This document shows positions 1 to 64,000 of a stretch of 64,000 nucleotides of DNA, piece by piece (within the stretch, counting starts at the first letter, position 1; each line of letters starts with the position of its first letter). A model generated the notes under the pieces. The model did no database searches and was not told the origin of the DNA. It saw only the letters and a list, made by a program, of their open reading frames with translations. Location: contig NZ_LNAL01000008.1 in the NCBI RefSeq assembly GCF_001483135.1, positions 310,001 through 374,000 on the forward strand, read 5' to 3'. A program made the translations under genes and the position numbers. This DNA is from Solirubrum puertoriconensis (lineage in GTDB: Bacteria > Bacteroidota > Bacteroidia > Cytophagales > Hymenobacteraceae).

Positions 1-2
1 AC

Positions 3-713
3 GAACTGGCCTGCGGCGATGCGCGCACGTTCCAGGGCAAGGAGCGCCATGTGATGTTCCTCTCGCTAGTGGTGTCGAAGGGGCAGGCCACAGCCGTGGG
101 CCGCGACGATTTTGCCAAGCGCTTCAACGTGGCCGCTTCCCGGGCCCGCGACCGAATGTACCTGGTGCGCAGCCTCGAAGCCGACGAGCTCAGCCCCAAC
201 GACCGCCTGCGCCGCGCCCTGCTGGCGCACTTTGCCACGCCCTACGGCCTCGACGAAGTCCGGGTGAGCAACCTGCGCGAACTGTGCGAGTCGGCGTTTG
301 AGCAGGATGTGTACGACGTGCTAACCGAGCGCGGCTACCGCGTGCAGCCCCAGGTGCGGGTGGGCCAGTACCGCATCGATTTGGTGGTGGAAGGTGCCGG
401 CGACCAGCGTCTCGCCGTAGAGTGCGACGGCGACCGGTACCACGGTCCCGACCGTTGGGCCGACGATCTGCGCCGACAGCGTGTGCTGGAGCGGGCGGGT
501 TGGCAGTTCTGGCGCTGCTTTGCTTCGGCCTGGGTGCGCTGGCACGCCGAAAGCGTGCAGGATTTACTCGACACGCTTGCCCGCGTGGGTATTGAGCCCC
601 TAGGTGCCCACGATGCCCCACCCAGTAGGCACGTGGAAGCGCGTCGCTATGTGGCCTTCCCCGAGGTAGCCGAGCCGGAGGCGGCTGTGCTGCCCACAGA
701 GGTGGAGTTGTAG
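3..713 (+). CDS. C-terminal part of a superfamily 1 helicase fused to a Vsr/DUF559-like nuclease (partial)
   Basis: The reading frame is open from the left edge of the window, so only the last 236 residues are visible. Residues 7-15 (ARTFQGKER) resemble helicase motif V and residues 42-49 (NVAASRAR) motif VI of Upf1/Dna2-like SF1 helicases. After about 45 linker residues comes a nuclease-like fold: a Glu- and Asp-containing stretch (AVECDGDRYHG) followed by R-RQRVLERAGWQFWR, typical of the restriction-endonuclease-like domain found at the C-terminus of large AAA/SF1 proteins (DUF559, REase_MTES families). The protein probably unwinds and cuts DNA and could act in defence or repair, but the upstream part and its neighbours lie outside the window, so the role is inference. 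Confidence 0.72.
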   Translation, partial: ELACGDARTFQGKERHVMFLSLVVSKGQATAVGRDDFAKRFNVAASRARDRMYLVRSLEADELSPNDRLRRALLAHFATPYGLDEVRVSNLRELCESAFEQDVYDVLTERGYRVQPQVRVGQYRIDLVVEGAGDQRLAVECDGDRYHGPDRWADDLRRQRVLERAGWQFWRCFASAWVRWHAESVQDLLDTLARVGIEPLGAHDAPPSRHVEARRYVAFPEVAEPEAAVLPTEVEL

Positions 714-746
714 CGTGTTAGCAAAAGCGTTGAACCCGTTCGGCTT

Positions 747-1355
747 ATGGCTACTTCCGGCGAGACCTTGCTGCTTACCTTGCGACTGGCGGGCTCCGTT
801 CCGGTTCGCGCCGGCCGCGAATTGCAGCAACAGCGTGTCGCGGCGCAGGAGGCAGCCCGCTCAGTTGACTCCGTCGATGAAACTCAGGCTGCCCACCGCC
901 GCGCCGAAAAGCAGTTCTTCGCCGCCTTCGATGCCTTGCTTGATGAAGCTCCTACGGGTCCAGCCTACCTAGGCAAAGAAAAAATTGCCGAGGCGGTAGC
1001 CGGCGAGCTGCTAATGCTGGAGGAGCTAGGTCTGCACGTGCCCTGCTTTGTGCTGCTGCCCACCCACCTGCACGCTGTATTGCACCAGCCTGGGGGCCAT
1101 AGCCTCTCGCTCTACAAAACCGTGGAGCTGCTGCACCAGCGCACCGCCCAGCAGGCCCACCGCATCCTGCGCGGTCAACTGCCCGCACAGGCCGATTTCT
1201 GGCATCCTGGCTTCCATGAGTTGCCGGTGCTCGGTGCTGGCGAGCAGCAGCGCGTGCAGGCCTATTTGCTGGCTCATGCCCAGCGCCTGAAGCTGCCCGC
1301 GCGCTACGGTGAGTGGCCGTACGCTTATGTGGCTCCGGTGGCCCGTGCAACCTAG
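747..1355 (+). CDS. REP-associated tyrosine transposase-like protein (Y1_Tnp, RAYT family)
   Basis: The 202-residue protein has the HUH signature in LLPTHLHAVLHQPGG (His-Leu-His binds the metal), followed about 60 residues later by WHPGFHELPV and QAYLLAHAQRLKL, which align with the W-x-x-x-F-H-x-x and YI-x-x-NP-x-x-x-L parts of RAYT proteins; the Tyr of QAYLLAH would be the catalytic residue. RAYTs are single-copy, domesticated relatives of IS200/IS605 transposases that nick REP palindromes. No IS ends or second copy are seen around it. It starts 33 bases after the helicase-nuclease gene, and its stop codon overlaps a CCTAGG site. Catalytic competence is not certain because the region around the HUH motif is divergent (T instead of N before the first His). 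Confidence 0.65.
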   Translation: MATSGETLLLTLRLAGSVPVRAGRELQQQRVAAQEAARSVDSVDETQAAHRRAEKQFFAAFDALLDEAPTGPAYLGKEKIAEAVAGELLMLEELGLHVPCFVLLPTHLHAVLHQPGGHSLSLYKTVELLHQRTAQQAHRILRGQLPAQADFWHPGFHELPVLGAGEQQRVQAYLLAHAQRLKLPARYGEWPYAYVAPVARAT

Positions 1356-1364
1356 GGCTGGTGG

Positions 1365-1898
1365 CTAACCGCCAGCCTCAGGTGCCAGAGCCGGGTGCAG
1401 AAACAGCACCATGGTTTCCTCGTCGAAGTACTGGCCCTGCCATTTCATGGCGCGCGGCTCGATGCCTGTGCTCACGAAGCCTTCGGAGGCATACAGGGCA
1501 CGGGCTGGAGCGTTGGTAGCCACCAGCGTCAGGAGCACTTGCTCGAGACCCGGCAACTGGCGAACAAACTGCAGGGCAGTGCGCAGCAACGCCCGGCCCA
1601 GGCCGCGGCGGCCCGCTTCGGGGCGCACGTACATGCCCCTGATTAGCCCTTTGTGGCGCATTTTATCGAGGGGCTCGCGCACAAAGCCCAAGGTGCCTAC
1701 CAGTGTATCATCGGCAAAAGCGCCCCAAATTACTTCCTCGGCATTTGGCTGATACGCGGTCCAGCGCAGCGGGCGGCGGGCATCGTCGGCGGGCGTTACC
1801 CGGAAGCATTCGGGCTGGCGCGTAAGGCTTTCGGTGCGCAGGGCTAAGTAAGCCGGCTCATCGGCCGGAAATACAAGTGGGCGAATGGTATCGGCCAT
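1365..1898 (-). CDS. GNAT family N-acetyltransferase
   Basis: A 177-residue protein with the acetyl-CoA binding motif RRGLGRALL in the middle, preceded by the beta-4 strand GMYVRPE, and a C-terminal NAPARALYASEGF segment, all typical of the GNAT fold. The substrate cannot be told from sequence. The start chosen is the ATG that gives MADTIRPLVFP; the longer reading frame would run into the end of the upstream EamA gene. It lies 46 bases downstream of the EamA transporter gene on the same strand, so the two may be co-transcribed, and it converges with the RAYT gene with only 9 bases between the stops. Confidence 0.85.
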   Translation of the reverse strand: MADTIRPLVFPADEPAYLALRTESLTRQPECFRVTPADDARRPLRWTAYQPNAEEVIWGAFADDTLVGTLGFVREPLDKMRHKGLIRGMYVRPEAGRRGLGRALLRTALQFVRQLPGLEQVLLTLVATNAPARALYASEGFVSTGIEPRAMKWQGQYFDEETMVLFLHPALAPEAGG

Positions 1899-1944
1899 AA
1901 AGTGCAGGTGCCGGAGGCGGGCTGGTGGCAGGGCGCCAACCCAG

Positions 1945-2910
1945 CTACTTTGCCCGGTTAATGATGAACACACTCAAGAGGATAATGCCCATGCCCAGCA
2001 GGTGCCACCCGTTGATGATTTCGCCATCCAGCAAGCCCCAGCCTAGGGTCATGATGGGCACTAGATAGGTATTGGAGGAGGCAAACAGCGCCGTCGACTG
2101 CTGAATAAGTTTATTGAAGAGCACCATGGCTACGGCGGTACTCAACGTAGCAAGCAGGGCAATGTAACCGAAGGCCGTCCAGGCGCCGGGCACGTGCTGC
2201 AACTTATATAGGAAATCGGTACCTAGGAGCAAGTAAGCCGCAGCCGGCCCGCCAATCAGCATGAGCAGCAGCCCCGTTACTGCCAACGACGGAATGCCGT
2301 GGAAATGGTGCTTGATGACGTTGATGCTTACGCCGTACCCCAAGGTAGCCAGCACGATGTAGAGCCCGTACCAGGCGTTGCCTTCGCCGGTAGGGGTAGC
2401 GTCGCCGCCACTGCCACCTAGGCCCATTAACACGATGGTGCCCAGCAAGCCGGCGCCAATGCCAGCCGCACGTAGCCACGTAATGCGTTGCCCGAAAAAC
2501 ATGGCGCCCATTAGCAGCGTGAATACGACCGTTAAGGCATTGAGCACGCCAGCCAGGCCCGAAGCCAGTCTGGTTTCGGCGTAGGCAAACAAGAAAGCCG
2601 GAATGAGTGTGCCCACCACACCGCTCAGCAGCAGCCACTTAAAGCGGCTGCGCTCCACTTTGCGCACGTAGCGCAGCGCGAAGGGTAGCAACAGCAGCGC
2701 CGCTACCGTTACGCGGGTTGCGCCCAGCTCCAGCGCCGAAAACACCGCCAAGCCTTTCTTCATCAGAATAAACGACGTGCCCCAGATAGAGGCCAGCACC
2801 ACCAGCAGCACCCAGGCCGATAGGGGCGTGTGGTGCGGCGGCGGACCGGCTACAACGGGTGGGGCTGGAGCGGCGGCAGCCGCGGGAGCGGGGGGAGGGG
2901 CAGATGACAT
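1945..2910 (-). CDS. DMT superfamily transporter (EamA domains)
   Basis: A 321-residue inner-membrane protein with about ten hydrophobic segments arranged as two EamA repeats, each opening with a conserved helix (VLASIWGTSFILMKKGL in repeat one, ATLGYGVSINVIKHH in repeat two). A proline/alanine-rich cytosolic tail of about 25 residues precedes the first helix. Members of this family export or import metabolites such as amino acids or nucleotides; the cargo here is unknown. The ATG at the right end giving MSSAPPPAP was preferred to an upstream non-ATG start. The gene is followed closely by the GNAT gene. Confidence 0.88.
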   Translation of the reverse strand: MSSAPPPAPAAAAAPAPPVVAGPPPHHTPLSAWVLLVVLASIWGTSFILMKKGLAVFSALELGATRVTVAALLLLPFALRYVRKVERSRFKWLLLSGVVGTLIPAFLFAYAETRLASGLAGVLNALTVVFTLLMGAMFFGQRITWLRAAGIGAGLLGTIVLMGLGGSGGDATPTGEGNAWYGLYIVLATLGYGVSINVIKHHFHGIPSLAVTGLLLMLIGGPAAAYLLLGTDFLYKLQHVPGAWTAFGYIALLATLSTAVAMVLFNKLIQQSTALFASSNTYLVPIMTLGWGLLDGEIINGWHLLGMGIILLSVFIINRAK

Positions 2911-3124
2911 GGGCAGCAAAGGTCGGAACAAGGCGCGAGGTATGCCATTGCCGAGGTTATGTGCCTAGGTGCTTGGGTTGCCAACTGGCAAGAGGCAAGT
3001 CGTTCAGGTGCCTTTCACCCGATGATGTGATTGACACCTAGGCATGGCGCGGGTAGTATTGCTGCCGGGTTGGTAATGCCTTGGCTTACCGGCTCTTTTT
3101 TGCTCTAGCCCCTCAATACCCGCT

Positions 3125-3553
3125 ATGAAAACCCTCGAAGCCACTCCCGCCACCACCGAAGCCAACAAACAAGTAGTACTAGCTTACGTCGAAGCCTTCA
3201 ACCGGGCCGACATGGCTGCCCTGCGCCGCATTTTTGCCGATGATGCGCTGGTGTATGGGGTGCTTGGCTGGGGCACCATGGATCAGGTAATACCCGTCTG
3301 GCAAGAACTGCACGCCGCTTTTGCCTTACACCTGCGGGTAGAGGCCATTGCCGCCGACGGCGACAACGTGATGGTGCGCTACCTGGAGCAGGGGCAGTCG
3401 GTGGGCTCGTTCCGCGGTGGCCCGGTTACCGGCAAAACCTACGAGATAGTGGCCATGGAGCACTTTGTGGTGCGCGAGGGCCGCATTGAGCGCCGCTGGG
3501 GCGCCCGCGACTCCGCCGCCATGAACCGGCAAATGGGCTTGCCGTTGGGCTAA
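3125..3553 (+). CDS. SnoaL-like / NTF2-fold protein
   Basis: A 142-residue soluble protein with the usual pattern of the SnoaL/ketosteroid-isomerase fold: VLAYVEAFNRADMAALRRIF at the N-terminus, then DDALVYG, a central helix, and a C-terminal beta-sheet ending in GRIERRWG. Proteins of this fold bind small hydrophobic ligands, isomerise or hydrolyse them, or only act as scaffolds; no catalytic assignment is possible here. It is a single-gene unit, transcribed away from the EamA gene and ended by a hairpin terminator shared with dusB. Confidence 0.8.
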   Translation: MKTLEATPATTEANKQVVLAYVEAFNRADMAALRRIFADDALVYGVLGWGTMDQVIPVWQELHAAFALHLRVEAIAADGDNVMVRYLEQGQSVGSFRGGPVTGKTYEIVAMEHFVVREGRIERRWGARDSAAMNRQMGLPLG

Positions 3554-3578
3554 CGTGCCTTAGCTGATACTAACAACG

Positions 3579-3622
3579 GAGGGCCTTCCTGCTGGGTACT
3601 AACCCTAGGCAAGAAGGCCCTC
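3579..3622. terminator. Bidirectional terminator between the SnoaL-like gene and dusB
   Basis: A perfect 10-bp inverted repeat (GAGGGCCTTC at 3579-3588, its complement at 3613-3622) lies between two convergent genes. The 24-nt loop contains a CCTAGG palindrome at 3604-3609. Confidence 0.7.
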
Positions 3623-3652
3623 GGTTTGCAAAAGGAGTTGAGCCGATAGCTT

Positions 3653-4642
3653 TTAGTCGGCCAGCACGGCTTCGCTTTGCGCAATAGTGGCCAAGATGGC
3701 GCGTACTTCGTCGGGGGTATTGGCCTCCACCAGCTGCGTGCGCCACTGCTTAGCGCCTACCAAACCCTTGAAGTAGTGCGCGTAGTGGCGGCGCATCTCG
3801 AAGATGCCCACTTTCGGGCCCTTCCACTCAATGCTCTTCTCGAAGTGCATCTGGCAGGCCTGCACGCGCTCCTCCAGCGTAGGCGGTGCCAGCTTTTCGC
3901 CGGTAGCCATGTAGTGCTTGATTTCGCGGAAAATCCAAGGGTAGCCGATGGAAGCGCGGCCAATCATGATGCCGTCGACGCCGTAACGGTTTTTGTACTC
4001 TAAGGCTTTTTCGGGCGAGTCGATGTCGCCGTTGCCGAAGATGGGAATGCGGATGCGCGGGTTCTCCTTGATCTTGGCAATCAAGGTCCAGTCGGCTTCG
4101 CCTTTGTACATCTGCACGCGGGTGCGACCGTGGATGGTTAGCGCCTCAATGCCAATATCCTGCAGGCGCTCGGCCACTTCCTCCACGTTCCGGGTCGAGT
4201 CGTCCCAACCCAGGCGCGTTTTCACCGTCACGGGCAGGTGCGTGGCTTTCACCACGGCCTCGGTCATCTGCACCATCTTCGGAATATCGCGCAGCAAAGC
4301 CGCGCCAGCACCCCGGCAAGCTACCTGCTTCACGGGGCAGCCGTAGTTAATATCGATGAGGTCGGGCCCGGCTACGGTGCTGATTTTGGCGCACTCGGCC
4401 ATGGTTTGCACATCGGAGCCGAAGAGCTGAATGCCGATGGGCCGCTCGTAGTCGAACACGTCGAGCTTTTTCTTGCTCTTGGCCGCGTCGCGGATCAGGC
4501 CTTCCGACGACACAAACTCGGTGTACATCAGATCGGCGCCGCCTTGCTTGCACACGGCACGGAACGGCGGGTCCGATACGTCCTCCATGGGGGCGAGCAG
4601 CAGCGGAAAATCGGGCAGGGCGAGGTCGCGGATGTAGACCAT
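3653..4642 (-). CDS. dusB: tRNA-dihydrouridine synthase B
   Basis: The 329-residue protein reduces specific uridines in the tRNA D-loop, using FMN and NADPH. It begins with a typical LLAPMEDVSDPPFR segment and carries INYGCPVKQVACRGAGAALL with the catalytic Cys, followed by VKTRLGW, LTIHGRTR (phosphate/FMN contacts), GNGDI and GIMIGRASIGYPW of the TIM barrel. Length and motif order fit the DusB branch. It is a single-gene unit on the minus strand, divergent from the CPBP protease gene, with a TAAATTTG box 64 bases upstream of the start. Confidence 0.96.
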   Translation of the reverse strand: MVYIRDLALPDFPLLLAPMEDVSDPPFRAVCKQGGADLMYTEFVSSEGLIRDAAKSKKKLDVFDYERPIGIQLFGSDVQTMAECAKISTVAGPDLIDINYGCPVKQVACRGAGAALLRDIPKMVQMTEAVVKATHLPVTVKTRLGWDDSTRNVEEVAERLQDIGIEALTIHGRTRVQMYKGEADWTLIAKIKENPRIRIPIFGNGDIDSPEKALEYKNRYGVDGIMIGRASIGYPWIFREIKHYMATGEKLAPPTLEERVQACQMHFEKSIEWKGPKVGIFEMRRHYAHYFKGLVGAKQWRTQLVEANTPDEVRAILATIAQSEAVLAD

Positions 4643-4705
4643 ACTGTGGGGGCGCCGCGCAGTCGTCGGGTTGACGTTGAACGGCGCCGGTTAGCGTATT
4701 TTGCG

Positions 4706-4713
4706 CAAATTTA
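4706..4713 (-). promoter_or_regulatory. Putative -7 box (TAAATTTG) of dusB
   Basis: Read on the minus strand this is TAAATTTG, matching the TAnnTTTG -7 element of Bacteroidota promoters. It lies 63 bases upstream of the dusB start. No convincing TTTG -33 box was found, so the call rests on one half of the promoter. Confidence 0.35.
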
Positions 4714-4841
4714 CGACACAAGAGGAGTCAGTTGCCGGTATGGCATGCTGAGACTCAGCCTTTGGGGCAAAACGTACCGGCCAATGCAGCCATTTGGCGC
4801 GTTTATTCGTCTGACTACCGCCTACCAACTACCCAATACGC

Positions 4842-5906
4842 ATGAAAGGTTTCGCCCGCCCCGAAACGATGCATCCCGCTCTTACAATGCTGCTGCTGGC
4901 GCTGCTAGTAGTCGCGGGCATGTGCATCGGCATGTTTCTGGCCGTATCGGTAGTTACCGTAACCTACGGGGTCAATTTGCTGCGCCTGCCGGACGTACTG
5001 GCCTCGCCCTCGCGCTACTCCTACGGCTGGGCGGTGCTGATGTGGTTGCAGGGCCTTTCCTTGTTGGCCGGTTTTGGCGCTGGCGCTTACTTCCTGCCCG
5101 TGCTGCGCGGCATGAAGCCCGTTGAATACTTTGCGCCGCGCCGTCCAGTGCCAGCTTGGTGGTTGGTGGCGGCCATGGTGCTGATGATTGTGAGCATGCC
5201 AGCGCTTTCGGGGCTTGTGGCCTGGAACGCCGACGCCCACCTGCCCTCGTGGCTCTACGACCTAGAGAAAGCCGCCCGCGAAAAAGAAGACCAAGCCCAA
5301 GCGCTTACGGCCTTCCTTACCAAGTTCAGCACCACCACGCGCTTCCTGATAGCGTTGCTGGTGGTTGCTGTAGTGCCAGCTATTGCTGAGGAATTGACCT
5401 TTAGGGGCGTAGTGCTGCGGCAGTTCAGCCGCTGGACTAACTCTATGCACTGGGGCGTGTGGCTATCGGCCATCGTGTTCAGCGCCATTCACATGCAGTT
5501 CTTCGGGTTTGTGCCACGCATGCTGCTGGGTGTGTTACTGGGCTACTTGTTTGCCTGGAGCGGCAATATTTTGGTGCCCATGGCGGCGCACTTTGCGCAA
5601 AACGGCTTTCAGCTGTTGCTGCTTTTCTTGCAGCAGCGCGGCACCATCAGCTTCGATGCCGACGCAAACGAACCCATGTCGTGGCCGCTGATGCTGATTT
5701 CGTTGGTGCTTACCCTAGGGTTGCTTTACTGGTTGCAGCGGCAATTTGCGGCCCATGAAGCCGCCACTACCGAGGCGCATGTGCTCACGGGCCACGGCGT
5801 GCAAGTACGCGCCGAGGCCGATGTGCCGCCGGCTGCGCCGCCAGTAGCCGGGCATACCCTTACTTCGCACGGCATCGAAACGCCGCCCAAAGCACCTTCC
5901 GTATAA
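4842..5906 (+). CDS. CPBP family intramembrane metalloprotease
   Basis: A 354-residue multi-pass membrane protein with a CPBP (CAAX protease and bacteriocin-processing, Rce1/Abi) domain. The first catalytic motif is AEELTFRGVVL (Glu183-Glu184-x-x-x-Arg188), the second contains AIHMQFFGFVPRMLLGVLLG with the conserved His, and the third NILVPMAAHFAQNGFQLL has the His and Asn. The first 75 residues hold two transmembrane helices, and a 60-residue hydrophilic Pro/Ala-rich tail follows the last helix. Substrates are unknown; relatives process prenylated proteins, peptides or act in self-immunity. It lies immediately ahead of cdsA on the same strand, which suggests a shared transcript. Confidence 0.85.
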   Translation: MKGFARPETMHPALTMLLLALLVVAGMCIGMFLAVSVVTVTYGVNLLRLPDVLASPSRYSYGWAVLMWLQGLSLLAGFGAGAYFLPVLRGMKPVEYFAPRRPVPAWWLVAAMVLMIVSMPALSGLVAWNADAHLPSWLYDLEKAAREKEDQAQALTAFLTKFSTTTRFLIALLVVAVVPAIAEELTFRGVVLRQFSRWTNSMHWGVWLSAIVFSAIHMQFFGFVPRMLLGVLLGYLFAWSGNILVPMAAHFAQNGFQLLLLFLQQRGTISFDADANEPMSWPLMLISLVLTLGLLYWLQRQFAAHEAATTEAHVLTGHGVQVRAEADVPPAAPPVAGHTLTSHGIETPPKAPSV

Positions 5907-6023
5907 CTCTTCAGCGCTGCCGCCGCTACTTCTGCTTTTTCCTGCCACCAGCGCTTTGCACTCTTGATTACCTCCACAACTCCGTCGCCCCCCAACTCGC
6001 CCGAAGCTGCCAAGCCGCCCGGC

Positions 6024-6875
6024 ATGTCCAATATGTGGCAGCGTATTATCTCCGGCGCCATCGGGGCGGTGGTGCTGCTGGGCTGCATTTGGTACAGCGG
6101 CTTTACGTTCGGTTTGTTTTTCGGTGTGGTGCAAGCCCGCATGCTGTGGGAGTTTTACCGCATGATGCGCGTAGCCGGCTACCAACCAGCCGCCATGATC
6201 GGCACGGGCACAAGCATAGTGGTATTTGGCTTGCTCTACGTGCTCGGCGACGTAGATGCCCGCCCGTACGAAACCATTGAGCCTGTATTGCTTACGTTGG
6301 CTTCGCTTATCCTAATTGTGCCGCTGGTGTTCCTGCTGCGCGAAATGGCTTACTGGAACGACTCTCAAGAGCACCAGCCCTTTGCCAACCTAGGGGTGGC
6401 CATGGGCGGCTTGTTCTACGTGAGTTTGCCCATGAGCCTTCTGTGTCTGATTGGCTTCACCGAAGAAGGCTACGACTACCGCCGCATTTTTGGCTTGCTC
6501 TTCCTGGTTTGGGCGGCCGATACCGGGGCTTACATCGCCGGCAAAAGCTTTGGCAAGCACAAACTGGCGCCCAGCATCTCGCCCGGCAAAACCTGGGAGG
6601 GTTGGTTAGGCGGCACCCTGCTCACCCTAGCAGTGGGGTGGGGCCTGGGTTACCTGCTGCCCGATATGCCACTGGCGCACCGCTTGGTAGCTGCCGCGGT
6701 GGTGGCGGTTTTCGGCGTACTCGGCGATTTGGCCGAATCGATGCTGAAGCGCAGCGTGGGCGTAAAGGATTCGGGCCGCATTTTGCCCGGCCACGGCGGT
6801 TTGCTCGATCGGTTCGACGCATTCCTGTTTATTGTGCCGGTGCTGGTGGTGCTGCTGCTTCTATTCGATTTGTAA
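6024..6875 (+). CDS. cdsA: Phosphatidate cytidylyltransferase (CDP-diacylglycerol synthase)
   Basis: This membrane enzyme makes CDP-diacylglycerol from phosphatidic acid and CTP and so supplies psd and the other phospholipid pathways. The protein has seven to eight hydrophobic helices and the family signature KRSVGVKDSGRILPGHGG followed by LLDRFDAF near the C-terminus, with the upstream SISPGKTWEGWLGG motif. The ATG giving MSNMWQRIISG was preferred (283 residues); an in-frame TTG at 5964 would add 20 residues rich in Pro and Ser that have no place in the fold. It follows the CPBP gene by about 120 bases. Confidence 0.9.
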   Translation: MSNMWQRIISGAIGAVVLLGCIWYSGFTFGLFFGVVQARMLWEFYRMMRVAGYQPAAMIGTGTSIVVFGLLYVLGDVDARPYETIEPVLLTLASLILIVPLVFLLREMAYWNDSQEHQPFANLGVAMGGLFYVSLPMSLLCLIGFTEEGYDYRRIFGLLFLVWAADTGAYIAGKSFGKHKLAPSISPGKTWEGWLGGTLLTLAVGWGLGYLLPDMPLAHRLVAAAVVAVFGVLGDLAESMLKRSVGVKDSGRILPGHGGLLDRFDAFLFIVPVLVVLLLLFDL

Positions 6876-6946
6876 GCGTCACCTAGGGCCGCTGCACTGC
6901 TATTTCTAGCCTTGTAAGCCATTTTATGCGTATTGGGGAAACCTAG

Positions 6947-6954
6947 TACCTTTG
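6947..6954 (+). promoter_or_regulatory. Putative -7 box (TACCTTTG) of the glutamate dehydrogenase gene
   Basis: The sequence matches TAnnTTTG and lies 103 bases upstream of the chosen start, which would leave a 5' leader of about 95 bases. A matching -33 box is not evident. The identical octamer precedes the acyltransferase gene at 13967. Confidence 0.4.
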
Positions 6955-7056
6955 GCGCGTCATTTTTCCGCCCGCTTGCTGGCTGCTCGGCTGGCCTCGG
7001 GCGGCCGCTGTTTTTGCATTCCCCCATTCTTCAACCCCACTTACCCGATCAACAGC

Positions 7057-8343
7057 ATGGCCACTACGGTGTATAAAGAGCCGGCCCCCAAGGTGGACCG
7101 CGAGAACCCCCTCGAATCCATGATGTCGCGTTTCAACGTAGCCGCCGATATTCTCGGCCTCGACGACGCGACGTACAACGTGCTGAAAGCGCCCGACAAG
7201 CAAGTTATCGTGCACATTCCTGTGACGATGGACACTGGCGAAGTACGTGTTTTCGAGGGCTACCGCGTGGTACACAACACGGTGCTCGGTCCGTCGAAAG
7301 GCGGCATTCGTTACGATAAGAACGTGCACCTGGACGAGGTTAAAGCCTTGGCCGCGTGGATGACCTGGAAGTGCGCCGTAGTTGATATTCCGTACGGCGG
7401 TGCCAAAGGCGGTATCATTTGCGACCCCACCACCATGAGCCCCGGCGAAATTGAGCGCCTCACCCGCGCCTACACGCTGGCCATGAAGGATGTATTCGGT
7501 CCTGACAAGGACATTCCGGCTCCCGACATGGGCACCGGCCCCCGCGAAATGGCGTGGCTGATGGACGAATTCTCCAAAACCGTAGGCATGACGTCGCCGG
7601 CTGTGGTTACGGGCAAGCCGCTGGTAATGGGCGGTTCGCTGGGCCGCACCGAGGCTACGGGCCGCGGGGTAATGGTATCGGCGCTGGCTGCCATGCGCAA
7701 GCTGGGTATGGACCCCAAAGGAGCTTCGGCCGCCGTGCAGGGCTTCGGCAACGTAGGTTCGTGGGCCGCTAAGCTGCTCTGCGAGCAAGGCGTGAAAATC
7801 AAAGCCGTGAGCGACGTTTCGGGCGCGTACTGGAATGAGAATGGCATCAACATCGACGAGGCCATTGCTTACAAAAATGCCCACAAGGGCCGCCTCGATG
7901 GCTACACCGGCGCTACGCTGATGGAAAACCCTGAGGACCTGCTCACTGCGCCTGTAGATGTGCTGGTGCCCGCTGCCGTTGAAGACGTAATTACCGAGCA
8001 CAACGCCCACGACATCAAGGCTCGCCTGATTGTGGAAGGTGCCAACGGCCCCACTTCGGCCTCCGCCGACCCCATCATCAATGAGAAGGGCATCATGGTA
8101 GTGCCCGACATTCTGGCCAACTCGGGCGGCGTAACGGTTTCGTACTTCGAGTGGGTACAAAATCGCCAAGGCTTTAAGTGGTCGGAAGAAATGGTAACCG
8201 AGCGCGCCGACCGCATCATGAACGATGCCTTTGAGAAGGTGTACGCCACGAGCCAGAAGTACAACATTCCGATGCGTATTGCCGCCTACGTAGTGGCCAT
8301 TGATAAAGTAGCCCAGACTTACAAATTCCGCGGTAGCTTCTAA
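7057..8343 (+). CDS. gdhA: Glu/Leu/Phe/Val dehydrogenase (NAD(P)-dependent glutamate dehydrogenase)
   Basis: The 428-residue enzyme interconverts glutamate with 2-oxoglutarate and ammonia. Its N-terminal domain carries GPSKGGIRYDKNVHLDEV and the catalytic lysine region WMTWKCAVVDIPYGGAKGG; the C-terminal Rossmann domain has VQGFGNVGSWAAKLL; and AANGPTS-type residues (VEGANGPTS) complete the active site. This is the hexameric bacterial/eukaryal class of about 420 residues. The start at MATTVYKEPAP was chosen over an upstream in-frame ATG because the extra 35 residues are rich in Arg and Cys and lie over a probable promoter. The gene is a single unit ended by a GNRA-loop hairpin. Strict substrate preference cannot be read from sequence alone. 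Confidence 0.93.
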   Translation: MATTVYKEPAPKVDRENPLESMMSRFNVAADILGLDDATYNVLKAPDKQVIVHIPVTMDTGEVRVFEGYRVVHNTVLGPSKGGIRYDKNVHLDEVKALAAWMTWKCAVVDIPYGGAKGGIICDPTTMSPGEIERLTRAYTLAMKDVFGPDKDIPAPDMGTGPREMAWLMDEFSKTVGMTSPAVVTGKPLVMGGSLGRTEATGRGVMVSALAAMRKLGMDPKGASAAVQGFGNVGSWAAKLLCEQGVKIKAVSDVSGAYWNENGINIDEAIAYKNAHKGRLDGYTGATLMENPEDLLTAPVDVLVPAAVEDVITEHNAHDIKARLIVEGANGPTSASADPIINEKGIMVVPDILANSGGVTVSYFEWVQNRQGFKWSEEMVTERADRIMNDAFEKVYATSQKYNIPMRIAAYVVAIDKVAQTYKFRGSF

Positions 8344-8418
8344 GCTTCGCAATTGCTTTTCGCTATCTGCCAAGCAACCTTGGAGATTCGGACAGCATCA
8401 GAGTTCTGCATAAAGTAT

Positions 8419-8444
8419 AGCCCGGACCGCGAGGTCCGGGCTAT
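8419..8444 (+). terminator. Hairpin after the glutamate dehydrogenase gene
   Basis: A perfect 11-bp stem (TAGCCCGGACC with its complement) closes a GCGA loop, a GNRA tetraloop. Only a short T run (TCTTTG) follows, and that run also completes a TAnnTTTG box at 8443-8450, so the hairpin may end the upstream transcript and overlap the promoter of psd. Confidence 0.6.
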
Positions 8445-8450
8445 CTTTGT
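8443..8450 (+). promoter_or_regulatory. Putative -7 box (TATCTTTG) of psd
   Basis: Matches TAnnTTTG, 112 bases before the psd start, and overlaps the last two bases of the upstream hairpin stem. The overlap could be chance; no -33 box is clear. Confidence 0.3.
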
Positions 8451-8561
8451 AACCGCGTTCCGCCGTACCACCGCTTTCCCGCTTCGTTTGCCGCTCGTTT
8501 GTTTTGCCTGATTGCGTTCAGAATCAGTTGCATATCCGCAATCAGTGCTAATCTGCGATTT

Positions 8562-9242
8562 ATGAAAATTCACAAAGAAGGTCGCCGTATTCTCTTCTTC
8601 ACGCTGCTTATTCTGCTTGCCCTAAACTTGTTGCTGTACCAGTTCAACGAGCAGGCCGAAGGCTTCAACCGCGTGTTTTCGGTTGTTTCGGTAATTGCCT
8701 TCTTGCTGCTGCTGCAGTTTTTCCGCAGCCCGTTCCGCAACCTGCTCACCCACGAGGACCTGGTAATTGCCCCAGCCGATGGCAAAGTGGTGGTGATTGA
8801 GGACGTGCACGAGCCCGAGTTCTTCGGCGACGTGCGCAAGCAGATCAGCATTTTCATGTCGCCGATCAACGTGCATATCACCCGCAATCCGGTATCGGGC
8901 ACGGTGAAGTACTTTAAGTACCACCCCGGCAAATACTTGGTGGCCTGGCACCCCAAGAGCAGCACCAAAAACGAGCGCACCACAGTAGTGGTTGAGTCGG
9001 AAGCTGGTCCGCTAGTGCTATTCCGGCAGATTGCCGGTGCCATGGCCCGCCGCATTGTGTGGTACGTGAACGAAGGCGACGAGGTAAGCCAGGGCGAGGA
9101 GTTCGGCTTCATCAAATTCGGCTCGCGTGTCGACATCTTCGTGCCCGTCGACACCGAAATGAAGGTGCAGATCGGCGAAAAAGTTAAAGGCGGCCAAACT
9201 GTAATAGCTCAGCTGAAAACCCAGTCGTCGGGCTTGTTTTAA
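8562..9242 (+). CDS. psd: Phosphatidylserine decarboxylase proenzyme (short form)
   Basis: This 226-residue proenzyme makes phosphatidylethanolamine from phosphatidylserine at the inner membrane. It has two N-terminal hydrophobic helices, then VIAPADGKVV, FMSPINVHITRNPVSG with the conserved His, and the self-cleavage site FIKFGSRVDIF, where cleavage before Ser188 would create the pyruvoyl group. The size fits the short (archaeal-type) family usual in Bacteroidota. The start MKIHKEGRR was chosen; the upstream extension encodes a Cys- and Ile-rich stretch over the promoter. It is a single-gene unit with a strong terminator shared with the convergent ATP-grasp gene. Confidence 0.94.
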   Translation: MKIHKEGRRILFFTLLILLALNLLLYQFNEQAEGFNRVFSVVSVIAFLLLLQFFRSPFRNLLTHEDLVIAPADGKVVVIEDVHEPEFFGDVRKQISIFMSPINVHITRNPVSGTVKYFKYHPGKYLVAWHPKSSTKNERTTVVVESEAGPLVLFRQIAGAMARRIVWYVNEGDEVSQGEEFGFIKFGSRVDIFVPVDTEMKVQIGEKVKGGQTVIAQLKTQSSGLF

Positions 9243-9260
9243 GCATTTACTTACGCATAA

Positions 9261-9297
9261 CAAAAGGCCCGCTGCTCCTATAGCAGCGGGCCTTTTG
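9261..9297. terminator. Bidirectional terminator between psd and the glutathionylspermidine synthase-like gene
   Basis: A perfect 16-bp stem (9261-9276 and 9282-9297) with a 5-nt loop, flanked by A and T runs on both sides, between convergent genes. A CCTAGG site follows at 9303. Confidence 0.92.
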
Positions 9298-9324
9298 TTT
9301 TACCTAGGACTAGGTAGCCTAGTT

Positions 9325-10497
9325 TTACACCACTATGTGCGGCACAAACTCCGAAAGGTTGGTGATGATGCCGTTGGCCCGCCGGAAGCCTAGGGCACAA
9401 GCTTCGCCGGCCCAAAATACACCTGCCTGGTAGCGGCGGCCCTGCGCATCGGCGGGCAGCTCGAGCCAGCGTTGGCGCACTTGGGGCTGCTGGTCGTACT
9501 CGCCCGGCTCGGCGTACTGCACGTGGCCATCCTGCACCTCCGTCAGGCTTTGGCCTTCGCGGCCGAACAAGGGCTTGCGTACGTAGTGCCCGCCTAGGTC
9601 CTGCATCGAGGCTTCGACGAGCAGGGGGTGGTGCGGAAACACCTGCCACAGCCACGCCAGCATGGCTTTGCTCTGAAACAGCAGCGTGTAGGCGGGGTTG
9701 GCAATAATCAGGTCGCGGCTTTGCAGCAGCTGTGTCAGGTCGGCGGTAAGCACGGGCTCCTCTTCGGCCAGAATCTCCCAGGGTACCAGCTTAAACACGA
9801 ACGGGAAACGCTGCCACTCGCCGGGCGCTACTTCGGCCCAGGCGCCCCGCTCTTCGCCCATCACCGATACCTGCATAGCATCAATAGGGCACACATGTAC
9901 GGAGGCAAAACCGGCCTCGCGGGCGGCTTCAGCTATTACCTGGCAATTGGTTTCATCTTCCTGGCTATCGGGCAAGTGCACCAGCAGCAGGTTAGGCTCC
10001 AGGTCGGCGTTGAGGCCCAGCCACTCGCGTAGCTGCAACTCCAAGCCTTCGAAGAGCCCATTGGCTTGCTGCTGATCCTCGGGGCGGCCGGCAGCCATGA
10101 GGCTGGCCCACTGCACCACGGCCGTTTCGGGGATGCTCGTGGCCGTGTCGGCGTTGAACTCAACGAGCTTAACGCCCTCGGGGGTGCTGGCCAGGTCGAA
10201 GCGGCCGTAGAGGTGCCAGTGCCGTTCGTCGTTCCAGGAGTGCCGCACGGCTTGCCACAGGTTGGTGGGTATGCCCATCAGCTGCAGGAAGTCGTCGGGG
10301 ATGGGGTCGGGCACGGCCTGCACCAGCATCTCGTAGAGCGTGTCGGCAGCCTGGAGCAACTCTTCGGCTTGCGGCTCGCTCAGCTCCAGCGCCTCCGGGG
10401 CAAGGTACGTGGCGCAGGCATCCTCAACGGCCCAATCCCAACCTAGGCGCCGAATGGCTGGGGTAACATCACCCGTGAGTGGAAGGAGACGAATCAT
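9325..10497 (-). CDS. Glutathionylspermidine synthase family protein (ATP-grasp ligase)
   Basis: The 390-residue protein matches the C-terminal synthetase domain of glutathionylspermidine synthases and the stand-alone YgiC/YjfC proteins. Visible blocks are WDWAVEDACATYLAPEAL, LYGRFDLASTPEGVKLVEFNADTATSIPE (DxxxT-type substrate and Mg residues), PWEILAEEEP, NPAYTLLFQSKAMLAWLW and GGHYVRKPLFGREGQ, where Lys and Glu bind ATP. It lacks the amidase domain. The true substrate is unknown; YgiC-like enzymes probably join a peptide or amine to another molecule. The ATG giving MIRLLPLTG was chosen over a TTG seven codons earlier. It starts 27 bases after the stop of the UPF0323-like lipoprotein gene and the two surely form one operon. 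Confidence 0.88.
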   Translation of the reverse strand: MIRLLPLTGDVTPAIRRLGWDWAVEDACATYLAPEALELSEPQAEELLQAADTLYEMLVQAVPDPIPDDFLQLMGIPTNLWQAVRHSWNDERHWHLYGRFDLASTPEGVKLVEFNADTATSIPETAVVQWASLMAAGRPEDQQQANGLFEGLELQLREWLGLNADLEPNLLLVHLPDSQEDETNCQVIAEAAREAGFASVHVCPIDAMQVSVMGEERGAWAEVAPGEWQRFPFVFKLVPWEILAEEEPVLTADLTQLLQSRDLIIANPAYTLLFQSKAMLAWLWQVFPHHPLLVEASMQDLGGHYVRKPLFGREGQSLTEVQDGHVQYAEPGEYDQQPQVRQRWLELPADAQGRRYQAGVFWAGEACALGFRRANGIITNLSEFVPHIVV

Positions 10498-10524
10498 TAA
10501 TTGCTGATTACTGATCAAACCACA

Positions 10525-11217
10525 TTACCCGCCGAAGCCACGCGAACCACTGCTGCTCCGGGTGCCAAAGCCGCTGCTGCGGCCGTAATTCGGGGCCGAG
10601 CTGCGGTACGTACCGGTGCGGTAGGCGCTGCGCCGGAACGAAGGGCTTTCCTGAATACCCGCCGTGCGCGAGCCGCGGGCGCCGGTAAAGCCGCGCCCGT
10701 AAAAGCCTCGGCCTTGGTTTTCACGCTCGCGGGCAATGTTCTGGCGCCAACCATAATTCTGCTGCATCAGGCCAGGGTTGGCATAAAAGCCCGGGTTGGG
10801 CGTGAGAAAGCGGCCCGCCATGTAGCCAATGCCGCTCCACATCAGCACATCCATCAGGCCGGTACTGCCCACCCGGTTTTCGGGGTGTTGGCGGGCGTAA
10901 TCCTGCATTTGCCGCTGCAGGGCTTGGCCTTGCAGGGTATCTACCTTGCCATCGAAGTGGCGCAGAATGGCGGCTACTTCTTCCTTCCCGGCTGGGCGCT
11001 CAGCTGTTATTTTCCATTGGCCGGGCTGTACCTCCGTCATTTCGGTAATAACGCCTTGGCTAAAGGTTTCGCCGCTCCAGTCGCCGGTGGCTTCGGTTTC
11101 GGGGCGGCTGTTGTTGGAGGTGCAGGCTGGCAGCACCGAAAGTCCCAGGCTGGTAGCCGCGGCTACCAACAGCAGGTTGCGGCGCCAGTCGCCGAGCCGG
11201 TAAAAGGTCTTGTTCAT
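10525..11217 (-). CDS. UPF0323-like lipoprotein
   Basis: The 230-residue protein starts with a signal peptide ending in the lipobox LSVLPAC, so Cys32 would carry the lipid. A globular part follows with EVQPGQWKITAERPAGKEEV and ENRVGSTGLMDVLMWSGIGY, the latter a glycine-rich hydrophobic segment like that of UPF0323 lipoproteins of Helicobacter. The last 90 residues are low-complexity, rich in Arg, Gly, Ser and Tyr. In several phyla a UPF0323 or YgiB-type lipoprotein precedes an ATP-grasp glutathionylspermidine synthase homologue, exactly as here, so the lipoprotein may be the target or partner of that ligase (inference). Confidence 0.7.
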   Translation of the reverse strand: MNKTFYRLGDWRRNLLLVAAATSLGLSVLPACTSNNSRPETEATGDWSGETFSQGVITEMTEVQPGQWKITAERPAGKEEVAAILRHFDGKVDTLQGQALQRQMQDYARQHPENRVGSTGLMDVLMWSGIGYMAGRFLTPNPGFYANPGLMQQNYGWRQNIARERENQGRGFYGRGFTGARGSRTAGIQESPSFRRSAYRTGTYRSSAPNYGRSSGFGTRSSSGSRGFGG

Positions 11218-11270
11218 GGCAAAAGGTGGCTTAGGCAGCCGGGTGGGAGGGTGGTGATGGGTACGCGAGA

Positions 11271-11296
11271 AAGCATTGCCTAGGTGCCTAATGCTT
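11271..11296 (-). repeat. Short hairpin with CCTAGG in the loop
   Basis: The 7-bp stem AAGCATT / AATGCTT encloses a 12-nt loop that contains CCTAGGTGCC. It lies downstream of the free methionine sulfoxide reductase gene and could be a weak terminator. A second GGCACCTAGG copy follows at 11308-11317. Confidence 0.4.
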
Positions 11297-11329
11297 GTTG
11301 GGGTTCAGGCACCTAGGGTTTGGTAAAAG

Positions 11330-11812
11330 TTAGAACCACTGCGCCATGCGCTGGCACAGCTGCTCGAGGTATTGCTGATCAGTTTCGTCGAAGTCGTTGA
11401 GCTGGTCACTGTCTACGTCGAGAACGGCCACTACGCTGCCTTCTTTAATGATGGGCACCACGATTTCCGACTTCGAAAGCGAGCTGCAGGCAATGTGCCC
11501 CGGAAATTGCTCGACATCGGGTACGAGCAAGGTGCGGGCCTGTGCCCACGAGCTGCCGCAAACGCCTTTGCCGTGTCGGATGCGCGTGCAGGCCACGGGG
11601 CCCTGAAATGGCCCCAGCACCAGCTCGTCGTTCTTCACTACGTACACGCCTACCCAGAAAAAGCCGAACGTTTCTTTCAGGGCCGCCATGGCGTTGGCCA
11701 GGTTAGCTACTTGGTCGGGTTCGCCCCCGGTCAGGGCTTCGATCTGGGGCAGGAGGGATTGGTATTGTTGGGCTTTGGAAAGCGTGCGGTCTATCAGCAG
11801 ATCTTCGGCCAT
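11330..11812 (-). CDS. msrC: Free methionine-(R)-sulfoxide reductase (GAF domain, fRMsr)
   Basis: A 160-residue single GAF-domain protein. The family is set apart from other GAF proteins by three cysteines that are all present: Cys75 in GPVACTRI, Cys85 in GKGVCG and Cys109 in FPGHIACSSLSKSEIVVP. It reduces free methionine-R-sulfoxide with thioredoxin in the cytosol and so helps against oxidative damage. The start MAEDLLIDRT was chosen; the 24 residues upstream in the frame are Phe/Tyr/Pro-rich and unlike the family. It follows ribD on the same strand with about 100 bases between. Confidence 0.9.
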   Translation of the reverse strand: MAEDLLIDRTLSKAQQYQSLLPQIEALTGGEPDQVANLANAMAALKETFGFFWVGVYVVKNDELVLGPFQGPVACTRIRHGKGVCGSSWAQARTLLVPDVEQFPGHIACSSLSKSEIVVPIIKEGSVVAVLDVDSDQLNDFDETDQQYLEQLCQRMAQWF

Positions 11813-11913
11813 GGTATGCGGAGGCGGTGAGAAGTAAAACGGAGTGTTGAGAACGTAACAAAAGTACGGCCCGAAGGTGCACACGTTGGGCGCAGATAGC
11901 CGCCTTCCGGAAC

Positions 11914-12969
11914 TTAGTAGAACACGAACAGCTCGTCGGCACCTAGGGTGCGCTGCTCGCGCAAGCCCGTGAGGCTAAGCGGCGGAGCCACTACCCCGCC
12001 GGCGCCGATGCGTACGTTCAGGCTGCGAAGCACGCGTATTTCGTCCCATAAGCCCGCTTGCAGCAGCAGGGTGTGCAAGGCCGGGCCGCCCTCTACCAGC
12101 ACCGATTGCACGCGGCGGGCATTCAGGTCGTCGAGAATGGCGGGCAGCAAATCCTGACTGGGCGGCACAGTTACGAAGCTGAGGTTTTCGGCATCGGGCC
12201 GCTCGCGGTTGGTATAAACCACGGTGGGCTGCGAGCCATCGAGCAGGCGATGCCCAGCAGGCAAGGAGAGGTTGCGGTCGATAACCAAGCGTAGCGGATC
12301 GGGGCCGGGCCACTCGCGCACGTTCAGCTGGGGGTTATCGTTCAGGGCCGTGCGCGTGCCTACCATGATGGCTTGCTCCTCGGCCCGCCACCGGTGCACC
12401 AGCATGCGCGAGGTAGGGCAACTGATGGCTACGGGTTGCCCTCCGGCGCCAGCCACAAACCCATCCTTCGATTCGGCCCATTTCAGGATGAGGTACGGCC
12501 GGTTGCGCTCCTGCACCGTGAAGAAACGACGGTTAAGACGGCGGCCTTCGGCCTCGAGCAAGCCCGTGCGTACCCGAATGCCCGCTTCGCGCAGCTTGGC
12601 AAAACCCCGGCCAGCCACCAGCGGATTGGGGTCGGCGTTGCACACCACCACGTCGCGCACCCCGCGGGCAATGAGCAAATCGGCGCAGGGCGGCGTTTTG
12701 CCAAAATGCGAGCAGGGCTCTAAGGTTACGTACACGCGGCACTCGCCTAGGTCGATTTCGGGCGGCACGGCGGCCAGGGCGTTTACCTCAGCGTGGGGGC
12801 CGCCGTACTGCTTGTGCCAGCCTTCGCCCACAATGCGCCCGTTGCCATCGGCCACTACGCAGCCCACCATGGGGTTGGGGCGGGCCGCAAACTGGCCCAG
12901 CAAGGCCAAGTCGAGCGCCCGGCGCATCAGCAGTTCGTCGTGGGCAGTGAAGTCGGAAGGCTCGGTCAT
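11914..12969 (-). CDS. ribD: Bifunctional riboflavin deaminase/reductase RibD
   Basis: The 351-residue enzyme carries out the second and third steps of riboflavin synthesis. The N-terminal deaminase has the zinc motifs PHAEVNAL (His, Glu) and VTLEPCSHFGKTPPC (two Cys). The C-terminal reductase begins near residue 150 with PYLILKWAESKDGF, continues with ISCPTSRMLVHRWRAEEQAI and VGTRTALNDNPQL, and closes with SVLVEGGPALHTLLL. The ATG giving MTEPSDF was chosen over a TTG two codons upstream. The gene is divergent from prmC with 56 bases between the starts; no riboswitch is visible, and the other rib genes are elsewhere. Confidence 0.96.
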   Translation of the reverse strand: MTEPSDFTAHDELLMRRALDLALLGQFAARPNPMVGCVVADGNGRIVGEGWHKQYGGPHAEVNALAAVPPEIDLGECRVYVTLEPCSHFGKTPPCADLLIARGVRDVVVCNADPNPLVAGRGFAKLREAGIRVRTGLLEAEGRRLNRRFFTVQERNRPYLILKWAESKDGFVAGAGGQPVAISCPTSRMLVHRWRAEEQAIMVGTRTALNDNPQLNVREWPGPDPLRLVIDRNLSLPAGHRLLDGSQPTVVYTNRERPDAENLSFVTVPPSQDLLPAILDDLNARRVQSVLVEGGPALHTLLLQAGLWDEIRVLRSLNVRIGAGGVVAPPLSLTGLREQRTLGADELFVFY

Positions 12970-12989
12970 GGGCAACGAAGCAGGTGGTG

Positions 12990-12997
12990 TAGCTTTG
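12990..12997 (+). promoter_or_regulatory. Putative -7 box (TAGCTTTG) of prmC
   Basis: Matches TAnnTTTG, 28 bases before the GTG start of prmC in the short ribD-prmC divergent region. A -33 box was not recognised. Confidence 0.4.
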
Positions 12998-13025
12998 CCC
13001 CGACAAGATACAGCCCTGCCCGAAC

Positions 13026-13886
13026 GTGACCATTCGCCAGCTTACCGACCACCTTACTCAGGCGCTGCTGCCCCTGTACCCGGCGCCCGAAGCCAGCAAC
13101 ATAGCCGGCATTGTGGTGGAGCACCTGCTGCAGCTTTCGCCGTTGCAGCGCCGCATGCAGAGTACCGATGCCGTACCCGCCGCTGCGCAGGCAAGTGCTC
13201 AAGCGGCCCTAGGTCGGCTGCTGCAGCACGAGCCGGTTCAGTACGTACTGGGCGTGGCACCTTTCCTTGATATGGAACTGCTGGTAACGCCGGCTACGCT
13301 TATCCCCAGGTCCGAAACCGAAGAACTGGTGCAGTTGATCGTGCAGGAGCAAGCCGGCAAGCAAGGTCTGCGGATTTTGGATGTGGGTACAGGTTCCGGC
13401 TGCATCCCGATAGGACTGGCACGGCAGCTGCCCCAAAGCCAAGTATGGGGGCTTGATATTTCAACCGACGCATTGGCTGTGGCGCGCCAAAACGGGCAGC
13501 AACATGCCCCGGAGGTGCAGTGGCTGCAGGCTGACATTCTGCAGACCAATCCGCCGGGTATTGAAGCACAAAGCCTCGCTGTGCTGGTAAGCAACCCGCC
13601 CTACGTGCGCGAATCGGAGCAAGCCCAGATGCGGCCCAACGTGTTGCGGTACGAGCCCCATACGGCCCTGTTCGTGCCCGACAACGACCCGTTGGTGTTT
13701 TACCGCCGCCTTACGCACCTAGGTACGCAGCTGCTGAAGGCTGGCGGAGCTATCTATTTCGAAATCAACGAGGCACTGCCCCAGGAAACCGTAGCCTTGC
13801 TCGAGCAAGCCGGCTATGTGCAAGCCCGCGCCCTGCCCGACCTAACCGGGCGTGCGCGGATGGTGCGGGCCACGTGGCCTGGCTGA
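13026..13886 (+). CDS. prmC: Peptide chain release factor N5-glutamine methyltransferase
   Basis: A 286-residue SAM-dependent enzyme that methylates the Gln of the GGQ motif in release factors 1 and 2. It has the N-terminal helical domain, then LIPRSETEELV, the SAM motif LDVGTGSGCIPIGLA, and the substrate motif VSNPPYVRESE, which is diagnostic of the PrmC/HemK family. Translation is read from a GTG; no earlier ATG fits. It is divergent from ribD. Confidence 0.94.
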   Translation: MTIRQLTDHLTQALLPLYPAPEASNIAGIVVEHLLQLSPLQRRMQSTDAVPAAAQASAQAALGRLLQHEPVQYVLGVAPFLDMELLVTPATLIPRSETEELVQLIVQEQAGKQGLRILDVGTGSGCIPIGLARQLPQSQVWGLDISTDALAVARQNGQQHAPEVQWLQADILQTNPPGIEAQSLAVLVSNPPYVRESEQAQMRPNVLRYEPHTALFVPDNDPLVFYRRLTHLGTQLLKAGGAIYFEINEALPQETVALLEQAGYVQARALPDLTGRARMVRATWPG

Positions 13887-13927
13887 AGCCTTGGCGTCCA
13901 AGCCAATGACGTCTAAGTGAAAAGGCC

Positions 13928-13935
13928 TACCTTTG
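13928..13935 (+). promoter_or_regulatory. Putative -7 box (TACCTTTG) of the nucleotide-sugar operon
   Basis: The same octamer as ahead of the glutamate dehydrogenase gene, 32 bases before the acyltransferase start. It would drive the operon that runs to rfbA. Confidence 0.42.
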
Positions 13936-13966
13936 CCCGCCGAAAACCACTGCTGCTGGCTTGCCA

Positions 13967-14563
13967 ATGACCCAAACTGCCCCCGACTACTTTGCGCACC
14001 CCACCGCCGTACTCGACGAGGGTTGCCGCATTGGCGCCGGTACGCGCATTTGGCACTTTTGCCACGTGAGCAGCGGCGCCGAGCTAGGCGAAGCTTGCTC
14101 CCTGGGGCAAAACGTGTTTGTGGCCGATGGCGTGCGCCTAGGGCGCAACGTGAAGGTGCAAAACAACGTGAGCCTCTACTCCGGCGTGCACTGCCACGAC
14201 GACGTGTTTATTGGTCCGTCGGCGGTGTTTACCAACGTGCGTAACCCGCGCGCCGGCGTGCCCCGCCGTCATCAGTACCAAGCAACCGTGCTGGAGCAAG
14301 GCGTGAGCATCGGGGCCAACAGCACCATCGTGTGCGGCGTGCACCTAGGCGCTTACGCGTTTGTTGGGGCTGGCTCAGTGGTTACGAAAGATGTGTTGCC
14401 TTACGCTTTGGTGTACGGCAACCCCGCCCGCCAACACGGTTGGGTAAGCCAGCATGGCCACCGCCTGCAGTTCGATGCAACCGGTGCAGCAGCTTGCCCC
14501 GAAAGTGGTTGGCAATACCAGCTAACCGGCCAGCGCGTTTCGCGTATGAGCGCCGAGCACTAA
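13967..14563 (+). CDS. Left-handed beta-helix acyltransferase (WbpD/WlbB-like)
   Basis: A 198-residue protein built of hexapeptide repeats (for example GCRIGAGTRIWHFCHVSSGA, then LGQNVFVADGVRLGRNVKVQ), the pattern of trimeric left-handed beta-helix acyltransferases. FTNVRNPRAG and VIGANSTIVCG-type blocks (SIGANSTIVCGVHLG) match WbpD/WlbB, which N-acetylate the 3-amino group of UDP-GlcNAc3NA uronic acid. With tviB next in the operon this role is plausible, but the oxidase and aminotransferase that would make the 3-amino sugar are not in the window. The ATG giving MTQTAPDYF was chosen over a TTG two codons earlier. tviB starts 40 bases after the stop. Confidence 0.85.
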   Translation: MTQTAPDYFAHPTAVLDEGCRIGAGTRIWHFCHVSSGAELGEACSLGQNVFVADGVRLGRNVKVQNNVSLYSGVHCHDDVFIGPSAVFTNVRNPRAGVPRRHQYQATVLEQGVSIGANSTIVCGVHLGAYAFVGAGSVVTKDVLPYALVYGNPARQHGWVSQHGHRLQFDATGAAACPESGWQYQLTGQRVSRMSAEH

Positions 14564-14603
14564 TCCGAATATCCAAGCTCCCGTTTCCAAGTTCCTCCGA
14601 CCC

Positions 14604-15899
14604 GTGTACGAGCAGTTATTGAACAAAGAGGCCAAGCTGGCCGTCATCGGCCTAGGCTATGTAGGCCTGCCTATTGCCTTGGAGTTTGCCCGAAAAATCA
14701 GCGTTATCGGCTTCGATATCAACGCCCAGCGCGTAGAGATGATGCGCAACAACCAGGACCCTAGCGGCGAGCTGGAGCCTGAGGCGTTCGAGGGCTGCGA
14801 TATCACCTTCACCGACTCGCTGGATGTGCTGCGCGAAGCCCGCTTCTTCGTAGTGGCCGTGCCTACGCCTATCGATGAGCACGCCATGCCCGACCTTAAG
14901 CCCCTGATTGGTGCCTCTACCACCGTAGGCAAAGTGCTGAAGAAGGGCGACTATGTGGTGTACGAATCGACGGTTTACCCTGGCTGCACCGAAGAGGATT
15001 GCATTCCCATTCTGGAGCGCGAATCGGGCCTGAAATTTCCCGGCGATTTTAAAGTGGGCTACTCGCCCGAGCGCATCAACCCCGGCGACAAGGAGCACAC
15101 TTTGGCTACCATTGTAAAGGTGGTATCGGGCTGCGACGACGAGTCGCTCGAAGAAATAGCCAAGACGTACGAGCTGGTGGTAACGGCCGGTGTGCACCGC
15201 GCTTCTTCTATTAAAGTAGCCGAAGCCGCCAAAATCATCGAAAATACCCAGCGCGACGTGAACATTGCGTTGATGAACGAGCTGTCGATGATTTTCGACC
15301 GCATGCGCATCAACACCTACGAGGTGCTCGAAGCCGCAGGTACCAAGTGGAACTTCCTGAAGTTCTCGCCTGGCCTGGTGGGCGGCCACTGCATCGGCGT
15401 CGATCCGTACTACCTCACCTACAAAGCCAAAGAGTTGGGTTACGACGCCAAGGTTATCCTATCGGGGCGTACTACCAACGACGGCATGGGAGCTTACATC
15501 GCGCGCAAAACCGTGCAGATGATGATTAAGCAAGGCAAGGACGTGGCTAAGTCGAAGGTGCTGGTGATGGGCGCTACCTTCAAGGAGAACGTGGAGGACA
15601 TCCGCAACTCCAAGGTGGCCGACGTTATCAACGAGCTGCGCAACTTCTCCGTCAACGTCGACATCGTCGATCCGCATGCCGATTCGGAGGAGCTGACCCA
15701 CGAGTACGGTTTTAGCCTGATTCCTGAAAATCAGATCGGTAACGATTACGATGCTGTAGTGGTAGCCGTAAGCCACAAGCCCTATACCCAACTCGACGAA
15801 GAGTACTTTAAGTCGATTACGACGCCCAAAGCCGTATTGGTCGATATCAAAGGCTTGTTCCGCGAGAAGATCAACGAATTGCAGTACTGGAGCCTGTAA
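14604..15899 (+). CDS. tviB: UDP-N-acetylglucosamine 6-dehydrogenase (TviB/WbpA type nucleotide sugar dehydrogenase)
   Basis: The 431-residue NAD enzyme oxidises C6 of a UDP-N-acetylhexosamine to the uronic acid. It has the N-terminal Rossmann motif VIGLGYVGLPIALEF, YESTVYPGCTEEDCIP and YSPERINPGDKEH, the catalytic region GLVGGHCIGVDPYYL (Cys), and the C-terminal VLVMGATFKENVEDIRNSK. The text is close to TviB of the Vi antigen pathway along its whole length. Translation starts at GTG. With tviC downstream it should give UDP-GalNAcA or UDP-GlcNAcA for a capsule or O-antigen. Confidence 0.92.
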   Translation: MYEQLLNKEAKLAVIGLGYVGLPIALEFARKISVIGFDINAQRVEMMRNNQDPSGELEPEAFEGCDITFTDSLDVLREARFFVVAVPTPIDEHAMPDLKPLIGASTTVGKVLKKGDYVVYESTVYPGCTEEDCIPILERESGLKFPGDFKVGYSPERINPGDKEHTLATIVKVVSGCDDESLEEIAKTYELVVTAGVHRASSIKVAEAAKIIENTQRDVNIALMNELSMIFDRMRINTYEVLEAAGTKWNFLKFSPGLVGGHCIGVDPYYLTYKAKELGYDAKVILSGRTTNDGMGAYIARKTVQMMIKQGKDVAKSKVLVMGATFKENVEDIRNSKVADVINELRNFSVNVDIVDPHADSEELTHEYGFSLIPENQIGNDYDAVVVAVSHKPYTQLDEEYFKSITTPKAVLVDIKGLFREKINELQYWSL

Positions 15900-15905
15900 C
15901 AACCG

Positions 15906-15939
15906 GGGCCTACAAGCTCAGAAAGTTGAGCGTAGGCCC
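15906..15939 (+). terminator. Hairpin after tviB
   Basis: The outer stem GGGCCTAC / GTAGGCCC and an inner stem GCTCA / TGAGC form a two-part hairpin, followed by TGTGTTTT. It may attenuate rather than end transcription, as galE follows in the same direction. Confidence 0.68.
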
Positions 15940-15966
15940 TGTGTTTTAATCTTCTAAGACCTAGCT

Positions 15967-16995
15967 ATGCAAAAGATTCTTGTTACGGGTGGTGCCGGCT
16001 ACATCGGCTCGCACACGGTAGTTGCGCTGAAAGAAGCCGGCTTTGAACCCATCATCGTTGATAACTTCTCCAACTCGAAGGAAACCGTGTTGGAAGGTTT
16101 ACGGGCAATTTTGGGTGCCGACGTTAAGTGCTATCATACCGATTGCACCGATAAAGCAGCCTTCCGCCAGGTCTTCGAAGCCGAAGCAAACCTAGGCGGG
16201 GTTATCCACTTCGCAGCTTACAAAGCAGTAGGCGAATCGGTTGAAAAGCCACTGGCCTACTTTCAGAACAACGTAGGCTCGTTGCTGGTGCTGCTGGAGC
16301 TAATGCAGGAGTTCAAGGTGAAAAACCTGGTTTTCTCCTCGTCGTGCACCGTGTACGGCGTGCCCGACCAGCTTCCCGTAACAGAACAAACCCCCACCAA
16401 GCCAGCCAGCTCGCCTTATGGCCGCACCAAGCAGATGTGCGAAGACATTCTGCGCGATGTTGCTCAGGCTCCCGGTAACGAACTGCGCTCGGTGTTGCTT
16501 CGCTATTTCAATCCCATCGGGGCTCATCCGTCGGGCCGGATTGGCGAACTGCCCCTAGGTGTACCTAATAACCTAGTGCCGTTTGTAACCCAAACAGCTG
16601 CCGGCTGGCGCGAGCAACTCACCGTGAATGGCGTGGATTACGACACGCCTGACGGCTCGTGCGTGCGCGACTACATTTACGTGGGCGACCTAGCCCGGGC
16701 CCACGTTGTTGCGGTGCAGCGTCAGCTTAGCAACAAGGCCGAAACCGTGGAGGTGTTCAACGTGGGTACGGGCCACGGCAACTCGGTACTGGAGGTGGTA
16801 ACGGCCTTCGAGAAGGTAACTGGCCAGCCCGTGAAATACCGTACCGGCCCGCGTCGGGCGGGCGATGTACCCGCTATTTATGCCGATGCTACCAAAGCAG
16901 GCGACGTATTGGGCTTCCGCACCGAAATTGGCTTAGAAGAAGCTTTGGCTACTGCTTGGCGTTGGCAGCAAACCCTAGGTGCCAAGCCCGAATAA
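15967..16995 (+). CDS. galE: UDP-glucose 4-epimerase
   Basis: A 342-residue extended SDR enzyme that interconverts UDP-glucose and UDP-galactose. The N-terminal NAD motif TGGAGYIGSH, the catalytic SSSCTVYG and YGRTK, and the C-terminal substrate loop (RYFNPIGAHPSG, then NLVPFV) are all those of GalE. It begins 67 bases after tviB and is followed closely by rfbB, whose start codon lies 27 bases downstream. Confidence 0.95.
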   Translation: MQKILVTGGAGYIGSHTVVALKEAGFEPIIVDNFSNSKETVLEGLRAILGADVKCYHTDCTDKAAFRQVFEAEANLGGVIHFAAYKAVGESVEKPLAYFQNNVGSLLVLLELMQEFKVKNLVFSSSCTVYGVPDQLPVTEQTPTKPASSPYGRTKQMCEDILRDVAQAPGNELRSVLLRYFNPIGAHPSGRIGELPLGVPNNLVPFVTQTAAGWREQLTVNGVDYDTPDGSCVRDYIYVGDLARAHVVAVQRQLSNKAETVEVFNVGTGHGNSVLEVVTAFEKVTGQPVKYRTGPRRAGDVPAIYADATKAGDVLGFRTEIGLEEALATAWRWQQTLGAKPE

Positions 16996-17021
16996 CTCTC
17001 AACAAGACCTCTGCTCCAATC

Positions 17022-18077
17022 ATGAAAATTCTTATTACCGGCGGCGCTGGTTTCATTGGCTCGCACGTAGTACGACTGTTCGTAACGAAGTACCCCGATT
17101 ACCAAATCCTGAACCTGGATGCGCTAACCTACGCTGGTAACCTAGAGAACCTGCGCGACATCGAGGACCGGCCGAACTACCGCTTTATCAAAGGCGACCT
17201 GACTGACCAAGCTTTTGTTGATCAGCTGTTTGCTACCGAGCAGCCCGATTCGGTAATTCACCTAGCCGCTGAGTCGCACGTCGACCGCAGCATTACCGAC
17301 CCCCTCGCGTTCGTGAAAACAAACGTGTTGGGTACGGTGCACCTGCTTAATGCTGCCCGCCACCTGTGGCAGCCCAATGGCTACGAGGGCCACGTGTTTT
17401 ACCACGTAAGCACCGACGAAGTGTACGGCTCGCTCGAGATGGACGGCGGCATGTTCACAGAAGATACGCCTTACGACCCCCGCTCGCCTTATTCGGCCTC
17501 AAAGGCTTCGTCGGACCACTTTGTGCGGGCCTGGTACCACACCTACCACATGCCGGTGAAAATCAGCAACTGCTCGAACAACTACGGCCCCAACCACTTC
17601 CCCGAGAAGCTGATTCCGCTGGCACTGCACCGCATCCAGAAGGGCGAGGCCATTCCGGTGTACGGCCGCGGCGAAAACGTGCGCGACTGGCTGTTCGTGA
17701 AAGACCACGCTACTGCTATCGACGCAGTGTTCCACAAAGGCGAAGTGGGCGACACATACAACATCGGCGGCGTAAACGAGTGGAAGAACATCGACCTTAT
17801 TCATCTGCTGTGCGACGTGATGGACGAGAAGCTAGGCAAAGAGCAGGGCACCTCGCGCCAGCTGATTAAGTTCGTAACCGACCGCGCCGGGCACGACCTG
17901 CGCTACGCCATCGACTCCAGCAAAATCATGAACGAGCTGGGCTGGAAGCCCTCGGTTACCTTCGAGCAGGGCCTGCGCCAGACCGTGGACTGGTACTTCG
18001 AAAACCAAGAGTGGTTGGAGCGCGTGACCAGCGGCGCCTACCAAGACTACTACCGCCAGCAGTACGCCGCTCGCTAA
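17022..18077 (+). CDS. rfbB: dTDP-glucose 4,6-dehydratase
   Basis: The 351-residue enzyme makes dTDP-4-keto-6-deoxyglucose, the precursor of rhamnose and other deoxysugars. Motifs are TGGAGFIGSHVV at the N-terminus, AAESHVDRSI, STDEVYGSLE with the Asp-Glu pair of the dehydratase, PYSASKASSDHFVRA with the catalytic Tyr and Lys, and NCSNNYGPNHFPEKLIPL. rfbA, which makes its substrate, is two genes downstream; rmlC and rmlD are not in the window, so the final deoxysugar is unknown. The start is the ATG giving MKILITGGAG, 26 bases after galE. Confidence 0.95.
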   Translation: MKILITGGAGFIGSHVVRLFVTKYPDYQILNLDALTYAGNLENLRDIEDRPNYRFIKGDLTDQAFVDQLFATEQPDSVIHLAAESHVDRSITDPLAFVKTNVLGTVHLLNAARHLWQPNGYEGHVFYHVSTDEVYGSLEMDGGMFTEDTPYDPRSPYSASKASSDHFVRAWYHTYHMPVKISNCSNNYGPNHFPEKLIPLALHRIQKGEAIPVYGRGENVRDWLFVKDHATAIDAVFHKGEVGDTYNIGGVNEWKNIDLIHLLCDVMDEKLGKEQGTSRQLIKFVTDRAGHDLRYAIDSSKIMNELGWKPSVTFEQGLRQTVDWYFENQEWLERVTSGAYQDYYRQQYAAR

Positions 18078-18087
18078 CCGGGCACCG

Positions 18088-18177
18088 CTGAATTATGAAT
18101 TCTGGGTTATGAATTGCTCTGAAACGAGATGCGCTGATGAGCAAGCCATAATTTGGAATTCATAATTCATAATTCAG
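18088..18177. repeat. AT-rich palindromic element between rfbB and tviC
   Basis: A 14-bp perfect inverted repeat (CTGAATTATGAATT at 18088-18101 and its complement at 18164-18177) with further copies of the unit ATAATTC / GAATTAT inside. The block is far richer in A and T than the genes on both sides. It fills nearly the entire 110-base gap and looks like a small mobile palindrome rather than a promoter. Confidence 0.65.
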
Positions 18178-18187
18178 AATTATAGAA

Positions 18188-19195
18188 ATGTACGATCAGC
18201 CTTTTCACGAGCAGCCGCTCGAGAACCTAACCTTCCTTGTTACGGGCGGGGCTGGGTTTATTGGCTCCAACATAGTTGAGTATCTGTTGAAGTACGGAGT
18301 AAAGAAGGTGCGCACCTTCGATAACTACTCCAATGGCTTCCGCAAGAACCTACGCTTGTTTGAAGGCCACCCGGCCTTGGAAATTCTCGACGGCGACATC
18401 CGCGACCCGCAAGCGTGCCGCGCTGCCTGCGAAGGCGTTGATGTGGTGTTGCACCAGGCGGCCCTAGGTTCGGTACCGCGTTCTATCAACGACCCCATCA
18501 CCTCTAACGACGTGAACGTGGGCGGTTTTGTGAACATGCTGGTGGCAGCTAAGGACGCCGGCGTGAAGCGCTTCGTGTACGCGGCTTCGTCGAGCACCTA
18601 CGGCGATTCGCCGCACCTGCCCAAAATCGAGGACCGCATCGGCAAGCCCCTGTCGCCATACGCCGTAACGAAGTACGCCAATGAGTTGTATGCCGATGTG
18701 TTTGGCAAAACCTACGGCATGGAAATCATCGGCTTGCGCTACTTCAACATCTTCGGTCCTCGCCAAGACCCGAATGGTGCGTACGCTGCCGTGATTCCGT
18801 TGTTTATTGATGCCGTGCTGAAAGGGAAAGCACCGCGCATCAACGGCGACGGCGGCCAAACCCGCGACTTCACGTTTGTAGAGAACTGCGTGCAGGCCAA
18901 CATTCGGGCTGCGTTGGTGCAGAACCCCGAGGCGGTAAACCAAGTGTACAACATTGCTGTGGCCGACCGCACCTCCCTTAACGACCTCTTCAACATTCTG
19001 AAAGAAGAAGCTGGGGTTGACATCACTCCCGAGTACGGCCCCAACCGTGCCGGCGATATTCGCGACTCACTGGCCGACATCAGCAAAGCGCAACGTTTGC
19101 TCGGCTACAATCCGCAGGTGCGGATTCGCGAAGGCCTTAAGCGCACGCTCGACTGGTTCCGCACCAACGAAGCATTCATTCAAGAACGTAATTAG
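18188..19195 (+). CDS. tviC: UDP-N-acetylglucosamine 4-epimerase (TviC/WbpP type)
   Basis: A 335-residue extended SDR enzyme with VTGGAGFIGSNIVEYLL, HQAALGSVPRSI, AASSSTYGDSP, PYAVTKYANELYADVF (Tyr and Lys of the active site) and RYFNIFGPRQDPNGAYAAVIP. The HQAALGSVPRS block and the NGAYAAV loop are those of WbpP/TviC epimerases, which act on UDP-GlcNAc or its uronic acid to give the galacto form. It would work with TviB. It follows the AT-rich palindrome. Confidence 0.92.
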   Translation: MYDQPFHEQPLENLTFLVTGGAGFIGSNIVEYLLKYGVKKVRTFDNYSNGFRKNLRLFEGHPALEILDGDIRDPQACRAACEGVDVVLHQAALGSVPRSINDPITSNDVNVGGFVNMLVAAKDAGVKRFVYAASSSTYGDSPHLPKIEDRIGKPLSPYAVTKYANELYADVFGKTYGMEIIGLRYFNIFGPRQDPNGAYAAVIPLFIDAVLKGKAPRINGDGGQTRDFTFVENCVQANIRAALVQNPEAVNQVYNIAVADRTSLNDLFNILKEEAGVDITPEYGPNRAGDIRDSLADISKAQRLLGYNPQVRIREGLKRTLDWFRTNEAFIQERN

Positions 19196-19259
19196 CCATC
19201 TGCGGCTACGCAGCCTGCTGCACTAGTAGGCAACAGCCACTCCTAGGTTCCTCCACTCC

Positions 19260-20132
19260 ATGAAAGGCATTATCCTCGCCGGCGGCTCCGGCACCCGTTT
19301 GCATCCGCTAACGCTAGCCGTGAGCAAGCAGCTCATGCCGGTTTACGACAAGCCGATGATCTACTACCCGTTGTCGGTGCTGATGATGGCTGGTATTCGG
19401 GATATTCTGATCATTACCACGCCGCACGACCAAGCGCAGTTCCAGCGCCTGCTCGGCGACGGCCAGAACCTGGGCTGTAACTTCCAGTACGCCGTGCAGG
19501 AGGTGCCCAACGGCTTGGCGCAGGCCTTCGTGATTGGCGAAGAATTCATTGGCGACGACAAGGTAGCGCTGGTACTCGGCGACAACATCTTCTACGGCGC
19601 GGGCATGGAAGAGCTGTTGCAGAGCAACAACAACCCCGACGGCGGCGTGGTGTACGCCTACCACGTGCACGACCCCGAGCGCTACGGCGTGGTGGAGTTC
19701 GACGACAATTTGCAGGCGCTGAGCATCGAGGAGAAGCCCAAGCAGCCCAAGAGCAACTACGCCGTACCCGGCTTGTACTTCTACGACAACGAGGTGGTAA
19801 GCATTGCCAAGGCGCTGAAGCCCAGCGCCCGCGGCGAGTACGAGATTACCGACGTAAACCAGGAGTACCTGCGCCGCGGCAAGCTGAAGGTGGGCATCCT
19901 GGGCCGGGGCACGGCCTGGCTGGATACCGGCACCTTCGAGTCGCTGATGCAAGCCAGCGAATTTGTGCGCGTAATTGAGCAGCGCCAAGGCCTGAAAGTT
20001 GGTTCGATTGAGGAAGTGGCGTACCGCCAAGGCTTCATCGATGCCGCACAGCTGCGCAAGATTGCTGAGCCGCTGCGCAAGAGCGGCTACGGCGACTACT
20101 TGATGCACCTGCCGGAGCAGTTGGTGTTTTAA
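19260..20132 (+). CDS. rfbA: Glucose-1-phosphate thymidylyltransferase
   Basis: A 290-residue nucleotidyltransferase that joins dTTP and glucose-1-phosphate to give dTDP-glucose for RfbB. It starts [18 protein letters not shown], continues with [29 protein letters not shown] and [20 protein letters not shown], and ends with the RfbA-type C-terminal helices ([15 protein letters not shown]). It is the last gene of the nucleotide-sugar operon and has a shared hairpin terminator with chrA. Confidence 0.96.
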
Positions 20133-20133
20133 G

Positions 20134-20266
20134 TAATGATCAATTAATAATGAACAATGCCCGGTGCCGCCTAGGTGCCGGGCATTTGTTTTGGGTCGGC
20201 ACCTAGGCGCCGTCGAGTCTTGGCGCCTCACGAGCCATCCTACTGTTAATGGCTCATTGATCATTA
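20134..20266. repeat. AT-rich inverted repeat between rfbA and chrA
   Basis: TAATGATCAAT at 20134-20144 pairs with ATTGATCATTA at 20256-20266. The ends are AT-rich (units such as CATTATTCATTG and AATAATGAACAATG) while the centre is GC-rich and holds a terminator plus two CCTAGG sites. Like the element at 18088 it flanks a nucleotide-sugar gene pair and resembles a small non-autonomous repeat. Confidence 0.5.
20156..20186. terminator. Bidirectional terminator between rfbA and chrA
   Basis: A 9-bp stem (AATGCCCGG / CCGGGCATT) followed by TGTTTT. The 13-nt loop contains CCTAGGTG. Confidence 0.75.
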
Positions 20267-20284
20267 TTCATTGCCCCAAACCAC

Positions 20285-21505
20285 TTAGGGCAGTAGCGCA
20301 CCGGCCAGCAAGGAACCAAGCACCAGCATATAAGAAGGAATACGGTCCCAGAGCAGGACCAGAAACGTAGCGCCTACCAATACCGGGTTCAAAGGCAGAT
20401 CGACGCCGTAGCGGCCCGGTAGGTGCCAGATGATGCCATCGGGGAGGGGGTGGTAAAGCAGAAACGTAGCTGCTACTACTAAGCCCGCGCTAACGGCGTT
20501 GATGCCTTCGAGCGAAGCCTTGACTACGCGGTACTGTTTGAGTTGGTCCCAGAAGCGAATAAGAAAGAAGATGAGCAGCGTACCCGGCATGAAGATGCCA
20601 GCCGCCGCTACAAACGCCCCGAGCAGCTGGCCGCCAATGCCGTACTCGCGCATGGCTAATGCTCCGATGTAGGAGCTAAACGCGAAGTTAGGCCCGGGCA
20701 AAGCCTGCGTCAGGCCGTAGCCTGACAGAAACTCCGTGCTGCTGAGGTAAGCCTTGAACTCCACAAACTCGGCATAGAGCAGCGGCGCCAGCACTTGCCC
20801 ACCGCCAAACACCAGCGAACCGTTGCGGTAAAAGTTCTCGAACAGACGTACGGGCAGCAAACGGGTATAGTGGCCCAGCAAAGCAGCTACCAAAGCTACT
20901 CCCAGCCACAGCACAAAATTCGACCACTCCACCCTAAGCGGCTCTTTCTCCTCAACTTTTGGGAGCTTGCTGTAGCGGAAGGTAGTAATCAGCCCGCCAC
21001 CTAGGAGCAGCAGCGGCAACACCCAAGGCAACTGGAAGAAATATGCAATCAGAGCTGAGGCAACCAGCAGCGCCACCGACGTTTTGGTGTGGATAACCTT
21101 CTCGGCAATCTTGTAAGCTGAATAGGCCACAAACCCCACAGCCACGGGCTGCACAAATCGTACAAGCCGGGCTACTAGGTCTTTGTCGAGGTAGTTAATG
21201 GAAAGGCCGGCAATCGTCATGAGGCAAACTGCCGGCAGCATCCAGACCAATAGCGTGAGGTAAGCCAGGTTGGGGCCACCCAAGCGAAAGCCAATGGCCG
21301 TGATGGTTTGGGTAGAGGTGGGGCCGGGCAGTACTTGGCACAAAGCCATTAGCTCGAGTAACTCGGCCGAGGTAAGGTAGCGCCGCTTGTCAACCAAGAG
21401 GCGCAGCATCATGGCCGTATGGGCTTGCGGCCCGCCAAACGCGGTTAGCGCCAGTACTGCCACGTCCTTCAGAAAGATGATGCCGCGTACACGTTTGGCG
21501 TGCAT
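20285..21505 (-). CDS. chrA: Chromate transporter family protein (two-domain ChrA)
   Basis: A 406-residue membrane protein with two homologous halves. The first has TAFGGPQAHTAMMLR and MALCQVLPGPTSTQTITAIG, the second NGSLVFGGGQVLAPLLYAEFV and YGLTQALPGPNFAFSSYIGAL, the FGGP and LPGP signatures of ChrA repeats. Long ChrA proteins export chromate; some members only have a suspected role in sulfate or other anion transport. An in-frame GTG at 21592 would add a proline-rich 29-residue tail; the ATG giving MHAKRVRGIIF is preferred. It is a single-gene unit. Confidence 0.88.
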   Translation of the reverse strand: MHAKRVRGIIFLKDVAVLALTAFGGPQAHTAMMLRLLVDKRRYLTSAELLELMALCQVLPGPTSTQTITAIGFRLGGPNLAYLTLLVWMLPAVCLMTIAGLSINYLDKDLVARLVRFVQPVAVGFVAYSAYKIAEKVIHTKTSVALLVASALIAYFFQLPWVLPLLLLGGGLITTFRYSKLPKVEEKEPLRVEWSNFVLWLGVALVAALLGHYTRLLPVRLFENFYRNGSLVFGGGQVLAPLLYAEFVEFKAYLSSTEFLSGYGLTQALPGPNFAFSSYIGALAMREYGIGGQLLGAFVAAAGIFMPGTLLIFFLIRFWDQLKQYRVVKASLEGINAVSAGLVVAATFLLYHPLPDGIIWHLPGRYGVDLPLNPVLVGATFLVLLWDRIPSYMLVLGSLLAGALLP

Positions 21506-21704
21506 GCGCCTGGGTGGGGGCGCCAGCTTTACAACGGCGGGTTCCGGGAGCTGCACGGGCAAAGGAGGTGAGTAGTAGCAGTAAAGAAGCACAATCTGCC
21601 CCGAAAGGCAAGCAGCTGCGCTTAAGCATTGCGACGATTAAATAAAGCAACTGGGCCAGTAACCATGCACCGAGGCAGCGGGCAAGTTGGCCTAGGTGCC
21701 AAAA

Positions 21705-21740
21705 CCAAGGGCTACCACTCGGCAGAGTGGTAGCCCTTGG
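21705..21740 (-). terminator. Terminator of the 2-oxoglutarate oxygenase gene
   Basis: A perfect 16-bp stem (21705-21720 and 21725-21740) with a 4-nt GGCA loop, 22 bases after the stop codon. A CCTAGGTGCC copy lies just beside it at 21691-21700. Confidence 0.9.
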
Positions 21741-21762
21741 GGTAAACCTGCTGTGCAGGCAA

Positions 21763-22752
21763 TTACATCGTCGATTTGCCCTTTTTCAGGCCCAGTTCGA
21801 TCAGACGCTCGTCGAGGAATTCGCCGGCGGTAATGTCGGGCTGCTGCTTGGGGTTGTCGGCTGTTACGCAGTTTTCCAGCGCCGCCAGGCTCATTTCGGA
21901 GCGTGGGTGCATGAAGAAAGGAATTGAGTAGCGCGACGAGTTCATCTTCTCGCGGGGTGGGTTTACCACGCGGTGGATGGTGCTCTTCAGCACGCCATTG
22001 GTGAGGCGCTGCAGCATGTCGCCTACGTTCACCACGATTTGGTCGGGCAGAGCCGTAATCGGAATCCAGTGACCATCGCGGCGCAGTACTTGCAGACCAT
22101 CGGCCGAAGCACCCATCAGCAGCGTAATCAGGTTGATGTCGCCGTGCTCGGCAGCGCGTACGGCATCGGCCGGCACTGCGTCGGGGTTCTCGATGGGGTA
22201 GTAGTGAATGGGGCGTAGGATGGAGTTACCGTTGCGCACCTTGTCGTCGAAGTAATTCTCCGGCAGGTTTAGGTACAGAGCAATAGCACGCAGCACATCT
22301 TTGCCAGCAGCCTCCAGCGTTTTGTAGGTGCGCAGGGTGCTTTCTTGGAAGCTCGGTATTTCGGCGGGGAAGATGTTGTCGGGGTACTCCTTCGCCACGG
22401 GGTCGTTGGCGTCGTCAACCTCTTGGCCCACGTGGAAGAACTCCTTCAGGTCGCCGGTGTTGCGGCCTTTGGCGTGCTCCTTGCCTTTGCCGGTGTAGCC
22501 GCGTTGGCCAGCCAACTCGGTGTTTTCGTACTTCTGCTTCACCTCGTCGGGCAAAGAGAAGAACTCTTTCACGTCAGCGTACAGCTGCGCGGTTTGCTCG
22601 TCGTTGAGGCCGTGATTTTTCAGCGCTACGAAACCAATGTTTTGGTAGGCTTCGCCCAGCTGCTGCACAAACTTGGCTTTGCGCTCAGGGTCGCCCGAGC
22701 GGAAGTCGGCCAGGTCAAGCGACGGAATTTCGTCCAACAATTTTTCGCTCAT
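21763..22752 (-). CDS. Isopenicillin N synthase-like Fe(II)/2-oxoglutarate oxygenase
   Basis: A 329-residue protein with the N-terminal DIOX_N domain (IPSLDLADF, GEAYQNIGFVALKNHGL) and the C-terminal double-stranded beta-helix. The metal ligands are His and Asp of HGDINLITLLMGA and the His of STIHRVVNPP; the 2-oxoglutarate arginine is in SSRYSIPFFMHP. Such enzymes oxidise small metabolites; the substrate is unknown. Length matches the bacterial IPNS-like family found in many proteobacteria and Bacteroidota. The ATG giving MSEKLLDEIPS was chosen over an upstream TTG. It forms a single-gene unit with a strong terminator. Confidence 0.88.
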   Translation of the reverse strand: MSEKLLDEIPSLDLADFRSGDPERKAKFVQQLGEAYQNIGFVALKNHGLNDEQTAQLYADVKEFFSLPDEVKQKYENTELAGQRGYTGKGKEHAKGRNTGDLKEFFHVGQEVDDANDPVAKEYPDNIFPAEIPSFQESTLRTYKTLEAAGKDVLRAIALYLNLPENYFDDKVRNGNSILRPIHYYPIENPDAVPADAVRAAEHGDINLITLLMGASADGLQVLRRDGHWIPITALPDQIVVNVGDMLQRLTNGVLKSTIHRVVNPPREKMNSSRYSIPFFMHPRSEMSLAALENCVTADNPKQQPDITAGEFLDERLIELGLKKGKSTM

Positions 22753-23402
22753 AGCGAATTCGCAATATACTTTTGGAAAACCTTTCGTACTCGGCAAGGT
22801 ACTCAAAAAATCGTTTGCATAGTTGGTTTAGTGCCATCTGCAAACGCTGCTTACTGCCCCGTCCCTACCTAGCAACCTCCTATTTTGATCGTGCAACCCA
22901 GAAAGCCAACCTGCCGCCCGTTGAGGCCAGCGCTGGTTAAATACGGCTTTTCTCACCTGCAGCAGGCCCAGCTAAAGCCAATGCCCATTTGCAACGGAGC
23001 CACCATCCCCGACCGGCTTCCGCCTGAGGGCTTCATTTTCTAACGCCTTCCTCGCGTTTTTTTAGCCCTTCAAGCCAAGGTAAACTCCGTAGCACCTAGC
23101 CGCCGCTAGCATGTGCCCGAGCACACATGGGCTTATCTGTAAGTTTGAATGGTATAGGAAATACTTGGAAGAGTTATATATTCACTTGCTCATCACATGC
23201 CGGTGCAGTGCTCACAGGTGCGATAAGCACCCGAAGTCGCATTATCGTGTGGTGGCGCCTGCGCCCGGGTGATTGTAATTTTGAAGCTGCTTTTCACCCC
23301 AACCGAAACTTGAACCCGCTTACGGACGTCTTGGGGTAACTGTCGACTTTAACGCACCGCTCGGCCGCCTTCACCTAGGCCCTCTGATTTGCTAGCAACC
23401 GT
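22753..23402. other. 650-base region without a convincing gene
   Basis: The region must hold the promoters of the oxygenase (minus strand) and the OmpA-type gene (plus strand). It contains one short open frame at 22891-23043 (reported separately) and a second at 23127-23339 whose codons look unlike the neighbours. A CCTAGG site lies at 23374. Composition is more AT-rich than the flanking genes, and no RNA gene or repeat was recognised. Confidence 0.5.
22891..23043 (+). CDS. Possible small protein or gene remnant
   Basis: A 50-codon frame from a GTG to TAA, ending in PDRLPPEGFIF. The third codon positions are mostly G or C, as in real genes here, but the start is not ATG, no family is recognised and no signal peptide or membrane helix is seen. 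It may be the 3' end of a decayed gene. Confidence 0.2.
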   Translation: MQPRKPTCRPLRPALVKYGFSHLQQAQLKPMPICNGATIPDRLPPEGFIF

Positions 23403-25445
23403 ATGAGCATACGCACATCCATCCTGACGTTTGGTGCATTACTGGGAATAAGCAGCGCAGCTACAGCGCAACACGCGGTTTGGGCTTCCAAAGTAGTGGA
23501 AGTATCCTCGCAAAAATCCGAAGGCAAAGAGCCCTTTTCGCCCGATAAAGTACTGGGCGAACCCGATGCCCTGCCCCTAGGTCAGATCAGCGATAACGGC
23601 TGGATCCCGAAAAAGGAGGGCCCCAAAGAGTTTATCGAGGTGAAGTTTGCCAAGTCGGTGGTGGCTCGCCAGGTTACCGTTGTCGAGAACTTCAACCCTG
23701 GTTCCATCATCAAGATTGAACTGGTGGACACCCGCAACGAACGCCACCAGGTATACGAAAACCCTAGTCCTGGCCCATTGCCGGAGGTGTTTCGCACGCT
23801 GCAGGTAACCTTTTCGCCCGGTACGTACCGCACCATTGGCGTGGTAGTTACCCTGAATACGGCCAAAGTAAACGGCGTAAACCAAATCGACGCCATTGGC
23901 GTGGCCGACGTCACGGACGTGATGGTGAAGAAGGATTTCCGGGCTGCGCCGACCGAGAGTATCTCCTTCGACTCGGCCATGGTGAACCTAGGGCCTACCG
24001 TAAATACCAAGTTTACGGAGGTGCGCCCGGTAATTGCCCCCGATGGCCGCACGTTGTTTTTTGCCCGACAGGGCAGCCCCCAGAACAACGGCGGCGCCCG
24101 CGACCCGCAGGACGTGTGGTACTCCACGCTCAGCAACGCCAAAACCAAAGCTTGGAGCCAGGCCAAGAACATCGGAACGCCCATTAATACGGCTTGGGGC
24201 AACGGGGTAGCCTCGGTTTCGGCCGATGGCAACACGGCGGTGCTGATCAGCATCTACAAGCCCGACGGTACCTTCGACCCCAAGGGCGCGAGCATTACGC
24301 GCCGCACGCGCAACGGCTGGACGGCACCGGAAAAGCTGAACATCCAAGACTTCTACAATGACGACCCCGAGAACGTCGACTTCTTCCTGACTACCTCGGG
24401 CAAGCAATTGCTGATGGCCGTCGACCGCAAAGACGGTAAGGGACAGCAGGATTTGTACGTGAGCCTTCGGCAGGACGACGGCTCGTTCAGCCGGCCCATT
24501 AACCTGGGCAGCAACGTCAATACCAAAGCGGCTGAGTTTGCCCCCTTCCTAGCTGCCGACGGCAAAACGCTGTACTTCGCCTCCGAAGGCCTGAAGGGCT
24601 ACGGCAAGAGCGACATATTTTACTCCAAGCGCCTCGATAACTCTTGGACGAACTGGAGCAAGCCGCGCAACCTAGGGCCCAGCATCAACTCGCCGGCAGC
24701 CGATGCTTATTTCACGCTGTCAGCCGCCGGCGACGAAGCCTACCTGGTATCAGACCGCAACGGCACCGATGAATCGCGCGACATCTTCCGCATCAGCTTA
24801 ACACCCAAAAATAAACCCGAGGTGGTAGCCCTGGTGCGCGGCCGCGTGCTCGATGCCGTAACGCGTAAGCCCGTAACGGCTACCGTGCGCTACGAAAACC
24901 TGATTACCGGCGAGGAAATTGGCGTGGTTGAAACCAACCCCACCGATGGTTCCTACACCATTGTGCTGCCCGCTGGTGCCCACTACGGCTACCGCGCCGA
25001 TGCTAAAGGCTACCTCTCCGAAGACCAAAACCTCGACGTAACCGACCGGCAGAAGTACTCCGAGCAAACCCAAGACCTGTTCCTGATTCCGTTTCAGGTG
25101 GGGCAAACCATTCGCCTCAACAACATCTTCTTTGCTCAGAGCAAGTATTACTTGCGCGAAAACTCCTACCCCGAACTGATGCGCCTGGTCCGCATCATGA
25201 AGGACTACCCGCAGATGGAAATCCGTGTGGATGGCCACACCGATAACCAAGGTGACCCGGCCCTGAACATGAAGCTTTCCATCGACCGCGTAAACGAGGT
25301 GAAGAAGTACCTCGTGTCAAAGGGCATTCCGGGTAACCGCATTACTACCCAAGGCTTCGGCGACACCAAGCCCATTGCCTCGAACGAGCAGGAAGAAACG
25401 CGCAAGATGAACCGCCGCGTGGAGTTCGTGATTACCAAAAAGTAA
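23403..25445 (+). CDS. OmpA family protein with galactose-binding-like, PD40 and carboxypeptidase-regulatory-like domains
   Basis: A 680-residue exported protein. The signal peptide ends near SSAATAQ. Residues 25-170 form a beta-rich domain that resembles a galactose-binding/discoidin fold (VLGEPDALP, FIEVKFAKSVVARQVTVVE). Residues 190-470 carry PD40-type beta-propeller repeats (APDGRTLFFARQG, SADGNTAVLIS, AADGKTLYFASEG, SAAGDEAYLVSDRNGTDESRDI). A carboxypeptidase regulatory-like domain follows (VRGRVLDAVTRKPVTATV), and the last 110 residues are an OmpA peptidoglycan-binding domain (IRVDGHTDNQGD, LSIDRVNEVKKYLVSKGI, GFGDTKPIASNE, NRRVEFVI). It would sit at the outer membrane and bind peptidoglycan. 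Related PD40-OmpA proteins occur with PorP/SprF and gliding or type IX secretion genes, none of which are beside it. Confidence 0.9.
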   Translation: MSIRTSILTFGALLGISSAATAQHAVWASKVVEVSSQKSEGKEPFSPDKVLGEPDALPLGQISDNGWIPKKEGPKEFIEVKFAKSVVARQVTVVENFNPGSIIKIELVDTRNERHQVYENPSPGPLPEVFRTLQVTFSPGTYRTIGVVVTLNTAKVNGVNQIDAIGVADVTDVMVKKDFRAAPTESISFDSAMVNLGPTVNTKFTEVRPVIAPDGRTLFFARQGSPQNNGGARDPQDVWYSTLSNAKTKAWSQAKNIGTPINTAWGNGVASVSADGNTAVLISIYKPDGTFDPKGASITRRTRNGWTAPEKLNIQDFYNDDPENVDFFLTTSGKQLLMAVDRKDGKGQQDLYVSLRQDDGSFSRPINLGSNVNTKAAEFAPFLAADGKTLYFASEGLKGYGKSDIFYSKRLDNSWTNWSKPRNLGPSINSPAADAYFTLSAAGDEAYLVSDRNGTDESRDIFRISLTPKNKPEVVALVRGRVLDAVTRKPVTATVRYENLITGEEIGVVETNPTDGSYTIVLPAGAHYGYRADAKGYLSEDQNLDVTDRQKYSEQTQDLFLIPFQVGQTIRLNNIFFAQSKYYLRENSYPELMRLVRIMKDYPQMEIRVDGHTDNQGDPALNMKLSIDRVNEVKKYLVSKGIPGNRITTQGFGDTKPIASNEQEETRKMNRRVEFVITKK

Positions 25446-25487
25446 AGGCGAGTACACCAGCCGCCTAGGTGGTTACTACCGCCGGGC

Positions 25488-25531
25488 AAACACAAGGGCC
25501 CCGCACTATTTAGTGCGGGGCCCTTGTGTTT
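25488..25531. terminator. Bidirectional terminator between the OmpA gene and floA
   Basis: A perfect 21-bp stem (25488-25508 and 25511-25531) with a 2-nt centre, bounded by A and T runs, between convergent genes. It is the strongest hairpin in the window. Confidence 0.93.
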
Positions 25532-25557
25532 AGCAAACTGCCGAAGCGGCCAGCCGG

Positions 25558-26562
25558 TTAGCTCATGCGGGTTTCGTCGCGGCCGGGTTTGGTGCTGCCG
25601 CTCGAGCCACCAGGGTTGGCTATGGAGTCGCGCATGTCGGTGTCGGCCTGGATGTTGCGCATTTTGTAGTAATCCATAATGCCTAGGTTGCCGGTACGGA
25701 AAGCCTCGGCAATGGCCTTCGGAATTTCGGCCTCGGCCTCTACCACGCGGGCTTTGGCTTCCTGGGTTTTGGCGCGGTTTTCTTGCTCCATAGCCACGGC
25801 CATAGCGCGGCGCTCCTCGGCGCGGGCTTCGGCCACGCGCAAGTCGGCCGAGGCCTGGTCGGTTTGCAGCTTGGCGCCGATGTTTTCTCCGATGTCCACA
25901 TCAGCAATGTCGATGGACAAGATTTGGAAAGCCGTACCGGCATCGAGTCCTTTTTGCAGCACCAGCTTCGAAATTTTATCGGGGTTTTCGAGCACCTCCT
26001 TGTGCGAGATGGACGAGCCAATGCTGGTTACGATGCCTTCGCCCACGCGGGCCAGAATGGTTTCTTCGCCGGCGCCGCCCACCAGCTGCGAGATGTTGGC
26101 GCGCACCGTTACGCGGGCTTTGGCGATAAGCTGAATGCCATCTTGCGCCACGGCTGCCACGTTGGGTGTATTGATAACCTTGGGGTTAACCGAAGTGGTT
26201 ACGGCGTCGAACACGTCGCGGCCGGCCAGGTCGATGGCGGTGGCTTGCTTAAAGTCGAGCGGAATATTGGCCTTATCAGCCGAAATCAGCGCCTTGATAA
26301 CTGTGGGCACGTTGCCGCCGGCCAGGTAGTGCGTTTCGAGGTCGTTGGCCGTGATGTTGAGGCCGGCTTTGGTGGCCGTAATCAGCGAGTTAACAATAAG
26401 CGAGGGCGGCACCTTGCGCACGCGCATTAGCACTAGCTGAAACAAACCTACCCGCACCCCCGAGAAGATAGCCGTAATCCAGAGGCTAATTGGGAAGAAA
26501 TACAGGAACACCAGCAGCACAATGCCTGCCAGCACAATCGGAATAATAGGAAACTCGTTCAT
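25558..26562 (-). CDS. floA: Flotillin-like protein FloA
   Basis: A 334-residue membrane-associated scaffold of functional membrane microdomains. The N-terminal hairpin helix ([20 protein letters not shown]) is followed by the SPFH-like domain ([31 protein letters not shown]) and a coiled coil rich in Ala and Glu ([20 protein letters not shown]). Length and order fit FloA (formerly UPF0365/YqfA). It starts 49 bases after the NfeD gene, the usual FloA partner. Confidence 0.94.
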
Positions 26563-26611
26563 GACCAGAAATATTGCTAGCCGTAGTTAGCTGATTTCCC
26601 CGAGAAACCCG

Positions 26612-27079
26612 CTAGGCCGACGCCACCACGATGCGGTTTTGCTCGATGCCGAGCACCCGCACGGCCGCGCCAGCCGCCAAGAATTCGCCGCGGGTGGTAG
26701 CTTCGCGCAGCTCGTCGCCGAACAGCACGGTGCCGGCGGGCCGCATAGCCGATAGGGCCCGGCCTACTTGCCCCGGCTCTACGCCCACGGCCCGGCGCAC
26801 ATCATCCACGCGGGCGGTATTGCGCTCGGTAAGCGCAAACTTGTTGACGGACTGCGGCCTGAGCCCATACCATACCACCACCACCGTGAGTACCAACGAG
26901 GCACCCAAAATGATGTGGCCCGTGGTGGAGCCTAGGTCGCGGTAGCTCAGCCAGATACCCACCGTAAGCAAAATGAAACCGGCCAAACCCACGATGGTGG
27001 TGCCAGGAATGAGCAGCACTTCGGCCACCAGAAACGCGGCGCCGAACACAAGCAAAACAACGATCAGAAACCAGTCCAT
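26612..27079 (-). CDS. NfeD family membrane protein
   Basis: A 155-residue short NfeD protein with two to three transmembrane helices (FLIVVLLVFGAAFLVAEVLL, GFILLTVGIWLSY, then GASLVLTVVVVWYGL) and a C-terminal OB-fold (GQVGRALSAMRPAGTVLFGD, AAGAAVRVLGIEQNRIVV). NfeD proteins bind flotillins; here the gene is directly upstream of floA in one operon. Confidence 0.9.
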   Translation of the reverse strand: MDWFLIVVLLVFGAAFLVAEVLLIPGTTIVGLAGFILLTVGIWLSYRDLGSTTGHIILGASLVLTVVVVWYGLRPQSVNKFALTERNTARVDDVRRAVGVEPGQVGRALSAMRPAGTVLFGDELREATTRGEFLAAGAAVRVLGIEQNRIVVASA

Positions 27080-27179
27080 GACAGTGGGGTGAGATGCCTA
27101 CAGAAAGATACGCACAAAGCACCTAGGCGGGGTTAGTTAGCTATTCTTCCGTAGCTTTTCGGTGCTCACTCGTGTTTTT

Positions 27180-27731
27180 ATGTTAGCCGACGCCCTAGGT
27201 CAGGTTCCGTATTTCAGTGCCCGCGAGGTGGAGGCGCTGGTAGCCGCCTGGAACAAGCCCATTACGCTGCGCCGCGGCGAGTACCTGGTGCAGCACGGGC
27301 AGGTAGAGCGCAACTTGTACTTCGTGAAAAGCGGCTTGCTGCGCATTTACTACCCCACCGAAACCGAGGAAATTTGCGTGGGTTTTGCTTATGCGCCCAA
27401 CGTGGTGTGCTCGTTTCCGTCGTTCGTGCACGGTACGCCCTCAGAATACTGCATACAGGCGCTGCGGCAAAGCGAACTGCTGGGCATCAGCAAAAACGAC
27501 TTCGCGGCTTTGCTGGAGCTGCTGCCCAACATTGCCCGCTTTTGGCGCGAAGAGCTGGAGAAGGTACTCGTGGGCCGCATCGACCGCGAAATTGATTTGT
27601 TGCTGGCTGAGCCCGAACGCCGCCTGGAAAGATTGCTGCGCCGCAGTCCGCACATCTTTCAGCTGGTACCCAAAAAGTACATTGCCTCGTACCTGCGCAT
27701 GACGCCCGAAACGCTCAGCCGGCTGCGCTAA
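27180..27731 (+). CDS. Crp/Fnr family transcriptional regulator
   Basis: The 183-residue protein has a cyclic-nucleotide-binding-like beta-roll (LRRGEYLVQHGQVERNLYFV, SGLLRIYY) and a C-terminal helix-turn-helix, of which VPKKYIASYLRMTPETLSRL is the recognition part. Like many Bacteroidota members it lacks the residues for cAMP binding. It ends at once after SRLR, a few residues shorter than usual relatives. The ATG giving MLADALGQVPYF was chosen over a GTG six codons earlier. It is divergent from the nfeD-floA operon and may control it or the DinB gene downstream. Confidence 0.85.
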   Translation: MLADALGQVPYFSAREVEALVAAWNKPITLRRGEYLVQHGQVERNLYFVKSGLLRIYYPTETEEICVGFAYAPNVVCSFPSFVHGTPSEYCIQALRQSELLGISKNDFAALLELLPNIARFWREELEKVLVGRIDREIDLLLAEPERRLERLLRRSPHIFQLVPKKYIASYLRMTPETLSRLR

Positions 27732-27795
27732 ATCTTGCGTTCAATCAAGGTTTTGAGGCAGGAGGGAAGGCCACCTTTGTAAAAACGCAAAAGCT

Positions 27796-28362
27796 ATGAA
27801 CGCCAACACCTTCCTTCAGCAACTGCAAGCCGCAGTGCGCCGCCTGCAGCAAACCACCGAAGCCGAACTAGCGCCGCTTTCGAGCGAAGTGCTCAACTAC
27901 AAGAGCAACGCCCAAAGCTGGAGCGTGTTTGAGTGCTTGGAGCACCTCAACCGCTACAGCCGCTACTACCTGCCGGCTTTCGAAAAAGCCATGCAGCACC
28001 CCCAGCGTTCTAGCGCCGAGGTAGGCTACAGCTGGCTGGGCAAGAAGTCGCTGGAAGTGGTGCGGCCCGGCAACGGCAAAGCCAGCAAAACCGTGAAGCA
28101 CATGAACCCTGCCGGCAGCCAGCTGAGCCGCGGCGTACTCGAGGAGTTTTTGCAGCACCAGTCGCGCCTGCTGGCCGTGCTAGCTGCCGCCCACACCGCC
28201 GACCTCAACCGCAAAGCCGTGCCCGTAGAGTTCTTCCGGCTACTGAAGCTGCGTTTGGGCGAGGCATTGGAGTTTGTGGTGCTGCACGAAGAGCGCCACG
28301 TGCAGCAAGCGCAGCGCGCGGCCAAGCAGGCCCAAGCCGCCGCACCGGCGCTGGTAGTGTAG
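27796..28362 (+). CDS. DinB family protein
   Basis: A 188-residue four-helix-bundle protein. The metal-binding histidines of the DinB/YfiT fold are visible in FECLEHLNRY and LHEERHVQQAQR; a third would lie in the central part. DinB-like proteins are often thiol S-transferases or stress proteins of unknown substrate. It lies 64 bases after the Crp-like gene and before a small unknown gene. Confidence 0.8.
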   Translation: MNANTFLQQLQAAVRRLQQTTEAELAPLSSEVLNYKSNAQSWSVFECLEHLNRYSRYYLPAFEKAMQHPQRSSAEVGYSWLGKKSLEVVRPGNGKASKTVKHMNPAGSQLSRGVLEEFLQHQSRLLAVLAAAHTADLNRKAVPVEFFRLLKLRLGEALEFVVLHEERHVQQAQRAAKQAQAAAPALVV

Positions 28363-28415
28363 CTGCGGGCACCAAGTTGCCAACCCCGCACCTAGGGCGC
28401 TGCGTAAGCGGCAAC

Positions 28416-28661
28416 ATGATGCAACAACGCGAAGTAACCGACAAAGACAATACTACCTGGACGTGCGTGCAAGCCTACGCCGGCGTGGACAGCCAAGCCG
28501 CCGCCGAAGCCACCGAACGCTCCGAATCCGAAGAAGGCACCGTGCCCGTGGTGTGCACGCCCAGCGGCGGCGCCCAAACCGTGCGCCTCGAGCTGCAGAA
28601 AGACTGGCTTGAGAACCTCTCAGACGAAGAGCTGGTGGCTACCATTGCTGCCGAACGCTAA
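28416..28661 (+). CDS. Small hypothetical protein
   Basis: An 81-residue acidic protein starting MMQQREVTDKDNTTWTCVQA. It has two cysteines (WTCVQAYAG and PVVCTPSGG), a Glu/Ala-rich stretch between them and a C-terminal LEnLSDEELVATI-like helix. No signal peptide or membrane helix is present. Codon use matches the neighbours and a strong terminator follows, so the gene is probably real, but no family was recognised. An ATG at 28377 would add 13 residues that cross a CCTAGG site and is less likely. Confidence 0.65.
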   Translation: MMQQREVTDKDNTTWTCVQAYAGVDSQAAAEATERSESEEGTVPVVCTPSGGAQTVRLELQKDWLENLSDEELVATIAAER

Positions 28662-28691
28662 GCTGCCATTCGGCACCTAGGGAAATACAAA

Positions 28692-28721
28692 GGCGCCCCT
28701 GCTACCGAAAGCAGGGGCGCC
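28692..28721. terminator. Bidirectional terminator between the small gene and proS
   Basis: A perfect 12-bp GC-rich stem (28692-28703 and 28710-28721) between convergent genes. The T run is short. Confidence 0.82.
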
Positions 28722-28757
28722 CGTGTTGTTGGCAGCACCTAAAGCGCTAAGCCAATG

Positions 28758-30233
28758 CTAGTACGCGCGGGCGAAGTGGGCGCGTCGCGTCGAGGGCTTG
28801 CCCGTTACGATGCATACGCCTTCTTCGGCGGGCTCGGCCAGGGCCAAGCAGCGAATGGTGGCCTTGGTTTCCTCCTTGATGCGCTCCTCGGTTTCGGAAG
28901 TGCCATCGTAGTGGGCCAGCACAAAGCCGCCTTTGCCATCGAGCACCTGCTTGAACTCCTCGTAGCTCTCCACGCGGGTGGTATGCTCTTCGCGGAAGCG
29001 CAGGGCCTTGCGGTAGATGTTCTGCTGAATATCCTGCAGCAGCTGGTCGATGCTGTTCACGATATCGGCCAGCGGCAGGTTCATCTTCTCTTTGGTGTCG
29101 CGGCGAGCTACCTCCACGGTGCCGCTGTCGAGGTCGCGGGCACCTACGGCCAGGCGCACGGGTACGCCTTTCAGCTCCCACTCGGCAAACTTGAAGCCGG
29201 GGCGCTCGGTGTCGCGGTCGTCGACTTTCACCGAAATACCGCGCGCAATCAGGCCCATCTGAATGGGGCGAATGCGCTCCAGCAACTCGTCGAGTTGGCC
29301 GGTTTTGTAAATCGGCACAATCACTACCTGAATCGGAGCCAGCTTGGGCGGCAACACCAAGCCTTCGTCGTCGGAGTGCGCCATTACCAAAGCACCCATC
29401 AGGCGCGTGCTCACGCCCCACGAGGTGCCCCACACGTGCTCCAGCCCACCATCTTTGGTCTGAAACTTCACGTCGAATGCCTTCGCGAAGTTCTGCCCCA
29501 GGAAGTGCGAGGTGCCGGCTTGCAGCGCCTTGCCATCCTGCATCAACCCCTCGATGCAGTAGGTTTCAACGGCTCCGGCAAACCGCTCGTTTTCGGTTTT
29601 CACGCCTTTTACCACGGGCAGCGCCAAGTGTTCTTCGGCAAACTCGGCGTACACGTCCAGCATCTGGCGGGTTTCAGCCAAGGCTTCGGCGTCGGTGGCG
29701 TGGGCGGTGTGGCCTTCCTGCCACAGGAATTCGGCCGTGCGCAGGAACAAGCGCGTACGCATTTCCCAGCGTACCACGTTGGCCCATTGGTTGATGAGCA
29801 GCGGCAGGTCGCGGTAGCTCTGAATCCAGCCTTTGTACGTGCTCCAGATGATGGCCTCCGAGGTGGGGCGCACCACCAGCTCTTCCTCTAGCTTGGCGTT
29901 CGGGTCGACGCGCAGCTTGCCGGCATTATCGGGGTCGGTTTGCAGGCGGTAGTGGGTAACTACGGCGCACTCTTTGGCAAAACCCTCGGCGTTTTTCTCT
30001 TCGGCCTCAAACAAGCTTTTGGGTACGAAGAGCGGGAAATAAGCATTCTGGTGGCCGGTGCGCTTGAACATGTCGTCCAGGGTGCGCTGCATTTTTTCCC
30101 AGATGGCGTAGCCGTAGGGCTTGATGACCATGCAGCCCCGCACAGCGGAGTTTTCGGCTAGGCCGGCGCGCTTAACCAACTCGTTGTACCACAGGGAATA
30201 ATCTTCGCTGCGCTTGGGCAACTGTTTGCTCAT
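28758..30233 (-). CDS. proS: Prolyl-tRNA synthetase (type without editing insert)
   Basis: The 491-residue class II synthetase charges tRNA-Pro. It starts [20 protein letters not shown], and carries [17 protein letters not shown], motif 2 with [14 protein letters not shown] and [19 protein letters not shown], the anticodon-binding domain ([12 protein letters not shown]) and the C-terminal zinc-like ProRS-C domain that ends in the conserved Tyr (HFARAY). Length and the missing INS editing domain fit the archaeal/eukaryal-like type 3 ProRS common in Bacteroidota. The ATG giving MSKQLPK was chosen. It is a single-gene unit. Confidence 0.96.
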
Positions 30234-30430
30234 ATCAGAGTATCTTAGAGAAAGAGAAAAGTTCCCGGTTCTGGTACAAGATTTGAGAGTAGAAACCGGG
30301 CACCGTTTCGGCCCCAAAATACGTTATTAAAACGGAGCATTCCGCTCTGCCACGGGCGCGTCGGCGCAAACAAGCCTACCCCACGCTCGTTCTTTACTTA
30401 CCGGTCCTTACCTTTTCTGCGCACGCTGCC

Positions 30431-31741
30431 ATGAAACATATTCCTGCAACCCTAGTGCCCGCCTTGGCTTTGCTTACGCTTGGTGGCTGCACGGTCGCGC
30501 AAACGACCGCTACAACCGAGCCGGACGGGGTGTACTATTCTTCTAAGGACCGGACTACCGAGCTGGTAACAGCGTCGACGGAAACCGGTCCGTCGGACCT
30601 AGGTGCCGCTACCGACGACCCTAATGCCGTAGCCAACCCCGAGTACCGCGACGGCAGTACCCGCCCCCGTGGCAGCGCCTCCGATGAGTACTATGCCGAC
30701 GACTACGATTATTCGTATTCGGCCCGCATCCGGCGCTTTCACCAGCCGAGCTACCGTGGCTTGGGCTTGGGTTACTACGATTACGCTTATACCGATTACT
30801 ACTGGTACAACCCAAGCCCGTTTTACTACGGCTACGACATATATGGCCGCCCGTGGGGGTACGACCCGTTCTGGGGGCCTAGCTGGTCGGCGTGGGGCGG
30901 CCCGTACGTAAGCGTCAACCTAGGTTGGGGCAACCCCTGGGGTGGCTACTACAACCCGTACCGGCCTTGGGGCTACGGCTTCGGCGGCGGCTATAACCGC
31001 GGCTTCTACGATGGTTTCTACTCCGGCTATTATGGCAACAACGGGGGCGGCTGGCGCAGTTACCGCAACGGCCGCAACTGGGGTGGCTACGGCAACGATA
31101 ACCGCAACGTAAACTACCGCCCGCGCCGCGACCGTGGCGTTGAGGCTATCAGTGCGGGCAACACGGGCGCCGGCCGCCCGCGCGTAGATGGGCCAACTGG
31201 TGGGCGTATGGCAAACACCGGCAACGTGGTTACCACGCCTAACGCTGCTGTACCGGCAACGCCGCGTGCCCGAGGCCGGGTAGAGGATGCGCCCGGCACC
31301 GAAACCGTTACGGGTGGTAGCACTACTACTGCGCCGCAGCCCGGCCGGGGCCGCTTGTACCGCATCGTGGAGGGTGGTACCGTGCCCGCCGAGGGTGGTG
31401 GCCGCGTTCCATCGGGCACTACTGCCGATCAGCCCGCCCGCACCGGCTACGACCGGCGCCGCAGCCGCATCGACGAGGGCAGCAGCCCTGCCGGTCAGCC
31501 CCAGCGCGAGGTTGATTATTCGCAGCCGCGCCCGCGTCGCGAACGAACCGCCGATTATAGCTCGCCCGCACCGGAGCGCCCACGCAGCTACGATGCCCCG
31601 CAACGTTCCTACGAAGCTCCGCAGCGCTCTTACGAGGCGCCCACGCGCTCGTACGACCGCGGCAACAGCAGCAGTGGCGGCTTCAACGGCGGCAATAGCG
31701 GAGGCGGCGGCAGCCGCGGCGGCCGTGGCCGGGTTGATTAA
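30431..31741 (+). CDS. Tyr/Gly-rich lipoprotein of unknown function
   Basis: A 436-residue protein with a lipoprotein signal (LALLTLGGC, Cys20). Residues 85-220 are extremely rich in Tyr, Gly and Trp (stretches such as GLGLGYYDYAYTDYYWYNPS and GNPWGGYYNPYRPWGYGFGG). The second half is Arg/Pro/Gly-rich and disordered-looking; residues 387-416 contain three near copies of the unit RSYEAPQ. No enzyme motif is present. In Bacteroidota a lipoprotein of this kind often precedes an OmpP1/FadL gene near proS, as here (45 bases to the next start), so a shared role at the outer membrane is likely but unproven. Confidence 0.75.
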   Translation: MKHIPATLVPALALLTLGGCTVAQTTATTEPDGVYYSSKDRTTELVTASTETGPSDLGAATDDPNAVANPEYRDGSTRPRGSASDEYYADDYDYSYSARIRRFHQPSYRGLGLGYYDYAYTDYYWYNPSPFYYGYDIYGRPWGYDPFWGPSWSAWGGPYVSVNLGWGNPWGGYYNPYRPWGYGFGGGYNRGFYDGFYSGYYGNNGGGWRSYRNGRNWGGYGNDNRNVNYRPRRDRGVEAISAGNTGAGRPRVDGPTGGRMANTGNVVTTPNAAVPATPRARGRVEDAPGTETVTGGSTTTAPQPGRGRLYRIVEGGTVPAEGGGRVPSGTTADQPARTGYDRRRSRIDEGSSPAGQPQREVDYSQPRPRRERTADYSSPAPERPRSYDAPQRSYEAPQRSYEAPTRSYDRGNSSSGGFNGGNSGGGGSRGGRGRVD

Positions 31742-31785
31742 GCACTGCCTTCCTTGCTAACTCTCTCGGAGTTCTTCTCTCAGCT

Positions 31786-33351
31786 ATGAAACAATACTTT
31801 GTAGGGCTGGCCTTGCTAGGCTTGGCCAGCCCTCTTTTTGCCCAATCCGAAGCCGATGCCTTGCGCTACTCGCGGCTTCAGTTTGGTGGTACGGCCCGTA
31901 CGCAAGCCATTGGCGGCGCCAACGTGGCCCTAGGTGCCGACCTAAACAGCCTCAGCAGCAACCCGGCCGGCCTGGGTTTGTACCAACGCTCGGAGTTCAC
32001 CTTTTCGCCTGGTCTGGGCATTGGCAACTCCAACGCACAGGTTACCAACGTACAAGGTTCGCAGGTGCTGCCCGATGGGCGCAACAGCGTGCACCTGGCC
32101 AACGCCGGTCTGGCTTTTGTCAACCGCCGGCCCGATAGCGACAACAACGCTTGGCGCGGTGGTACGCTGGCTTTCGGTTTCACGCGCGTCAACGATTTCA
32201 ACGCCAGTTTCAACTACCGCAGCAACATCGCCGACGACCGGTCGTTGTTTCAGCGGTTTCGCGAACCTAGGGCTGGTGCCGGGCAGACCTTGGCCGATGT
32301 GTACGACGACGTGGATCAGCAGTTTGCTGATAACCAATATGCTACGCTCGATGGCTTGGCCTACGGCGCTTACCTGGTGAACTACGACCGGATGCCCAAC
32401 GGCAACTACGTGGTGAACACACCCTCGGCCTTGCGCCGCACGGTGGTGCGGCAAGAGGAAACCGTGCTGAACACCGGCTCACAAACGCAGTTCGATGTAG
32501 GCTACGGCGGCAGCTACCGCGATAAGCTATACATCGGTGGTGGGTTGGGCATTGTTACTACCCGGTTCAACTCCACACGCGAGCTGCGCGAAACCGACGA
32601 AGCGGGCACCAGCCGCTCGTTTGGTACGCTGCTTCTGCGTGATGAGGTGGAAACCCGTGGTAGCGGCTTCAACGTGCGCTTGGGAGTGATTTACCGCCCC
32701 CTCGATTGGCTGCGCCTAGGCGCTTCGGCACAGTCGCCTACAGCTTTTCAGCTCGACGACACGTATGAAACCTCGCTCGATGTTACGTTCAAAGAGCCGC
32801 TGCGGGTTGATGGGCAAAACATCGGCTCGGCCTCAGTTAGTACCGATCCTGATATAGGCCGCTACAGCTACCGCCTTACCACACCGTGGCGCTTGAATAC
32901 CGGCGCCGCAGCGGTAATTGGCAAGTACGGTTTCATTTCAGCCGATGTGGAGCTGCTCGACTACAGCAGAGCCCGCCTGCGCGGCGACTCGAACCTGGAG
33001 TTTGGCAGCAACTACAACTTCTCAGCCGAGAACGATGCCATTGGCCGCCAGTACAGAAACGCGGTAAACGTGCGTGTGGGCGGCGAAGCCCGCCTCGACG
33101 CGTTTCGGTTGCGCTTGGGCTACGCCAACTACGGCGACCCATACCGCAGCAGCGACTTCGACCGCACGCAGCAGTTCTTCACGGGCGGCGTGGGCTTGCG
33201 CCAGAAAAACCTGAGCCTCGATTTAGCCGCCGTGTACGGCCTTAACGATCGGTACTACTCGCCCTACACCCTGGCCGATGGTTCGCAGCCCGTGGTGAAG
33301 GTAGAAGGCAACCGCCTCAACACCACGCTTACCCTAGGTCTGCAGTTCTAA
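31786..33351 (+). CDS. OmpP1/FadL family outer-membrane transporter
   Basis: A 521-residue outer-membrane barrel with a signal peptide ending in SPLFAQ. The N-terminal block ALRYSRLQFGGTARTQAIGG and ALGADLNSLSSNPAGLGLYQ is the FadL hatch region (NPAGL). The rest alternates short amphipathic strands and ends in an aromatic residue (LTLGLQF), as needed for barrel assembly. FadL proteins let hydrophobic compounds cross the outer membrane. It follows the Tyr/Gly-rich lipoprotein in an operon. Confidence 0.88.
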   Translation: MKQYFVGLALLGLASPLFAQSEADALRYSRLQFGGTARTQAIGGANVALGADLNSLSSNPAGLGLYQRSEFTFSPGLGIGNSNAQVTNVQGSQVLPDGRNSVHLANAGLAFVNRRPDSDNNAWRGGTLAFGFTRVNDFNASFNYRSNIADDRSLFQRFREPRAGAGQTLADVYDDVDQQFADNQYATLDGLAYGAYLVNYDRMPNGNYVVNTPSALRRTVVRQEETVLNTGSQTQFDVGYGGSYRDKLYIGGGLGIVTTRFNSTRELRETDEAGTSRSFGTLLLRDEVETRGSGFNVRLGVIYRPLDWLRLGASAQSPTAFQLDDTYETSLDVTFKEPLRVDGQNIGSASVSTDPDIGRYSYRLTTPWRLNTGAAAVIGKYGFISADVELLDYSRARLRGDSNLEFGSNYNFSAENDAIGRQYRNAVNVRVGGEARLDAFRLRLGYANYGDPYRSSDFDRTQQFFTGGVGLRQKNLSLDLAAVYGLNDRYYSPYTLADGSQPVVKVEGNRLNTTLTLGLQF

Positions 33352-33378
33352 AGGCACCTAGGGTTGTGCTACTAAAGC

Positions 33379-33411
33379 AAAGGGGCAGCGCCGTAGTGGT
33401 GCTGCCCCTTT
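33379..33411. terminator. Bidirectional terminator after the FadL-type gene
   Basis: An 11-bp stem (AAAGGGGCAGC / GCTGCCCCTTT) with the inner pairing GCC/GGT-like extension, between convergent genes. A GGCACCTAGG copy lies just upstream at 33353-33362. Confidence 0.85.
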
Positions 33412-33429
33412 CTATTTCAGGATGCCGGC

Positions 33430-34356
33430 TTAGCGAATCACCTTTACATCAACCACCAAAACAATTGGACTTACCGTCCCTACTTCGCGCACAAGCAGCA
33501 AGCCGTCTTTGTTATCTGCAGTACGAAAAGCCAATACTTGGTCTTTTTGCACGCGCAAGGCGCTTACCCGGTTGCCAGCCGCCGTTACTGCCGCGCTGAT
33601 AGCCACATCGGAGTTGATCTGGTTGAAGCCGGTGGGCGTAAGGGCCGTAAGCTGCAAGCCGGTGTTGCGCCGCGTGCCCCAGCCGCGCACCTTTAAGTTA
33701 GGTGCCGTTTCGGCTACGGTAGCCGTGGGCGAGGCTAGCGTAGGGCCAGCCCCGTTGGGGACATATACTAGGTCAATCAGCTCCTGAAACCCGGCGGCAT
33801 CGGCGGCGTGAGCCGGCAATGCCAGCCCGCGCGAGGTTGCTAGCGCGCTTATGCTGGTGCGCCGTACCGAGGGCTCGAGCTGGGCCGAGTAGCTAAGCCA
33901 CGTCAGCAGCGAGTCGGACTGGCGTACGCTAAGCACATAGCGGCGCCTAGTGGTTTGTCCATCGGCATCTTCAACGCTGTACGTCCAGGTTTCGCGACCC
34001 GAAATGTCCACCGTTTTGAGGCGGTTGGTAAACAAAAAGGAGTTGCGGCGGCCGCTCACGAGTGTATCGAGGTACAGGCGCTCGGACTCTTCCACGCGCG
34101 CCGATTGGTTATCTAGGCGCAGGGAGTACTGCACGCCAATCGTAAAGCGTCGCAGTTTGGGACTGCGTGAAGTGTCCCGGGCTTCGGCAAACACCCGGGT
34201 GCGAAACGTGTCGCCAGGCGTGGTGGCGCGGGTGTTGGTAAGCAGCGAGCCTTCCGAAAGAAAATCGAGGTAAGGCGCCGGCGACGGATCGGCCCCGCAG
34301 CTGCCAAGCAGGGCAGGGGCGAGCAGAAGCAAAAGGTAAACGAGGCGTAAACGCAT
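33430..34356 (-). CDS. Lipoprotein of unknown function
   Basis: A 308-residue protein with a lipoprotein signal (LLLLLAPALLGSC, Cys20). The mature part looks like two beta-sandwich domains: the first (about residues 50-160) contains GDTFRTRVFAEARDTSRSP and WTYSVEDADGQTTRRRY, typical of cell-surface Ig-like folds; the second (190-308) has WGTRRNTGLQLTAL and ends GTVSPIVLVVDVKV. No family is recognised with certainty. The ATG giving MRLRLVYLL was chosen over a TTG. It is a single-gene unit, convergent with the FadL gene and divergent from the DPP IV-like gene. Confidence 0.72.
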   Translation of the reverse strand: MRLRLVYLLLLLAPALLGSCGADPSPAPYLDFLSEGSLLTNTRATTPGDTFRTRVFAEARDTSRSPKLRRFTIGVQYSLRLDNQSARVEESERLYLDTLVSGRRNSFLFTNRLKTVDISGRETWTYSVEDADGQTTRRRYVLSVRQSDSLLTWLSYSAQLEPSVRRTSISALATSRGLALPAHAADAAGFQELIDLVYVPNGAGPTLASPTATVAETAPNLKVRGWGTRRNTGLQLTALTPTGFNQINSDVAISAAVTAAGNRVSALRVQKDQVLAFRTADNKDGLLLVREVGTVSPIVLVVDVKVIR

Positions 34357-34495
34357 AGCTGAAACCAAAGGTCGGAGAAAGGCAGCATTTTGCCCACCTA
34401 GGGAGGCAAAGCGGCAGTCGGCAAGCCCAACGGTGGCACGCTGGGGCGGCGGGCGGTGTTTGTGTACCTTTAACGCCGCTACTGAGTTTTCTTAC

Positions 34496-36718
34496 ATGAC
34501 CCACCGATTTAAGACCTTCGGCCTCGCGGCTGGCCTGCTATTGAGCAGCGCGCCCGTGGCCGTGCTGGTGCCCGTAGCACCAGCGGTGGCGCAGCAGCGC
34601 CAGTCCATCACCCTCGAGGATATCTGGGCCAAAGGCACCTTTGCCCCCAAGCAGGTGCAGGGCTTTAACTGGATGCGCGACGGCCGCTACTACTCCTCGC
34701 TCGACAAAGGCGAAGTAGTGCAGCACGACGTAACCACCGGCCAGGCCACGCAAACCCTCGTATCGGCCCAGCAACTGCGCCCGGCTGGCTCGCAGCAACC
34801 CATTGCCGTGGAGGGCTACGAGTTCAACGCCGACGAGCAGAAAATGCTCTTCAGCACCGATGTGGAGCCAATCTACCGCCGCTCCAGCAAGGCCAACTAC
34901 TACGTGTACGACCGCGCCGGCCAAAAGCTGGTGCCGCTAAGTGCCGGGGGCAAGCAAAGCTACGCTACCTTCTCGCCCGACGGTCGCCGCGTGGCCTTTA
35001 TGCGCAACAACAACCTGTTTGTGGTTGACTTGCAGACCATGCAGGAAACCCCCATCACCACCGATGGGCAAGTGAACAAGCTCATTCACGGCGGCGGTGA
35101 CTGGGTGTACGAAGAAGAATTTGAGGTGTCGAAGGCCTTCCAATGGTCGCCCGACTCCAAGCAGGTGGCCTTTATCAGCTTCGATGAAAGCCGCGTGCCC
35201 GAGTACAACATGCAGGAGTGGGGCCCGCTCTACCCGAAGGACTACCGCTACAAGTACCCCAAAGCCGGCGAGCCGAACTCGGCAGTAACCGTATCGGTGT
35301 ACGACGTAGCCGCTGGCCGCACGGCCAAAATGGACATCGGCCCGGAAACCGACCAGTACATTCCGCGCATCCTCTGGACGCAGACGCCCAACCTGCTGAG
35401 CATCCAGCGGATGAACCGCCTGCAGAACAAGCTTGAGATTCTGCACGCCGATGCCACCACGGGCAAAAGCTCGGTAGCTTGGACCGACACCGACAAGGCC
35501 TATGTGGAAGTAACCGACGATTTGCGCTACCTGAAAAACGGCAAGCAGTTCGTTATCAGCTCGGAGCGCAACGGCTACCGCCACCTCTACCTCTTCGACA
35601 TGAAGGGCAAACTGGTGAAGCAGCTAACCCAAGGCAGCTGGGATGTATCGGAGTTTTTGGGCGTTGACGAAGCCAAAGGCGCAGCCTACTACCTCTCGGC
35701 CGAGGCCTCGCCGTTCGAGCGTCACCTCTACCGCGTCGATCTGAAAGGCAAGGGCAAGCAGCGCCTAGGCGAAGCCGGCGGCGGCACCGACGTGGTGAAC
35801 ATGAGCCCCGACTTCCGCTACTACCTCAACTACCACACCGCCGCCAACGAGCCCGTAACTGTGAGCCTGCGCACCGCCCAGGACGGCAAAGCCGTAAAGG
35901 TGCTCGAAGACAACGCCGCCCTCAAGCAGCGCATGAAGGACTACGGCTTTGTGCCGCAGGAGTTTTTCTCGTTCAAGACATCGGAGGGTGTGCAGCTGAA
36001 CGGCACCACCATTAAGCCCGCCAACATGGAGGCCGGCAAAAAGTACCCGGTGCTGATGTTTCTGTACGGCGGCCCCGGCTCGCAAAAGGTGCTCGATAAG
36101 TGGAACAGCGTTGACTACTACACGTGGTTCCAGATGCTGGCGCAGCAAGGCTACGTGGTGGCCATCGTGGATAACCGCGGCACCGGTGGCCGCGGCGCGG
36201 CTTTCAAGAAGGCTACCTACGGCCAGTTGGGCAAGCTCGAAACCATCGACCAGGCCGAGGCAGCCAAGTACTTGGGCGCGCAGCCTTGGGCTGACAAAGC
36301 GCGCATCGGCATTTTTGGTTGGAGCTTCGGCGGCTACCTCTCGGCTTTGGCCGTTACCAAAAACGCCGATTTGTTTAAGGTGGGCATTTCGGTAGCGCCC
36401 GTAACCACCTGGCGTTACTACGACTCCATCTACACCGAGCGTTTCCTGAAAACGCCGCAGGAAAATCCCTCGGGCTACGACGATAATTCACCCGTACAGT
36501 TCGCTAATCAGTTGAAAGGCAAGTTGCTGCTGGTGCACGGCACCGGTGACGACAACGTGCATTTCCAGAACTCGGTGGCCTTCACCGACGCTCTGGTTAA
36601 GGCCAACAAAGACTTTCAGCAGCTGTACTACCCCAACCGCAACCACGGCATTTACGGGGGCAATACACGCCTGCATCTGTTCCGGCAGATGACAAATTTC
36701 CTGCAGCAGAACCTGTAA
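34496..36718 (+). CDS. S9 family peptidase (dipeptidyl peptidase IV-like)
   Basis: A 740-residue secreted serine peptidase that should remove N-terminal dipeptides, often after Pro or Ala. A signal peptide ends near VAPAVAQQ. Residues 40-490 form the beta-propeller DPPIV_N domain, with the DWVYEEEFEVSKAF double-Glu motif that binds the substrate amino terminus. The alpha/beta hydrolase domain has the nucleophile in GWSFGGY (Ser610), the acid in GTGDDNVHFQ (Asp685 or Asp686) and the His in NRNHGIYGG (His717). It is a single-gene unit; the long imperfect hairpin downstream should end it. Confidence 0.95.
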   Translation: MTHRFKTFGLAAGLLLSSAPVAVLVPVAPAVAQQRQSITLEDIWAKGTFAPKQVQGFNWMRDGRYYSSLDKGEVVQHDVTTGQATQTLVSAQQLRPAGSQQPIAVEGYEFNADEQKMLFSTDVEPIYRRSSKANYYVYDRAGQKLVPLSAGGKQSYATFSPDGRRVAFMRNNNLFVVDLQTMQETPITTDGQVNKLIHGGGDWVYEEEFEVSKAFQWSPDSKQVAFISFDESRVPEYNMQEWGPLYPKDYRYKYPKAGEPNSAVTVSVYDVAAGRTAKMDIGPETDQYIPRILWTQTPNLLSIQRMNRLQNKLEILHADATTGKSSVAWTDTDKAYVEVTDDLRYLKNGKQFVISSERNGYRHLYLFDMKGKLVKQLTQGSWDVSEFLGVDEAKGAAYYLSAEASPFERHLYRVDLKGKGKQRLGEAGGGTDVVNMSPDFRYYLNYHTAANEPVTVSLRTAQDGKAVKVLEDNAALKQRMKDYGFVPQEFFSFKTSEGVQLNGTTIKPANMEAGKKYPVLMFLYGGPGSQKVLDKWNSVDYYTWFQMLAQQGYVVAIVDNRGTGGRGAAFKKATYGQLGKLETIDQAEAAKYLGAQPWADKARIGIFGWSFGGYLSALAVTKNADLFKVGISVAPVTTWRYYDSIYTERFLKTPQENPSGYDDNSPVQFANQLKGKLLLVHGTGDDNVHFQNSVAFTDALVKANKDFQQLYYPNRNHGIYGGNTRLHLFRQMTNFLQQNL

Positions 36719-36736
36719 AAGGGTAATTTTTCCAAT

Positions 36737-36823
36737 AAAAAGTCCTTCTTTTGAGCTGAGCCCTAGGTAGCCAGTGCCTCGTGCACAGCTGCCAACCCGC
36801 TCGGCCAAGAGAAGGATTTTTTG
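36737..36823 (+). terminator. Long imperfect terminator hairpin after the peptidase gene
   Basis: The arms 36737-36753 and 36806-36823 pair over about 16 bases with two mismatches, and the second arm ends in a run of six T. The 52-base loop contains a CCTAGG site. Confidence 0.55.
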
Positions 36824-36887
36824 TTTTCAATAAGAAAAGCTGCTTCGGGCCGTTCCCCTTCAGGTGAATTTTGCGTACAACCCCGCC

Positions 36888-38360
36888 ATGCGTAAGCTTA
36901 CACTGAAAACGGCACTGATAGGAGTAACCCTTGGGGTTGGGGCATTAAGCAGCTGCCAGCGCGAGCCGGCCGCCATAGTTGAGGCCACAGCAGCGCAACA
37001 CGCCGATGGTGTAGCTCTCGACGATACCCTAGGTGCCGAAGCTATTGCAGAGCAACCCACGCAAGTAACTTGGCACCAACTGCGGCAAGCCACTAGCCGC
37101 AAAGCGCCACTGATCCGTTACGCCGCCGTTCGCCGCCCCGCCGCGCTCGATACGGCTGCTCCGCCACCCAGCGAAGCACGCCTATTCGACCTTACCCTAA
37201 AGCCCAGCGAGTTTTTCCGCATCGACCCCACGCAGCCTGCCGAAGTGCGCGGGCGCGAAGGCACCGTGGTGCGCATACCGGCCAACGCCTTGGTGGATGC
37301 GCGCCAGCAAACCCCCAAGGGCTCAGTGTGGGTTGAACTGAAGGAATGCTATTCGCTTACCGATTTGCTGCTCTCGAACTGCGTGAGCATGAGCGTGAGC
37401 GGCGATGCGCTGCAAGCCAGCGGCATGCTGCTGGTGCGCGCCACCACCGCCCGTGGGCAGCAATTACGCCTTGCCGAAGGCCGTGCCTTGCAGTTGATAG
37501 TACCTAGCGAGCAGCGGCACCCCGGTCTGCAGCTATACCACAGCTCGGGCCGCACGCCTAAACGCTGGGCTGCGGCACCCATTCCGGCCGATGAGGAGCA
37601 GGTGCTTAGCGAAGCCCAAACCATGCCCAGCTACGGCAGCGGCCCCGAGGCCCTGAGCCGCCTGGTGCGCTACCCGGCCACCGCCACCGAGCGCAAAACC
37701 GAAGGCTTTGTGTTTGCCTCATTTGTGGTGGATGAAGCCGGCCGCGTGCTTACCCCCAAAGTGCTGCGCGGCCTTGGTGATGGCTGCGACGAAGAAGCCT
37801 TGCGCGTGCTGCAGCAGTCGTCGGGGCATTGGTTGCCGGGCCGGCAAGGTAGCCAGGCCGTGAAGGTGAAGATGGTGGTGCCCATTCGGTTCTCGCTGAA
37901 CGATGCCGCTGTAGCCTCCGCCGAAAGCACCGCCGTGGCCGCGGCCCCAACTCCCAGCGAAACCCCAGTTGCATCTGCTGCGCCAGCCGAGCCCGCACCC
38001 GAACCCGGTTCGGCCTTTCGGAGTGGGCGCCTGGGTTGGCTTACCTGCCTGCGGCCCTGGCGCACCGCTACCCAAACCACCTCCTTCACGGTAGCGGCCG
38101 ATGTAGATGAACACACCACAGTGCGCTTGGTGTACCCCGATTCGCCGGTCATTCTGGAGGGCGAGCCGCAAGCCGATGGATACTCGTTTGCGCAAGTGCC
38201 GGCCCAGCAGCGGGCTGTACTGGTTGGCCTGCGCTACTTCAACGGCAGCCCCTATGTGGCCATGCGCGAAGTAGTACCCGGCAGTGGGCCCGTTGCACCG
38301 CTCGAGTTCAAGGAGAGTACCCTCGGCGACTTGGAGCAGCTGCTGGAGCGCCTGCGCTAA
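36888..38360 (+). CDS. Lipoprotein with a TonB C-terminal-like domain
   Basis: A 490-residue protein with a lipoprotein signal (LGVGALSSC, Cys23). Residues 115-240 contain FRIDPTQPAEVRGREGTVV and GSVWVELKECYSLTDLLLSN, a segment seen in Bacteroidota envelope proteins. Residues 250-335 look like a TonB_C domain (YPATATERKTEGFVFASFVV, EAGRVLTPKVLRGLGDGCDE, VKMVVPIRF). A Pro/Ala/Glu-rich linker and a C-terminal beta domain (about 390-490) follow. A TonB_C domain on a lipid anchor rather than on a transmembrane helix is unusual; it cannot couple to ExbB-ExbD in the standard way. The ATG giving MRKLTLKTAL was chosen over a GTG. Confidence 0.7.
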   Translation: MRKLTLKTALIGVTLGVGALSSCQREPAAIVEATAAQHADGVALDDTLGAEAIAEQPTQVTWHQLRQATSRKAPLIRYAAVRRPAALDTAAPPPSEARLFDLTLKPSEFFRIDPTQPAEVRGREGTVVRIPANALVDARQQTPKGSVWVELKECYSLTDLLLSNCVSMSVSGDALQASGMLLVRATTARGQQLRLAEGRALQLIVPSEQRHPGLQLYHSSGRTPKRWAAAPIPADEEQVLSEAQTMPSYGSGPEALSRLVRYPATATERKTEGFVFASFVVDEAGRVLTPKVLRGLGDGCDEEALRVLQQSSGHWLPGRQGSQAVKVKMVVPIRFSLNDAAVASAESTAVAAAPTPSETPVASAAPAEPAPEPGSAFRSGRLGWLTCLRPWRTATQTTSFTVAADVDEHTTVRLVYPDSPVILEGEPQADGYSFAQVPAQQRAVLVGLRYFNGSPYVAMREVVPGSGPVAPLEFKESTLGDLEQLLERLR

Positions 38361-38423
38361 CCTAGGATTGCAAAGAAGGAGAGTAGCCGCAATCAGATAA
38401 TTTGCAGGCTATTGTTCCTTTTC

Positions 38424-39752
38424 ATGCCCGTACCTCCCGCTTATTCTGCCGCTGCACAGCGGTGGCTGCTTATCGTTGTTTGGCTAGCCTTTGTTGCTGA
38501 GGCGCTGCTATTCACCTTTGGGCGCAACGCCCTGGGGCCTTATTGGAGCCCGGTATTGCTTAGCGTCTGTGGTTTATTGATGGCCGGAGCCGGGGCTGCA
38601 GTTGCTGCCGGCAGGCAGTTGAGTTGGCCAACATCAGGGCAACAAATGGGCTGGACAAAGGCCTTTGCCCTAGGCGCCGTTGTGCTTAGCATACTCCTGA
38701 CGGGGGGCGTGGTGGCCAAGCAAATTGCTTTATATCCGGTGACGGATTTGCTGCCGCATTCTGATATCGTGCCGGCTCTGCAGGTGTACACCTCGCGTTT
38801 TCTGACCGGGCAATCAGTGTACACAGAAATTACCTTGGCCGGGTACCGCTTCCTGCCCAATTACCCGCCCTTTCAATGGCTGCCATTTGTGCCGGCTGAG
38901 CTCCTGGGTATTGATTACCGCTGGTTTGCAATGGGTGCTTGGTGGGCAGGCTTGGCGTTGTACCAATGGCAGCTAGCGCGTTTGCGCCTGCGGTGGCCCG
39001 AGTGGTTGCTTAAAGCAGTACTGCCGTTGCTGGTGCTGCACTTTATGGTGCTTACCGAGCGTCAGGTAGTCGCCTTTACCGTCGAGAGCCTCATTTTCGG
39101 GTATTATGCGCTCTTGGCAGTAGCCCTATTGCAGCGTTCGGTGGCATTGCGGGCCTCCGCGTTGGTGCTCTGCGTTTTGTCGCGCTACTCCTTGGCGTTG
39201 TGGCTGCCGCTATACGCTTTGCTGCTGTGGCACGAGAATCCGCGGCAGGCTTGGCGCACGGTGCTGCTTGCGGTAGTGTTAGCGGTAGTAATCTTTGTGC
39301 CCTTCTTGTGGCACGACCCGACGATATTTTTCCGGGCACAGCTAGAGAACTACAACATAACTCTGGACGAGTGGCAGAACCATATTGAGGACACGCTGCA
39401 CGGCTGGCCCCGACACGTGTTTACGGGCGTAGGATTAGCGCCGTGGTGGTACCGAGGGGCCGAAGCTGCACCTAACAGCATCAGCCAGCTACAAATCGTG
39501 CACTTTACTGTGTGCGCTGCTGTGCCCTTGTTATTTGGCCTTTGGTGGTGGCCCCGTCGTGAGCGGCTCGACTCGCGCATTGTGGCGGTCCTCAGCCTCA
39601 AGGCCTATTTGGTGGTGTTCTACGCCTTTCTGATTGTGCCATACGTGTATCTGGCAGTGCTTAGCCTCGTATGGTCGTGGTTTGTGGTATTGGCTTTAAG
39701 TGTACCCAAAGCAAACCATGCGCGCTCCAGCATGGCTGAGTCGATTGGCTAA
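38424..39752 (+). CDS. Polytopic membrane protein, GT-C / DUF2029 (GT87)-like glycosyltransferase
   Basis: A 442-residue protein with about eleven hydrophobic helices. The first large loop has LPHSDIVPALQVYTSRFL and FLPNYPPFQWLPFVPA, like the Asp-bearing loop and YPP motif of GT87-type mannosyltransferases that use polyprenyl-phosphate sugars. The substrate is unknown. The ATG giving MPVPPAYSAAA was chosen over a TTG four codons earlier. Its stop is only 8 bases from the stop of the convergent ALDH gene. Confidence 0.7.
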   Translation: MPVPPAYSAAAQRWLLIVVWLAFVAEALLFTFGRNALGPYWSPVLLSVCGLLMAGAGAAVAAGRQLSWPTSGQQMGWTKAFALGAVVLSILLTGGVVAKQIALYPVTDLLPHSDIVPALQVYTSRFLTGQSVYTEITLAGYRFLPNYPPFQWLPFVPAELLGIDYRWFAMGAWWAGLALYQWQLARLRLRWPEWLLKAVLPLLVLHFMVLTERQVVAFTVESLIFGYYALLAVALLQRSVALRASALVLCVLSRYSLALWLPLYALLLWHENPRQAWRTVLLAVVLAVVIFVPFLWHDPTIFFRAQLENYNITLDEWQNHIEDTLHGWPRHVFTGVGLAPWWYRGAEAAPNSISQLQIVHFTVCAAVPLLFGLWWWPRRERLDSRIVAVLSLKAYLVVFYAFLIVPYVYLAVLSLVWSWFVVLALSVPKANHARSSMAESIG

Positions 39753-39760
39753 ACTCTGAG

Positions 39761-41203
39761 CTACAGCTTGATGGTGATGCTTTGGGGCTCGGTAAAGAAG
39801 CGCAACGCCTCCAAACCTCCTTCGCGCCCTACGCCCGAGTTCTTCATGCCGCCGAAGGGCGTGCGTAAGTCGCGGTGCAGCCAGGTGTTCACCCACACAA
39901 TGCCCGACTCCAGCGCGTGCGCCACGCGGTGCGCCCGCTGCAAGTCGCGCGTCCAGAGGGTGGCGGCCAGGCCGTACTCGGTGCCGTTGGCCCAGCGTAG
40001 GACTTCTTCCTCAGTGTCGAAGGGCGTGAGGGTTACCACAGGGCCAAATACCTCCTCTCGGTTTACGCGGCACTCCGGATCCAGGCCCTCGAACACCGTA
40101 GGCTGCAAGAAGTAGCCCTCGGCGCAGCGGCCGCCTAGGTGCACGCGCTGGCCGCCGGCCAGCAGGGTGCCGCCCTCCTGATGAGCCAGCTCGATATAAC
40201 TCAGGACTTTTTGCAGGTGCGGCTCGCTCACCAAGGCGCCTTGGCGGCTGCCCTCCTCCAGCGGGTCGCCGACGTTGAGCGTGGCTACTCGCTCCAGAAA
40301 TGCTGCCTTAAACCGTTCGTAGATGGAGCGCTCTACAAAAACGCGCGAGCCGCATAGGCAAATCTGACCTTGGTTGGCAAAGCTCGACTGCACGCTGGTG
40401 TTCACGGCAGCTTCAAAGTCGCAGTCCGCGAAGATGATGTTGGGGTTTTTGCCGCCCAGCTCCAACGACAGTTTTTTGAACATCGGCGCCGCCGTGCGGG
40501 CAATATGCTCGCCCGTTTTAGTGCCCCCGGTAAAGCTGATGGCTTTAATGTGCGGGTGCTCCACAATGGCCTGCCCCGCGCCGGGGCCGCTGCCGTGCAC
40601 AATGTTCAGCACGCCCGCCGGCAAGTCGGCCTCCTGGCACAACTCGCTCAGGAGGTACGCCGTCATGGGCGTTACTTCCGAGGGTTTGGCCACCACGCAG
40701 TTGCCAGCAGCCAGCGCCGGTGCAATTTTCCAGGTGAAGAGGTACAGCGGCAGGTTCCAGGGCGAAATGCAGCCTACCACACCTAGGGGGTGACGCACGG
40801 TATAGTTCAACGCCACACCATCCTGCATGTGCGTTTCGGAAGCAAAGTGCTGCGCTGCTGTGCCAAAGAACGCAAAGTTGCTGGCCGCCCTAGGTATATC
40901 AACGGTGCGGGCCAGCTTCAGCGGCTTGCCGTTGTCGATGCTTTCGGCGCGGGCTAGCCGCTCCAAGTCGCGCTCTATCAACTCGCTGATGCGCACCAGC
41001 AGCTTGCCCCGCTGCTCGGCGGGCATAGCGCGCCAAGCGGGCCAAGCCGCCTGAGCTGCTTCCACGGCCAACTGAATATCCTGCGCATCCGAATCGGGCA
41101 CTTGGCTGTATACTTGGCCCGTGGCGGGTTCGACGTTGGGCAAGTAGCGGCCGGCAGCCGGAGCTACCAATTGGCCGCCGATGTAGTTGCGGAGCTGAAG
41201 CAT
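39761..41203 (-). CDS. Aldehyde dehydrogenase, probably 2-aminomuconate/2-hydroxymuconate semialdehyde dehydrogenase
   Basis: A 480-residue NAD-dependent enzyme with GCISPWNLPLYLFTWKIAPA, SFTGGTKTGEHI, KLSLELGGKNPNIIF (catalytic Glu) and FANQGQICLCGSRVF (catalytic Cys282). These blocks, and the HPLGVVG and FGGMKNSGVGREGG regions, are those of ALDH8/AmnC-like semialdehyde dehydrogenases. Because kynurenine monooxygenase, kynureninase, 3-hydroxyanthranilate dioxygenase and ACMS decarboxylase are nearby, the likely reaction is oxidation of 2-aminomuconate semialdehyde. The ATG giving MLQLRNYIGG was chosen. It is separated from the SDR and dioxygenase by the glycosylation module. Confidence 0.88.
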   Translation of the reverse strand: MLQLRNYIGGQLVAPAAGRYLPNVEPATGQVYSQVPDSDAQDIQLAVEAAQAAWPAWRAMPAEQRGKLLVRISELIERDLERLARAESIDNGKPLKLARTVDIPRAASNFAFFGTAAQHFASETHMQDGVALNYTVRHPLGVVGCISPWNLPLYLFTWKIAPALAAGNCVVAKPSEVTPMTAYLLSELCQEADLPAGVLNIVHGSGPGAGQAIVEHPHIKAISFTGGTKTGEHIARTAAPMFKKLSLELGGKNPNIIFADCDFEAAVNTSVQSSFANQGQICLCGSRVFVERSIYERFKAAFLERVATLNVGDPLEEGSRQGALVSEPHLQKVLSYIELAHQEGGTLLAGGQRVHLGGRCAEGYFLQPTVFEGLDPECRVNREEVFGPVVTLTPFDTEEEVLRWANGTEYGLAATLWTRDLQRAHRVAHALESGIVWVNTWLHRDLRTPFGGMKNSGVGREGGLEALRFFTEPQSITIKL

Positions 41204-41303
41204 AAAGCAGGAAGTGGAACCAGCCAAAGCTACCAAAACTGCCCGGGGTTTTGGGTAGCCCTAGGTGCCCGCAGGCGTTTGCAACGCGCGCGGGCAATAA
41301 CAG

Positions 41304-41336
41304 CAACGCCCCGCTCCAGGCAGGGGCAGGGCGTTG
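41304..41336 (-). terminator. Hairpin at the end of the glycosylation operon
   Basis: CAACGCCC at 41304-41311 pairs with GGGCGTTG at 41329-41336, with further GC pairing inside. It lies just after the GT2 stop codon and before the ALDH start, so the ALDH is probably read from its own promoter. Confidence 0.65.
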
Positions 41337-41357
41337 GGCAGTACAGCAACTAATTTC

Positions 41358-42323
41358 TTACGAATGCGCTGGCAAGGGCAGCGCCTGCGGATTTAGCTCT
41401 ACCGGAATGTTGGTGTCGGAAATGATGTAGAGCGGGCGGCGGCGCACGTTGTTATTGAGGCGGGCCAGGTACTCGCCAATTACCCCTACGGCAATCAGCT
41501 GCACGCCACCCAGGAACAAAATGCTCACCATCAGCGAAGGCCAGCCGGGCTCGTAATTCTTGATAATGAAACGAGAATAAAGCGTGTAGAGCAACACCAG
41601 GAAGGCTATACCTGATACCGTAAAGCCCATGATGGTAGCAGCTTTCAGGGGCACATCCGAGAAGGCCGTAATGCCGTCAATAGCCAGCCGGAACATTTTC
41701 CGGTAGGTATAGCCGGTTTCGCCGCCGGCACGCTGGGCGCGGTCGTACTCGATGTACGATTGGCGGTAGCCAATCCAGGATATCTGGCCGCGCAGAAACT
41801 TATTCTGCTCGGGCATCAGCTTGAGCGCCTCTACCACCTTGCGCGAAATAATGCGGAAGTCGCCCGTATCAACCGGAATAGAAACGTTGGTGATATTGGC
41901 CAGAATGCGGTAGAACATTTTGGCCGTGAAGAGCTTCATGGCGCTTTCGCCCTCGCGCCGCCGCCGCTTGGCGTACACTACCTCATAGCCCTCGCGCATC
42001 TTCTGGTACAATTCCGGAATCAGCTCGGGCGGGTCTTGCAGGTCGGCATCGATGATAACCACTGCCTCGCCCTGCGACAAATCGAGCCCCGCCGTTACGG
42101 CAATTTGGTGGCCAAAATTGCGGCTGAAGTTGATGTAGCGCACATCGGCGTATTGCGCTGCCAACGCGTGTATCAGCTCCAGCGAACGGTCGCGCGAGCC
42201 ATCGTTGATGAAGATGTATTCGCAACGCAGCCCCATCGGGTCGATAACACCGCGTAGGCGCTGGTAGAGCGTCGGAATATTGGCTTCCTCGTTGTAGATG
42301 GGAATGATGATGGAAAGATCCAC
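41358..42323 (-). CDS. Polyprenyl-phosphate glycosyltransferase (GT2, GtrB/YkcC-like)
   Basis: A 321-residue GT2 enzyme: N-terminal LSIIIPIYNEEANIPTLYQ, then YIFINDGSRDRSLELI, VVIIDADLQDPPELI (DxD-type metal site) and a QxxRW-like VDTGDFRIISRKVVEAL region. Two C-terminal transmembrane helices (KAATIMGFTVSGIAFLVLL and SILFLGGVQLIAVGVIGEYL) place it at the inner membrane. Such proteins load a sugar on undecaprenyl phosphate for a GT-C partner. It lies 50 bases after the methyltransferase gene in the same operon; the large membrane protein upstream may be that partner (inference). Confidence 0.92.
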   Translation of the reverse strand: MDLSIIIPIYNEEANIPTLYQRLRGVIDPMGLRCEYIFINDGSRDRSLELIHALAAQYADVRYINFSRNFGHQIAVTAGLDLSQGEAVVIIDADLQDPPELIPELYQKMREGYEVVYAKRRRREGESAMKLFTAKMFYRILANITNVSIPVDTGDFRIISRKVVEALKLMPEQNKFLRGQISWIGYRQSYIEYDRAQRAGGETGYTYRKMFRLAIDGITAFSDVPLKAATIMGFTVSGIAFLVLLYTLYSRFIIKNYEPGWPSLMVSILFLGGVQLIAVGVIGEYLARLNNNVRRRPLYIISDTNIPVELNPQALPLPAHS

Positions 42324-42373
42324 AGCTGGCGGGTATGCGGGTGGTTAGGGTAGTGAAAGGTATCCGTTACGAA

Positions 42374-43144
42374 TCAGCTGCGCTGGCTAACCGATTTGTG
42401 CGCAATAGCAAAAACGCTCATCCCGACCGGAAAATTGAGCTTGCCTAGTAGCTTGTTCTCGAACCGTAGCAGGCTGAGTAACGCTTTATTTATGGACTTG
42501 GGAAGAGCTGTCAAGTCACCGTTGGCGTCGGCAGCTTCCGCAGCAGGTGCATTGGGCTGTAGCAACCTTTGCATACCGCGCACGAGAAGAGCGGGGGCAA
42601 ACAGCACCCCGTTCCAATACGAGCTTCGGCTTATTGAAAAGGCACCTTGGCGCAGAGCGGTAAGCAAGGTTTCGCGCGTGTAGCGGCGAAAGTGATGGTT
42701 AACTACATCGTGTTGGCTCCACAGCATCGAAAAAGCCGGTACAAACACAATCAGCCTTCCGCCCGGACGCAGCACCCGGTGCCACTCGCGCAAGGCTTGG
42801 GCTTCGTCTTCAATGTGTTCCAGTACATCGGATGCGATGATGATGTCAAAGCTCTCGTCGGCAAAGTCGAGCTTGGTAGCATCCATTGCAAAGCTATTGG
42901 GCAGCCCTCGGCGGTGCGCAAGCTCTATGGCGCGGGGGCTAATATCGATGCCGGTAATGTTGGAAAAACCACTCTCTCGCAGGCGCAGCAGCAACGGCCC
43001 ACCCGAGCAGCCAATCTCAAGCAGCGGAGCGGTGGGTGCCAAGCCAAGCTCTTGCACCAGCGCGAACACAAAATCGCGCCTTGCCTGAAACCACCAGTGC
43101 TGCTCTTCAAGCAGGTGGTATTGTGCTTCGTATCGAATGTCCAT
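42374..43144 (-). CDS. Class I SAM-dependent methyltransferase
   Basis: A 256-residue protein with HWWFQARRDFVFALV near the N-terminus, the SAM motif LLEIGCSGGPLLLRL, ITGIDISPRAIELA, FDIIIASDVLEHIEDE and EWHRVLRPGGRLIVFVPAF. The HWWF start and the RRYTRETL segment are common in methyltransferases that modify polyprenyl-linked glycans. The exact substrate is unknown. The ATG giving MDIRYEAQYH was chosen; the 27 residues before it are Arg/Pro-rich and unlike the family. It lies between the GT-C-like gene and the GtrB-like gene. Confidence 0.88.
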   Translation of the reverse strand: MDIRYEAQYHLLEEQHWWFQARRDFVFALVQELGLAPTAPLLEIGCSGGPLLLRLRESGFSNITGIDISPRAIELAHRRGLPNSFAMDATKLDFADESFDIIIASDVLEHIEDEAQALREWHRVLRPGGRLIVFVPAFSMLWSQHDVVNHHFRRYTRETLLTALRQGAFSISRSSYWNGVLFAPALLVRGMQRLLQPNAPAAEAADANGDLTALPKSINKALLSLLRFENKLLGKLNFPVGMSVFAIAHKSVSQRS

Positions 43145-43269
43145 ACGTGTTGACCTTCGTAAGTGATAAAGAACTGGTCGTCGGGCGGTAGCTGGGTTAG
43201 GTGCCGAATCGGCGCAAGTTGCCAAAGACCAAGTTTTGGGCAGGAGGTGGGTTTATCGGAGCGAAATTC

Positions 43270-45597
43270 CTATTTGCTTGCAACGCTTTGAGGAAATTGC
43301 CCCAGCCTGTAACCATTCAGCACAAGCTGGCCATCGGCAGTGCGCCAGTACACATCCGTATCAATGGGCCTGATGAGCAAGTCGTCCACCAGCAGGTCCT
43401 TATTATCATAGATTACCTCGAGCCGAGTTGTGCCCGGGCGCACCCTGATGGGCACCGCCACGCGTACCCAAACGCCGTCGATTTCTGTGGTGCGGTGGCC
43501 GTCGGTTACCTGATGGTCGACCATGTCGTTGCCGATGTACTGCTTCACCTGCATGTTGCCGAAGCTGTGGTCCATCATGCCGTGCATCCACAGGCTTACT
43601 TCGTACTTACCGGTATCGGCTGGGGCCGGAACAGGACCGTCGTACAGCACCGAAAACTTTTCGGCCGGCTCGTAAAAAGCACCCGGAGCGAGTCGGCCCC
43701 GGCGGTCGGAGCTTTGGGCAAAGTCTTGCAGCAGCACCCCTTTACCGGTAGTAGCCCGGAGGCCGTTGGGGCGCTCGGTTAGCGTAGGCCACAGCGAGAT
43801 GCCCCTTTGCAGCTCCTGCTGAGTAGTGGTGGCGCCTAGGGCTGCCAAGGGCAGCTCGTACAGGCTTACCTGAGGCGTTTGCACCAAAGGCTTGGCTAAA
43901 GCAATAATGCGCTGTTCGGCCTCGGACAAACCGTTGGGCGTAACCAGCAGCAGGATAGGTTTCTGCGACGGAAACCGCTGAAGCAAAGGCTTGGGTAGCA
44001 ACGGGCTGCTCAGCAGCTGCACATGCTCGAGCACCTGACTTACCGACGGGCGAGAAACGTAGCTGGAGAGCTGCGGGAGCCCTGTGGCCAACGACAGCTT
44101 GTGTACTTCGTAAATCGACTCGTGCGAGCCTGGTAGGAAAATTTTGTCGCTACCGTTGTTGAAGTAAGGCAGCGGCAGAATCGCCTGAAACTCGGCTGTA
44201 GAGCGATTAATCTGCTCAAGCTGTTGCAACAAAGGATGCGGAGGCCTGAAGTAGGAGCGGGCTCCGCCACCGCCTTCGGCAATCTTGGCGCGGGTCGAAA
44301 TATTAATCCAAGCTTCGCCACCCCACACGAGCAGCAAGAGCGGCACCCAGGGTGCGGCTAGCAGGGTAACCCGGCGCTGCCGTTGGTAGCGAAGTACCTG
44401 GTACAGGTAATAAGCTGCATACGTGGTAACCACGTAGTAAAAAGGCCAGGCAAAACGACCTAGGGCACGGAACTGCTTCAGCGGACCGAGGTAATCAATC
44501 AGCGGGGAGAACCACGAAAAGATAAAGGGAATACCCGCGGCAAACAGCACCAGCAGCCCGCCTGCCCACAAGCTTATGCGCAAGTCGTGGGGCGTGCTGC
44601 GCCGTAGGGCCAACGCCTGCTTGTGGCGCAAGCGCAAGTGGCGCAATGCGCGTAACAGAGCCGCAACCAATACTCCTGTACCCACCAAGCCTACGTAAGA
44701 CATGGCCTCGTAGCTAATTTCCTTGGTCGGGAAGAAGTACGTCCAGAGGGTGCGCATCGGCTCCAGGGCAGGCGTAAACAGCCCGCGCGGATTGGTCATG
44801 TACACCAAAAAGCCGTAGGGGTTCGGCGGCCTGTCCGTGGTGGGGTCGGTAAACCATAACCATCCACGAAACAGAATCAGCGGCAGCAACGCCGTCAGGG
44901 TCATGTAGGCTAGGTCGCGCCATGGCTTCGGGCCTTTCTGCACGGCCAGTACCAGCACGTGGGCCAGCAAAAAGAACGCCCCGCACGCCAGGAAGTAAGC
45001 CATGACAAACCCCGTCAGCAGGCTGCTTACCATAAACACAACGTGCCATGGCCACCGCCGAGGCGCCTCCATGATGCGTAGGATGCAGTACCAGAGCCAC
45101 GGAACCAAGCACGGGTAGCTGAGCGACATATGGTCGCCTAGGCGTTGTATTTGGGGCGAGAGAAAGCCGATCAGAACCGCCAACAAGACGGAGTAACCCA
45201 CCGAAAGCCGTAGCCGACGCAGGATTAGGTAGATAACCAGTGGTGTGAGCAATATGGCCAACAGCGCAAGCAAGTTGGTGATGCCTACGGTATGGATGGC
45301 CACCGGCAACCCCCAGCGTTGTAGCATGCCTAGCACCCAGGCAATCAGCGGCTGCAGGTTGGGGTAAGTGAAGTTTTCCCCGTAGGGATAGTTCATGCCC
45401 GAGAAGTGCGTGCCCTTATCGTAAAAAGCATAATACGCCGTAGCGTAGTAGCTCTGCAGCCCATCGCCGGCGGGCTGGAAGAAGTACTCATCGGGGTGCG
45501 CTAACACAAAGGGAAACTGCACGGCCAGCACAACAGCCCCGATGACAGTTACAGCGAGCATACCGGCCCAGTGCGCGGTACGGCGAGATAAATTCAT
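43270..45597 (-). CDS. Large polytopic membrane protein, GT-C-like with a C-terminal beta-sandwich
   Basis: A 775-residue protein. Residues 1-440 have about eleven hydrophobic helices; the first periplasmic loop contains PAGDGLQSYYATAYYAFYDK and FSGMNYPYGENFTYPNLQPL, a block that recurs in uncharacterised Bacteroidota GT-C-like membrane proteins. A soluble part follows; the last 130 residues (PADTGKYEVSLWMHGMMD, RPGTTRLEVIYDNKDLLVDD) look like a carbohydrate-binding or jelly-roll domain. It may transfer a polyprenyl-linked sugar outside the inner membrane and bind the product. The ATG giving MNLSRRTAHW was chosen. It lies between the two GT2 genes in one direction. Confidence 0.72.
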   Translation of the reverse strand: MNLSRRTAHWAGMLAVTVIGAVVLAVQFPFVLAHPDEYFFQPAGDGLQSYYATAYYAFYDKGTHFSGMNYPYGENFTYPNLQPLIAWVLGMLQRWGLPVAIHTVGITNLLALLAILLTPLVIYLILRRLRLSVGYSVLLAVLIGFLSPQIQRLGDHMSLSYPCLVPWLWYCILRIMEAPRRWPWHVVFMVSSLLTGFVMAYFLACGAFFLLAHVLVLAVQKGPKPWRDLAYMTLTALLPLILFRGWLWFTDPTTDRPPNPYGFLVYMTNPRGLFTPALEPMRTLWTYFFPTKEISYEAMSYVGLVGTGVLVAALLRALRHLRLRHKQALALRRSTPHDLRISLWAGGLLVLFAAGIPFIFSWFSPLIDYLGPLKQFRALGRFAWPFYYVVTTYAAYYLYQVLRYQRQRRVTLLAAPWVPLLLLVWGGEAWINISTRAKIAEGGGGARSYFRPPHPLLQQLEQINRSTAEFQAILPLPYFNNGSDKIFLPGSHESIYEVHKLSLATGLPQLSSYVSRPSVSQVLEHVQLLSSPLLPKPLLQRFPSQKPILLLVTPNGLSEAEQRIIALAKPLVQTPQVSLYELPLAALGATTTQQELQRGISLWPTLTERPNGLRATTGKGVLLQDFAQSSDRRGRLAPGAFYEPAEKFSVLYDGPVPAPADTGKYEVSLWMHGMMDHSFGNMQVKQYIGNDMVDHQVTDGHRTTEIDGVWVRVAVPIRVRPGTTRLEVIYDNKDLLVDDLLIRPIDTDVYWRTADGQLVLNGYRLGQFPQSVASK

Positions 45598-45769
45598 TGA
45601 ATCAGAGATGCAAAGAATGCTGCCCAATGCCTTGCTTATTGCAGGTTAGGCCTCCCAAAGCTACGTGTTTGTGCGCAGAACCAACTCAGCAGCCAGTGCC
45701 CATGGCAGCGTACAAAGCAGGCTAATGGGTCCGACCGAAAAAGTCGTCCGCAGGGCCTTGGCGGGTGTA

Positions 45770-46549
45770 TCAGCTAAACAAGCCATACCGCACAATGCAC
45801 CACAAAGCCCACAGGCCATCGCGCCAGTTTATCTTCTTGCCTTCGGCGTAGGTGCGCCCGTAGTAGCTTACGCCCACCTCATAAACGCGCACCCCCGGTA
45901 TACGGGCCATCTTGGCGGTTACCTCCGGCTCGAAGCCGAACCGTTTCTCGCGCAACATCAAGCCCTGCAGCAGTTCGCGCCGAAATAGCTTGGCACCCGT
46001 TTCCATGTCCGTCAAGTTCAGGTCGTTGAACGCGTTGGACAGAAACGTAAGCAGCTTGTTGCCGATGCTGTGCCAAAAGAACAGAATGCGGTGCGGCTCG
46101 CCGCCGATAAAGCGCGAGCCATACACAACATCGGCGTTGGCTTTGAGCACCGGCTGTAGCAGCTTGGCATAGTCGGTGGGGTCGTACTCCAAATCGGCAT
46201 CCTGCACTACAATGTAGTCGCCCGAGGCAGCGGCTATGCCGGTGTGCAACGCGGCGCCCTTGCCTTGGTTATGAGCGTGCCGCAGCAGCCGCACACCTAG
46301 GGCGGGGTTGCTGGCAGCGTAGGCCGCCACTACATCGGCCGAGCCATCCGCCGAGCCGTCATCAACCACTACTACTTCGCGCCCAATGCCGGTCGGGAGA
46401 GGCGCTTCTTGCACTGCCTCAAGCACCCGCACGATGGTGCGCGCTTCGTTGTACAGCGGGATTACTACCGATAGCAAACGGATGCGCGAAGCCTGGGGCG
46501 AAGGACTAGTGGGCAAAGCGGAGTTATAAGCTGCTGGTGCGGCCGCCAT
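45770..46549 (-). CDS. Glycosyltransferase family 2 protein (dolichol-phosphate mannosyltransferase-like)
   Basis: A 259-residue soluble GT2 enzyme with LLSVVIPLYNEARTIVRVLE, VVVVDDGSADGSADVV, IVVQDADLEYDPTDY (metal site) and LNLTDMETGAKLFRRELLQG, and the basic C-terminal YGRTYAEGKKINWRDGLWAL that is typical of polyprenyl-phosphate mannosyl/glucosyl transferases without membrane helices. The N-terminal 25 residues overlap the 3' end of the SDR gene by 26 bases, so translation of the two may be coupled. It is the first gene of the glycosylation module. Confidence 0.9.
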   Translation of the reverse strand: MAAAPAAYNSALPTSPSPQASRIRLLSVVIPLYNEARTIVRVLEAVQEAPLPTGIGREVVVVDDGSADGSADVVAAYAASNPALGVRLLRHAHNQGKGAALHTGIAAASGDYIVVQDADLEYDPTDYAKLLQPVLKANADVVYGSRFIGGEPHRILFFWHSIGNKLLTFLSNAFNDLNLTDMETGAKLFRRELLQGLMLREKRFGFEPEVTAKMARIPGVRVYEVGVSYYGRTYAEGKKINWRDGLWALWCIVRYGLFS

Positions 46550-47315
46550 CTACGGGCACGTTGATGCCATTGATGTAACCCGCTGCCGGCGAAGCCAGAA
46601 ACGCCACTGCCGCCGCTACTTCCTCCGATTGCCCGAAACGGCCCGCTGGGATCAGGCGCAGCATGTTGGCCTCCAACTCCTCGACGGGCTGACCAGTACT
46701 GTGGCTGCGAGCCTCGAGCAAGCTGTGGTGGCGCTGGGTTAGGGTAGCGCCGGGCAGCACGTTATTCACCGTAATGCCAAACGGGCCCAGTTCGTTGGCT
46801 AGGGTTTTGGCCCAATTGGCCACCGCCCCCCGAATGGTGTTCGACACGCCTAGGTTGGGCAAAGGCTGCTTTACCGAAGTGCTGATGATGTTAATGATGC
46901 GCCCGTAACCGGCAGCTTTCATGCTTGGCGCCAAGGCTTGGGCCAGCAAATGATTGCAGATAACGTGCTGCTCAAAAGCCGCCCGCAGCGCATCAACACT
47001 TGCCTCAAGCAAAGGCCCGCCGGCGGGGCCACCCGTATTGTTCACGAGGATGTGCGTGGCGGGGTGGCGGGCTACGTGGCTGGCTATTTGGGCGGCTACC
47101 TCGATGGGCTGCGCAAAGTCGGCCACTAGCCAATCGTGCTGTTGCCCGAGGTGTACCGGCAACGCGGCAGCCGTTTCGCGCAAACGAGACTCGCTGCGGG
47201 CTACGAGCGTAATGCCGGCTCCTTGCGCAGCCAGCGCTTCGGCCACGGCGCGGCCAATACCTTGCGTGCTGCCGCATACCACAGCGCGGCGGCCCGAGAG
47301 TTGATCTGAAAGCAT
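46524..47315 (-). CDS. Short-chain dehydrogenase/reductase lacking the standard YxxxK
   Basis: A 263-residue SDR: VVCGSTQGIGRAVAEALAAQ (TGxxxGIG-like), ILVNNTGGP, the catalytic-loop IINIISTSVKQPLPN, and VDGGRTSSL at the C-terminus. Where most SDRs have Tyr-x-x-x-Lys this one has SNTIRGAVANWAKTL, so Tyr and Lys are replaced; this SNxxR subfamily is known among SDRs. Such genes often sit with kynurenine catabolic genes, as here divergent from the 3-hydroxyanthranilate dioxygenase, but the step it serves is not settled. The ATG giving MLSDQLSGRR was chosen. Its 3' end overlaps the GT2 gene. Confidence 0.85.
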   Translation of the reverse strand: MLSDQLSGRRAVVCGSTQGIGRAVAEALAAQGAGITLVARSESRLRETAAALPVHLGQQHDWLVADFAQPIEVAAQIASHVARHPATHILVNNTGGPAGGPLLEASVDALRAAFEQHVICNHLLAQALAPSMKAAGYGRIINIISTSVKQPLPNLGVSNTIRGAVANWAKTLANELGPFGITVNNVLPGATLTQRHHSLLEARSHSTGQPVEELEANMLRLIPAGRFGQSEEVAAAVAFLASPAAGYINGINVPVDGGRTSSL

Positions 47316-47511
47316 AAGCTCGAAAGTAGACAAACGCGGGCGCATTGGCACCAAATGAGGCCTTTTGCGTAAGTTGGGCTGAGGAAACGGGCTTGCTCCT
47401 AGGTCGTTTCTGTGCAAGCCGGTACAGCCAAAATAGGCTTGCGGCACAGTGCCTGTTTCCTAGGTGCTTGCCACCGATTGCTCATCACTCACCACCCACA
47501 ACACCCCACCC

Positions 47512-48039
47512 ATGCCCGTTACGCGCCCCTTCAACTTTCAGCAGTGGATCGATGAACATCGTCATTTGCTGAAGCCACCCGTCGGCAATCAGCAGGTTTT
47601 TAAAGGCAACGACGACTTTATTGTGATGGTGGTGGGTGGCCCTAACGCTCGCAAGGATTACCACGTCGACGACAGCGAGGAATTTTTCTTCCAGCTGGAG
47701 GGCGACATTACTTTGAAGATCATTGAGGACGGCCAGCCGGTGAACGTGCCCATTCGGGCCGGCGAAATCTTTCTGCTGCCGGCGGGCGTGCCGCACTCGC
47801 CGCAACGCCCGGCCAACACCGTAGGGCTAGTAGTGGAGCGCTACCGCAAGCCTGGCGAGTTGGATGGTTTTCAGTGGTACTGCGAAAACTGCGGTACCAA
47901 GCTGCACGAGGAGTTTGCCGAAGTAACCGACATCGTGAAGCAGCTGCCCGTTATCATGAACAACTTCTGGCAAAACGAGGAGCGTCGCACGTGCCGCAAT
48001 TGCGGCACCGTGATGCAGCCTCCGGCGCCGGCGCAGTAA
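47512..48039 (+). CDS. nbaC: 3-hydroxyanthranilate 3,4-dioxygenase
   Basis: The 175-residue cupin opens 3-hydroxyanthranilate to 2-amino-3-carboxymuconate semialdehyde (ACMS). The iron ligands are His51 ([10 protein letters not shown]), Glu57 and His95 ([10 protein letters not shown]). The C-terminal second iron site of the bacterial enzyme is complete: Cys124 and Cys127 (WYCENCG), Cys161 and Cys164 (TCRNCG). Numbers match the well-studied Cupriavidus enzyme closely. The next gene, the ACMS decarboxylase, starts 41 bases downstream and uses the product. Confidence 0.97.
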
Positions 48040-48080
48040 TTTCCCACCCGCATACGTTGTCATCCCACCCACCCGCGGCA

Positions 48081-49178
48081 ATGTCTACCACCCATTCTCC
48101 CACGTTGACCGCGCCCGCGCTTACGCCCACCCTAGGCCCCGGATTGCGCATCGACATTCATACCCACATCCTGCCCAAGCAGTGGCCCGATCTGCGCGAG
48201 CGGTACGGCTACGGCGGCTTCATTCGGCTGGAGCACCACAAGCCGTGTTGCGCCCGCATGATGCAGGACGACAAGTTCTTCCGCGAAATACAGGACAACT
48301 GCTGGGACCCCGCTGTGCGCTTGCGCGAGTGCCAGCACTTCGGGGTAGATGTGCAGGTGCTGAGCACCGTGCCCGTTATGTTCAGCTACTGGGCCAAGCC
48401 CCACGACACGCTCGACCTCAGCCGCTTGCTGAACGACCACTTGGCGGGCGTAGTGGCCGATTACCCCGACCGCTTTGCGGGCCTGGGCACCATACCCATG
48501 CAGGCCCCCGATCTGGCCATCAAGGAGTTGGAGCGCTGCGTGAAAGAGCTGGGCCTGATCGGCGTGCAAATCGGCTCGCACATCAACGACTGGAACCTCG
48601 ACGCGCCCGAGCTTTTCGAGGTGTTTGCCGCGGCCGAAGAGTTGGGCGCCGCCGTTTTTGTGCACCCCTGGGACATGATGGCCCAGCAGAAAATGCCCAA
48701 GTACTGGTTGCCCTGGCTGGTGGGCATGCCGGCCGAAAGTACCTTGGCACTATGCTCACTCATTTTTGGCGGCGTATTGGAGCGTTTGCCCAAACTGCGC
48801 GTGGCCGTGGCGCATGGCGGCGGCACTTTTGCAGCCACCATCGGGCGCATTGAGCACGGTTTTCAGGTGCGCCCCGACCTCTGCGCCATCGATAACCCCG
48901 TGAACCCGCGCGAGTACCTAGGGCGCTTCTGGGTTGATTCGCTGGTGCACGACCCAATGATGCTCGACTACTTGGTGAAAACCATTGGGGCCGACAAAAT
49001 CGTGCTTGGCACCGACTACCCCTTCCCGCTGGGCGAGCTGGAGCCCGGCCAACTCATTCGCTCAATGCCTTATTCCGATGAGGTGAAAACCCGTATGCTC
49101 GGGCAAAATGCGTTGGATTGGATGGGCGTGGGCATAGAGCAGTTCAGCAAGCACCTGCTTGGCCGCGCGAATGCCTAA
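48081..49178 (+). CDS. 2-amino-3-carboxymuconate-6-semialdehyde decarboxylase (ACMSD)
   Basis: A 365-residue amidohydrolase-superfamily zinc enzyme that decarboxylates ACMS to 2-aminomuconate semialdehyde and so keeps it from cyclising to quinolinate. Metal residues are His27 and His29 ([10 protein letters not shown]), the His of FVHPWDMM and the Asp of [24 protein letters not shown] and [16 protein letters not shown] also match ACMSD. A 20-residue Thr/Pro-rich head precedes the barrel. It is in an operon with nbaC; the product is the expected substrate of the ALDH at 39761. Confidence 0.95.
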
Positions 49179-49359
49179 GCAGCTGTGCTTTGGCGTAGCC
49201 TGCGCCTGAGTAACACTCGGCGTAAAAGCCACAGCTCCTTTTCGGCAGATTGACCGCAGTACCAAACCAGGGCAATAACTTGGCCCGCGAACTACAAGTA
49301 AGCCGCTGCTCATCCGGCATGTTCTGCTAACCTAGGAGCAACGGCTGCAATATTCCGCG

Positions 49360-50646
49360 ATGACGTTTCAGAACACGCAACACTTTGCCCTCGAGCTTGA
49401 TGCAGCCGATCCGCTGCGCCAGTTTCGGGAGCGGTTTCATATTCCGGCCGGCGCCAACGGGCAGCCTGCCATTTATTGCTGCGGCAACTCCCTAGGTCTG
49501 CTGCCCAAAAGTGCCCGGGCAGCCGTAGAGCAAGAGTTTCAGAGCTGGGAAGAGCACGCCGTAGAAGGCCATTTTCATGGCACTTCGCCCTGGATGCACT
49601 ACCACGAAACCCTCACCGATGCCAGCGCTAGGTTGGTTGGGGCGAAGCCCGTGGAAGTAGTGGTGATGAACAACCTCACCACCAACCTGCACCTGCTGCT
49701 CATCTCGTTTTATCGGCCCAACGGCCGCCGCTACAAAGTGCTGATGGAGGGCGGGGCGTTTCCGTCGGATCAGTATGCGCTGGAAAGCCAGGTGAAGCTG
49801 CACGGCTACGCCCCCGACGATGCCATTGTGGAGCTGGTGCCGCGGTCGGGCGAACACACGTTGCGCACCGAGGACATCGAAGTTCGTATTCAGGAGTTGG
49901 GCGATGAGCTGGCGCTGGTACTCCTGGGTGGCGTAAACTATTACACGGGGCAGGCTTTCGATATGGAAGCTATTACCCGGGCCGGCCACGCCGTGGGTGC
50001 CGTAGTAGGTTTCGACCTGGCTCACGCCGCCGGCAACCTTGTGCTGAACCTCCACGACTGGGACGTGGATTTCGCTTGCTGGTGCTCCTACAAGTACCTG
50101 AACTCCGGCCCCGGCGGTACGTCGGGCGTGTTTGTGCACGAGCGGTTTGCCAACCGGCCCGATCTGCCACGCCTCGCCGGTTGGTGGGGCCACGACCCTG
50201 CGGATCGGTTCAAGATGAAGAAAGGTTTCCGGCCGATGGCCGGCGCGGCCGGCTGGCAGCTCTCCAACGCGCAAATCTTCCCGATGGCCATCCACCGGGC
50301 CGCCCTGGCTTTGGTAGACGAAGCCGGCGGCATGCCAGCGCTGCGCCGCAAAAGCGAGCAGCTTACGGGCTACCTCGAGTTTGTGCTTCGCAACGCGGGC
50401 CTGCCTGCCGATGTGTTGGAGATTATTACGCCCGGCAACCCCGCCGAGCGCGGCTGCCAGCTCTCGTTGCTGGTGCACCGCGAAGGCCGCGCGTTGTTCG
50501 ACTACCTCGCCGAGCAGGGCATTGTGGCCGATTGGCGCGAGCCCAACGTTATCAGGCTGGCACCGGTACCGCTCTACAACTCGTTTGCGGATGTTTGGCA
50601 TATCGGGCAAGCATTTGCCGAATGGGCCAAACGATTGACCCGCTAA
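49360..50646 (+). CDS. kynU: Kynureninase
   Basis: The 428-residue PLP enzyme cleaves kynurenine or 3-hydroxykynurenine to alanine and (3-hydroxy)anthranilate. PLP-binding residues are seen in DLAHAAGNLVLNLHDWDVDF (Asp, His) and in WCSYKYLNSGPGG with the Schiff-base Lys245; AIYCCGNSLGLLPKSAR and GHFHGTSPWMHYHE are typical N-terminal blocks. The start at MTFQNTQHF follows the ACMSD gene by 180 bases on the same strand. Confidence 0.96.
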   Translation: MTFQNTQHFALELDAADPLRQFRERFHIPAGANGQPAIYCCGNSLGLLPKSARAAVEQEFQSWEEHAVEGHFHGTSPWMHYHETLTDASARLVGAKPVEVVVMNNLTTNLHLLLISFYRPNGRRYKVLMEGGAFPSDQYALESQVKLHGYAPDDAIVELVPRSGEHTLRTEDIEVRIQELGDELALVLLGGVNYYTGQAFDMEAITRAGHAVGAVVGFDLAHAAGNLVLNLHDWDVDFACWCSYKYLNSGPGGTSGVFVHERFANRPDLPRLAGWWGHDPADRFKMKKGFRPMAGAAGWQLSNAQIFPMAIHRAALALVDEAGGMPALRRKSEQLTGYLEFVLRNAGLPADVLEIITPGNPAERGCQLSLLVHREGRALFDYLAEQGIVADWREPNVIRLAPVPLYNSFADVWHIGQAFAEWAKRLTR

Positions 50647-50762
50647 GGGGTTTACCTCTGATACCTGCAGTAAACCTAACTTACCCAATGGGCTAGGTTT
50701 CTCGTACTATTACATTGACAGGCCGACTAACCAAGGTCGTGTCTTGTTTTCGCCTTTGCACT

Positions 50763-51422
50763 ATGGAAGATTACGCCGCCAAGATGGCCGGCAAAACCGA
50801 CGCCGAACTCCTGTTGTACGTGGAGCGCCGTGCCGAATACCGGGAGCAAGCCGTACTGGCCGCGCTAAGCGAATTGGAGCGTCGGGGCCGCACGATTGAT
50901 AACGTCGCCACACTGCGGACCGAGCTGCAAGCTTCGTTGGTTAAGACGGAGGCCGAGGCCCGCCTCAACCCCGCACCCGAGCCCACTTGGGCAACGAAAG
51001 CCACCGAGCCCGAAGAAATAGAGGAAGTTGCCGCCGATGCGCCCGCGCTTTACTCGCCTACCACGGTGGTGGTGTTCTCGGTGTTCTCCTTTCTGATTGG
51101 CGGCGTGCTGATGCTGCTGAACCTGTTGCGGCTGCGTCGCTACGGCGGCGCCGCCTTACTGGTAGCGTTGGTAGCGCTCGGCATCAGCGGGCTAAGCTGG
51201 ATGTCGGGGTTGCTCGAGATACGCCCGGAGTATGTGTTCCTCGGCATCAACGTGGTATTGGCCGCGCTGTATGTGTATGTGCTGTGGCCCTACTTCATAG
51301 GCGCTCAAGCCTACCGCCCCCGCGGCTGGCTTATGCCGTTGCTCATCATCTTTGCCCTCAACATGCTGTTTATGCTGCTGCTGCGCTACGCGGGCGTGGC
51401 GGTGCCCGGCCTTAGCCAGTAA
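50763..51422 (+). CDS. Membrane protein of unknown function
   Basis: A 219-residue protein. The first 95 residues are hydrophilic, helical and Glu/Ala-rich (KTDAELLLYVERRAEYREQA, then AALSELERRGR); four to five transmembrane helices follow (VVVFSVFSFLIGGVLMLLNL, GGAALLVALVALGISGLSW, VFLGINVVLAALYVYVLWPY, PLLIIFALNMLFMLLLRYAG). No catalytic motif was found. The ATG giving MEDYAAKMAGK was chosen over a start 16 codons earlier. It lies 116 bases after kynU and 14 bases ahead of alkB. Confidence 0.72.
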   Translation: MEDYAAKMAGKTDAELLLYVERRAEYREQAVLAALSELERRGRTIDNVATLRTELQASLVKTEAEARLNPAPEPTWATKATEPEEIEEVAADAPALYSPTTVVVFSVFSFLIGGVLMLLNLLRLRRYGGAALLVALVALGISGLSWMSGLLEIRPEYVFLGINVVLAALYVYVLWPYFIGAQAYRPRGWLMPLLIIFALNMLFMLLLRYAGVAVPGLSQ

Positions 51423-51436
51423 CGCCTAGCCTAGGT

Positions 51437-52033
51437 ATGCCCTTGGTGCCGCTTGCTATACCCCAGGCCGATGTGTGGTTCGACGCCGCCTTTTTGCCGC
51501 CCGATGAAGCTGCGGCACTGCTGCACGAGCTTTCGGCTACCATCGCGTGGCGGCAAGAGCCCATTCGCATGTTTGGCCGTGAGGTATTGCAGCCGCGCCT
51601 AATTGCCTGGCACGGCGATGCAGGCGCTACCTACCGCTATTCGGGTCTGCAACTCGAGCCCGAGCCGTTTACCCCAACCTTGCACGCGTTGCGCCTGCGC
51701 CTGCAGCAAGCCACGGGCGCTGCGTACAACAGCGTGCTGCTCAACCTGTACCGCAACGGGGCCGACAGCATGGGCTGGCACGCCGACGACGAACCCGAGT
51801 TAGGGCCAACCCCCATTATTGCTTCGCTGAGCCTAGGTGCCACGCGGCGTTTTCGCCTTCGGCCCAAAGCAAAAACCAGTTTTGAGGCCAAGCCGGTTTC
51901 ACTTGAGTTGACCAGCGGCAGCTTGCTCCTGATGCAGGGCGCTACGCAGCAGAATTGGCAGCATGCCTTGCCCAAAACGGCACAAGCCGTTGGCCCGCGC
52001 CTCAACCTCACATTTCGACGAATCATCACCTAG
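51437..52033 (+). CDS. alkB: AlkB-like Fe(II)/2-oxoglutarate DNA repair dioxygenase
   Basis: A 198-residue protein that should remove alkyl groups from bases such as 1-methyladenine by oxidation. The metal ligands are His115 and Asp117 (WHADDEPE) and His176 (NWQHALPKT); RLNLTFRRI holds the 2-oxoglutarate arginines, and NSVLLNLYRNGADSMGWH is the family signature. The organisation is closer to the ALKBH2/3 type than to E. coli AlkB. It overlaps a CCTAGG site at each end. Confidence 0.9.
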   Translation: MPLVPLAIPQADVWFDAAFLPPDEAAALLHELSATIAWRQEPIRMFGREVLQPRLIAWHGDAGATYRYSGLQLEPEPFTPTLHALRLRLQQATGAAYNSVLLNLYRNGADSMGWHADDEPELGPTPIIASLSLGATRRFRLRPKAKTSFEAKPVSLELTSGSLLLMQGATQQNWQHALPKTAQAVGPRLNLTFRRIIT

Positions 52034-52060
52034 GGCTGCGCCGCCCCGTAAGCATTAGAA

Positions 52061-52098
52061 AAAAACGCCCACCCTGCGACAGCAGGGTGGGCGTTTTT
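52061..52098. terminator. Bidirectional terminator between alkB and a TonB-dependent receptor
   Basis: A perfect 17-bp stem (52061-52077 and 52082-52098) with a 4-nt loop and A/T runs at both ends, between convergent genes. Confidence 0.93.
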
Positions 52099-52116
52099 GC
52101 ATGTAAGCTCAGTGGC

Positions 52117-54888
52117 TTATTTCAGATCAACGAGCAAGCCTAGGTAGGCCAAGCGACCAATGCCGGGGCCGCCGTATACCTGCACGTTGTCGTTGTTGAG
52201 CAGGTTAGAAGCGCCCAACTGCACGGTGGTGCCAATCTTCGGCAGGGTATAGCCGGCAGAGGCGTCCAGGGTGCTGTAGTCGCTGATGGTGCCCGTCGTA
52301 AACGGCATTTCCTGCAGGTGGCTTTCTACCCAGCGGTAGTTCACGTTGTAGCGGAAATGCTGCCCTATTTGGCCTTCGGCGCCTACGTTGTACTTGTGCT
52401 TGGGCGTGTTGAAGAACGTAACAAAGCCTTGGGACAGGTTGTCGCGGTCGAGCACGTTAAGCGAGTAGTTGGCCGAAAGGTGCAGGGCCGGCGCAGCGTA
52501 GTAGGTAAGGCCTACAGCGCCGCCGCGCGTGTGCACCTCCTGCTCGTTGTTGTTGTACACAAACAGGTAGCGCGTGGGTTGGCCCGGGCCGAAGTTGGCG
52601 CGCTGGGCCGTTTGCAGCTGCTGTTGCGAGGGGCGCGTGCCATCGGTGTTGCCGATGAAGTAGGTAGCCCCAATGAAGTTGTTGTAGCGGCTGGTGTAGA
52701 AGTTTACGTCGGCGTACAGCTTCGGCAGGATTACGCCTTTGTAGCCCACCTCAAAGGTGTTCACGCGCTCCAGACCTAGGGGCTTCACGTTCAGCTCGAA
52801 AGTGCTGAGCGGTGCCGTGCCAAACGTTTGGCCCTGGCTGTTCACGAGGCTGTAGCCCTGGTAGCCGTTGCCGATGTTGCCCTGGTACACGCGGCCAATA
52901 ATGTCAACCTGCGTGAATTGCTCCAGCTGGGCCGGGCTGCGGAAAGCCGAGCCAAAGCTGCTGCGGAAGCTGTGCTGCTTTTCGGCGCCGAACGAGTACA
53001 CGGCCGAGGCGCGCGGCGACACTGCCGCTTTAAAGTTCTTGAACTCGTCAACGCGCGCTGCGGCGGCTAGCTTCAGGCGGTCGTCGAGCAGGGTTTGGCT
53101 GATTTGAGCGTACGCGCCGTACTCGTGGTTGCGGATGCGGCGGCTAGGCGTGTCGGCAAAAATGCGGCCGCCCGAACCTAGGCGGTAGGCGCGGTAAGCA
53201 GCGCCTACGGTGAGCTGCGTTGCCTCGGCCAGCTTAAACTGGCGCTGGCCGCTCACGTCGTGCAGGTACGAGTCGAGGTTCATCTTGGCACCGCGCAGCG
53301 GGTCGTCTTGCGCAGCCAATTGGGCGCGCAGCGTGGGAAAGCGCGGGTCGGTAGCTTTCAGCATGGTGCCGTTGGCGGCAGCTTGCGCCATAGCCAAGGC
53401 CTGATCGACGGTGCGATTGGCATTGCGGGCTTGCTTGTACACGGCATTGTAGGTGCTGATGTACTGGTCGCCGTAGGTGTAGCTGGCTCCCTCTGCTGCA
53501 GGCGACACCGTCAGGAACGAACCCAACAGGTTCAGCTCATACGAGTCGCCGCTGAAATCTTTGGTGGTATAGGCCCGCAAAAAGCCCTTCGAGCTCTTCA
53601 GCTCCAAGCGGTATTGGTTGATGCCTAGGTCCTTGATGCGGAAACGACTCAGGTTTTGGTACGTAGCCGTGCCAGCCGCGCGGCGCGCGCTCAGCGTCAT
53701 CTTCAGGTCGTCGCGCAGCAGGTAGGCCAAGGTGCCTTCCACCCGGTACGAGCGGGTTTTGTTGTCGCCGTCAATCAGCTCCTGCTCGGTAAAACCGGGC
53801 GCGTAAATGCGGCGGCCGTACAACTCCGAGCTGGTGCCGCCGGGCAGTTGCTGCTGAGGCGTGAAGACGTAGCTGAGGTCGCCGTAGCGGTTCACAGCGT
53901 CGTAACCCAGGGGCGAACCTTGCGGGTTGTCGGAGGTAGCGCTGGCGGCATAGTTGCGGGCTATCCAGTCGTTGGCTGTGAGGTAGCTGCCGGTTACTTT
54001 AAATGCCAGCTTATCGGTCAGGCGACGCGCGTAGCGCAACTGCCCGTCCAGATAATTCCGTTCGCCGCCGCGCAGCCGCACCGTCAGGCCATCGTACACA
54101 AACGGATCTTTAGAGTTGAACAGCACCACGCCGTTGAAGGCGTTGGCACCGTACAGCGCCGAGGCCGGGCCGTGCACAATCTCCACGCTCTCCATATCCA
54201 CCTCCGGAATGCCCACCAGGTTACCGGGGCTCAGGTTAAGCGAGGGCAGCTGCGAATCGGCGTAATCGTAGAGCTGTATCACGCGCTCTGATTTGGCCGT
54301 GTTGAAGCCGCGCGTACTAATGGAGGTGAACAGCATCGAAGCCGAGTTCACGTCGATGCCCTTAAACTGCCCTAGGCCACCCAGGATTTCAGGTGTGGAA
54401 ATGTGCTCGATCTGCCGGCCGGTAATTTTTTCTACCGTGACCGGGGCGCGCATAATCTGCTCTTCCACGCGCGAGGCCGATACTACCGTTTCGTTGAGCT
54501 GCGTAGGGCTAGGCGAAAGACCTACGCTCAGCTGGTTGTCGGGCAGGCGCAGCTCAATCTCCTGGGTTTGGTAGCCCACGTACGAAATCACCAGTACCAC
54601 AGGCAGGTTGCTAAACGGCGCCTCTAGCCGGAACTTACCAAACTGATCGGTGCTGGTGCCGATGAACGTGCCCTTGACGAACACCGTAGCCCCCGGTAGC
54701 GGGTCGCCCTCGTCGGTCCGGATTACGCCCCCAACTGCTTGCAAAGCATTGTCGGGAGCGGAGGCACTACGCGGCAGCTGTTCCGACGGGCCTTTGCCGC
54801 CGGGTTGTTTGCTCGCCTGCGCCATAACGGTTGGCGTAGCCTGGGTAAGTAAAAGCCCCGACAACATCAGGGGGTAGCAGTACTTCAT
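52117..54888 (-). CDS. TonB-dependent receptor with carboxypeptidase regulatory-like domain
   Basis: A 923-residue outer-membrane receptor. A signal peptide ends near TPTVMAQ. Residues 50-135 are a carboxypeptidase regulatory-like beta-sandwich (GGVIRTDEGDPLPGATVFVK), followed by the plug (ASRVEEQIMRAPVTVEKI, SISTRGFNTAKSERV, VEIVHGPASALYGANAFNGV) and a 22-strand barrel that ends LGLLVDLK. It is close in length and order to the receptor encoded next to it, so the two are a tandem duplication. No SusD partner or siderophore gene is beside it and the ligand is unknown. The ATG giving MKYCYPLMLSG was chosen. Confidence 0.92.
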   Translation of the reverse strand: MKYCYPLMLSGLLLTQATPTVMAQASKQPGGKGPSEQLPRSASAPDNALQAVGGVIRTDEGDPLPGATVFVKGTFIGTSTDQFGKFRLEAPFSNLPVVLVISYVGYQTQEIELRLPDNQLSVGLSPSPTQLNETVVSASRVEEQIMRAPVTVEKITGRQIEHISTPEILGGLGQFKGIDVNSASMLFTSISTRGFNTAKSERVIQLYDYADSQLPSLNLSPGNLVGIPEVDMESVEIVHGPASALYGANAFNGVVLFNSKDPFVYDGLTVRLRGGERNYLDGQLRYARRLTDKLAFKVTGSYLTANDWIARNYAASATSDNPQGSPLGYDAVNRYGDLSYVFTPQQQLPGGTSSELYGRRIYAPGFTEQELIDGDNKTRSYRVEGTLAYLLRDDLKMTLSARRAAGTATYQNLSRFRIKDLGINQYRLELKSSKGFLRAYTTKDFSGDSYELNLLGSFLTVSPAAEGASYTYGDQYISTYNAVYKQARNANRTVDQALAMAQAAANGTMLKATDPRFPTLRAQLAAQDDPLRGAKMNLDSYLHDVSGQRQFKLAEATQLTVGAAYRAYRLGSGGRIFADTPSRRIRNHEYGAYAQISQTLLDDRLKLAAAARVDEFKNFKAAVSPRASAVYSFGAEKQHSFRSSFGSAFRSPAQLEQFTQVDIIGRVYQGNIGNGYQGYSLVNSQGQTFGTAPLSTFELNVKPLGLERVNTFEVGYKGVILPKLYADVNFYTSRYNNFIGATYFIGNTDGTRPSQQQLQTAQRANFGPGQPTRYLFVYNNNEQEVHTRGGAVGLTYYAAPALHLSANYSLNVLDRDNLSQGFVTFFNTPKHKYNVGAEGQIGQHFRYNVNYRWVESHLQEMPFTTGTISDYSTLDASAGYTLPKIGTTVQLGASNLLNNDNVQVYGGPGIGRLAYLGLLVDLK

Positions 54889-55060
54889 GGCAATAGGTGT
54901 GGGGATCTTAGAAACAGGCTTCAAACCTGGCCAAAGCCCAGTCCTTTATGCTCAGAACTTGCTGTACACTGGCTTTTACTGGCCCAATACTGTCGAGCTT
55001 TAGCTAAATCAGTTTGGCAACATAGGCTGTCAGACTGCGCTAGCGAGCTAACAGGCCCCA

Positions 55061-55117
55061 ACGCAACACCGCCCGGCGCCGCTGCCTAGGTGGGCAGGGT
55101 ACCGGGCGGTGTTGCGT
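55061..55117 (-). terminator. Terminator between the two TonB-dependent receptor genes
   Basis: A perfect 16-bp stem (55061-55076 and 55102-55117). The 25-nt loop holds a second small stem (CTGCC / GGCAG) with CCTAGG between the arms, which makes a compound hairpin. Confidence 0.82.
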
Positions 55118-55142
55118 TGCTAAGCGCCGTTAGCGCAAAGGC

Positions 55143-57821
55143 TTACTTGATATCGACGAGCAGGCCTACGTAAGCTAGGCGGCCAATTTGCGGACCACCG
55201 TAGATCTGCACGTTGTTGCTGTCCAGAATATTCGAGGCACCTACTTGCAGCGTGCTTGCGAGCTTAGGCAAGGCATAGCCTACGTAAGCATCGAGGGCGC
55301 TGTAGTCGCTCAGCTCGCCAATGGCAAACGGCGTTTCGTAGAGATGACCTTGGGCCCAGCGGTAGTTCAGTGAGTAGCTAAACTGGCCCGTGGTACCGTT
55401 AGCACCTACGTTGTACTTGTGCTTCGGCGTGTTGAAGTACGTCTGAAACTCGGGGTCTGCGATGTTCGAGCGGTCGAGCACGTTCAGGGAGTAGTTGGCC
55501 GTCAGGCTCAGGGGCTTGGCTACGTTGTAGCTCAGGCCCACTGCGGCACCTTGGGTGCGTACTTCCTGGTCGGCGTTCGTCCAAACCTGCAGCACGCGGG
55601 TGGGCAGCGCCTTGTTCTGGAACTGGGGCGCAGCGGCCTGCAGCTCTTGCGGCGTGGGGCGCGTGCCGTTGGTGTTGCCGATAAAGCGGCGGCCACCAAT
55701 GAAGTCGTTGTACGAGCTGCGGAAGTAGTTAACGTCTACGCTCAGCTTGTTGGCAAATACGCCGCGGTAGCCACCCTCGTAAGTGCTCAGGCGCTCCAGC
55801 TTCAGCGGTGCCAGGTTAACCTCGCCGCCCACGCCTTGCGCGTTCAGCGCATAGCCCTGGAAGCCGTTGCCCACGTTGCCGAGCAGCAGTACCTGACCCA
55901 CATCGAGGCGCACGTACTGGTCGAGCTGGGTAGGCGAGCGGAAGGCTTTGCCGTAGCTGGCGCGGAAGCTGTGCTGCTTGTTGGCGCCGGCCGAGTACAC
56001 CACCGAAGCGCGGGGCGAAACCGCCGGGTCAAAGTTCTTGAAGTCGTCGACGCGTACGGCTAGGGCCAGCTTCAGGCGGTCATCCAGCATCTGGTGAGCC
56101 AGTTGGGTGTAACCCCCCAACTCGTGGTTCTGGATGCGCTGATTGTCGTCGGAGAAAAACTGTCCGTTCGAACCTAGGCGGAATTTCCGGTACGAGGCAC
56201 CCACAATCAGGTTGGTGTGCTGGCCGAAGCGGAAGTCGTACTGCGCGTTGCCTTCGTTCAGCAGCGAGCTGGGCTTGAGGCGGGCACCTACGCCGGGTGT
56301 CGGGTCGCTGATAATCTTGGAGCGCAGCTGGCTGAACCGCTCGCTGTTCGGATCGAGCTGTTGCTTGTTGGCCTCGCGCTGGGCCGCCAACAGGGCTTGC
56401 TCAGGCGTTAGGCCGGCTGCGCGAGCCTGCTTGTAAGCGAAGTTATAAGTACCGAAGTACTGCTGCGCATACGAGGTGCTAGAGCCTTCGGCGTTGGGCG
56501 AGGTCTGAAGAAATGCACCCAGGAAGCCTAGGTCGTAGCTGTTGTTGCCGAAGTCCTGGGTAGAGGAACCACGCAAAAACCACCGGTCGCCTTTCAGTTC
56601 GCCGCGGTATTGGTTGGTGCCAAAGTCGCGCAGGCGGTAGCGGCTGGCGCTCTGGTAGCTGGCGGTACCGCGGGCAAAGCTGGCGCTAACGGTAGCCTTC
56701 AGCTTATCAGTCAGCAGGTACGACATAGTGGGCACCACCTTGAATGATTGCGCCTTGTCGTCGTTGCCGATCAGCGTTTGCTCAGTAAAGCCGGGCATGA
56801 ACACCGTTTTGCCAACCAGCTCGGGGCTAACACCTGTCGGGAACGGCTGGCCGGCCCGGAAGGTGTTCGACACATCGCCGTAGCGGTTTACGGCATCGTA
56901 ACCCAGGGGCGAGTTGGCGTCGTTGTTGGTCGGTACCAGGCGCTTGTTGGTCGGGTCGAAGTTGCTGGCCTGCCAATCCTGGGCCGTGAGGTAGCTGCCC
57001 ACCAGCTTAAAGGCAAGCTTGTTGCCGATTTTCTTGGCGTAACGCAGCTGTCCATCGATGTACGACCGTTCGCCGCCGCGTACGCGGGCGCTCAGGCCTT
57101 CCGTCACAAACGGGTCTTTCGAGTTCAGCAGCACCACGCCGTTGAAGGCGTTGGCACCATACAGCGCCGAAGCCGGGCCGTGAATTACCTCGATGCTGGC
57201 AATATCCAGCTCCGGAATACCGGTAAGGTTGCCCGAGTTTACGTTAAGCGAAGGCGACTGGGTGTCGAAGTAGTCGACCAGCTGAATCACGCGCTCCGAC
57301 TTAGGCGAGTTGAAGCCCCGGGTGCTGAGGCTGCTCATCACCATGCTGCTCGAGTTCACGTCGATGCCCTTGTAGTTGTTCAGGCTGGCCAGCACGTCGG
57401 GCGGAGGTACGCGCATAATCTGCTGCGCACCTACTTTCTCGATGGTTACGGGAGCTTGCTGCAGCGATTCTTCTACGCGCGAAGCGGCCACAACCACTTC
57501 GTTTAGCGTAACTGCTTCGTTCAGCGTCACCACCACGTCGGGGGTGGGTTTGCTCAGCTCTAGCTCGCGGCTTTCGTAGCCCACAAACGAGATGGAAATA
57601 GTAACCGGACCACGGCTGAAATCGGCCGGCAGCGAGAACTGCCCCATGTGGTTGGTTCCGGTGCCGATGAGGGTTCCTTTCAGAAAAACAGTGGCGCCAG
57701 GGATGGGCTGGCCTGCATCGTTGCGAACGACGCCGCTAACGCCAGCTTCGGATTGGGCAAACGCTGGCGTCGCTAACAGCGCGCCACCCAAAGCGAGTAG
57801 GCAGGGGTATAGTTGCCGCAT
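55143..57821 (-). CDS. TonB-dependent receptor, paralogue of the downstream gene
   Basis: An 892-residue outer-membrane receptor with a signal peptide (LLATPAFAQ), a carboxypeptidase regulatory-like domain (SGVVRNDAGQPIPGATVFLK), a plug (ASRVEESLQQAPVTIEKV, SLSTRGFNSPKSERV, IEVIHGPASALYGANAFNGV) and a barrel ending YVGLLVDIK. It shares long identical stretches with the receptor downstream, for example YSLNVLDR and FFNTPKHKYNVGA-like text. The ligand is unknown. The ATG giving MRQLYPCLLALG was chosen. A 630-base non-coding region lies upstream, with two inverted repeats that could be operators. Confidence 0.92.
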   Translation of the reverse strand: MRQLYPCLLALGGALLATPAFAQSEAGVSGVVRNDAGQPIPGATVFLKGTLIGTGTNHMGQFSLPADFSRGPVTISISFVGYESRELELSKPTPDVVVTLNEAVTLNEVVVAASRVEESLQQAPVTIEKVGAQQIMRVPPPDVLASLNNYKGIDVNSSSMVMSSLSTRGFNSPKSERVIQLVDYFDTQSPSLNVNSGNLTGIPELDIASIEVIHGPASALYGANAFNGVVLLNSKDPFVTEGLSARVRGGERSYIDGQLRYAKKIGNKLAFKLVGSYLTAQDWQASNFDPTNKRLVPTNNDANSPLGYDAVNRYGDVSNTFRAGQPFPTGVSPELVGKTVFMPGFTEQTLIGNDDKAQSFKVVPTMSYLLTDKLKATVSASFARGTASYQSASRYRLRDFGTNQYRGELKGDRWFLRGSSTQDFGNNSYDLGFLGAFLQTSPNAEGSSTSYAQQYFGTYNFAYKQARAAGLTPEQALLAAQREANKQQLDPNSERFSQLRSKIISDPTPGVGARLKPSSLLNEGNAQYDFRFGQHTNLIVGASYRKFRLGSNGQFFSDDNQRIQNHELGGYTQLAHQMLDDRLKLALAVRVDDFKNFDPAVSPRASVVYSAGANKQHSFRASYGKAFRSPTQLDQYVRLDVGQVLLLGNVGNGFQGYALNAQGVGGEVNLAPLKLERLSTYEGGYRGVFANKLSVDVNYFRSSYNDFIGGRRFIGNTNGTRPTPQELQAAAPQFQNKALPTRVLQVWTNADQEVRTQGAAVGLSYNVAKPLSLTANYSLNVLDRSNIADPEFQTYFNTPKHKYNVGANGTTGQFSYSLNYRWAQGHLYETPFAIGELSDYSALDAYVGYALPKLASTLQVGASNILDSNNVQIYGGPQIGRLAYVGLLVDIK

Positions 57822-57971
57822 AATAGGGTGTGAAAAAAGAGGAGGAGGAAACTCGGGACGGCGTTGCCGAAAGGCATTCGGCAAACGTGCAAAGATCAGG
57901 AACTTTGTAGAATTCTAGCGTCCCTGAAAAACACAGAAAGAAAGATACAGATAAGCCGTAAAAATGCAATT

Positions 57972-57987
57972 CATGATTTTTATCATG
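57972..57987. promoter_or_regulatory. Palindrome upstream of the TonB-dependent receptor gene
   Basis: CATGAT and ATCATG are separated by four T, a 16-bp operator-like palindrome about 150 bases upstream of the receptor start. The regulator is unknown. Confidence 0.4.
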
Positions 57988-58275
57988 TTTGCCGATTTAC
58001 ATCTTTTGTCACAGCCCTGCGCCTCGGGTACTGCTGATGAGCAAACGTCGTATGGGCAAGTCGGGGCATGCTATGGGCAAGCGCAATAAGCCGCTAACTC
58101 CTAGGTGGCTTGTTGCCCGTGCGAAGCAAGCCGTTGTAGGGATTGCCAGCGTGGCTTAGGGCCGGAATAGCCTAAGTGAGGCCCGCGCGACGGGAAAGCT
58201 GTACCAATCGTGGTAGGCTCGTATAACCCTACAAAAGTACAAGTGGGCATAGAAGAAGCTAAGGTAAGCGGAGGT

Positions 58276-58301
58276 AAATAGTTATTGCGGCGTAACTATT
58301 T
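58276..58301. promoter_or_regulatory. Inverted repeat upstream of kmo
   Basis: AAATAGTTA and TAACTATTT (9-bp perfect arms, 8-bp spacer) lie about 150 bases upstream of the kmo start in an AT-rich stretch. The size fits a dimeric regulator site. Which of the two divergent genes it would control is not clear. Confidence 0.42.
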
Positions 58302-58453
58302 GGTTAATAGCGACCGAAAGTTAAGGACGAGCCAGCCCACTACCAAAAATCTCGCCCAACGAATACTAATTCTGTGCAGAAGGCGAAACCCCCTTGCGCA
58401 AACCACCATACAGAACCTGTAATTTGGCACCATTGCCTTGCTTACCCGTTCCT

Positions 58454-59851
58454 ATGACCACCAGCGCCACCCAGACCGCCGCATCCCGCAACCAAACAGA
58501 TAAAGAGCAGCTTACCGTAATGGGCGCCGGCCTGGTAGGCTCGCTACTGAGCTTATACTTAGCACGGCATGGGCACCGAATACAGGTGTTCGAGCGCCGC
58601 CCCGATCCTCGCCAAGCCGGCGCTGCCGCTGGCCGCTCCATCAACTTGGCCTTGTCGGATAGGGGATGGCGGGCACTGGAGGGAATTGGTATTGCCGAAG
58701 CCGTGCGCGAAGTAGCCATTCCGATGTATGGCCGCGTGATGCACGATGCGCAAGGCAACCTCAGCTACCAGCCTTACGGGCAGCCGGGCCAGGGTATTTA
58801 CTCCGTATCGCGGGGTGGGCTGAACCGCCGCCTGCTCGATTTGGCCGAGGCCGAGCCCAACATTCAGCTCAACTTTGGGCAGCAGTGCCTCGAAGTTGAT
58901 TTGCGCGAGCAGCAACTGCACCTGCGCGACAGCGCCACGGGCGAGGAAAAGCACCTAGGGTATCAGCGGCTCTTTGGCACCGATGGTGCTTTTTCGGCCG
59001 TGCGCAGCTCCATGCAGCGCACCGATCGGTTCGACTATTCGCAATCGTACCTTGAATACGGCTACAAGGAGCTAACCATTGCCTCGGCTGCCGATGGCAC
59101 CTGGCAGCTCGAAAAGCACGCCTTGCACATTTGGCCGCGCGGGCGCTACATGATGATTGCGCTGCCCAACCTCGACGGCACCTTTACCTGCACGCTGTTC
59201 TTCCCCTTCGAGGGCGATGAATCGTTTGCGGCGTTGCGTACGCCCGGGCAGGTCCAGGCGTTCTTCGAGCGGGTATTCCCCGATGCCGTGCCGCTGATGC
59301 CCGAACTCATCGACGATTTCTTCGGCAACCCTACCTCGTCGCTCGTCACGGTAAAGTGCTTCCCGTGGGTGCACGAGGACGATGTGGTGCTGCTCGGCGA
59401 CGCGGCCCACGCTATTGTGCCCTTCTACGGCCAAGGCATGAACGCCGGCTTTGAGGATTGCACCGTGCTCGATGAGCTGCTGAATGCGCACGCCGGCGAC
59501 TGGGGCAAGGTGTTCCAGGAATTCCAGCGCCTACGCAAGCCCAACGCCGACGCCGTGGCCGATTTAGCGGTGTATAACTTCGTGGAAATGCGCGACAAGG
59601 TAGCCGACCCGCGCTTTTTGCTGCAGAAGAAAATCGAAAGCAAAATTGCCGCGCAGTACCCCGATCAGTGGCTGCCGCTATACTCGCAGGTTACCTTTTC
59701 GCACCGGCCTTATGCCGAAGCCTGGGCCAACGGCCAGCGGCAAGATGCCATCATGAGCCGCCTAATGGCCCGCATCCAAAGCGAGGAAGACTACGACCGC
59801 CCCGAGGTGCAGCAATTGGTGCAGCAGGAAATGGCGCAGGTACCTGCCTAG
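58454..59851 (+). CDS. kmo: Kynurenine 3-monooxygenase
   Basis: The 465-residue FAD enzyme hydroxylates kynurenine to 3-hydroxykynurenine, the substrate of KynU. The N-terminal FAD fold has VMGAGLVGSLLSLYLARHGH and FERRPDPR; AAGRSINLALSDRGWRAL is diagnostic of KMO; the second FAD site is VVLLGDAAHAIVPFYGQGMN. The start MTTSATQTAAS was chosen; an earlier in-frame codon would add 20 residues across a Cys/Pro-rich stretch. It lies about 7.8 kb from kynU, on the far side of alkB and the receptor pair. Confidence 0.96.
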   Translation: MTTSATQTAASRNQTDKEQLTVMGAGLVGSLLSLYLARHGHRIQVFERRPDPRQAGAAAGRSINLALSDRGWRALEGIGIAEAVREVAIPMYGRVMHDAQGNLSYQPYGQPGQGIYSVSRGGLNRRLLDLAEAEPNIQLNFGQQCLEVDLREQQLHLRDSATGEEKHLGYQRLFGTDGAFSAVRSSMQRTDRFDYSQSYLEYGYKELTIASAADGTWQLEKHALHIWPRGRYMMIALPNLDGTFTCTLFFPFEGDESFAALRTPGQVQAFFERVFPDAVPLMPELIDDFFGNPTSSLVTVKCFPWVHEDDVVLLGDAAHAIVPFYGQGMNAGFEDCTVLDELLNAHAGDWGKVFQEFQRLRKPNADAVADLAVYNFVEMRDKVADPRFLLQKKIESKIAAQYPDQWLPLYSQVTFSHRPYAEAWANGQRQDAIMSRLMARIQSEEDYDRPEVQQLVQQEMAQVPA

Positions 59852-59863
59852 GTGCTCCGGTGC

Positions 59864-60490
59864 TTAGCTGAGCCAGCCAGCACCTAGGGCAACCGCTGCC
59901 CCGAGCCCCAGGCCGGCCAGCACTTGCGCGGGCGTGTGCGCCCGCAAAGCCAGTCGAGCCCAGCTTACGGCAGCTGCCACCGCGCCCACAGCCAGCAGCC
60001 ACCTAGGGCCAGCGGGGCCAACCGGATAGGAACCCAACAGCAGGAACACCAGCAGCCCCAACGCGCCACCCATTCCTATGCCGTGCGCTGAAACCTTCCA
60101 CCAAAAGGTAATAAGCAGCGTGCACACCACGGCCAGGGTAATGCTACCGAGCATCAGCAACAGCAGCGGTGCGCGGTAAGCTGCCGTACTGCTCAATAGC
60201 GCGGTGGCTGCCCCGAAACCTAGGGCCGTGAGCAGAAGTGGCAAAGGTCGTTGGCGGCGTTCGTACAGCTCAACGGAGCTAATGCGCCCGGCGCGGTACA
60301 GCAGCCAAGTAGCCAAGCCGGGCAGCCAAAACGTAAGCAGCCATACCCACAGCGTTACTTGCCACCGGGCGCCGGTTGCTAGGGACAGCAATGTTGTTGG
60401 CATGCCGTAAGCCAACATTACTACTAGGTAAGTTGGCACCAGTAGCGGATGAAAGACGGCTGACAGAAAGGTGGCTGCAGAACGCTTCAC
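59864..60490 (-). CDS. PAP2-like membrane protein
   Basis: A 208-residue protein with five to six hydrophobic helices. The C-terminal part contains WWKVSAHGIGMGGALGLL and WARLALRAHTPAQVLAGLGL, which resemble the PSGH and SRxxxxxHxxxD motifs of PAP2 phosphatases, but Pro-Ser of the second motif and Asp of the third are changed and motif 1 (KxxxxxxRP) is only loosely seen as YERRQRPLP. It may be a divergent or inactive lipid phosphatase. Translation would start at GTG. It follows rpoN on the same strand with a terminator between. Confidence 0.68.
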   Translation of the reverse strand: MKRSAATFLSAVFHPLLVPTYLVVMLAYGMPTTLLSLATGARWQVTLWVWLLTFWLPGLATWLLYRAGRISSVELYERRQRPLPLLLTALGFGAATALLSSTAAYRAPLLLLMLGSITLAVVCTLLITFWWKVSAHGIGMGGALGLLVFLLLGSYPVGPAGPRWLLAVGAVAAAVSWARLALRAHTPAQVLAGLGLGAAVALGAGWLS

Positions 60491-60514
60491 TGAGCAAAGG
60501 CAAAACCTAAAGAT

Positions 60515-60549
60515 AGCGGGCCTGCCGATGCTATACCGGCAGGCCCGCT
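60515..60549 (-). terminator. Terminator of rpoN
   Basis: A perfect 13-bp GC-rich stem (60515-60527 and 60537-60549) with a 9-nt loop, about 35 bases after the rpoN stop. A CCTAGG site lies at 60570 between the two. Confidence 0.85.
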
Positions 60550-60584
60550 GATGTATATGGTGCCGAGCACCTAGGGCAATAAAC

Positions 60585-62162
60585 TTACAGCTCCTTGCGT
60601 AGGCGCGCTACCGGAATGTTCAGCTGCTCGCGGTACTTGGCCACGGTGCGGCGGGCAATGTTGTAGCCACGGGTGTTCAGCATCTTCTCCAGCTTATCGT
60701 CGGAGAGCGGCCGGCGCTTGTCTTCGGCGTCGATGATTTCCTTGAGGATGTGCTTCACCTCACGGCTCGAGGCATCTTCGCCCGAGTCGGTAGCAATGCC
60801 TTCGGAGAAGAAGTATTTGAGCGGGTAGATGCCGAACTCCGTTTGCACGGCCTTGGAGTTGGCCACGCGCGACACGGTGCTGATGTCCATGCCGATTTCC
60901 TGGGCAATGTCCTTCAGAATCATCGGGCGCAGCTTGCTCTCGTCGCCTTCCAAGAAGAAATCCTTCTGGTAGCGCACAATGGCATCCATGGTGCGCAACA
61001 GGGTTTGCTGGCGCTGCTTAATGGCGTCGATAAACCACTTGGCCGCGTCGAGCTTTTGCTTCACGAAGGTTACGGCCTCTTTCAGCTTCTTGTCCTTCTT
61101 GGCGCCCTTGTCGTAGGCCTGGAACATCTCCTGGTAGTCGCGGCTTACGCGGAGGTCGGGCGCGTTGCGCGAGTTCAGCGTCAGGTGCAGCTCGCCGTTG
61201 TCGTTGGTCAGGATGAAGTCGGGGATGATGTACTGCACCCGTCCGCCGCCCGTGGGGTCGGAGCCGCCGGGTTTGGGATTGAGCCTCAGAATCAGGCCAA
61301 TAGCTTCCTTGATTTCCTCGTCGGTGAGGTCAAGCCGCTGCTGAATTTTGGGGTAGTGCTTCTTCGTGAACTCGTCGAAGGTTTCTTCCAGGATGCGCTG
61401 CGCGTGCTCCACCACGTCGTCATGGGGGCGGCGGTCGAGTTGCAGCAGCAGACACTCGCGCAGGTCGCGGGCACCAATGCCGGGCGGGTCGAAGGTTTGA
61501 ATCAGGCGCAAGGCTTGCTCAATTTCGGCCTCGGTGGCTTCGATGTTCTGCGAGAAGGCCAGATCGTTGGCAATGGCGCCTAGGTCGCGTCGGATGTAGC
61601 CGTCGGCATCGATAGAGCCAATCAGCTGCCGGCCAATGGCCTCGTGCTTTTCGTCGAGGTCCATGAAGCGCAGCTGCTCAAACAACGAGTCCGTGAGCGT
61701 GCTGCTGGTGTCGGCCAGGGGCATGTCGCGCTCTTCCTCGTCGCCGCCCATATCGCCCTGCATTTTGTAGCCGGCAATTTCGTCGTCGTTGAGGTAGTCT
61801 TCGAGGTCTAGGTCGTCCGAGTCCTTGGTTTCGCTGGTGTCTTCGTCGCGGGGTAGCTCTAGCTCCGGTTCCGGCGTTTCGTCGAAGTCTTCGTCGAGGA
61901 TGTTTTCGTCGTTGTCGTACTCTTCGCCTTCGGTTGGTTCGTCGGCGGTGTCGTCCTGGTCGTCGCCAAACTCATCGTCGGCGTCGTCATCGGCCATGTC
62001 AGCCTCTTCCGCGTCGCCTTCTTCAAGCGCCGGGTTGGCCTCCAGCTCTTCTTTGATGCGCATTTCAAGCTCCGCCGTGGGGATTTGGAGGAGCTTGATA
62101 AACTGTATTTGTTGGGGCGACAGCTTCTGCGAGAGAAGCTGTTTCATGTCTAGTCGTTGCAT
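60585..62162 (-). CDS. rpoN: RNA polymerase sigma-54 factor
   Basis: A 525-residue sigma factor for -24/-12 promoters. Region I is QQIQFIKLLQIPTAELEMRI at the N-terminus; a very acidic region II follows (about residues 50-150, mostly Asp and Glu); the core-binding part has IQTFDPPGIGARDLRECLLL; the helix-turn-helix region has DIAQEIGMDISTVSRVANSK; and the RpoN box ARRTVAKYR lies at residues 503-511. The ATG giving MQRLDMKQLL was chosen (the next Met, five codons on, is also possible). No sigma-54 activator gene is in the window. Confidence 0.97.
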   Translation of the reverse strand: MQRLDMKQLLSQKLSPQQIQFIKLLQIPTAELEMRIKEELEANPALEEGDAEEADMADDDADDEFGDDQDDTADEPTEGEEYDNDENILDEDFDETPEPELELPRDEDTSETKDSDDLDLEDYLNDDEIAGYKMQGDMGGDEEERDMPLADTSSTLTDSLFEQLRFMDLDEKHEAIGRQLIGSIDADGYIRRDLGAIANDLAFSQNIEATEAEIEQALRLIQTFDPPGIGARDLRECLLLQLDRRPHDDVVEHAQRILEETFDEFTKKHYPKIQQRLDLTDEEIKEAIGLILRLNPKPGGSDPTGGGRVQYIIPDFILTNDNGELHLTLNSRNAPDLRVSRDYQEMFQAYDKGAKKDKKLKEAVTFVKQKLDAAKWFIDAIKQRQQTLLRTMDAIVRYQKDFFLEGDESKLRPMILKDIAQEIGMDISTVSRVANSKAVQTEFGIYPLKYFFSEGIATDSGEDASSREVKHILKEIIDAEDKRRPLSDDKLEKMLNTRGYNIARRTVAKYREQLNIPVARLRKEL

Positions 62163-62283
62163 AACTCGGTACGCGTGCTTCCGCTGCCGTAGGAGGGTGC
62201 GGCTTCTGCCAAAGATAGCCTTTTGTGTACTTGAGTAGCACGCCAAAGGTTGGTGCGAAATGCGGCTTACGAACCGTCGAAAT

Positions 62284-62398
62284 GTAGCGCCGACGCTGCA
62301 GTCCACGTCCGCTAAGGGTAACCTTAGCCATCTGCGCCCAGGAAGCACGAGTAGGAGGAAAGGCTATCCGGAGACGCGGCCTGCAGCGTCGGCGCTAC
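62284..62398. repeat. REP/MITE-like element with an 18-bp perfect terminal inverted repeat
   Basis: GTAGCGCCGACGCTGCAG at 62284-62301 is repeated as its exact complement at 62381-62398, with 79 bases between. The similarity of the arms continues loosely inwards, and the centre has its own hairpin (GCTAAGG / CCTTAGC, 62311-62328, loop GTAA). Only one copy is seen here. The form suits a RAYT-mobilised REP pair or a miniature transposon, or a large transcribed hairpin. Confidence 0.7.
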
Positions 62399-62450
62399 CG
62401 CTCGCGACAACAATTGTGCAGGCAAACGCGGACTGAAGTGCGCGCTCCTG

Positions 62451-62458
62451 TATTTTTG
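62451..62458 (+). promoter_or_regulatory. Putative -7 box (TATTTTTG) of asnS
   Basis: Matches TAnnTTTG, 24 bases before the asnS start. It lies downstream of the inverted-repeat element, so the element need not be transcribed with asnS. Confidence 0.42.
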
Positions 62459-62482
62459 CCGGCTCATCTCATTGCCAACACA

Positions 62483-63877
62483 ATGTCCGTCAGAAGATCA
62501 AGCGTAGAGGCACTGCTGGCTAGCCAAGAGCTAGACCGCGAAGTGCTCGTGAAAGGCTGGGTACGCACCCGCCGCGGCAACAAATACGTGCAGTTTATTG
62601 CCGTGAACGACGGCTCCACGATTAATAACCTGCAGGTTGTAGCCGACGCTGAGAAGTTTCCGGAGGAAACGCTGAAGGACGTGGCCACCGGCGCCTGCGT
62701 AGCCGTGCGCGGCACCTTGGTAGCCTCGCAGGGCAAGGGCCAGTCGGTTGAAATTCAGGCTTCGGAAATTGAAGTGCTGGGCAAAGCCGACCCCGAAACC
62801 TACCCGCTCCAGAAGAAAGGCCACTCGCTCGAGTTCCTGCGCGAAATTGCGCACCTGCGCCCCCGCACCAACACCTTCGGGGCGGTGCTGCGCCTGCGCC
62901 ACGCGCTGGCTTTTGCGGTGCACCAGTACTTTAACGACCGTGGCTTTTTCTACGTGCACACGCCCATCATCACCGGCTCCGATGCCGAGGGTGCCGGCCA
63001 GATGTTCCGCGTAACCACGCTCCCCGACCAAAATCCGCCGCTCAACGAGCAGGGCCAGGTAGATTATAAGGAAGACTTCTTCGGCAAGGCCACCAACCTC
63101 ACGGTTTCGGGCCAGCTCGAGGGCGAGGTGGCCGCCATGGCCCTGGGTAAGGTGTACACCTTCGGCCCCACGTTCCGCGCCGAGAACAGCAACACGGCCC
63201 GCCACCTAGCCGAGTTCTGGATGATTGAGCCGGAAATGGCCTTCTACGAGCTCGAAGACAACATGGGCCTGGCCGAGGACTTCCTGAAGTACCTCGTGCG
63301 CTACGCCCTCGAGAAGTGCCCCGCCGACCTGCAGTTCCTCAACGACCAGTACGACAAGGAGCTCCTAGGTCGGTTGCAGTTCATCATCGACAACGACTTC
63401 CAGCGCCTGACCTACACCGAGGCCGTGGAAATCCTGAAGTCGGCCAAGCAAAAGTTCGAATTCCCGGTGGATTGGGGCACCGACCTGCAGTCGGAACACG
63501 AGCGCTACCTGGTGGAGAAGCACTTCGAGAAGCCCGTAATCCTGACGAACTACCCGAAGGACATCAAGGCCTTCTACATGAAGCTCGACGAGGACGGCCG
63601 CACCGTGCGGGCCATGGATGTGCTGTTTCCCGGCATCGGCGAAATCATCGGTGGCTCGCAGCGCGAGGAAAACCTGGAGAAGCTGCAGCAGCGAATGCAG
63701 GAAATGCACGTGCCCGAAGAGGAGCTGTGGTGGTACCTCGATCTGCGCCGCTTCGGCTCAGCCCCGCACTCGGGCTTCGGCCTGGGCTTCGAGCGCCTGG
63801 TGCTGTTCGTAACGGGTATGGCCAACATCCGCGACGTGATTCCCTTCCCGCGCTTCCCGAAGAACGCGGAGTTTTAA
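62483..63877 (+). CDS. asnS: Asparaginyl-tRNA synthetase
   Basis: The 464-residue class IIb enzyme charges tRNA-Asn. The N-terminal OB fold ([20 protein letters not shown]) binds the anticodon; the catalytic core has [20 protein letters not shown], motif 2 in [20 protein letters not shown], and motif 3 in [16 protein letters not shown]. The insert before the core and the NSNT loop separate it from AspRS. The ATG giving [11 protein letters not shown] was chosen. It is divergent from rpoN and has its own terminator. Confidence 0.97.
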
Positions 63878-63898
63878 GTGGGTCCAAACTTTACATGA

Positions 63899-63928
63899 AA
63901 AAGCCAGCACTGCAGGGTGCTGGCTTTT
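63899..63928 (+). terminator. Terminator of asnS
   Basis: A perfect 12-bp stem (63899-63910 and 63917-63928) with a 6-nt loop; the second arm ends in TTTT and more T follow. Confidence 0.9.
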
Positions 63929-64000
63929 CGTTTACAGGAAGGTCAAAACGGCCTTTTCATAGAGGTTCGCGAATCTGTCGGGCTTGTTGCGGGAACAGAG

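Follow-up and report, generated by a model that had tools for sequence, protein, structure and literature searches.

CCTAGG in the window and in related genomes

The window, a 64,000-nucleotide stretch of DNA from a Hymenobacter-type member of the Bacteroidota, contains exactly 93 copies of CCTAGG. A sequence-only reading had put the number at about 93, and all 12 positions that it gave as examples are indeed CCTAGG. The sites are grouped below by the strand on which an A precedes the hexamer (single positions are CCTAGG starts), followed by four inverted motif pairs for which hairpins are predicted with their flanks.

599-604 (first) to 63364-63369 (last), no strand: all 93 CCTAGG cores; ACCTAGG on plus only at 39, on minus only at 38, A on both flanks at 3, on neither at 13
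968, 1351, 2222, 2417, 3037, 6389, 6882, 9303, 10442, 11312, 11942, 14344, 16191, 20202, 21000, 23374, 23987, 24671, 27122, 28391, plus strand: plus-oriented sites, part 1 of 39
28676, 32266, 33357, 34397, 38361, 40782, 44459, 46296, 48917, 49331, 52029, 52775, 53177, 56173, 58954, 59883, 60002, 60219, 60570 (last ends 60575), plus strand: plus-oriented sites, part 2
599, 2964, 9593, 11279, 12746, 13208, 16554, 16974, 18463, 19242, 20170, 21691, 23576, 25464, 25682, 26931, 27194, 31929, 33333, minus strand: minus-oriented sites, part 1 of 38
36762, 37028, 40134, 40889, 41260, 46849, 47398, 47459, 49491, 51430, 51832, 52139, 53624, 55085, 56527, 58100, 59847, 61579, 63364 (last ends 63369), minus strand: minus-oriented sites, part 2
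13718, 30598, 30919 (span 13718-30924), no strand: the 3 doubly A-flanked sites (ACCTAGGT)
2042, 3604, 5714, 9389, 14137, 14651, 32715, 35764, 38669, 43835, 45137, 48131, 54371 (span 2042-54376), no strand: the 13 sites lacking a flanking A
11279-11317, no strand: inverted motif pair lying between called ORFs; hairpin predicted at -26.7 kcal/mol
20170-20207, no strand: inverted motif pair within a convergent gap; hairpin predicted at -33.7 kcal/mol
33333-33362, no strand: inverted motif pair where a convergent gene ends (gap 33352-33429); hairpin predicted at -17.6 kcal/mol
59847-59888, no strand: inverted motif pair where a gene ends; hairpin predicted at -27.3 kcal/mol

Base composition predicts 20.5 copies in the window, in line with the roughly 20 assumed before, and models of order 1 and order 2 predict 14.8 and 13.1. 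The order-4 expectation (74.9; observed/expected, 1.24) is uninformative for this word, since 93 of the 115 CCTAG words in the window are CCTAGG. GCCGGC is equally common (98 copies), yet order 2 predicts 95.2. Genome-wide, 6,212 CCTAGG were counted in 4.80 Mb against 136 copies of GGATCC, a control of the same composition; this corresponds to 1.29 per kb, with 1.36 to 1.56 per kb in sampled regions (regional comparisons covered 21 to 180 kb per genome). The enrichment is therefore real and exceeds what had been claimed. The order-0 to order-2 models, poor sister genomes, and plasmid contigs argue against an artifact of codon usage or composition. Three papers containing the string CCTAGG show it in nothing but primers or reference lists.

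Eight genomes of the genus fall into three that are rich in CCTAGG (5,325 to 6,212 copies), namely, the host (G000) and two close relatives (G005 and G006), and five that are poor (123 to 249); CTAG is avoided in the sampled poor genomes. Hymenobacter oligotrophus sh-6 is one of the rich species, with ACCTAGGG as its own word. Other CTAG-core words occur in some other Hymenobacter genomes: three palindromic groups, CCCTAGGG, ASCTAGST, and GGCTAGCC, together with CTAGGCCAST. These may be dialects of one system. ACCTCTAC, considered as a further word of poor genomes, was rejected as codon phased (41 of 53 copies in one sense frame).

Form, origin, and placement of the motif

Across the three rich genomes, an A occupies exactly one flank of CCTAGG at 612 of 694 sites. 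It stands on both flanks at 22 sites and on neither at 60, as against 154.7 and 192.7 expected under independence (P = 1.7e-90 for flank dependence), whereas six palindromes used as controls displayed no such effect (P = 0.14 to 1). What had been described as a palindrome is thus, in the rich clade, the core of a directional heptamer or octamer with the unit ACCTAGGS; the palindromic octamer of HIP1 type, ACCTAGGT, accounts for only the 22 doubly flanked sites. Outside ORFs, the full form approximates GGCACCTAGGSC (GGC-ACCTAGG-SC; 164 oriented sites). Uptake sequences are non-palindromic words of about 9 to 12 bases, a directionality that the rich-clade word possesses and that CCCTAGGG, ASCTAGST, and GGCTAGCC lack.

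ACCTAGGS occurs 4,831, 4,682, and 4,558 times in the three rich genomes with balanced strands (host: 2,359 forward, 2,472 reverse), a copy number typical of uptake sequences (hundreds to thousands, about 1 per kb, on both strands). The density of CCTAGG also falls within the range of HIP1, a word that arises in place by mutation and reaches about 0.5 to 2.5 copies per kb. No consistent strand bias was detected in 20-kb bins of one region or genome-wide, the replication origin not having been located, and neither orientation is clearly favored in reading frames.

Alignment to the poor relative G007 left gaps at 13 of 119 alignable sites, and five control words gave 16 of 150, 15 of 158, 5 of 81, 7 of 93, and 2 of 54. 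As judged from these alignments, the motif arose by substitution rather than insertion, as uptake sequences do; at the aligned positions, the poor relative has CCCAGG, CCGAGG, or CCAAGG, or else a hexamer that differs by several changes. Between rich species, 61 to 75% of CCTAGG sites are kept, compared with 18 to 25% for CCTAGC and 51 to 54% over all hexamers, which ranks the word 101st of 1,630, 502nd of 1,601, 170th of 1,468, and 53rd of 1,429 in four comparisons; several control palindromes are conserved to the same degree. Divergence of the site flanks does not exceed that of random coding DNA.

The sites had been taken to spread evenly over genes and gaps. Their density, however, is 3.7 to 4.5 times higher outside called ORFs in the three genomes (ratios of 0.21 to 0.82 for ten control palindromes) and peaks in convergent gaps (8.3 per kb), these coding and noncoding counts being approximate because ORFs were called with a simple purpose-written script that missed short genes. 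Along the host sequence, the motif is spaced more evenly than random (coefficient of variation, 0.84 versus 1.03 for the null, with 0 of 500 as low). Terminators often contain uptake sequences as closely spaced inverted pairs. Eight inverted pairs closer than 60 bp with predicted hairpins lie in a 164-kb host region; in the three genomes, 21 of 34 such close pairs are inverted, an enrichment that is not clear.

Plasmid contigs of G005 and G006 carry 5 ACCTAGGS against about 387 expected: the three small G005 contigs, which total 84.9 kb and include a named plasmid, have 0 where 101.3 are expected, and two G006 contigs (238 kb counted, one a named plasmid) have 5 where 285.7 are expected. The plasmid status of contigs C3 and C4 of G005 and of C3 of G006 (80 of 100.9 kb counted) is assumed from their small size and separateness; G005 C3 carries a TraG-type ATPase and G006 C3 a Rep3 initiator. 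Host contig C4 and 20 kb of C5 hold 2 copies against 38.3 expected, but C5 was left out of the main count, as it had been classed as plasmid-like only once its low density was apparent. At nine methyltransferase/Vsr loci in the rich genomes, two of which lie on plasmid-like contigs, 4 CCTAGG were counted in 32.6 kb. Coding DNA of the sampled host region that aligned to neither other rich genome has 29 sites in 21.9 kb (1.32 per kb versus 1.29) and could reflect rearrangement instead of acquisition; DNA aligned to just one of them is poorer (6 sites in 9.2 kb, 0.66 per kb). A plasmid gene common to the rich genomes was rejected as the driver: host contigs C2 and C4 match G005/G006 contigs only briefly near a replication gene. 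The sampled G005 and G006 contigs have several segments in common.

Candidate genes and competing explanations

Three roles had been suggested for the palindrome, i.e., a methyltransferase target, a site for a chromosome-organizing protein, and a product of biased repair at CTAG. Single methyltransferase matches do occur in G000 and G005, but none common to the three rich genomes was found in PF00145, PF01555, PF02086, PF02384, and PF07669. The only match in G000 is to PF01555, on a 12.5-kb contig; G005 has a clear match to PF02384 and, like poor genomes, one to PF07669 below the cutoff. These below-cutoff PF07669 matches lie in ORFs of about 1,200 amino acids in G005 and G006, with similar ones in the poor genomes G001, G004, and G007 and none in G000. 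Protein comparison of the matches to the other four methyltransferase families and of the Vsr matches revealed no orthologue common to the rich genomes. The missing shared methyltransferase is not decisive, since HIP1-rich genomes without a CGATCG enzyme exist, according to the available text of one study (PMC4390886). A Vsr-type nuclease (PF03852) does not track the word, being present among nine genomes only in G006 (rich) and G001 (poor). Given this patchiness and the diverse source hexamers, mutation driven by Vsr or by any single route is not supported, nor is biased CTAG repair as such a route, given also the nearly empty plasmid contigs of the same strains. ComEC was found in all 21 genomes searched, rich and poor, and hence does not discriminate. 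Our literature search found no report of competence in Hymenobacter.

We favor, with a probability of roughly 45%, that ACCTAGGS (approximately GGCACCTAGGSC) is a self-DNA mark linked to uptake or exchange and working in the manner of DNA uptake sequences, which are characterized by preferential uptake of word-bearing DNA into competent cells and by a cognate receptor such as ComP. In the proposed scheme, DNA with the word would be preferred by a receptor or by a processing step during uptake or homologous exchange; copies that gain the word by mutation would then spread by recombination more often, and the word would build up by molecular drive and selection to about 1 per kb of the exchangeable chromosome, where coding constraint permits. 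Both the receptor and uptake or exchange as the driver are thus presumed. Supporting this reading are the direction, density, strand balance, and substitution origin of the word, its intergenic excess and even spacing, its near-absence from plasmid contigs and methyltransferase/Vsr loci, and the CTAG-core words of relatives. Against it stand the three palindromic dialect groups, a conservation that is high but not exceptional, close inverted pairs that are not clearly enriched, flanks no more divergent than other DNA, no clearly favored orientation in frames, the non-discriminating ComEC, unaligned host chromosomal DNA that is no poorer in sites, and the lack of a competence report found for Hymenobacter. 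In addition, the plasmids could simply be recent arrivals.

A mechanism of HIP1 type, somewhat unlikely but the alternative to be taken most seriously, would have a CTAG-core methyltransferase or modification bias mismatch repair so that site-creating mutations are kept, the word being a by-product of methyl-directed repair or selected for it. The palindromic core and the palindromic octamers of relatives fit this explanation, a density of about 1 per kb with even spacing fits saturating repair, and Oscillatoria PCC 10802 is enriched in one-sided ACCGGC and GCCGGT alongside GCCGGC; alternative cyanobacterial HIPs are accompanied by a fitting methyltransferase, as far as the available text goes (PMC4390886). 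The rich-clade motif is directional, however, five Pfam families yielded no common enzyme, and a trans-acting factor would be expected to mark long-resident plasmids as well. Nearly empty plasmid contigs, even spacing, and conservation would equally suit a site for a lineage-specific chromosome-associated protein (a nucleoid organizer or a global regulator) and maintained through selection acting on chromosome structure, as would the excess outside ORFs, greatest in convergent gaps. We consider this improbable, because strand bias is absent and because thousands of in-codon sites and changes of word would be hard for a housekeeping protein to accommodate.

Context-dependent mutation bias without function, e.g., CCCAGG to CCTAGG hypermutation, draws on CCCAGG/CCTGGG being the commonest partner (50 of 118 G000-G006 differences), but it is very improbable: CCGAGG and CCAAGG likewise turn up at the degenerate codon position concerned, G007 differs by at least two changes at 62 of 106 ungapped sites, an A flank is required, and plasmid contigs have almost entirely escaped. 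Strand bias relative to replication is the hallmark of Chi- and KOPS-type motifs. The word is short, directional, iterated, and chromosomal, as a Chi-like recombination hotspot or an FtsK-guiding sequence would be, but near-equal forward and reverse copies genome-wide and their mixture within 20-kb bins lack that bias and leave this the most improbable explanation.

Significance and relation to known systems

The word has the look of a species-specific label for self-DNA. Why some genomes come to hold a single short word thousands of times is a long-standing problem (DUS, USS, HIP1). Rich and poor species occur here within one genus, so orthologous genes can show how the word was gained, how it spread, and how it was lost, and the alternative CTAG-core words of relatives offer a new place to seek the protein that sets the word. 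It is possible, and we propose it tentatively, that Hymenobacter has a CTAG-core uptake system, beyond those of Neisseriaceae and Pasteurellaceae, with at least five species-specific dialects limiting exchange and a mark gained recently within one genus; such a recent gain would make marked and unmarked sister species comparable gene by gene. Should the uptake reading prove correct, DNA exchange in Bacteroidota would be limited by species-specific barriers of a kind that, to our knowledge, is known only from two proteobacterial families.

The sequence-only reading had likened the word to HIP1. The likeness is fair as regards density, substitution origin, rarity in mobile DNA, and variant words sharing a core of four bases; it does not extend to the directional rich-clade unit. 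HIP1 and alternative HIPs, according to two reports, are likewise words of octamer scale, built on a palindromic core of four bases (GATC for HIP1, CTAG here) and differing between species, which form in situ by mutation and whose scarcity serves as a foreign-gene mark (PMC4390886; PMC3025956). The host here, unlike theirs, is not cyanobacterial, its word is directional, and five families contain no shared methyltransferase. DUS of Neisseriaceae and USS of Pasteurellaceae, as four reports describe them, are short directional words at about 1 per kb that originate by substitution at permissive sites, are scarce or atypical in mobile DNA, and vary among related species around a fixed core (PMC3630211; PMC2397512; PMC1626085; PMC7371117), features with parallels here, those for mobile DNA being seen on the plasmid contigs examined. 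The available text of another source describes known uptake sequences as non-palindromic (PMC1939737). Differences are the other phylum, the CTAG core, the palindromic words of some relatives, the lack of the clearly favored orientation in reading frames that is reported for known uptake sequences (PMC2346458), inverted pairs not clearly enriched, and, unlike in a Neisseria report, flanks no more divergent. Overall, the profile lies somewhat nearer to DNA uptake sequences with dialects than to cyanobacterial HIP1.

CCTAGG abundance and lineage

Exact counting bore out the iteration of CCTAGG estimated by the sequence-only reading (about 93 copies versus about 20 by composition): the window holds 93, against expectations of 20.5 from base composition, 14.8 from an order-1 and 13.1 from an order-2 model. 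The order-4 expectation that it proposed as a check (74.9) is uninformative, because 93 of the 115 CCTAG pentamers lie within CCTAGG; the excess stands at orders 1 and 2. For its same-composition check, the window's own genome (G000) holds 136 copies of the reversed control GGATCC versus 6,212 of CCTAGG. Ten scanned window proteins, including SusC/RagA and a PorE-type OmpA, look Bacteroidota-like, and the closest named relatives of the window's rpoN are Hymenobacter.

Among 58 genomes counted, three of the eight genus members are rich in the word: G000, H. oligotrophus sh-6 (G005; 5,678 copies) and Hymenobacter sp. YIM 151858-1 (G006; 5,325), the latter two named from plasmid records identical in sequence. 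The five poor members, among them Hymenobacter sp. CRA2 (G007) and 15J16-1T3B (G002), carry 123, 163, 201, 220, and 249 copies, and the 50 genomes outside the genus 5 to 807. RpoN identity to the window is 95 to 96% in G005 and G006 versus 87 to 92% in poor genomes. These identities, taken without a tree, suggest that the rich genomes probably form a single clade, within which the word was probably gained. The 807 copies (GGATCC, 62) belong to a 4.0-Mb genome from another family of the order (G048), a possible independent, moderate enrichment.

Orientation, placement, and origin of the motif

At 694 CCTAGG sites in 164, 153, and 153 kb of the three rich genomes, the core has only a preceding A at 320, only a following T at 292, both at 22 and neither at 60, whereas independence predicts 155 with both and 193 with neither (P = 1.7e-90). 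Six control palindromes showed no comparable one-sided effect in this test. The 93 window sites divide into 39, 38, 3, and 13, respectively. What had been described as a palindrome is thus, in the rich clade, a directional unit with a one-sided A at most sites. The octamer ACCTAGGG reaches 37.7 times its order-2 expectation, and 164 oriented sites outside ORFs yield the consensus GGC-ACCTAGG-(G/C)C (C, 66% at −2; G, 50% at −3; G, 45% at −4; C, 46% at +7; first C of CCTAGG, 0). ACCTAGGS (S, G or C) is balanced between the strands of G000 (2,359 versus 2,472), with orientations mixed within 20-kb bins.

Contrary to what had been proposed, the sites are not spread evenly over genes and gaps. Their density is 3.7, 3.7, and 4.5 times higher outside than inside ORFs in the three rich genomes, versus ratios of 0.21 to 0.82 for ten control palindromes, and convergent, same-direction, and divergent gaps hold 8.3, 3.7, and 2.2 copies per kb. 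Spacing in G000 is more even than random (coefficient of variation [CV], 0.84 versus a null of 1.03; 0 of 500 as low); CVs are 0.84 in G005 and 0.92 in G006, the null being simulated for G000 only.

Of 243 three-way aligned positions with CCTAGG in at least one rich genome, 93 have it in all three. The word is kept between rich species at 61 to 75%, versus 18 to 25% for CCTAGC, 6 to 24% for CCTAAG, and 51 to 54% for all hexamers. It is nonetheless short of the top rank, at 101/1630, 502/1601, 170/1468, and 53/1429 in four comparisons, and other palindromes, TGCGCA and GTGCAC among them, are conserved equally well. At 119 alignable sites, poor G007 conserves 1, is one base off at 43 and two to four off at 62, and is gapped at 13 (five control words, 16/150, 15/158, 5/81, 7/93, and 2/54 gapped). 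Counterparts at differing sites, most often CCCAGG, followed by CCGAGG, CCTAAG, and others, are diverse and often differ at a degenerate codon position, and therefore no single mutation accounts for the word. The frame in called ORFs is mostly xxC CTA GGx, a context holding 33 to 39% of CTA codons in rich genomes versus 2% in G007.

Plasmid contigs and related words

In G005, three small contigs totaling 84.9 kb, among them a 42-kb named plasmid, carry 3 CCTAGG and no ACCTAGGS, versus 101 of the latter expected at the chromosomal rate. Two G006 contigs (a whole 158.2-kb named plasmid and 80 of 100.9 kb of contig C3) carry 21 and 5 (286 expected), and contig C4 plus 20 kb of C5 of G000 carry 3 and 2 (38 expected). 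Rep3 initiators lie on G005 C2, G006 C2 and C3, and G000 C4. Nine methyltransferase or Vsr loci of rich genomes have 4 CCTAGG in 32.6 kb. On G000 C2, of which 80 of 89 kb were counted, CCTAGG is as dense as on the chromosome (1.34 per kb). Counter to this scarcity on plasmid contigs and at methyltransferase/Vsr loci, DNA in the sampled G000 region that aligns with neither G005 nor G006 equals the rest in density; it may be rearranged, not foreign.

ACCTAGGS exceeds 1,800 copies in 8 of 204 Hymenobacteraceae genomes (G000, G005, G006, G070, G076, G125, G140, and G158), and GCTAGC numbers at least 2,000 in 19 of 204, as read from the count table (maximum, 7,271). Sampling beyond the genus covered ten family genomes with raised counts and two poor ones, a minority of the 204.

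CTAG-core words in family genomes
ACCTAGGG/C with CCCTAGGG: G125, more weakly G140 (sample)
CCCTAGGG: G109 (sample)
ASCTAGST: G070, G076, G158 (samples)
GGCTAGCC: G032, G084, G157 (named Hymenobacter sp. CA2-7) (samples)
CTAGGCCAST, directional: G080 (named H. fodinae) (joined from overlapping 9-mers)

GGCTAGCC reaches 12 to 21 times composition in small samples (21 to 40 kb) and lies outside their order-2 top words, so this dialect rests mainly on genome-wide GCTAGC counts. CTAG is avoided in poor G007, G059, and G121 (observed/expected, 0.12 to 0.18). A screen of 80 named 10- to 22-kb loci gave a clear word in two; in two others, from Hymenobacter sp. YC55 and H. mucosus, CTAG is elevated (0.75) but no such word emerges.

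Other words also stood out. CTCGAG occurs 206 times in sampled regions of rich genomes (201 coding, 5 noncoding, hence almost only inside ORFs) versus 17 in five poor ones, a difference that may reflect avoidance in the latter. Genome-wide within the genus, CGATCG numbers 203 to 323 in rich versus 49 to 67 in poor members. The non-CTAG words AGAGATGCT (63x in the G109:C2 sample), ACTGACAAC, and TCACCATCT (65x and 40x in G059:C8) are perhaps dispersed repeats. ACCTCTAC reaches 13 to 22 times its order-2 expectation in several poor-genome samples of the genus, probably a codon effect because 41 of 53 copies share one sense frame.

Comparison with known systems

No methyltransferase common to the three rich genomes was found in PF00145, PF01555, PF02086, PF02384, or PF07669, and Vsr presence does not follow motif richness. 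ComEC is present in 21 of 21 genomes searched, rich and poor alike, and so speaks neither for nor against uptake. Among openly licensed papers, considered as the top 3 to 20 of up to 1,439 matches, there was no account of the word in Hymenobacter or of a Bacteroidota uptake sequence.

DNA uptake sequences, as described in sections of PMC3630211, PMC2397512, PMC1626085, and PMC7371117, are directional words that arise by substitution, are scarce in mobile DNA, and vary around a fixed core; the motif resembles them in its direction, substitution origin, paucity on plasmid contigs, and fixed core with variants. Unlike them, it shows no clear inverted-pair excess, no raised divergence beside its sites, and no clear orientation bias within reading frames, and some Hymenobacter dialects are palindromic. 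The likeness to HIP1 noted from the sequence alone holds for density, in-situ origin, a core with variants, and scarcity in foreign genes (portions of PMC4390886 and PMC3025956). It does not extend to the directional unit, since HIP1 extensions stay palindromic in all but one genome, and HIP-rich genomes generally carry a fitting methyltransferase (both from portions of PMC4390886), whereas none common to the rich genomes was found in the five families. On these likenesses and misfits, a mark linked to uptake or exchange is our leading reading, with a tentative probability of roughly 0.45, and a HIP1-like product comes second, as a less likely origin of the motif.
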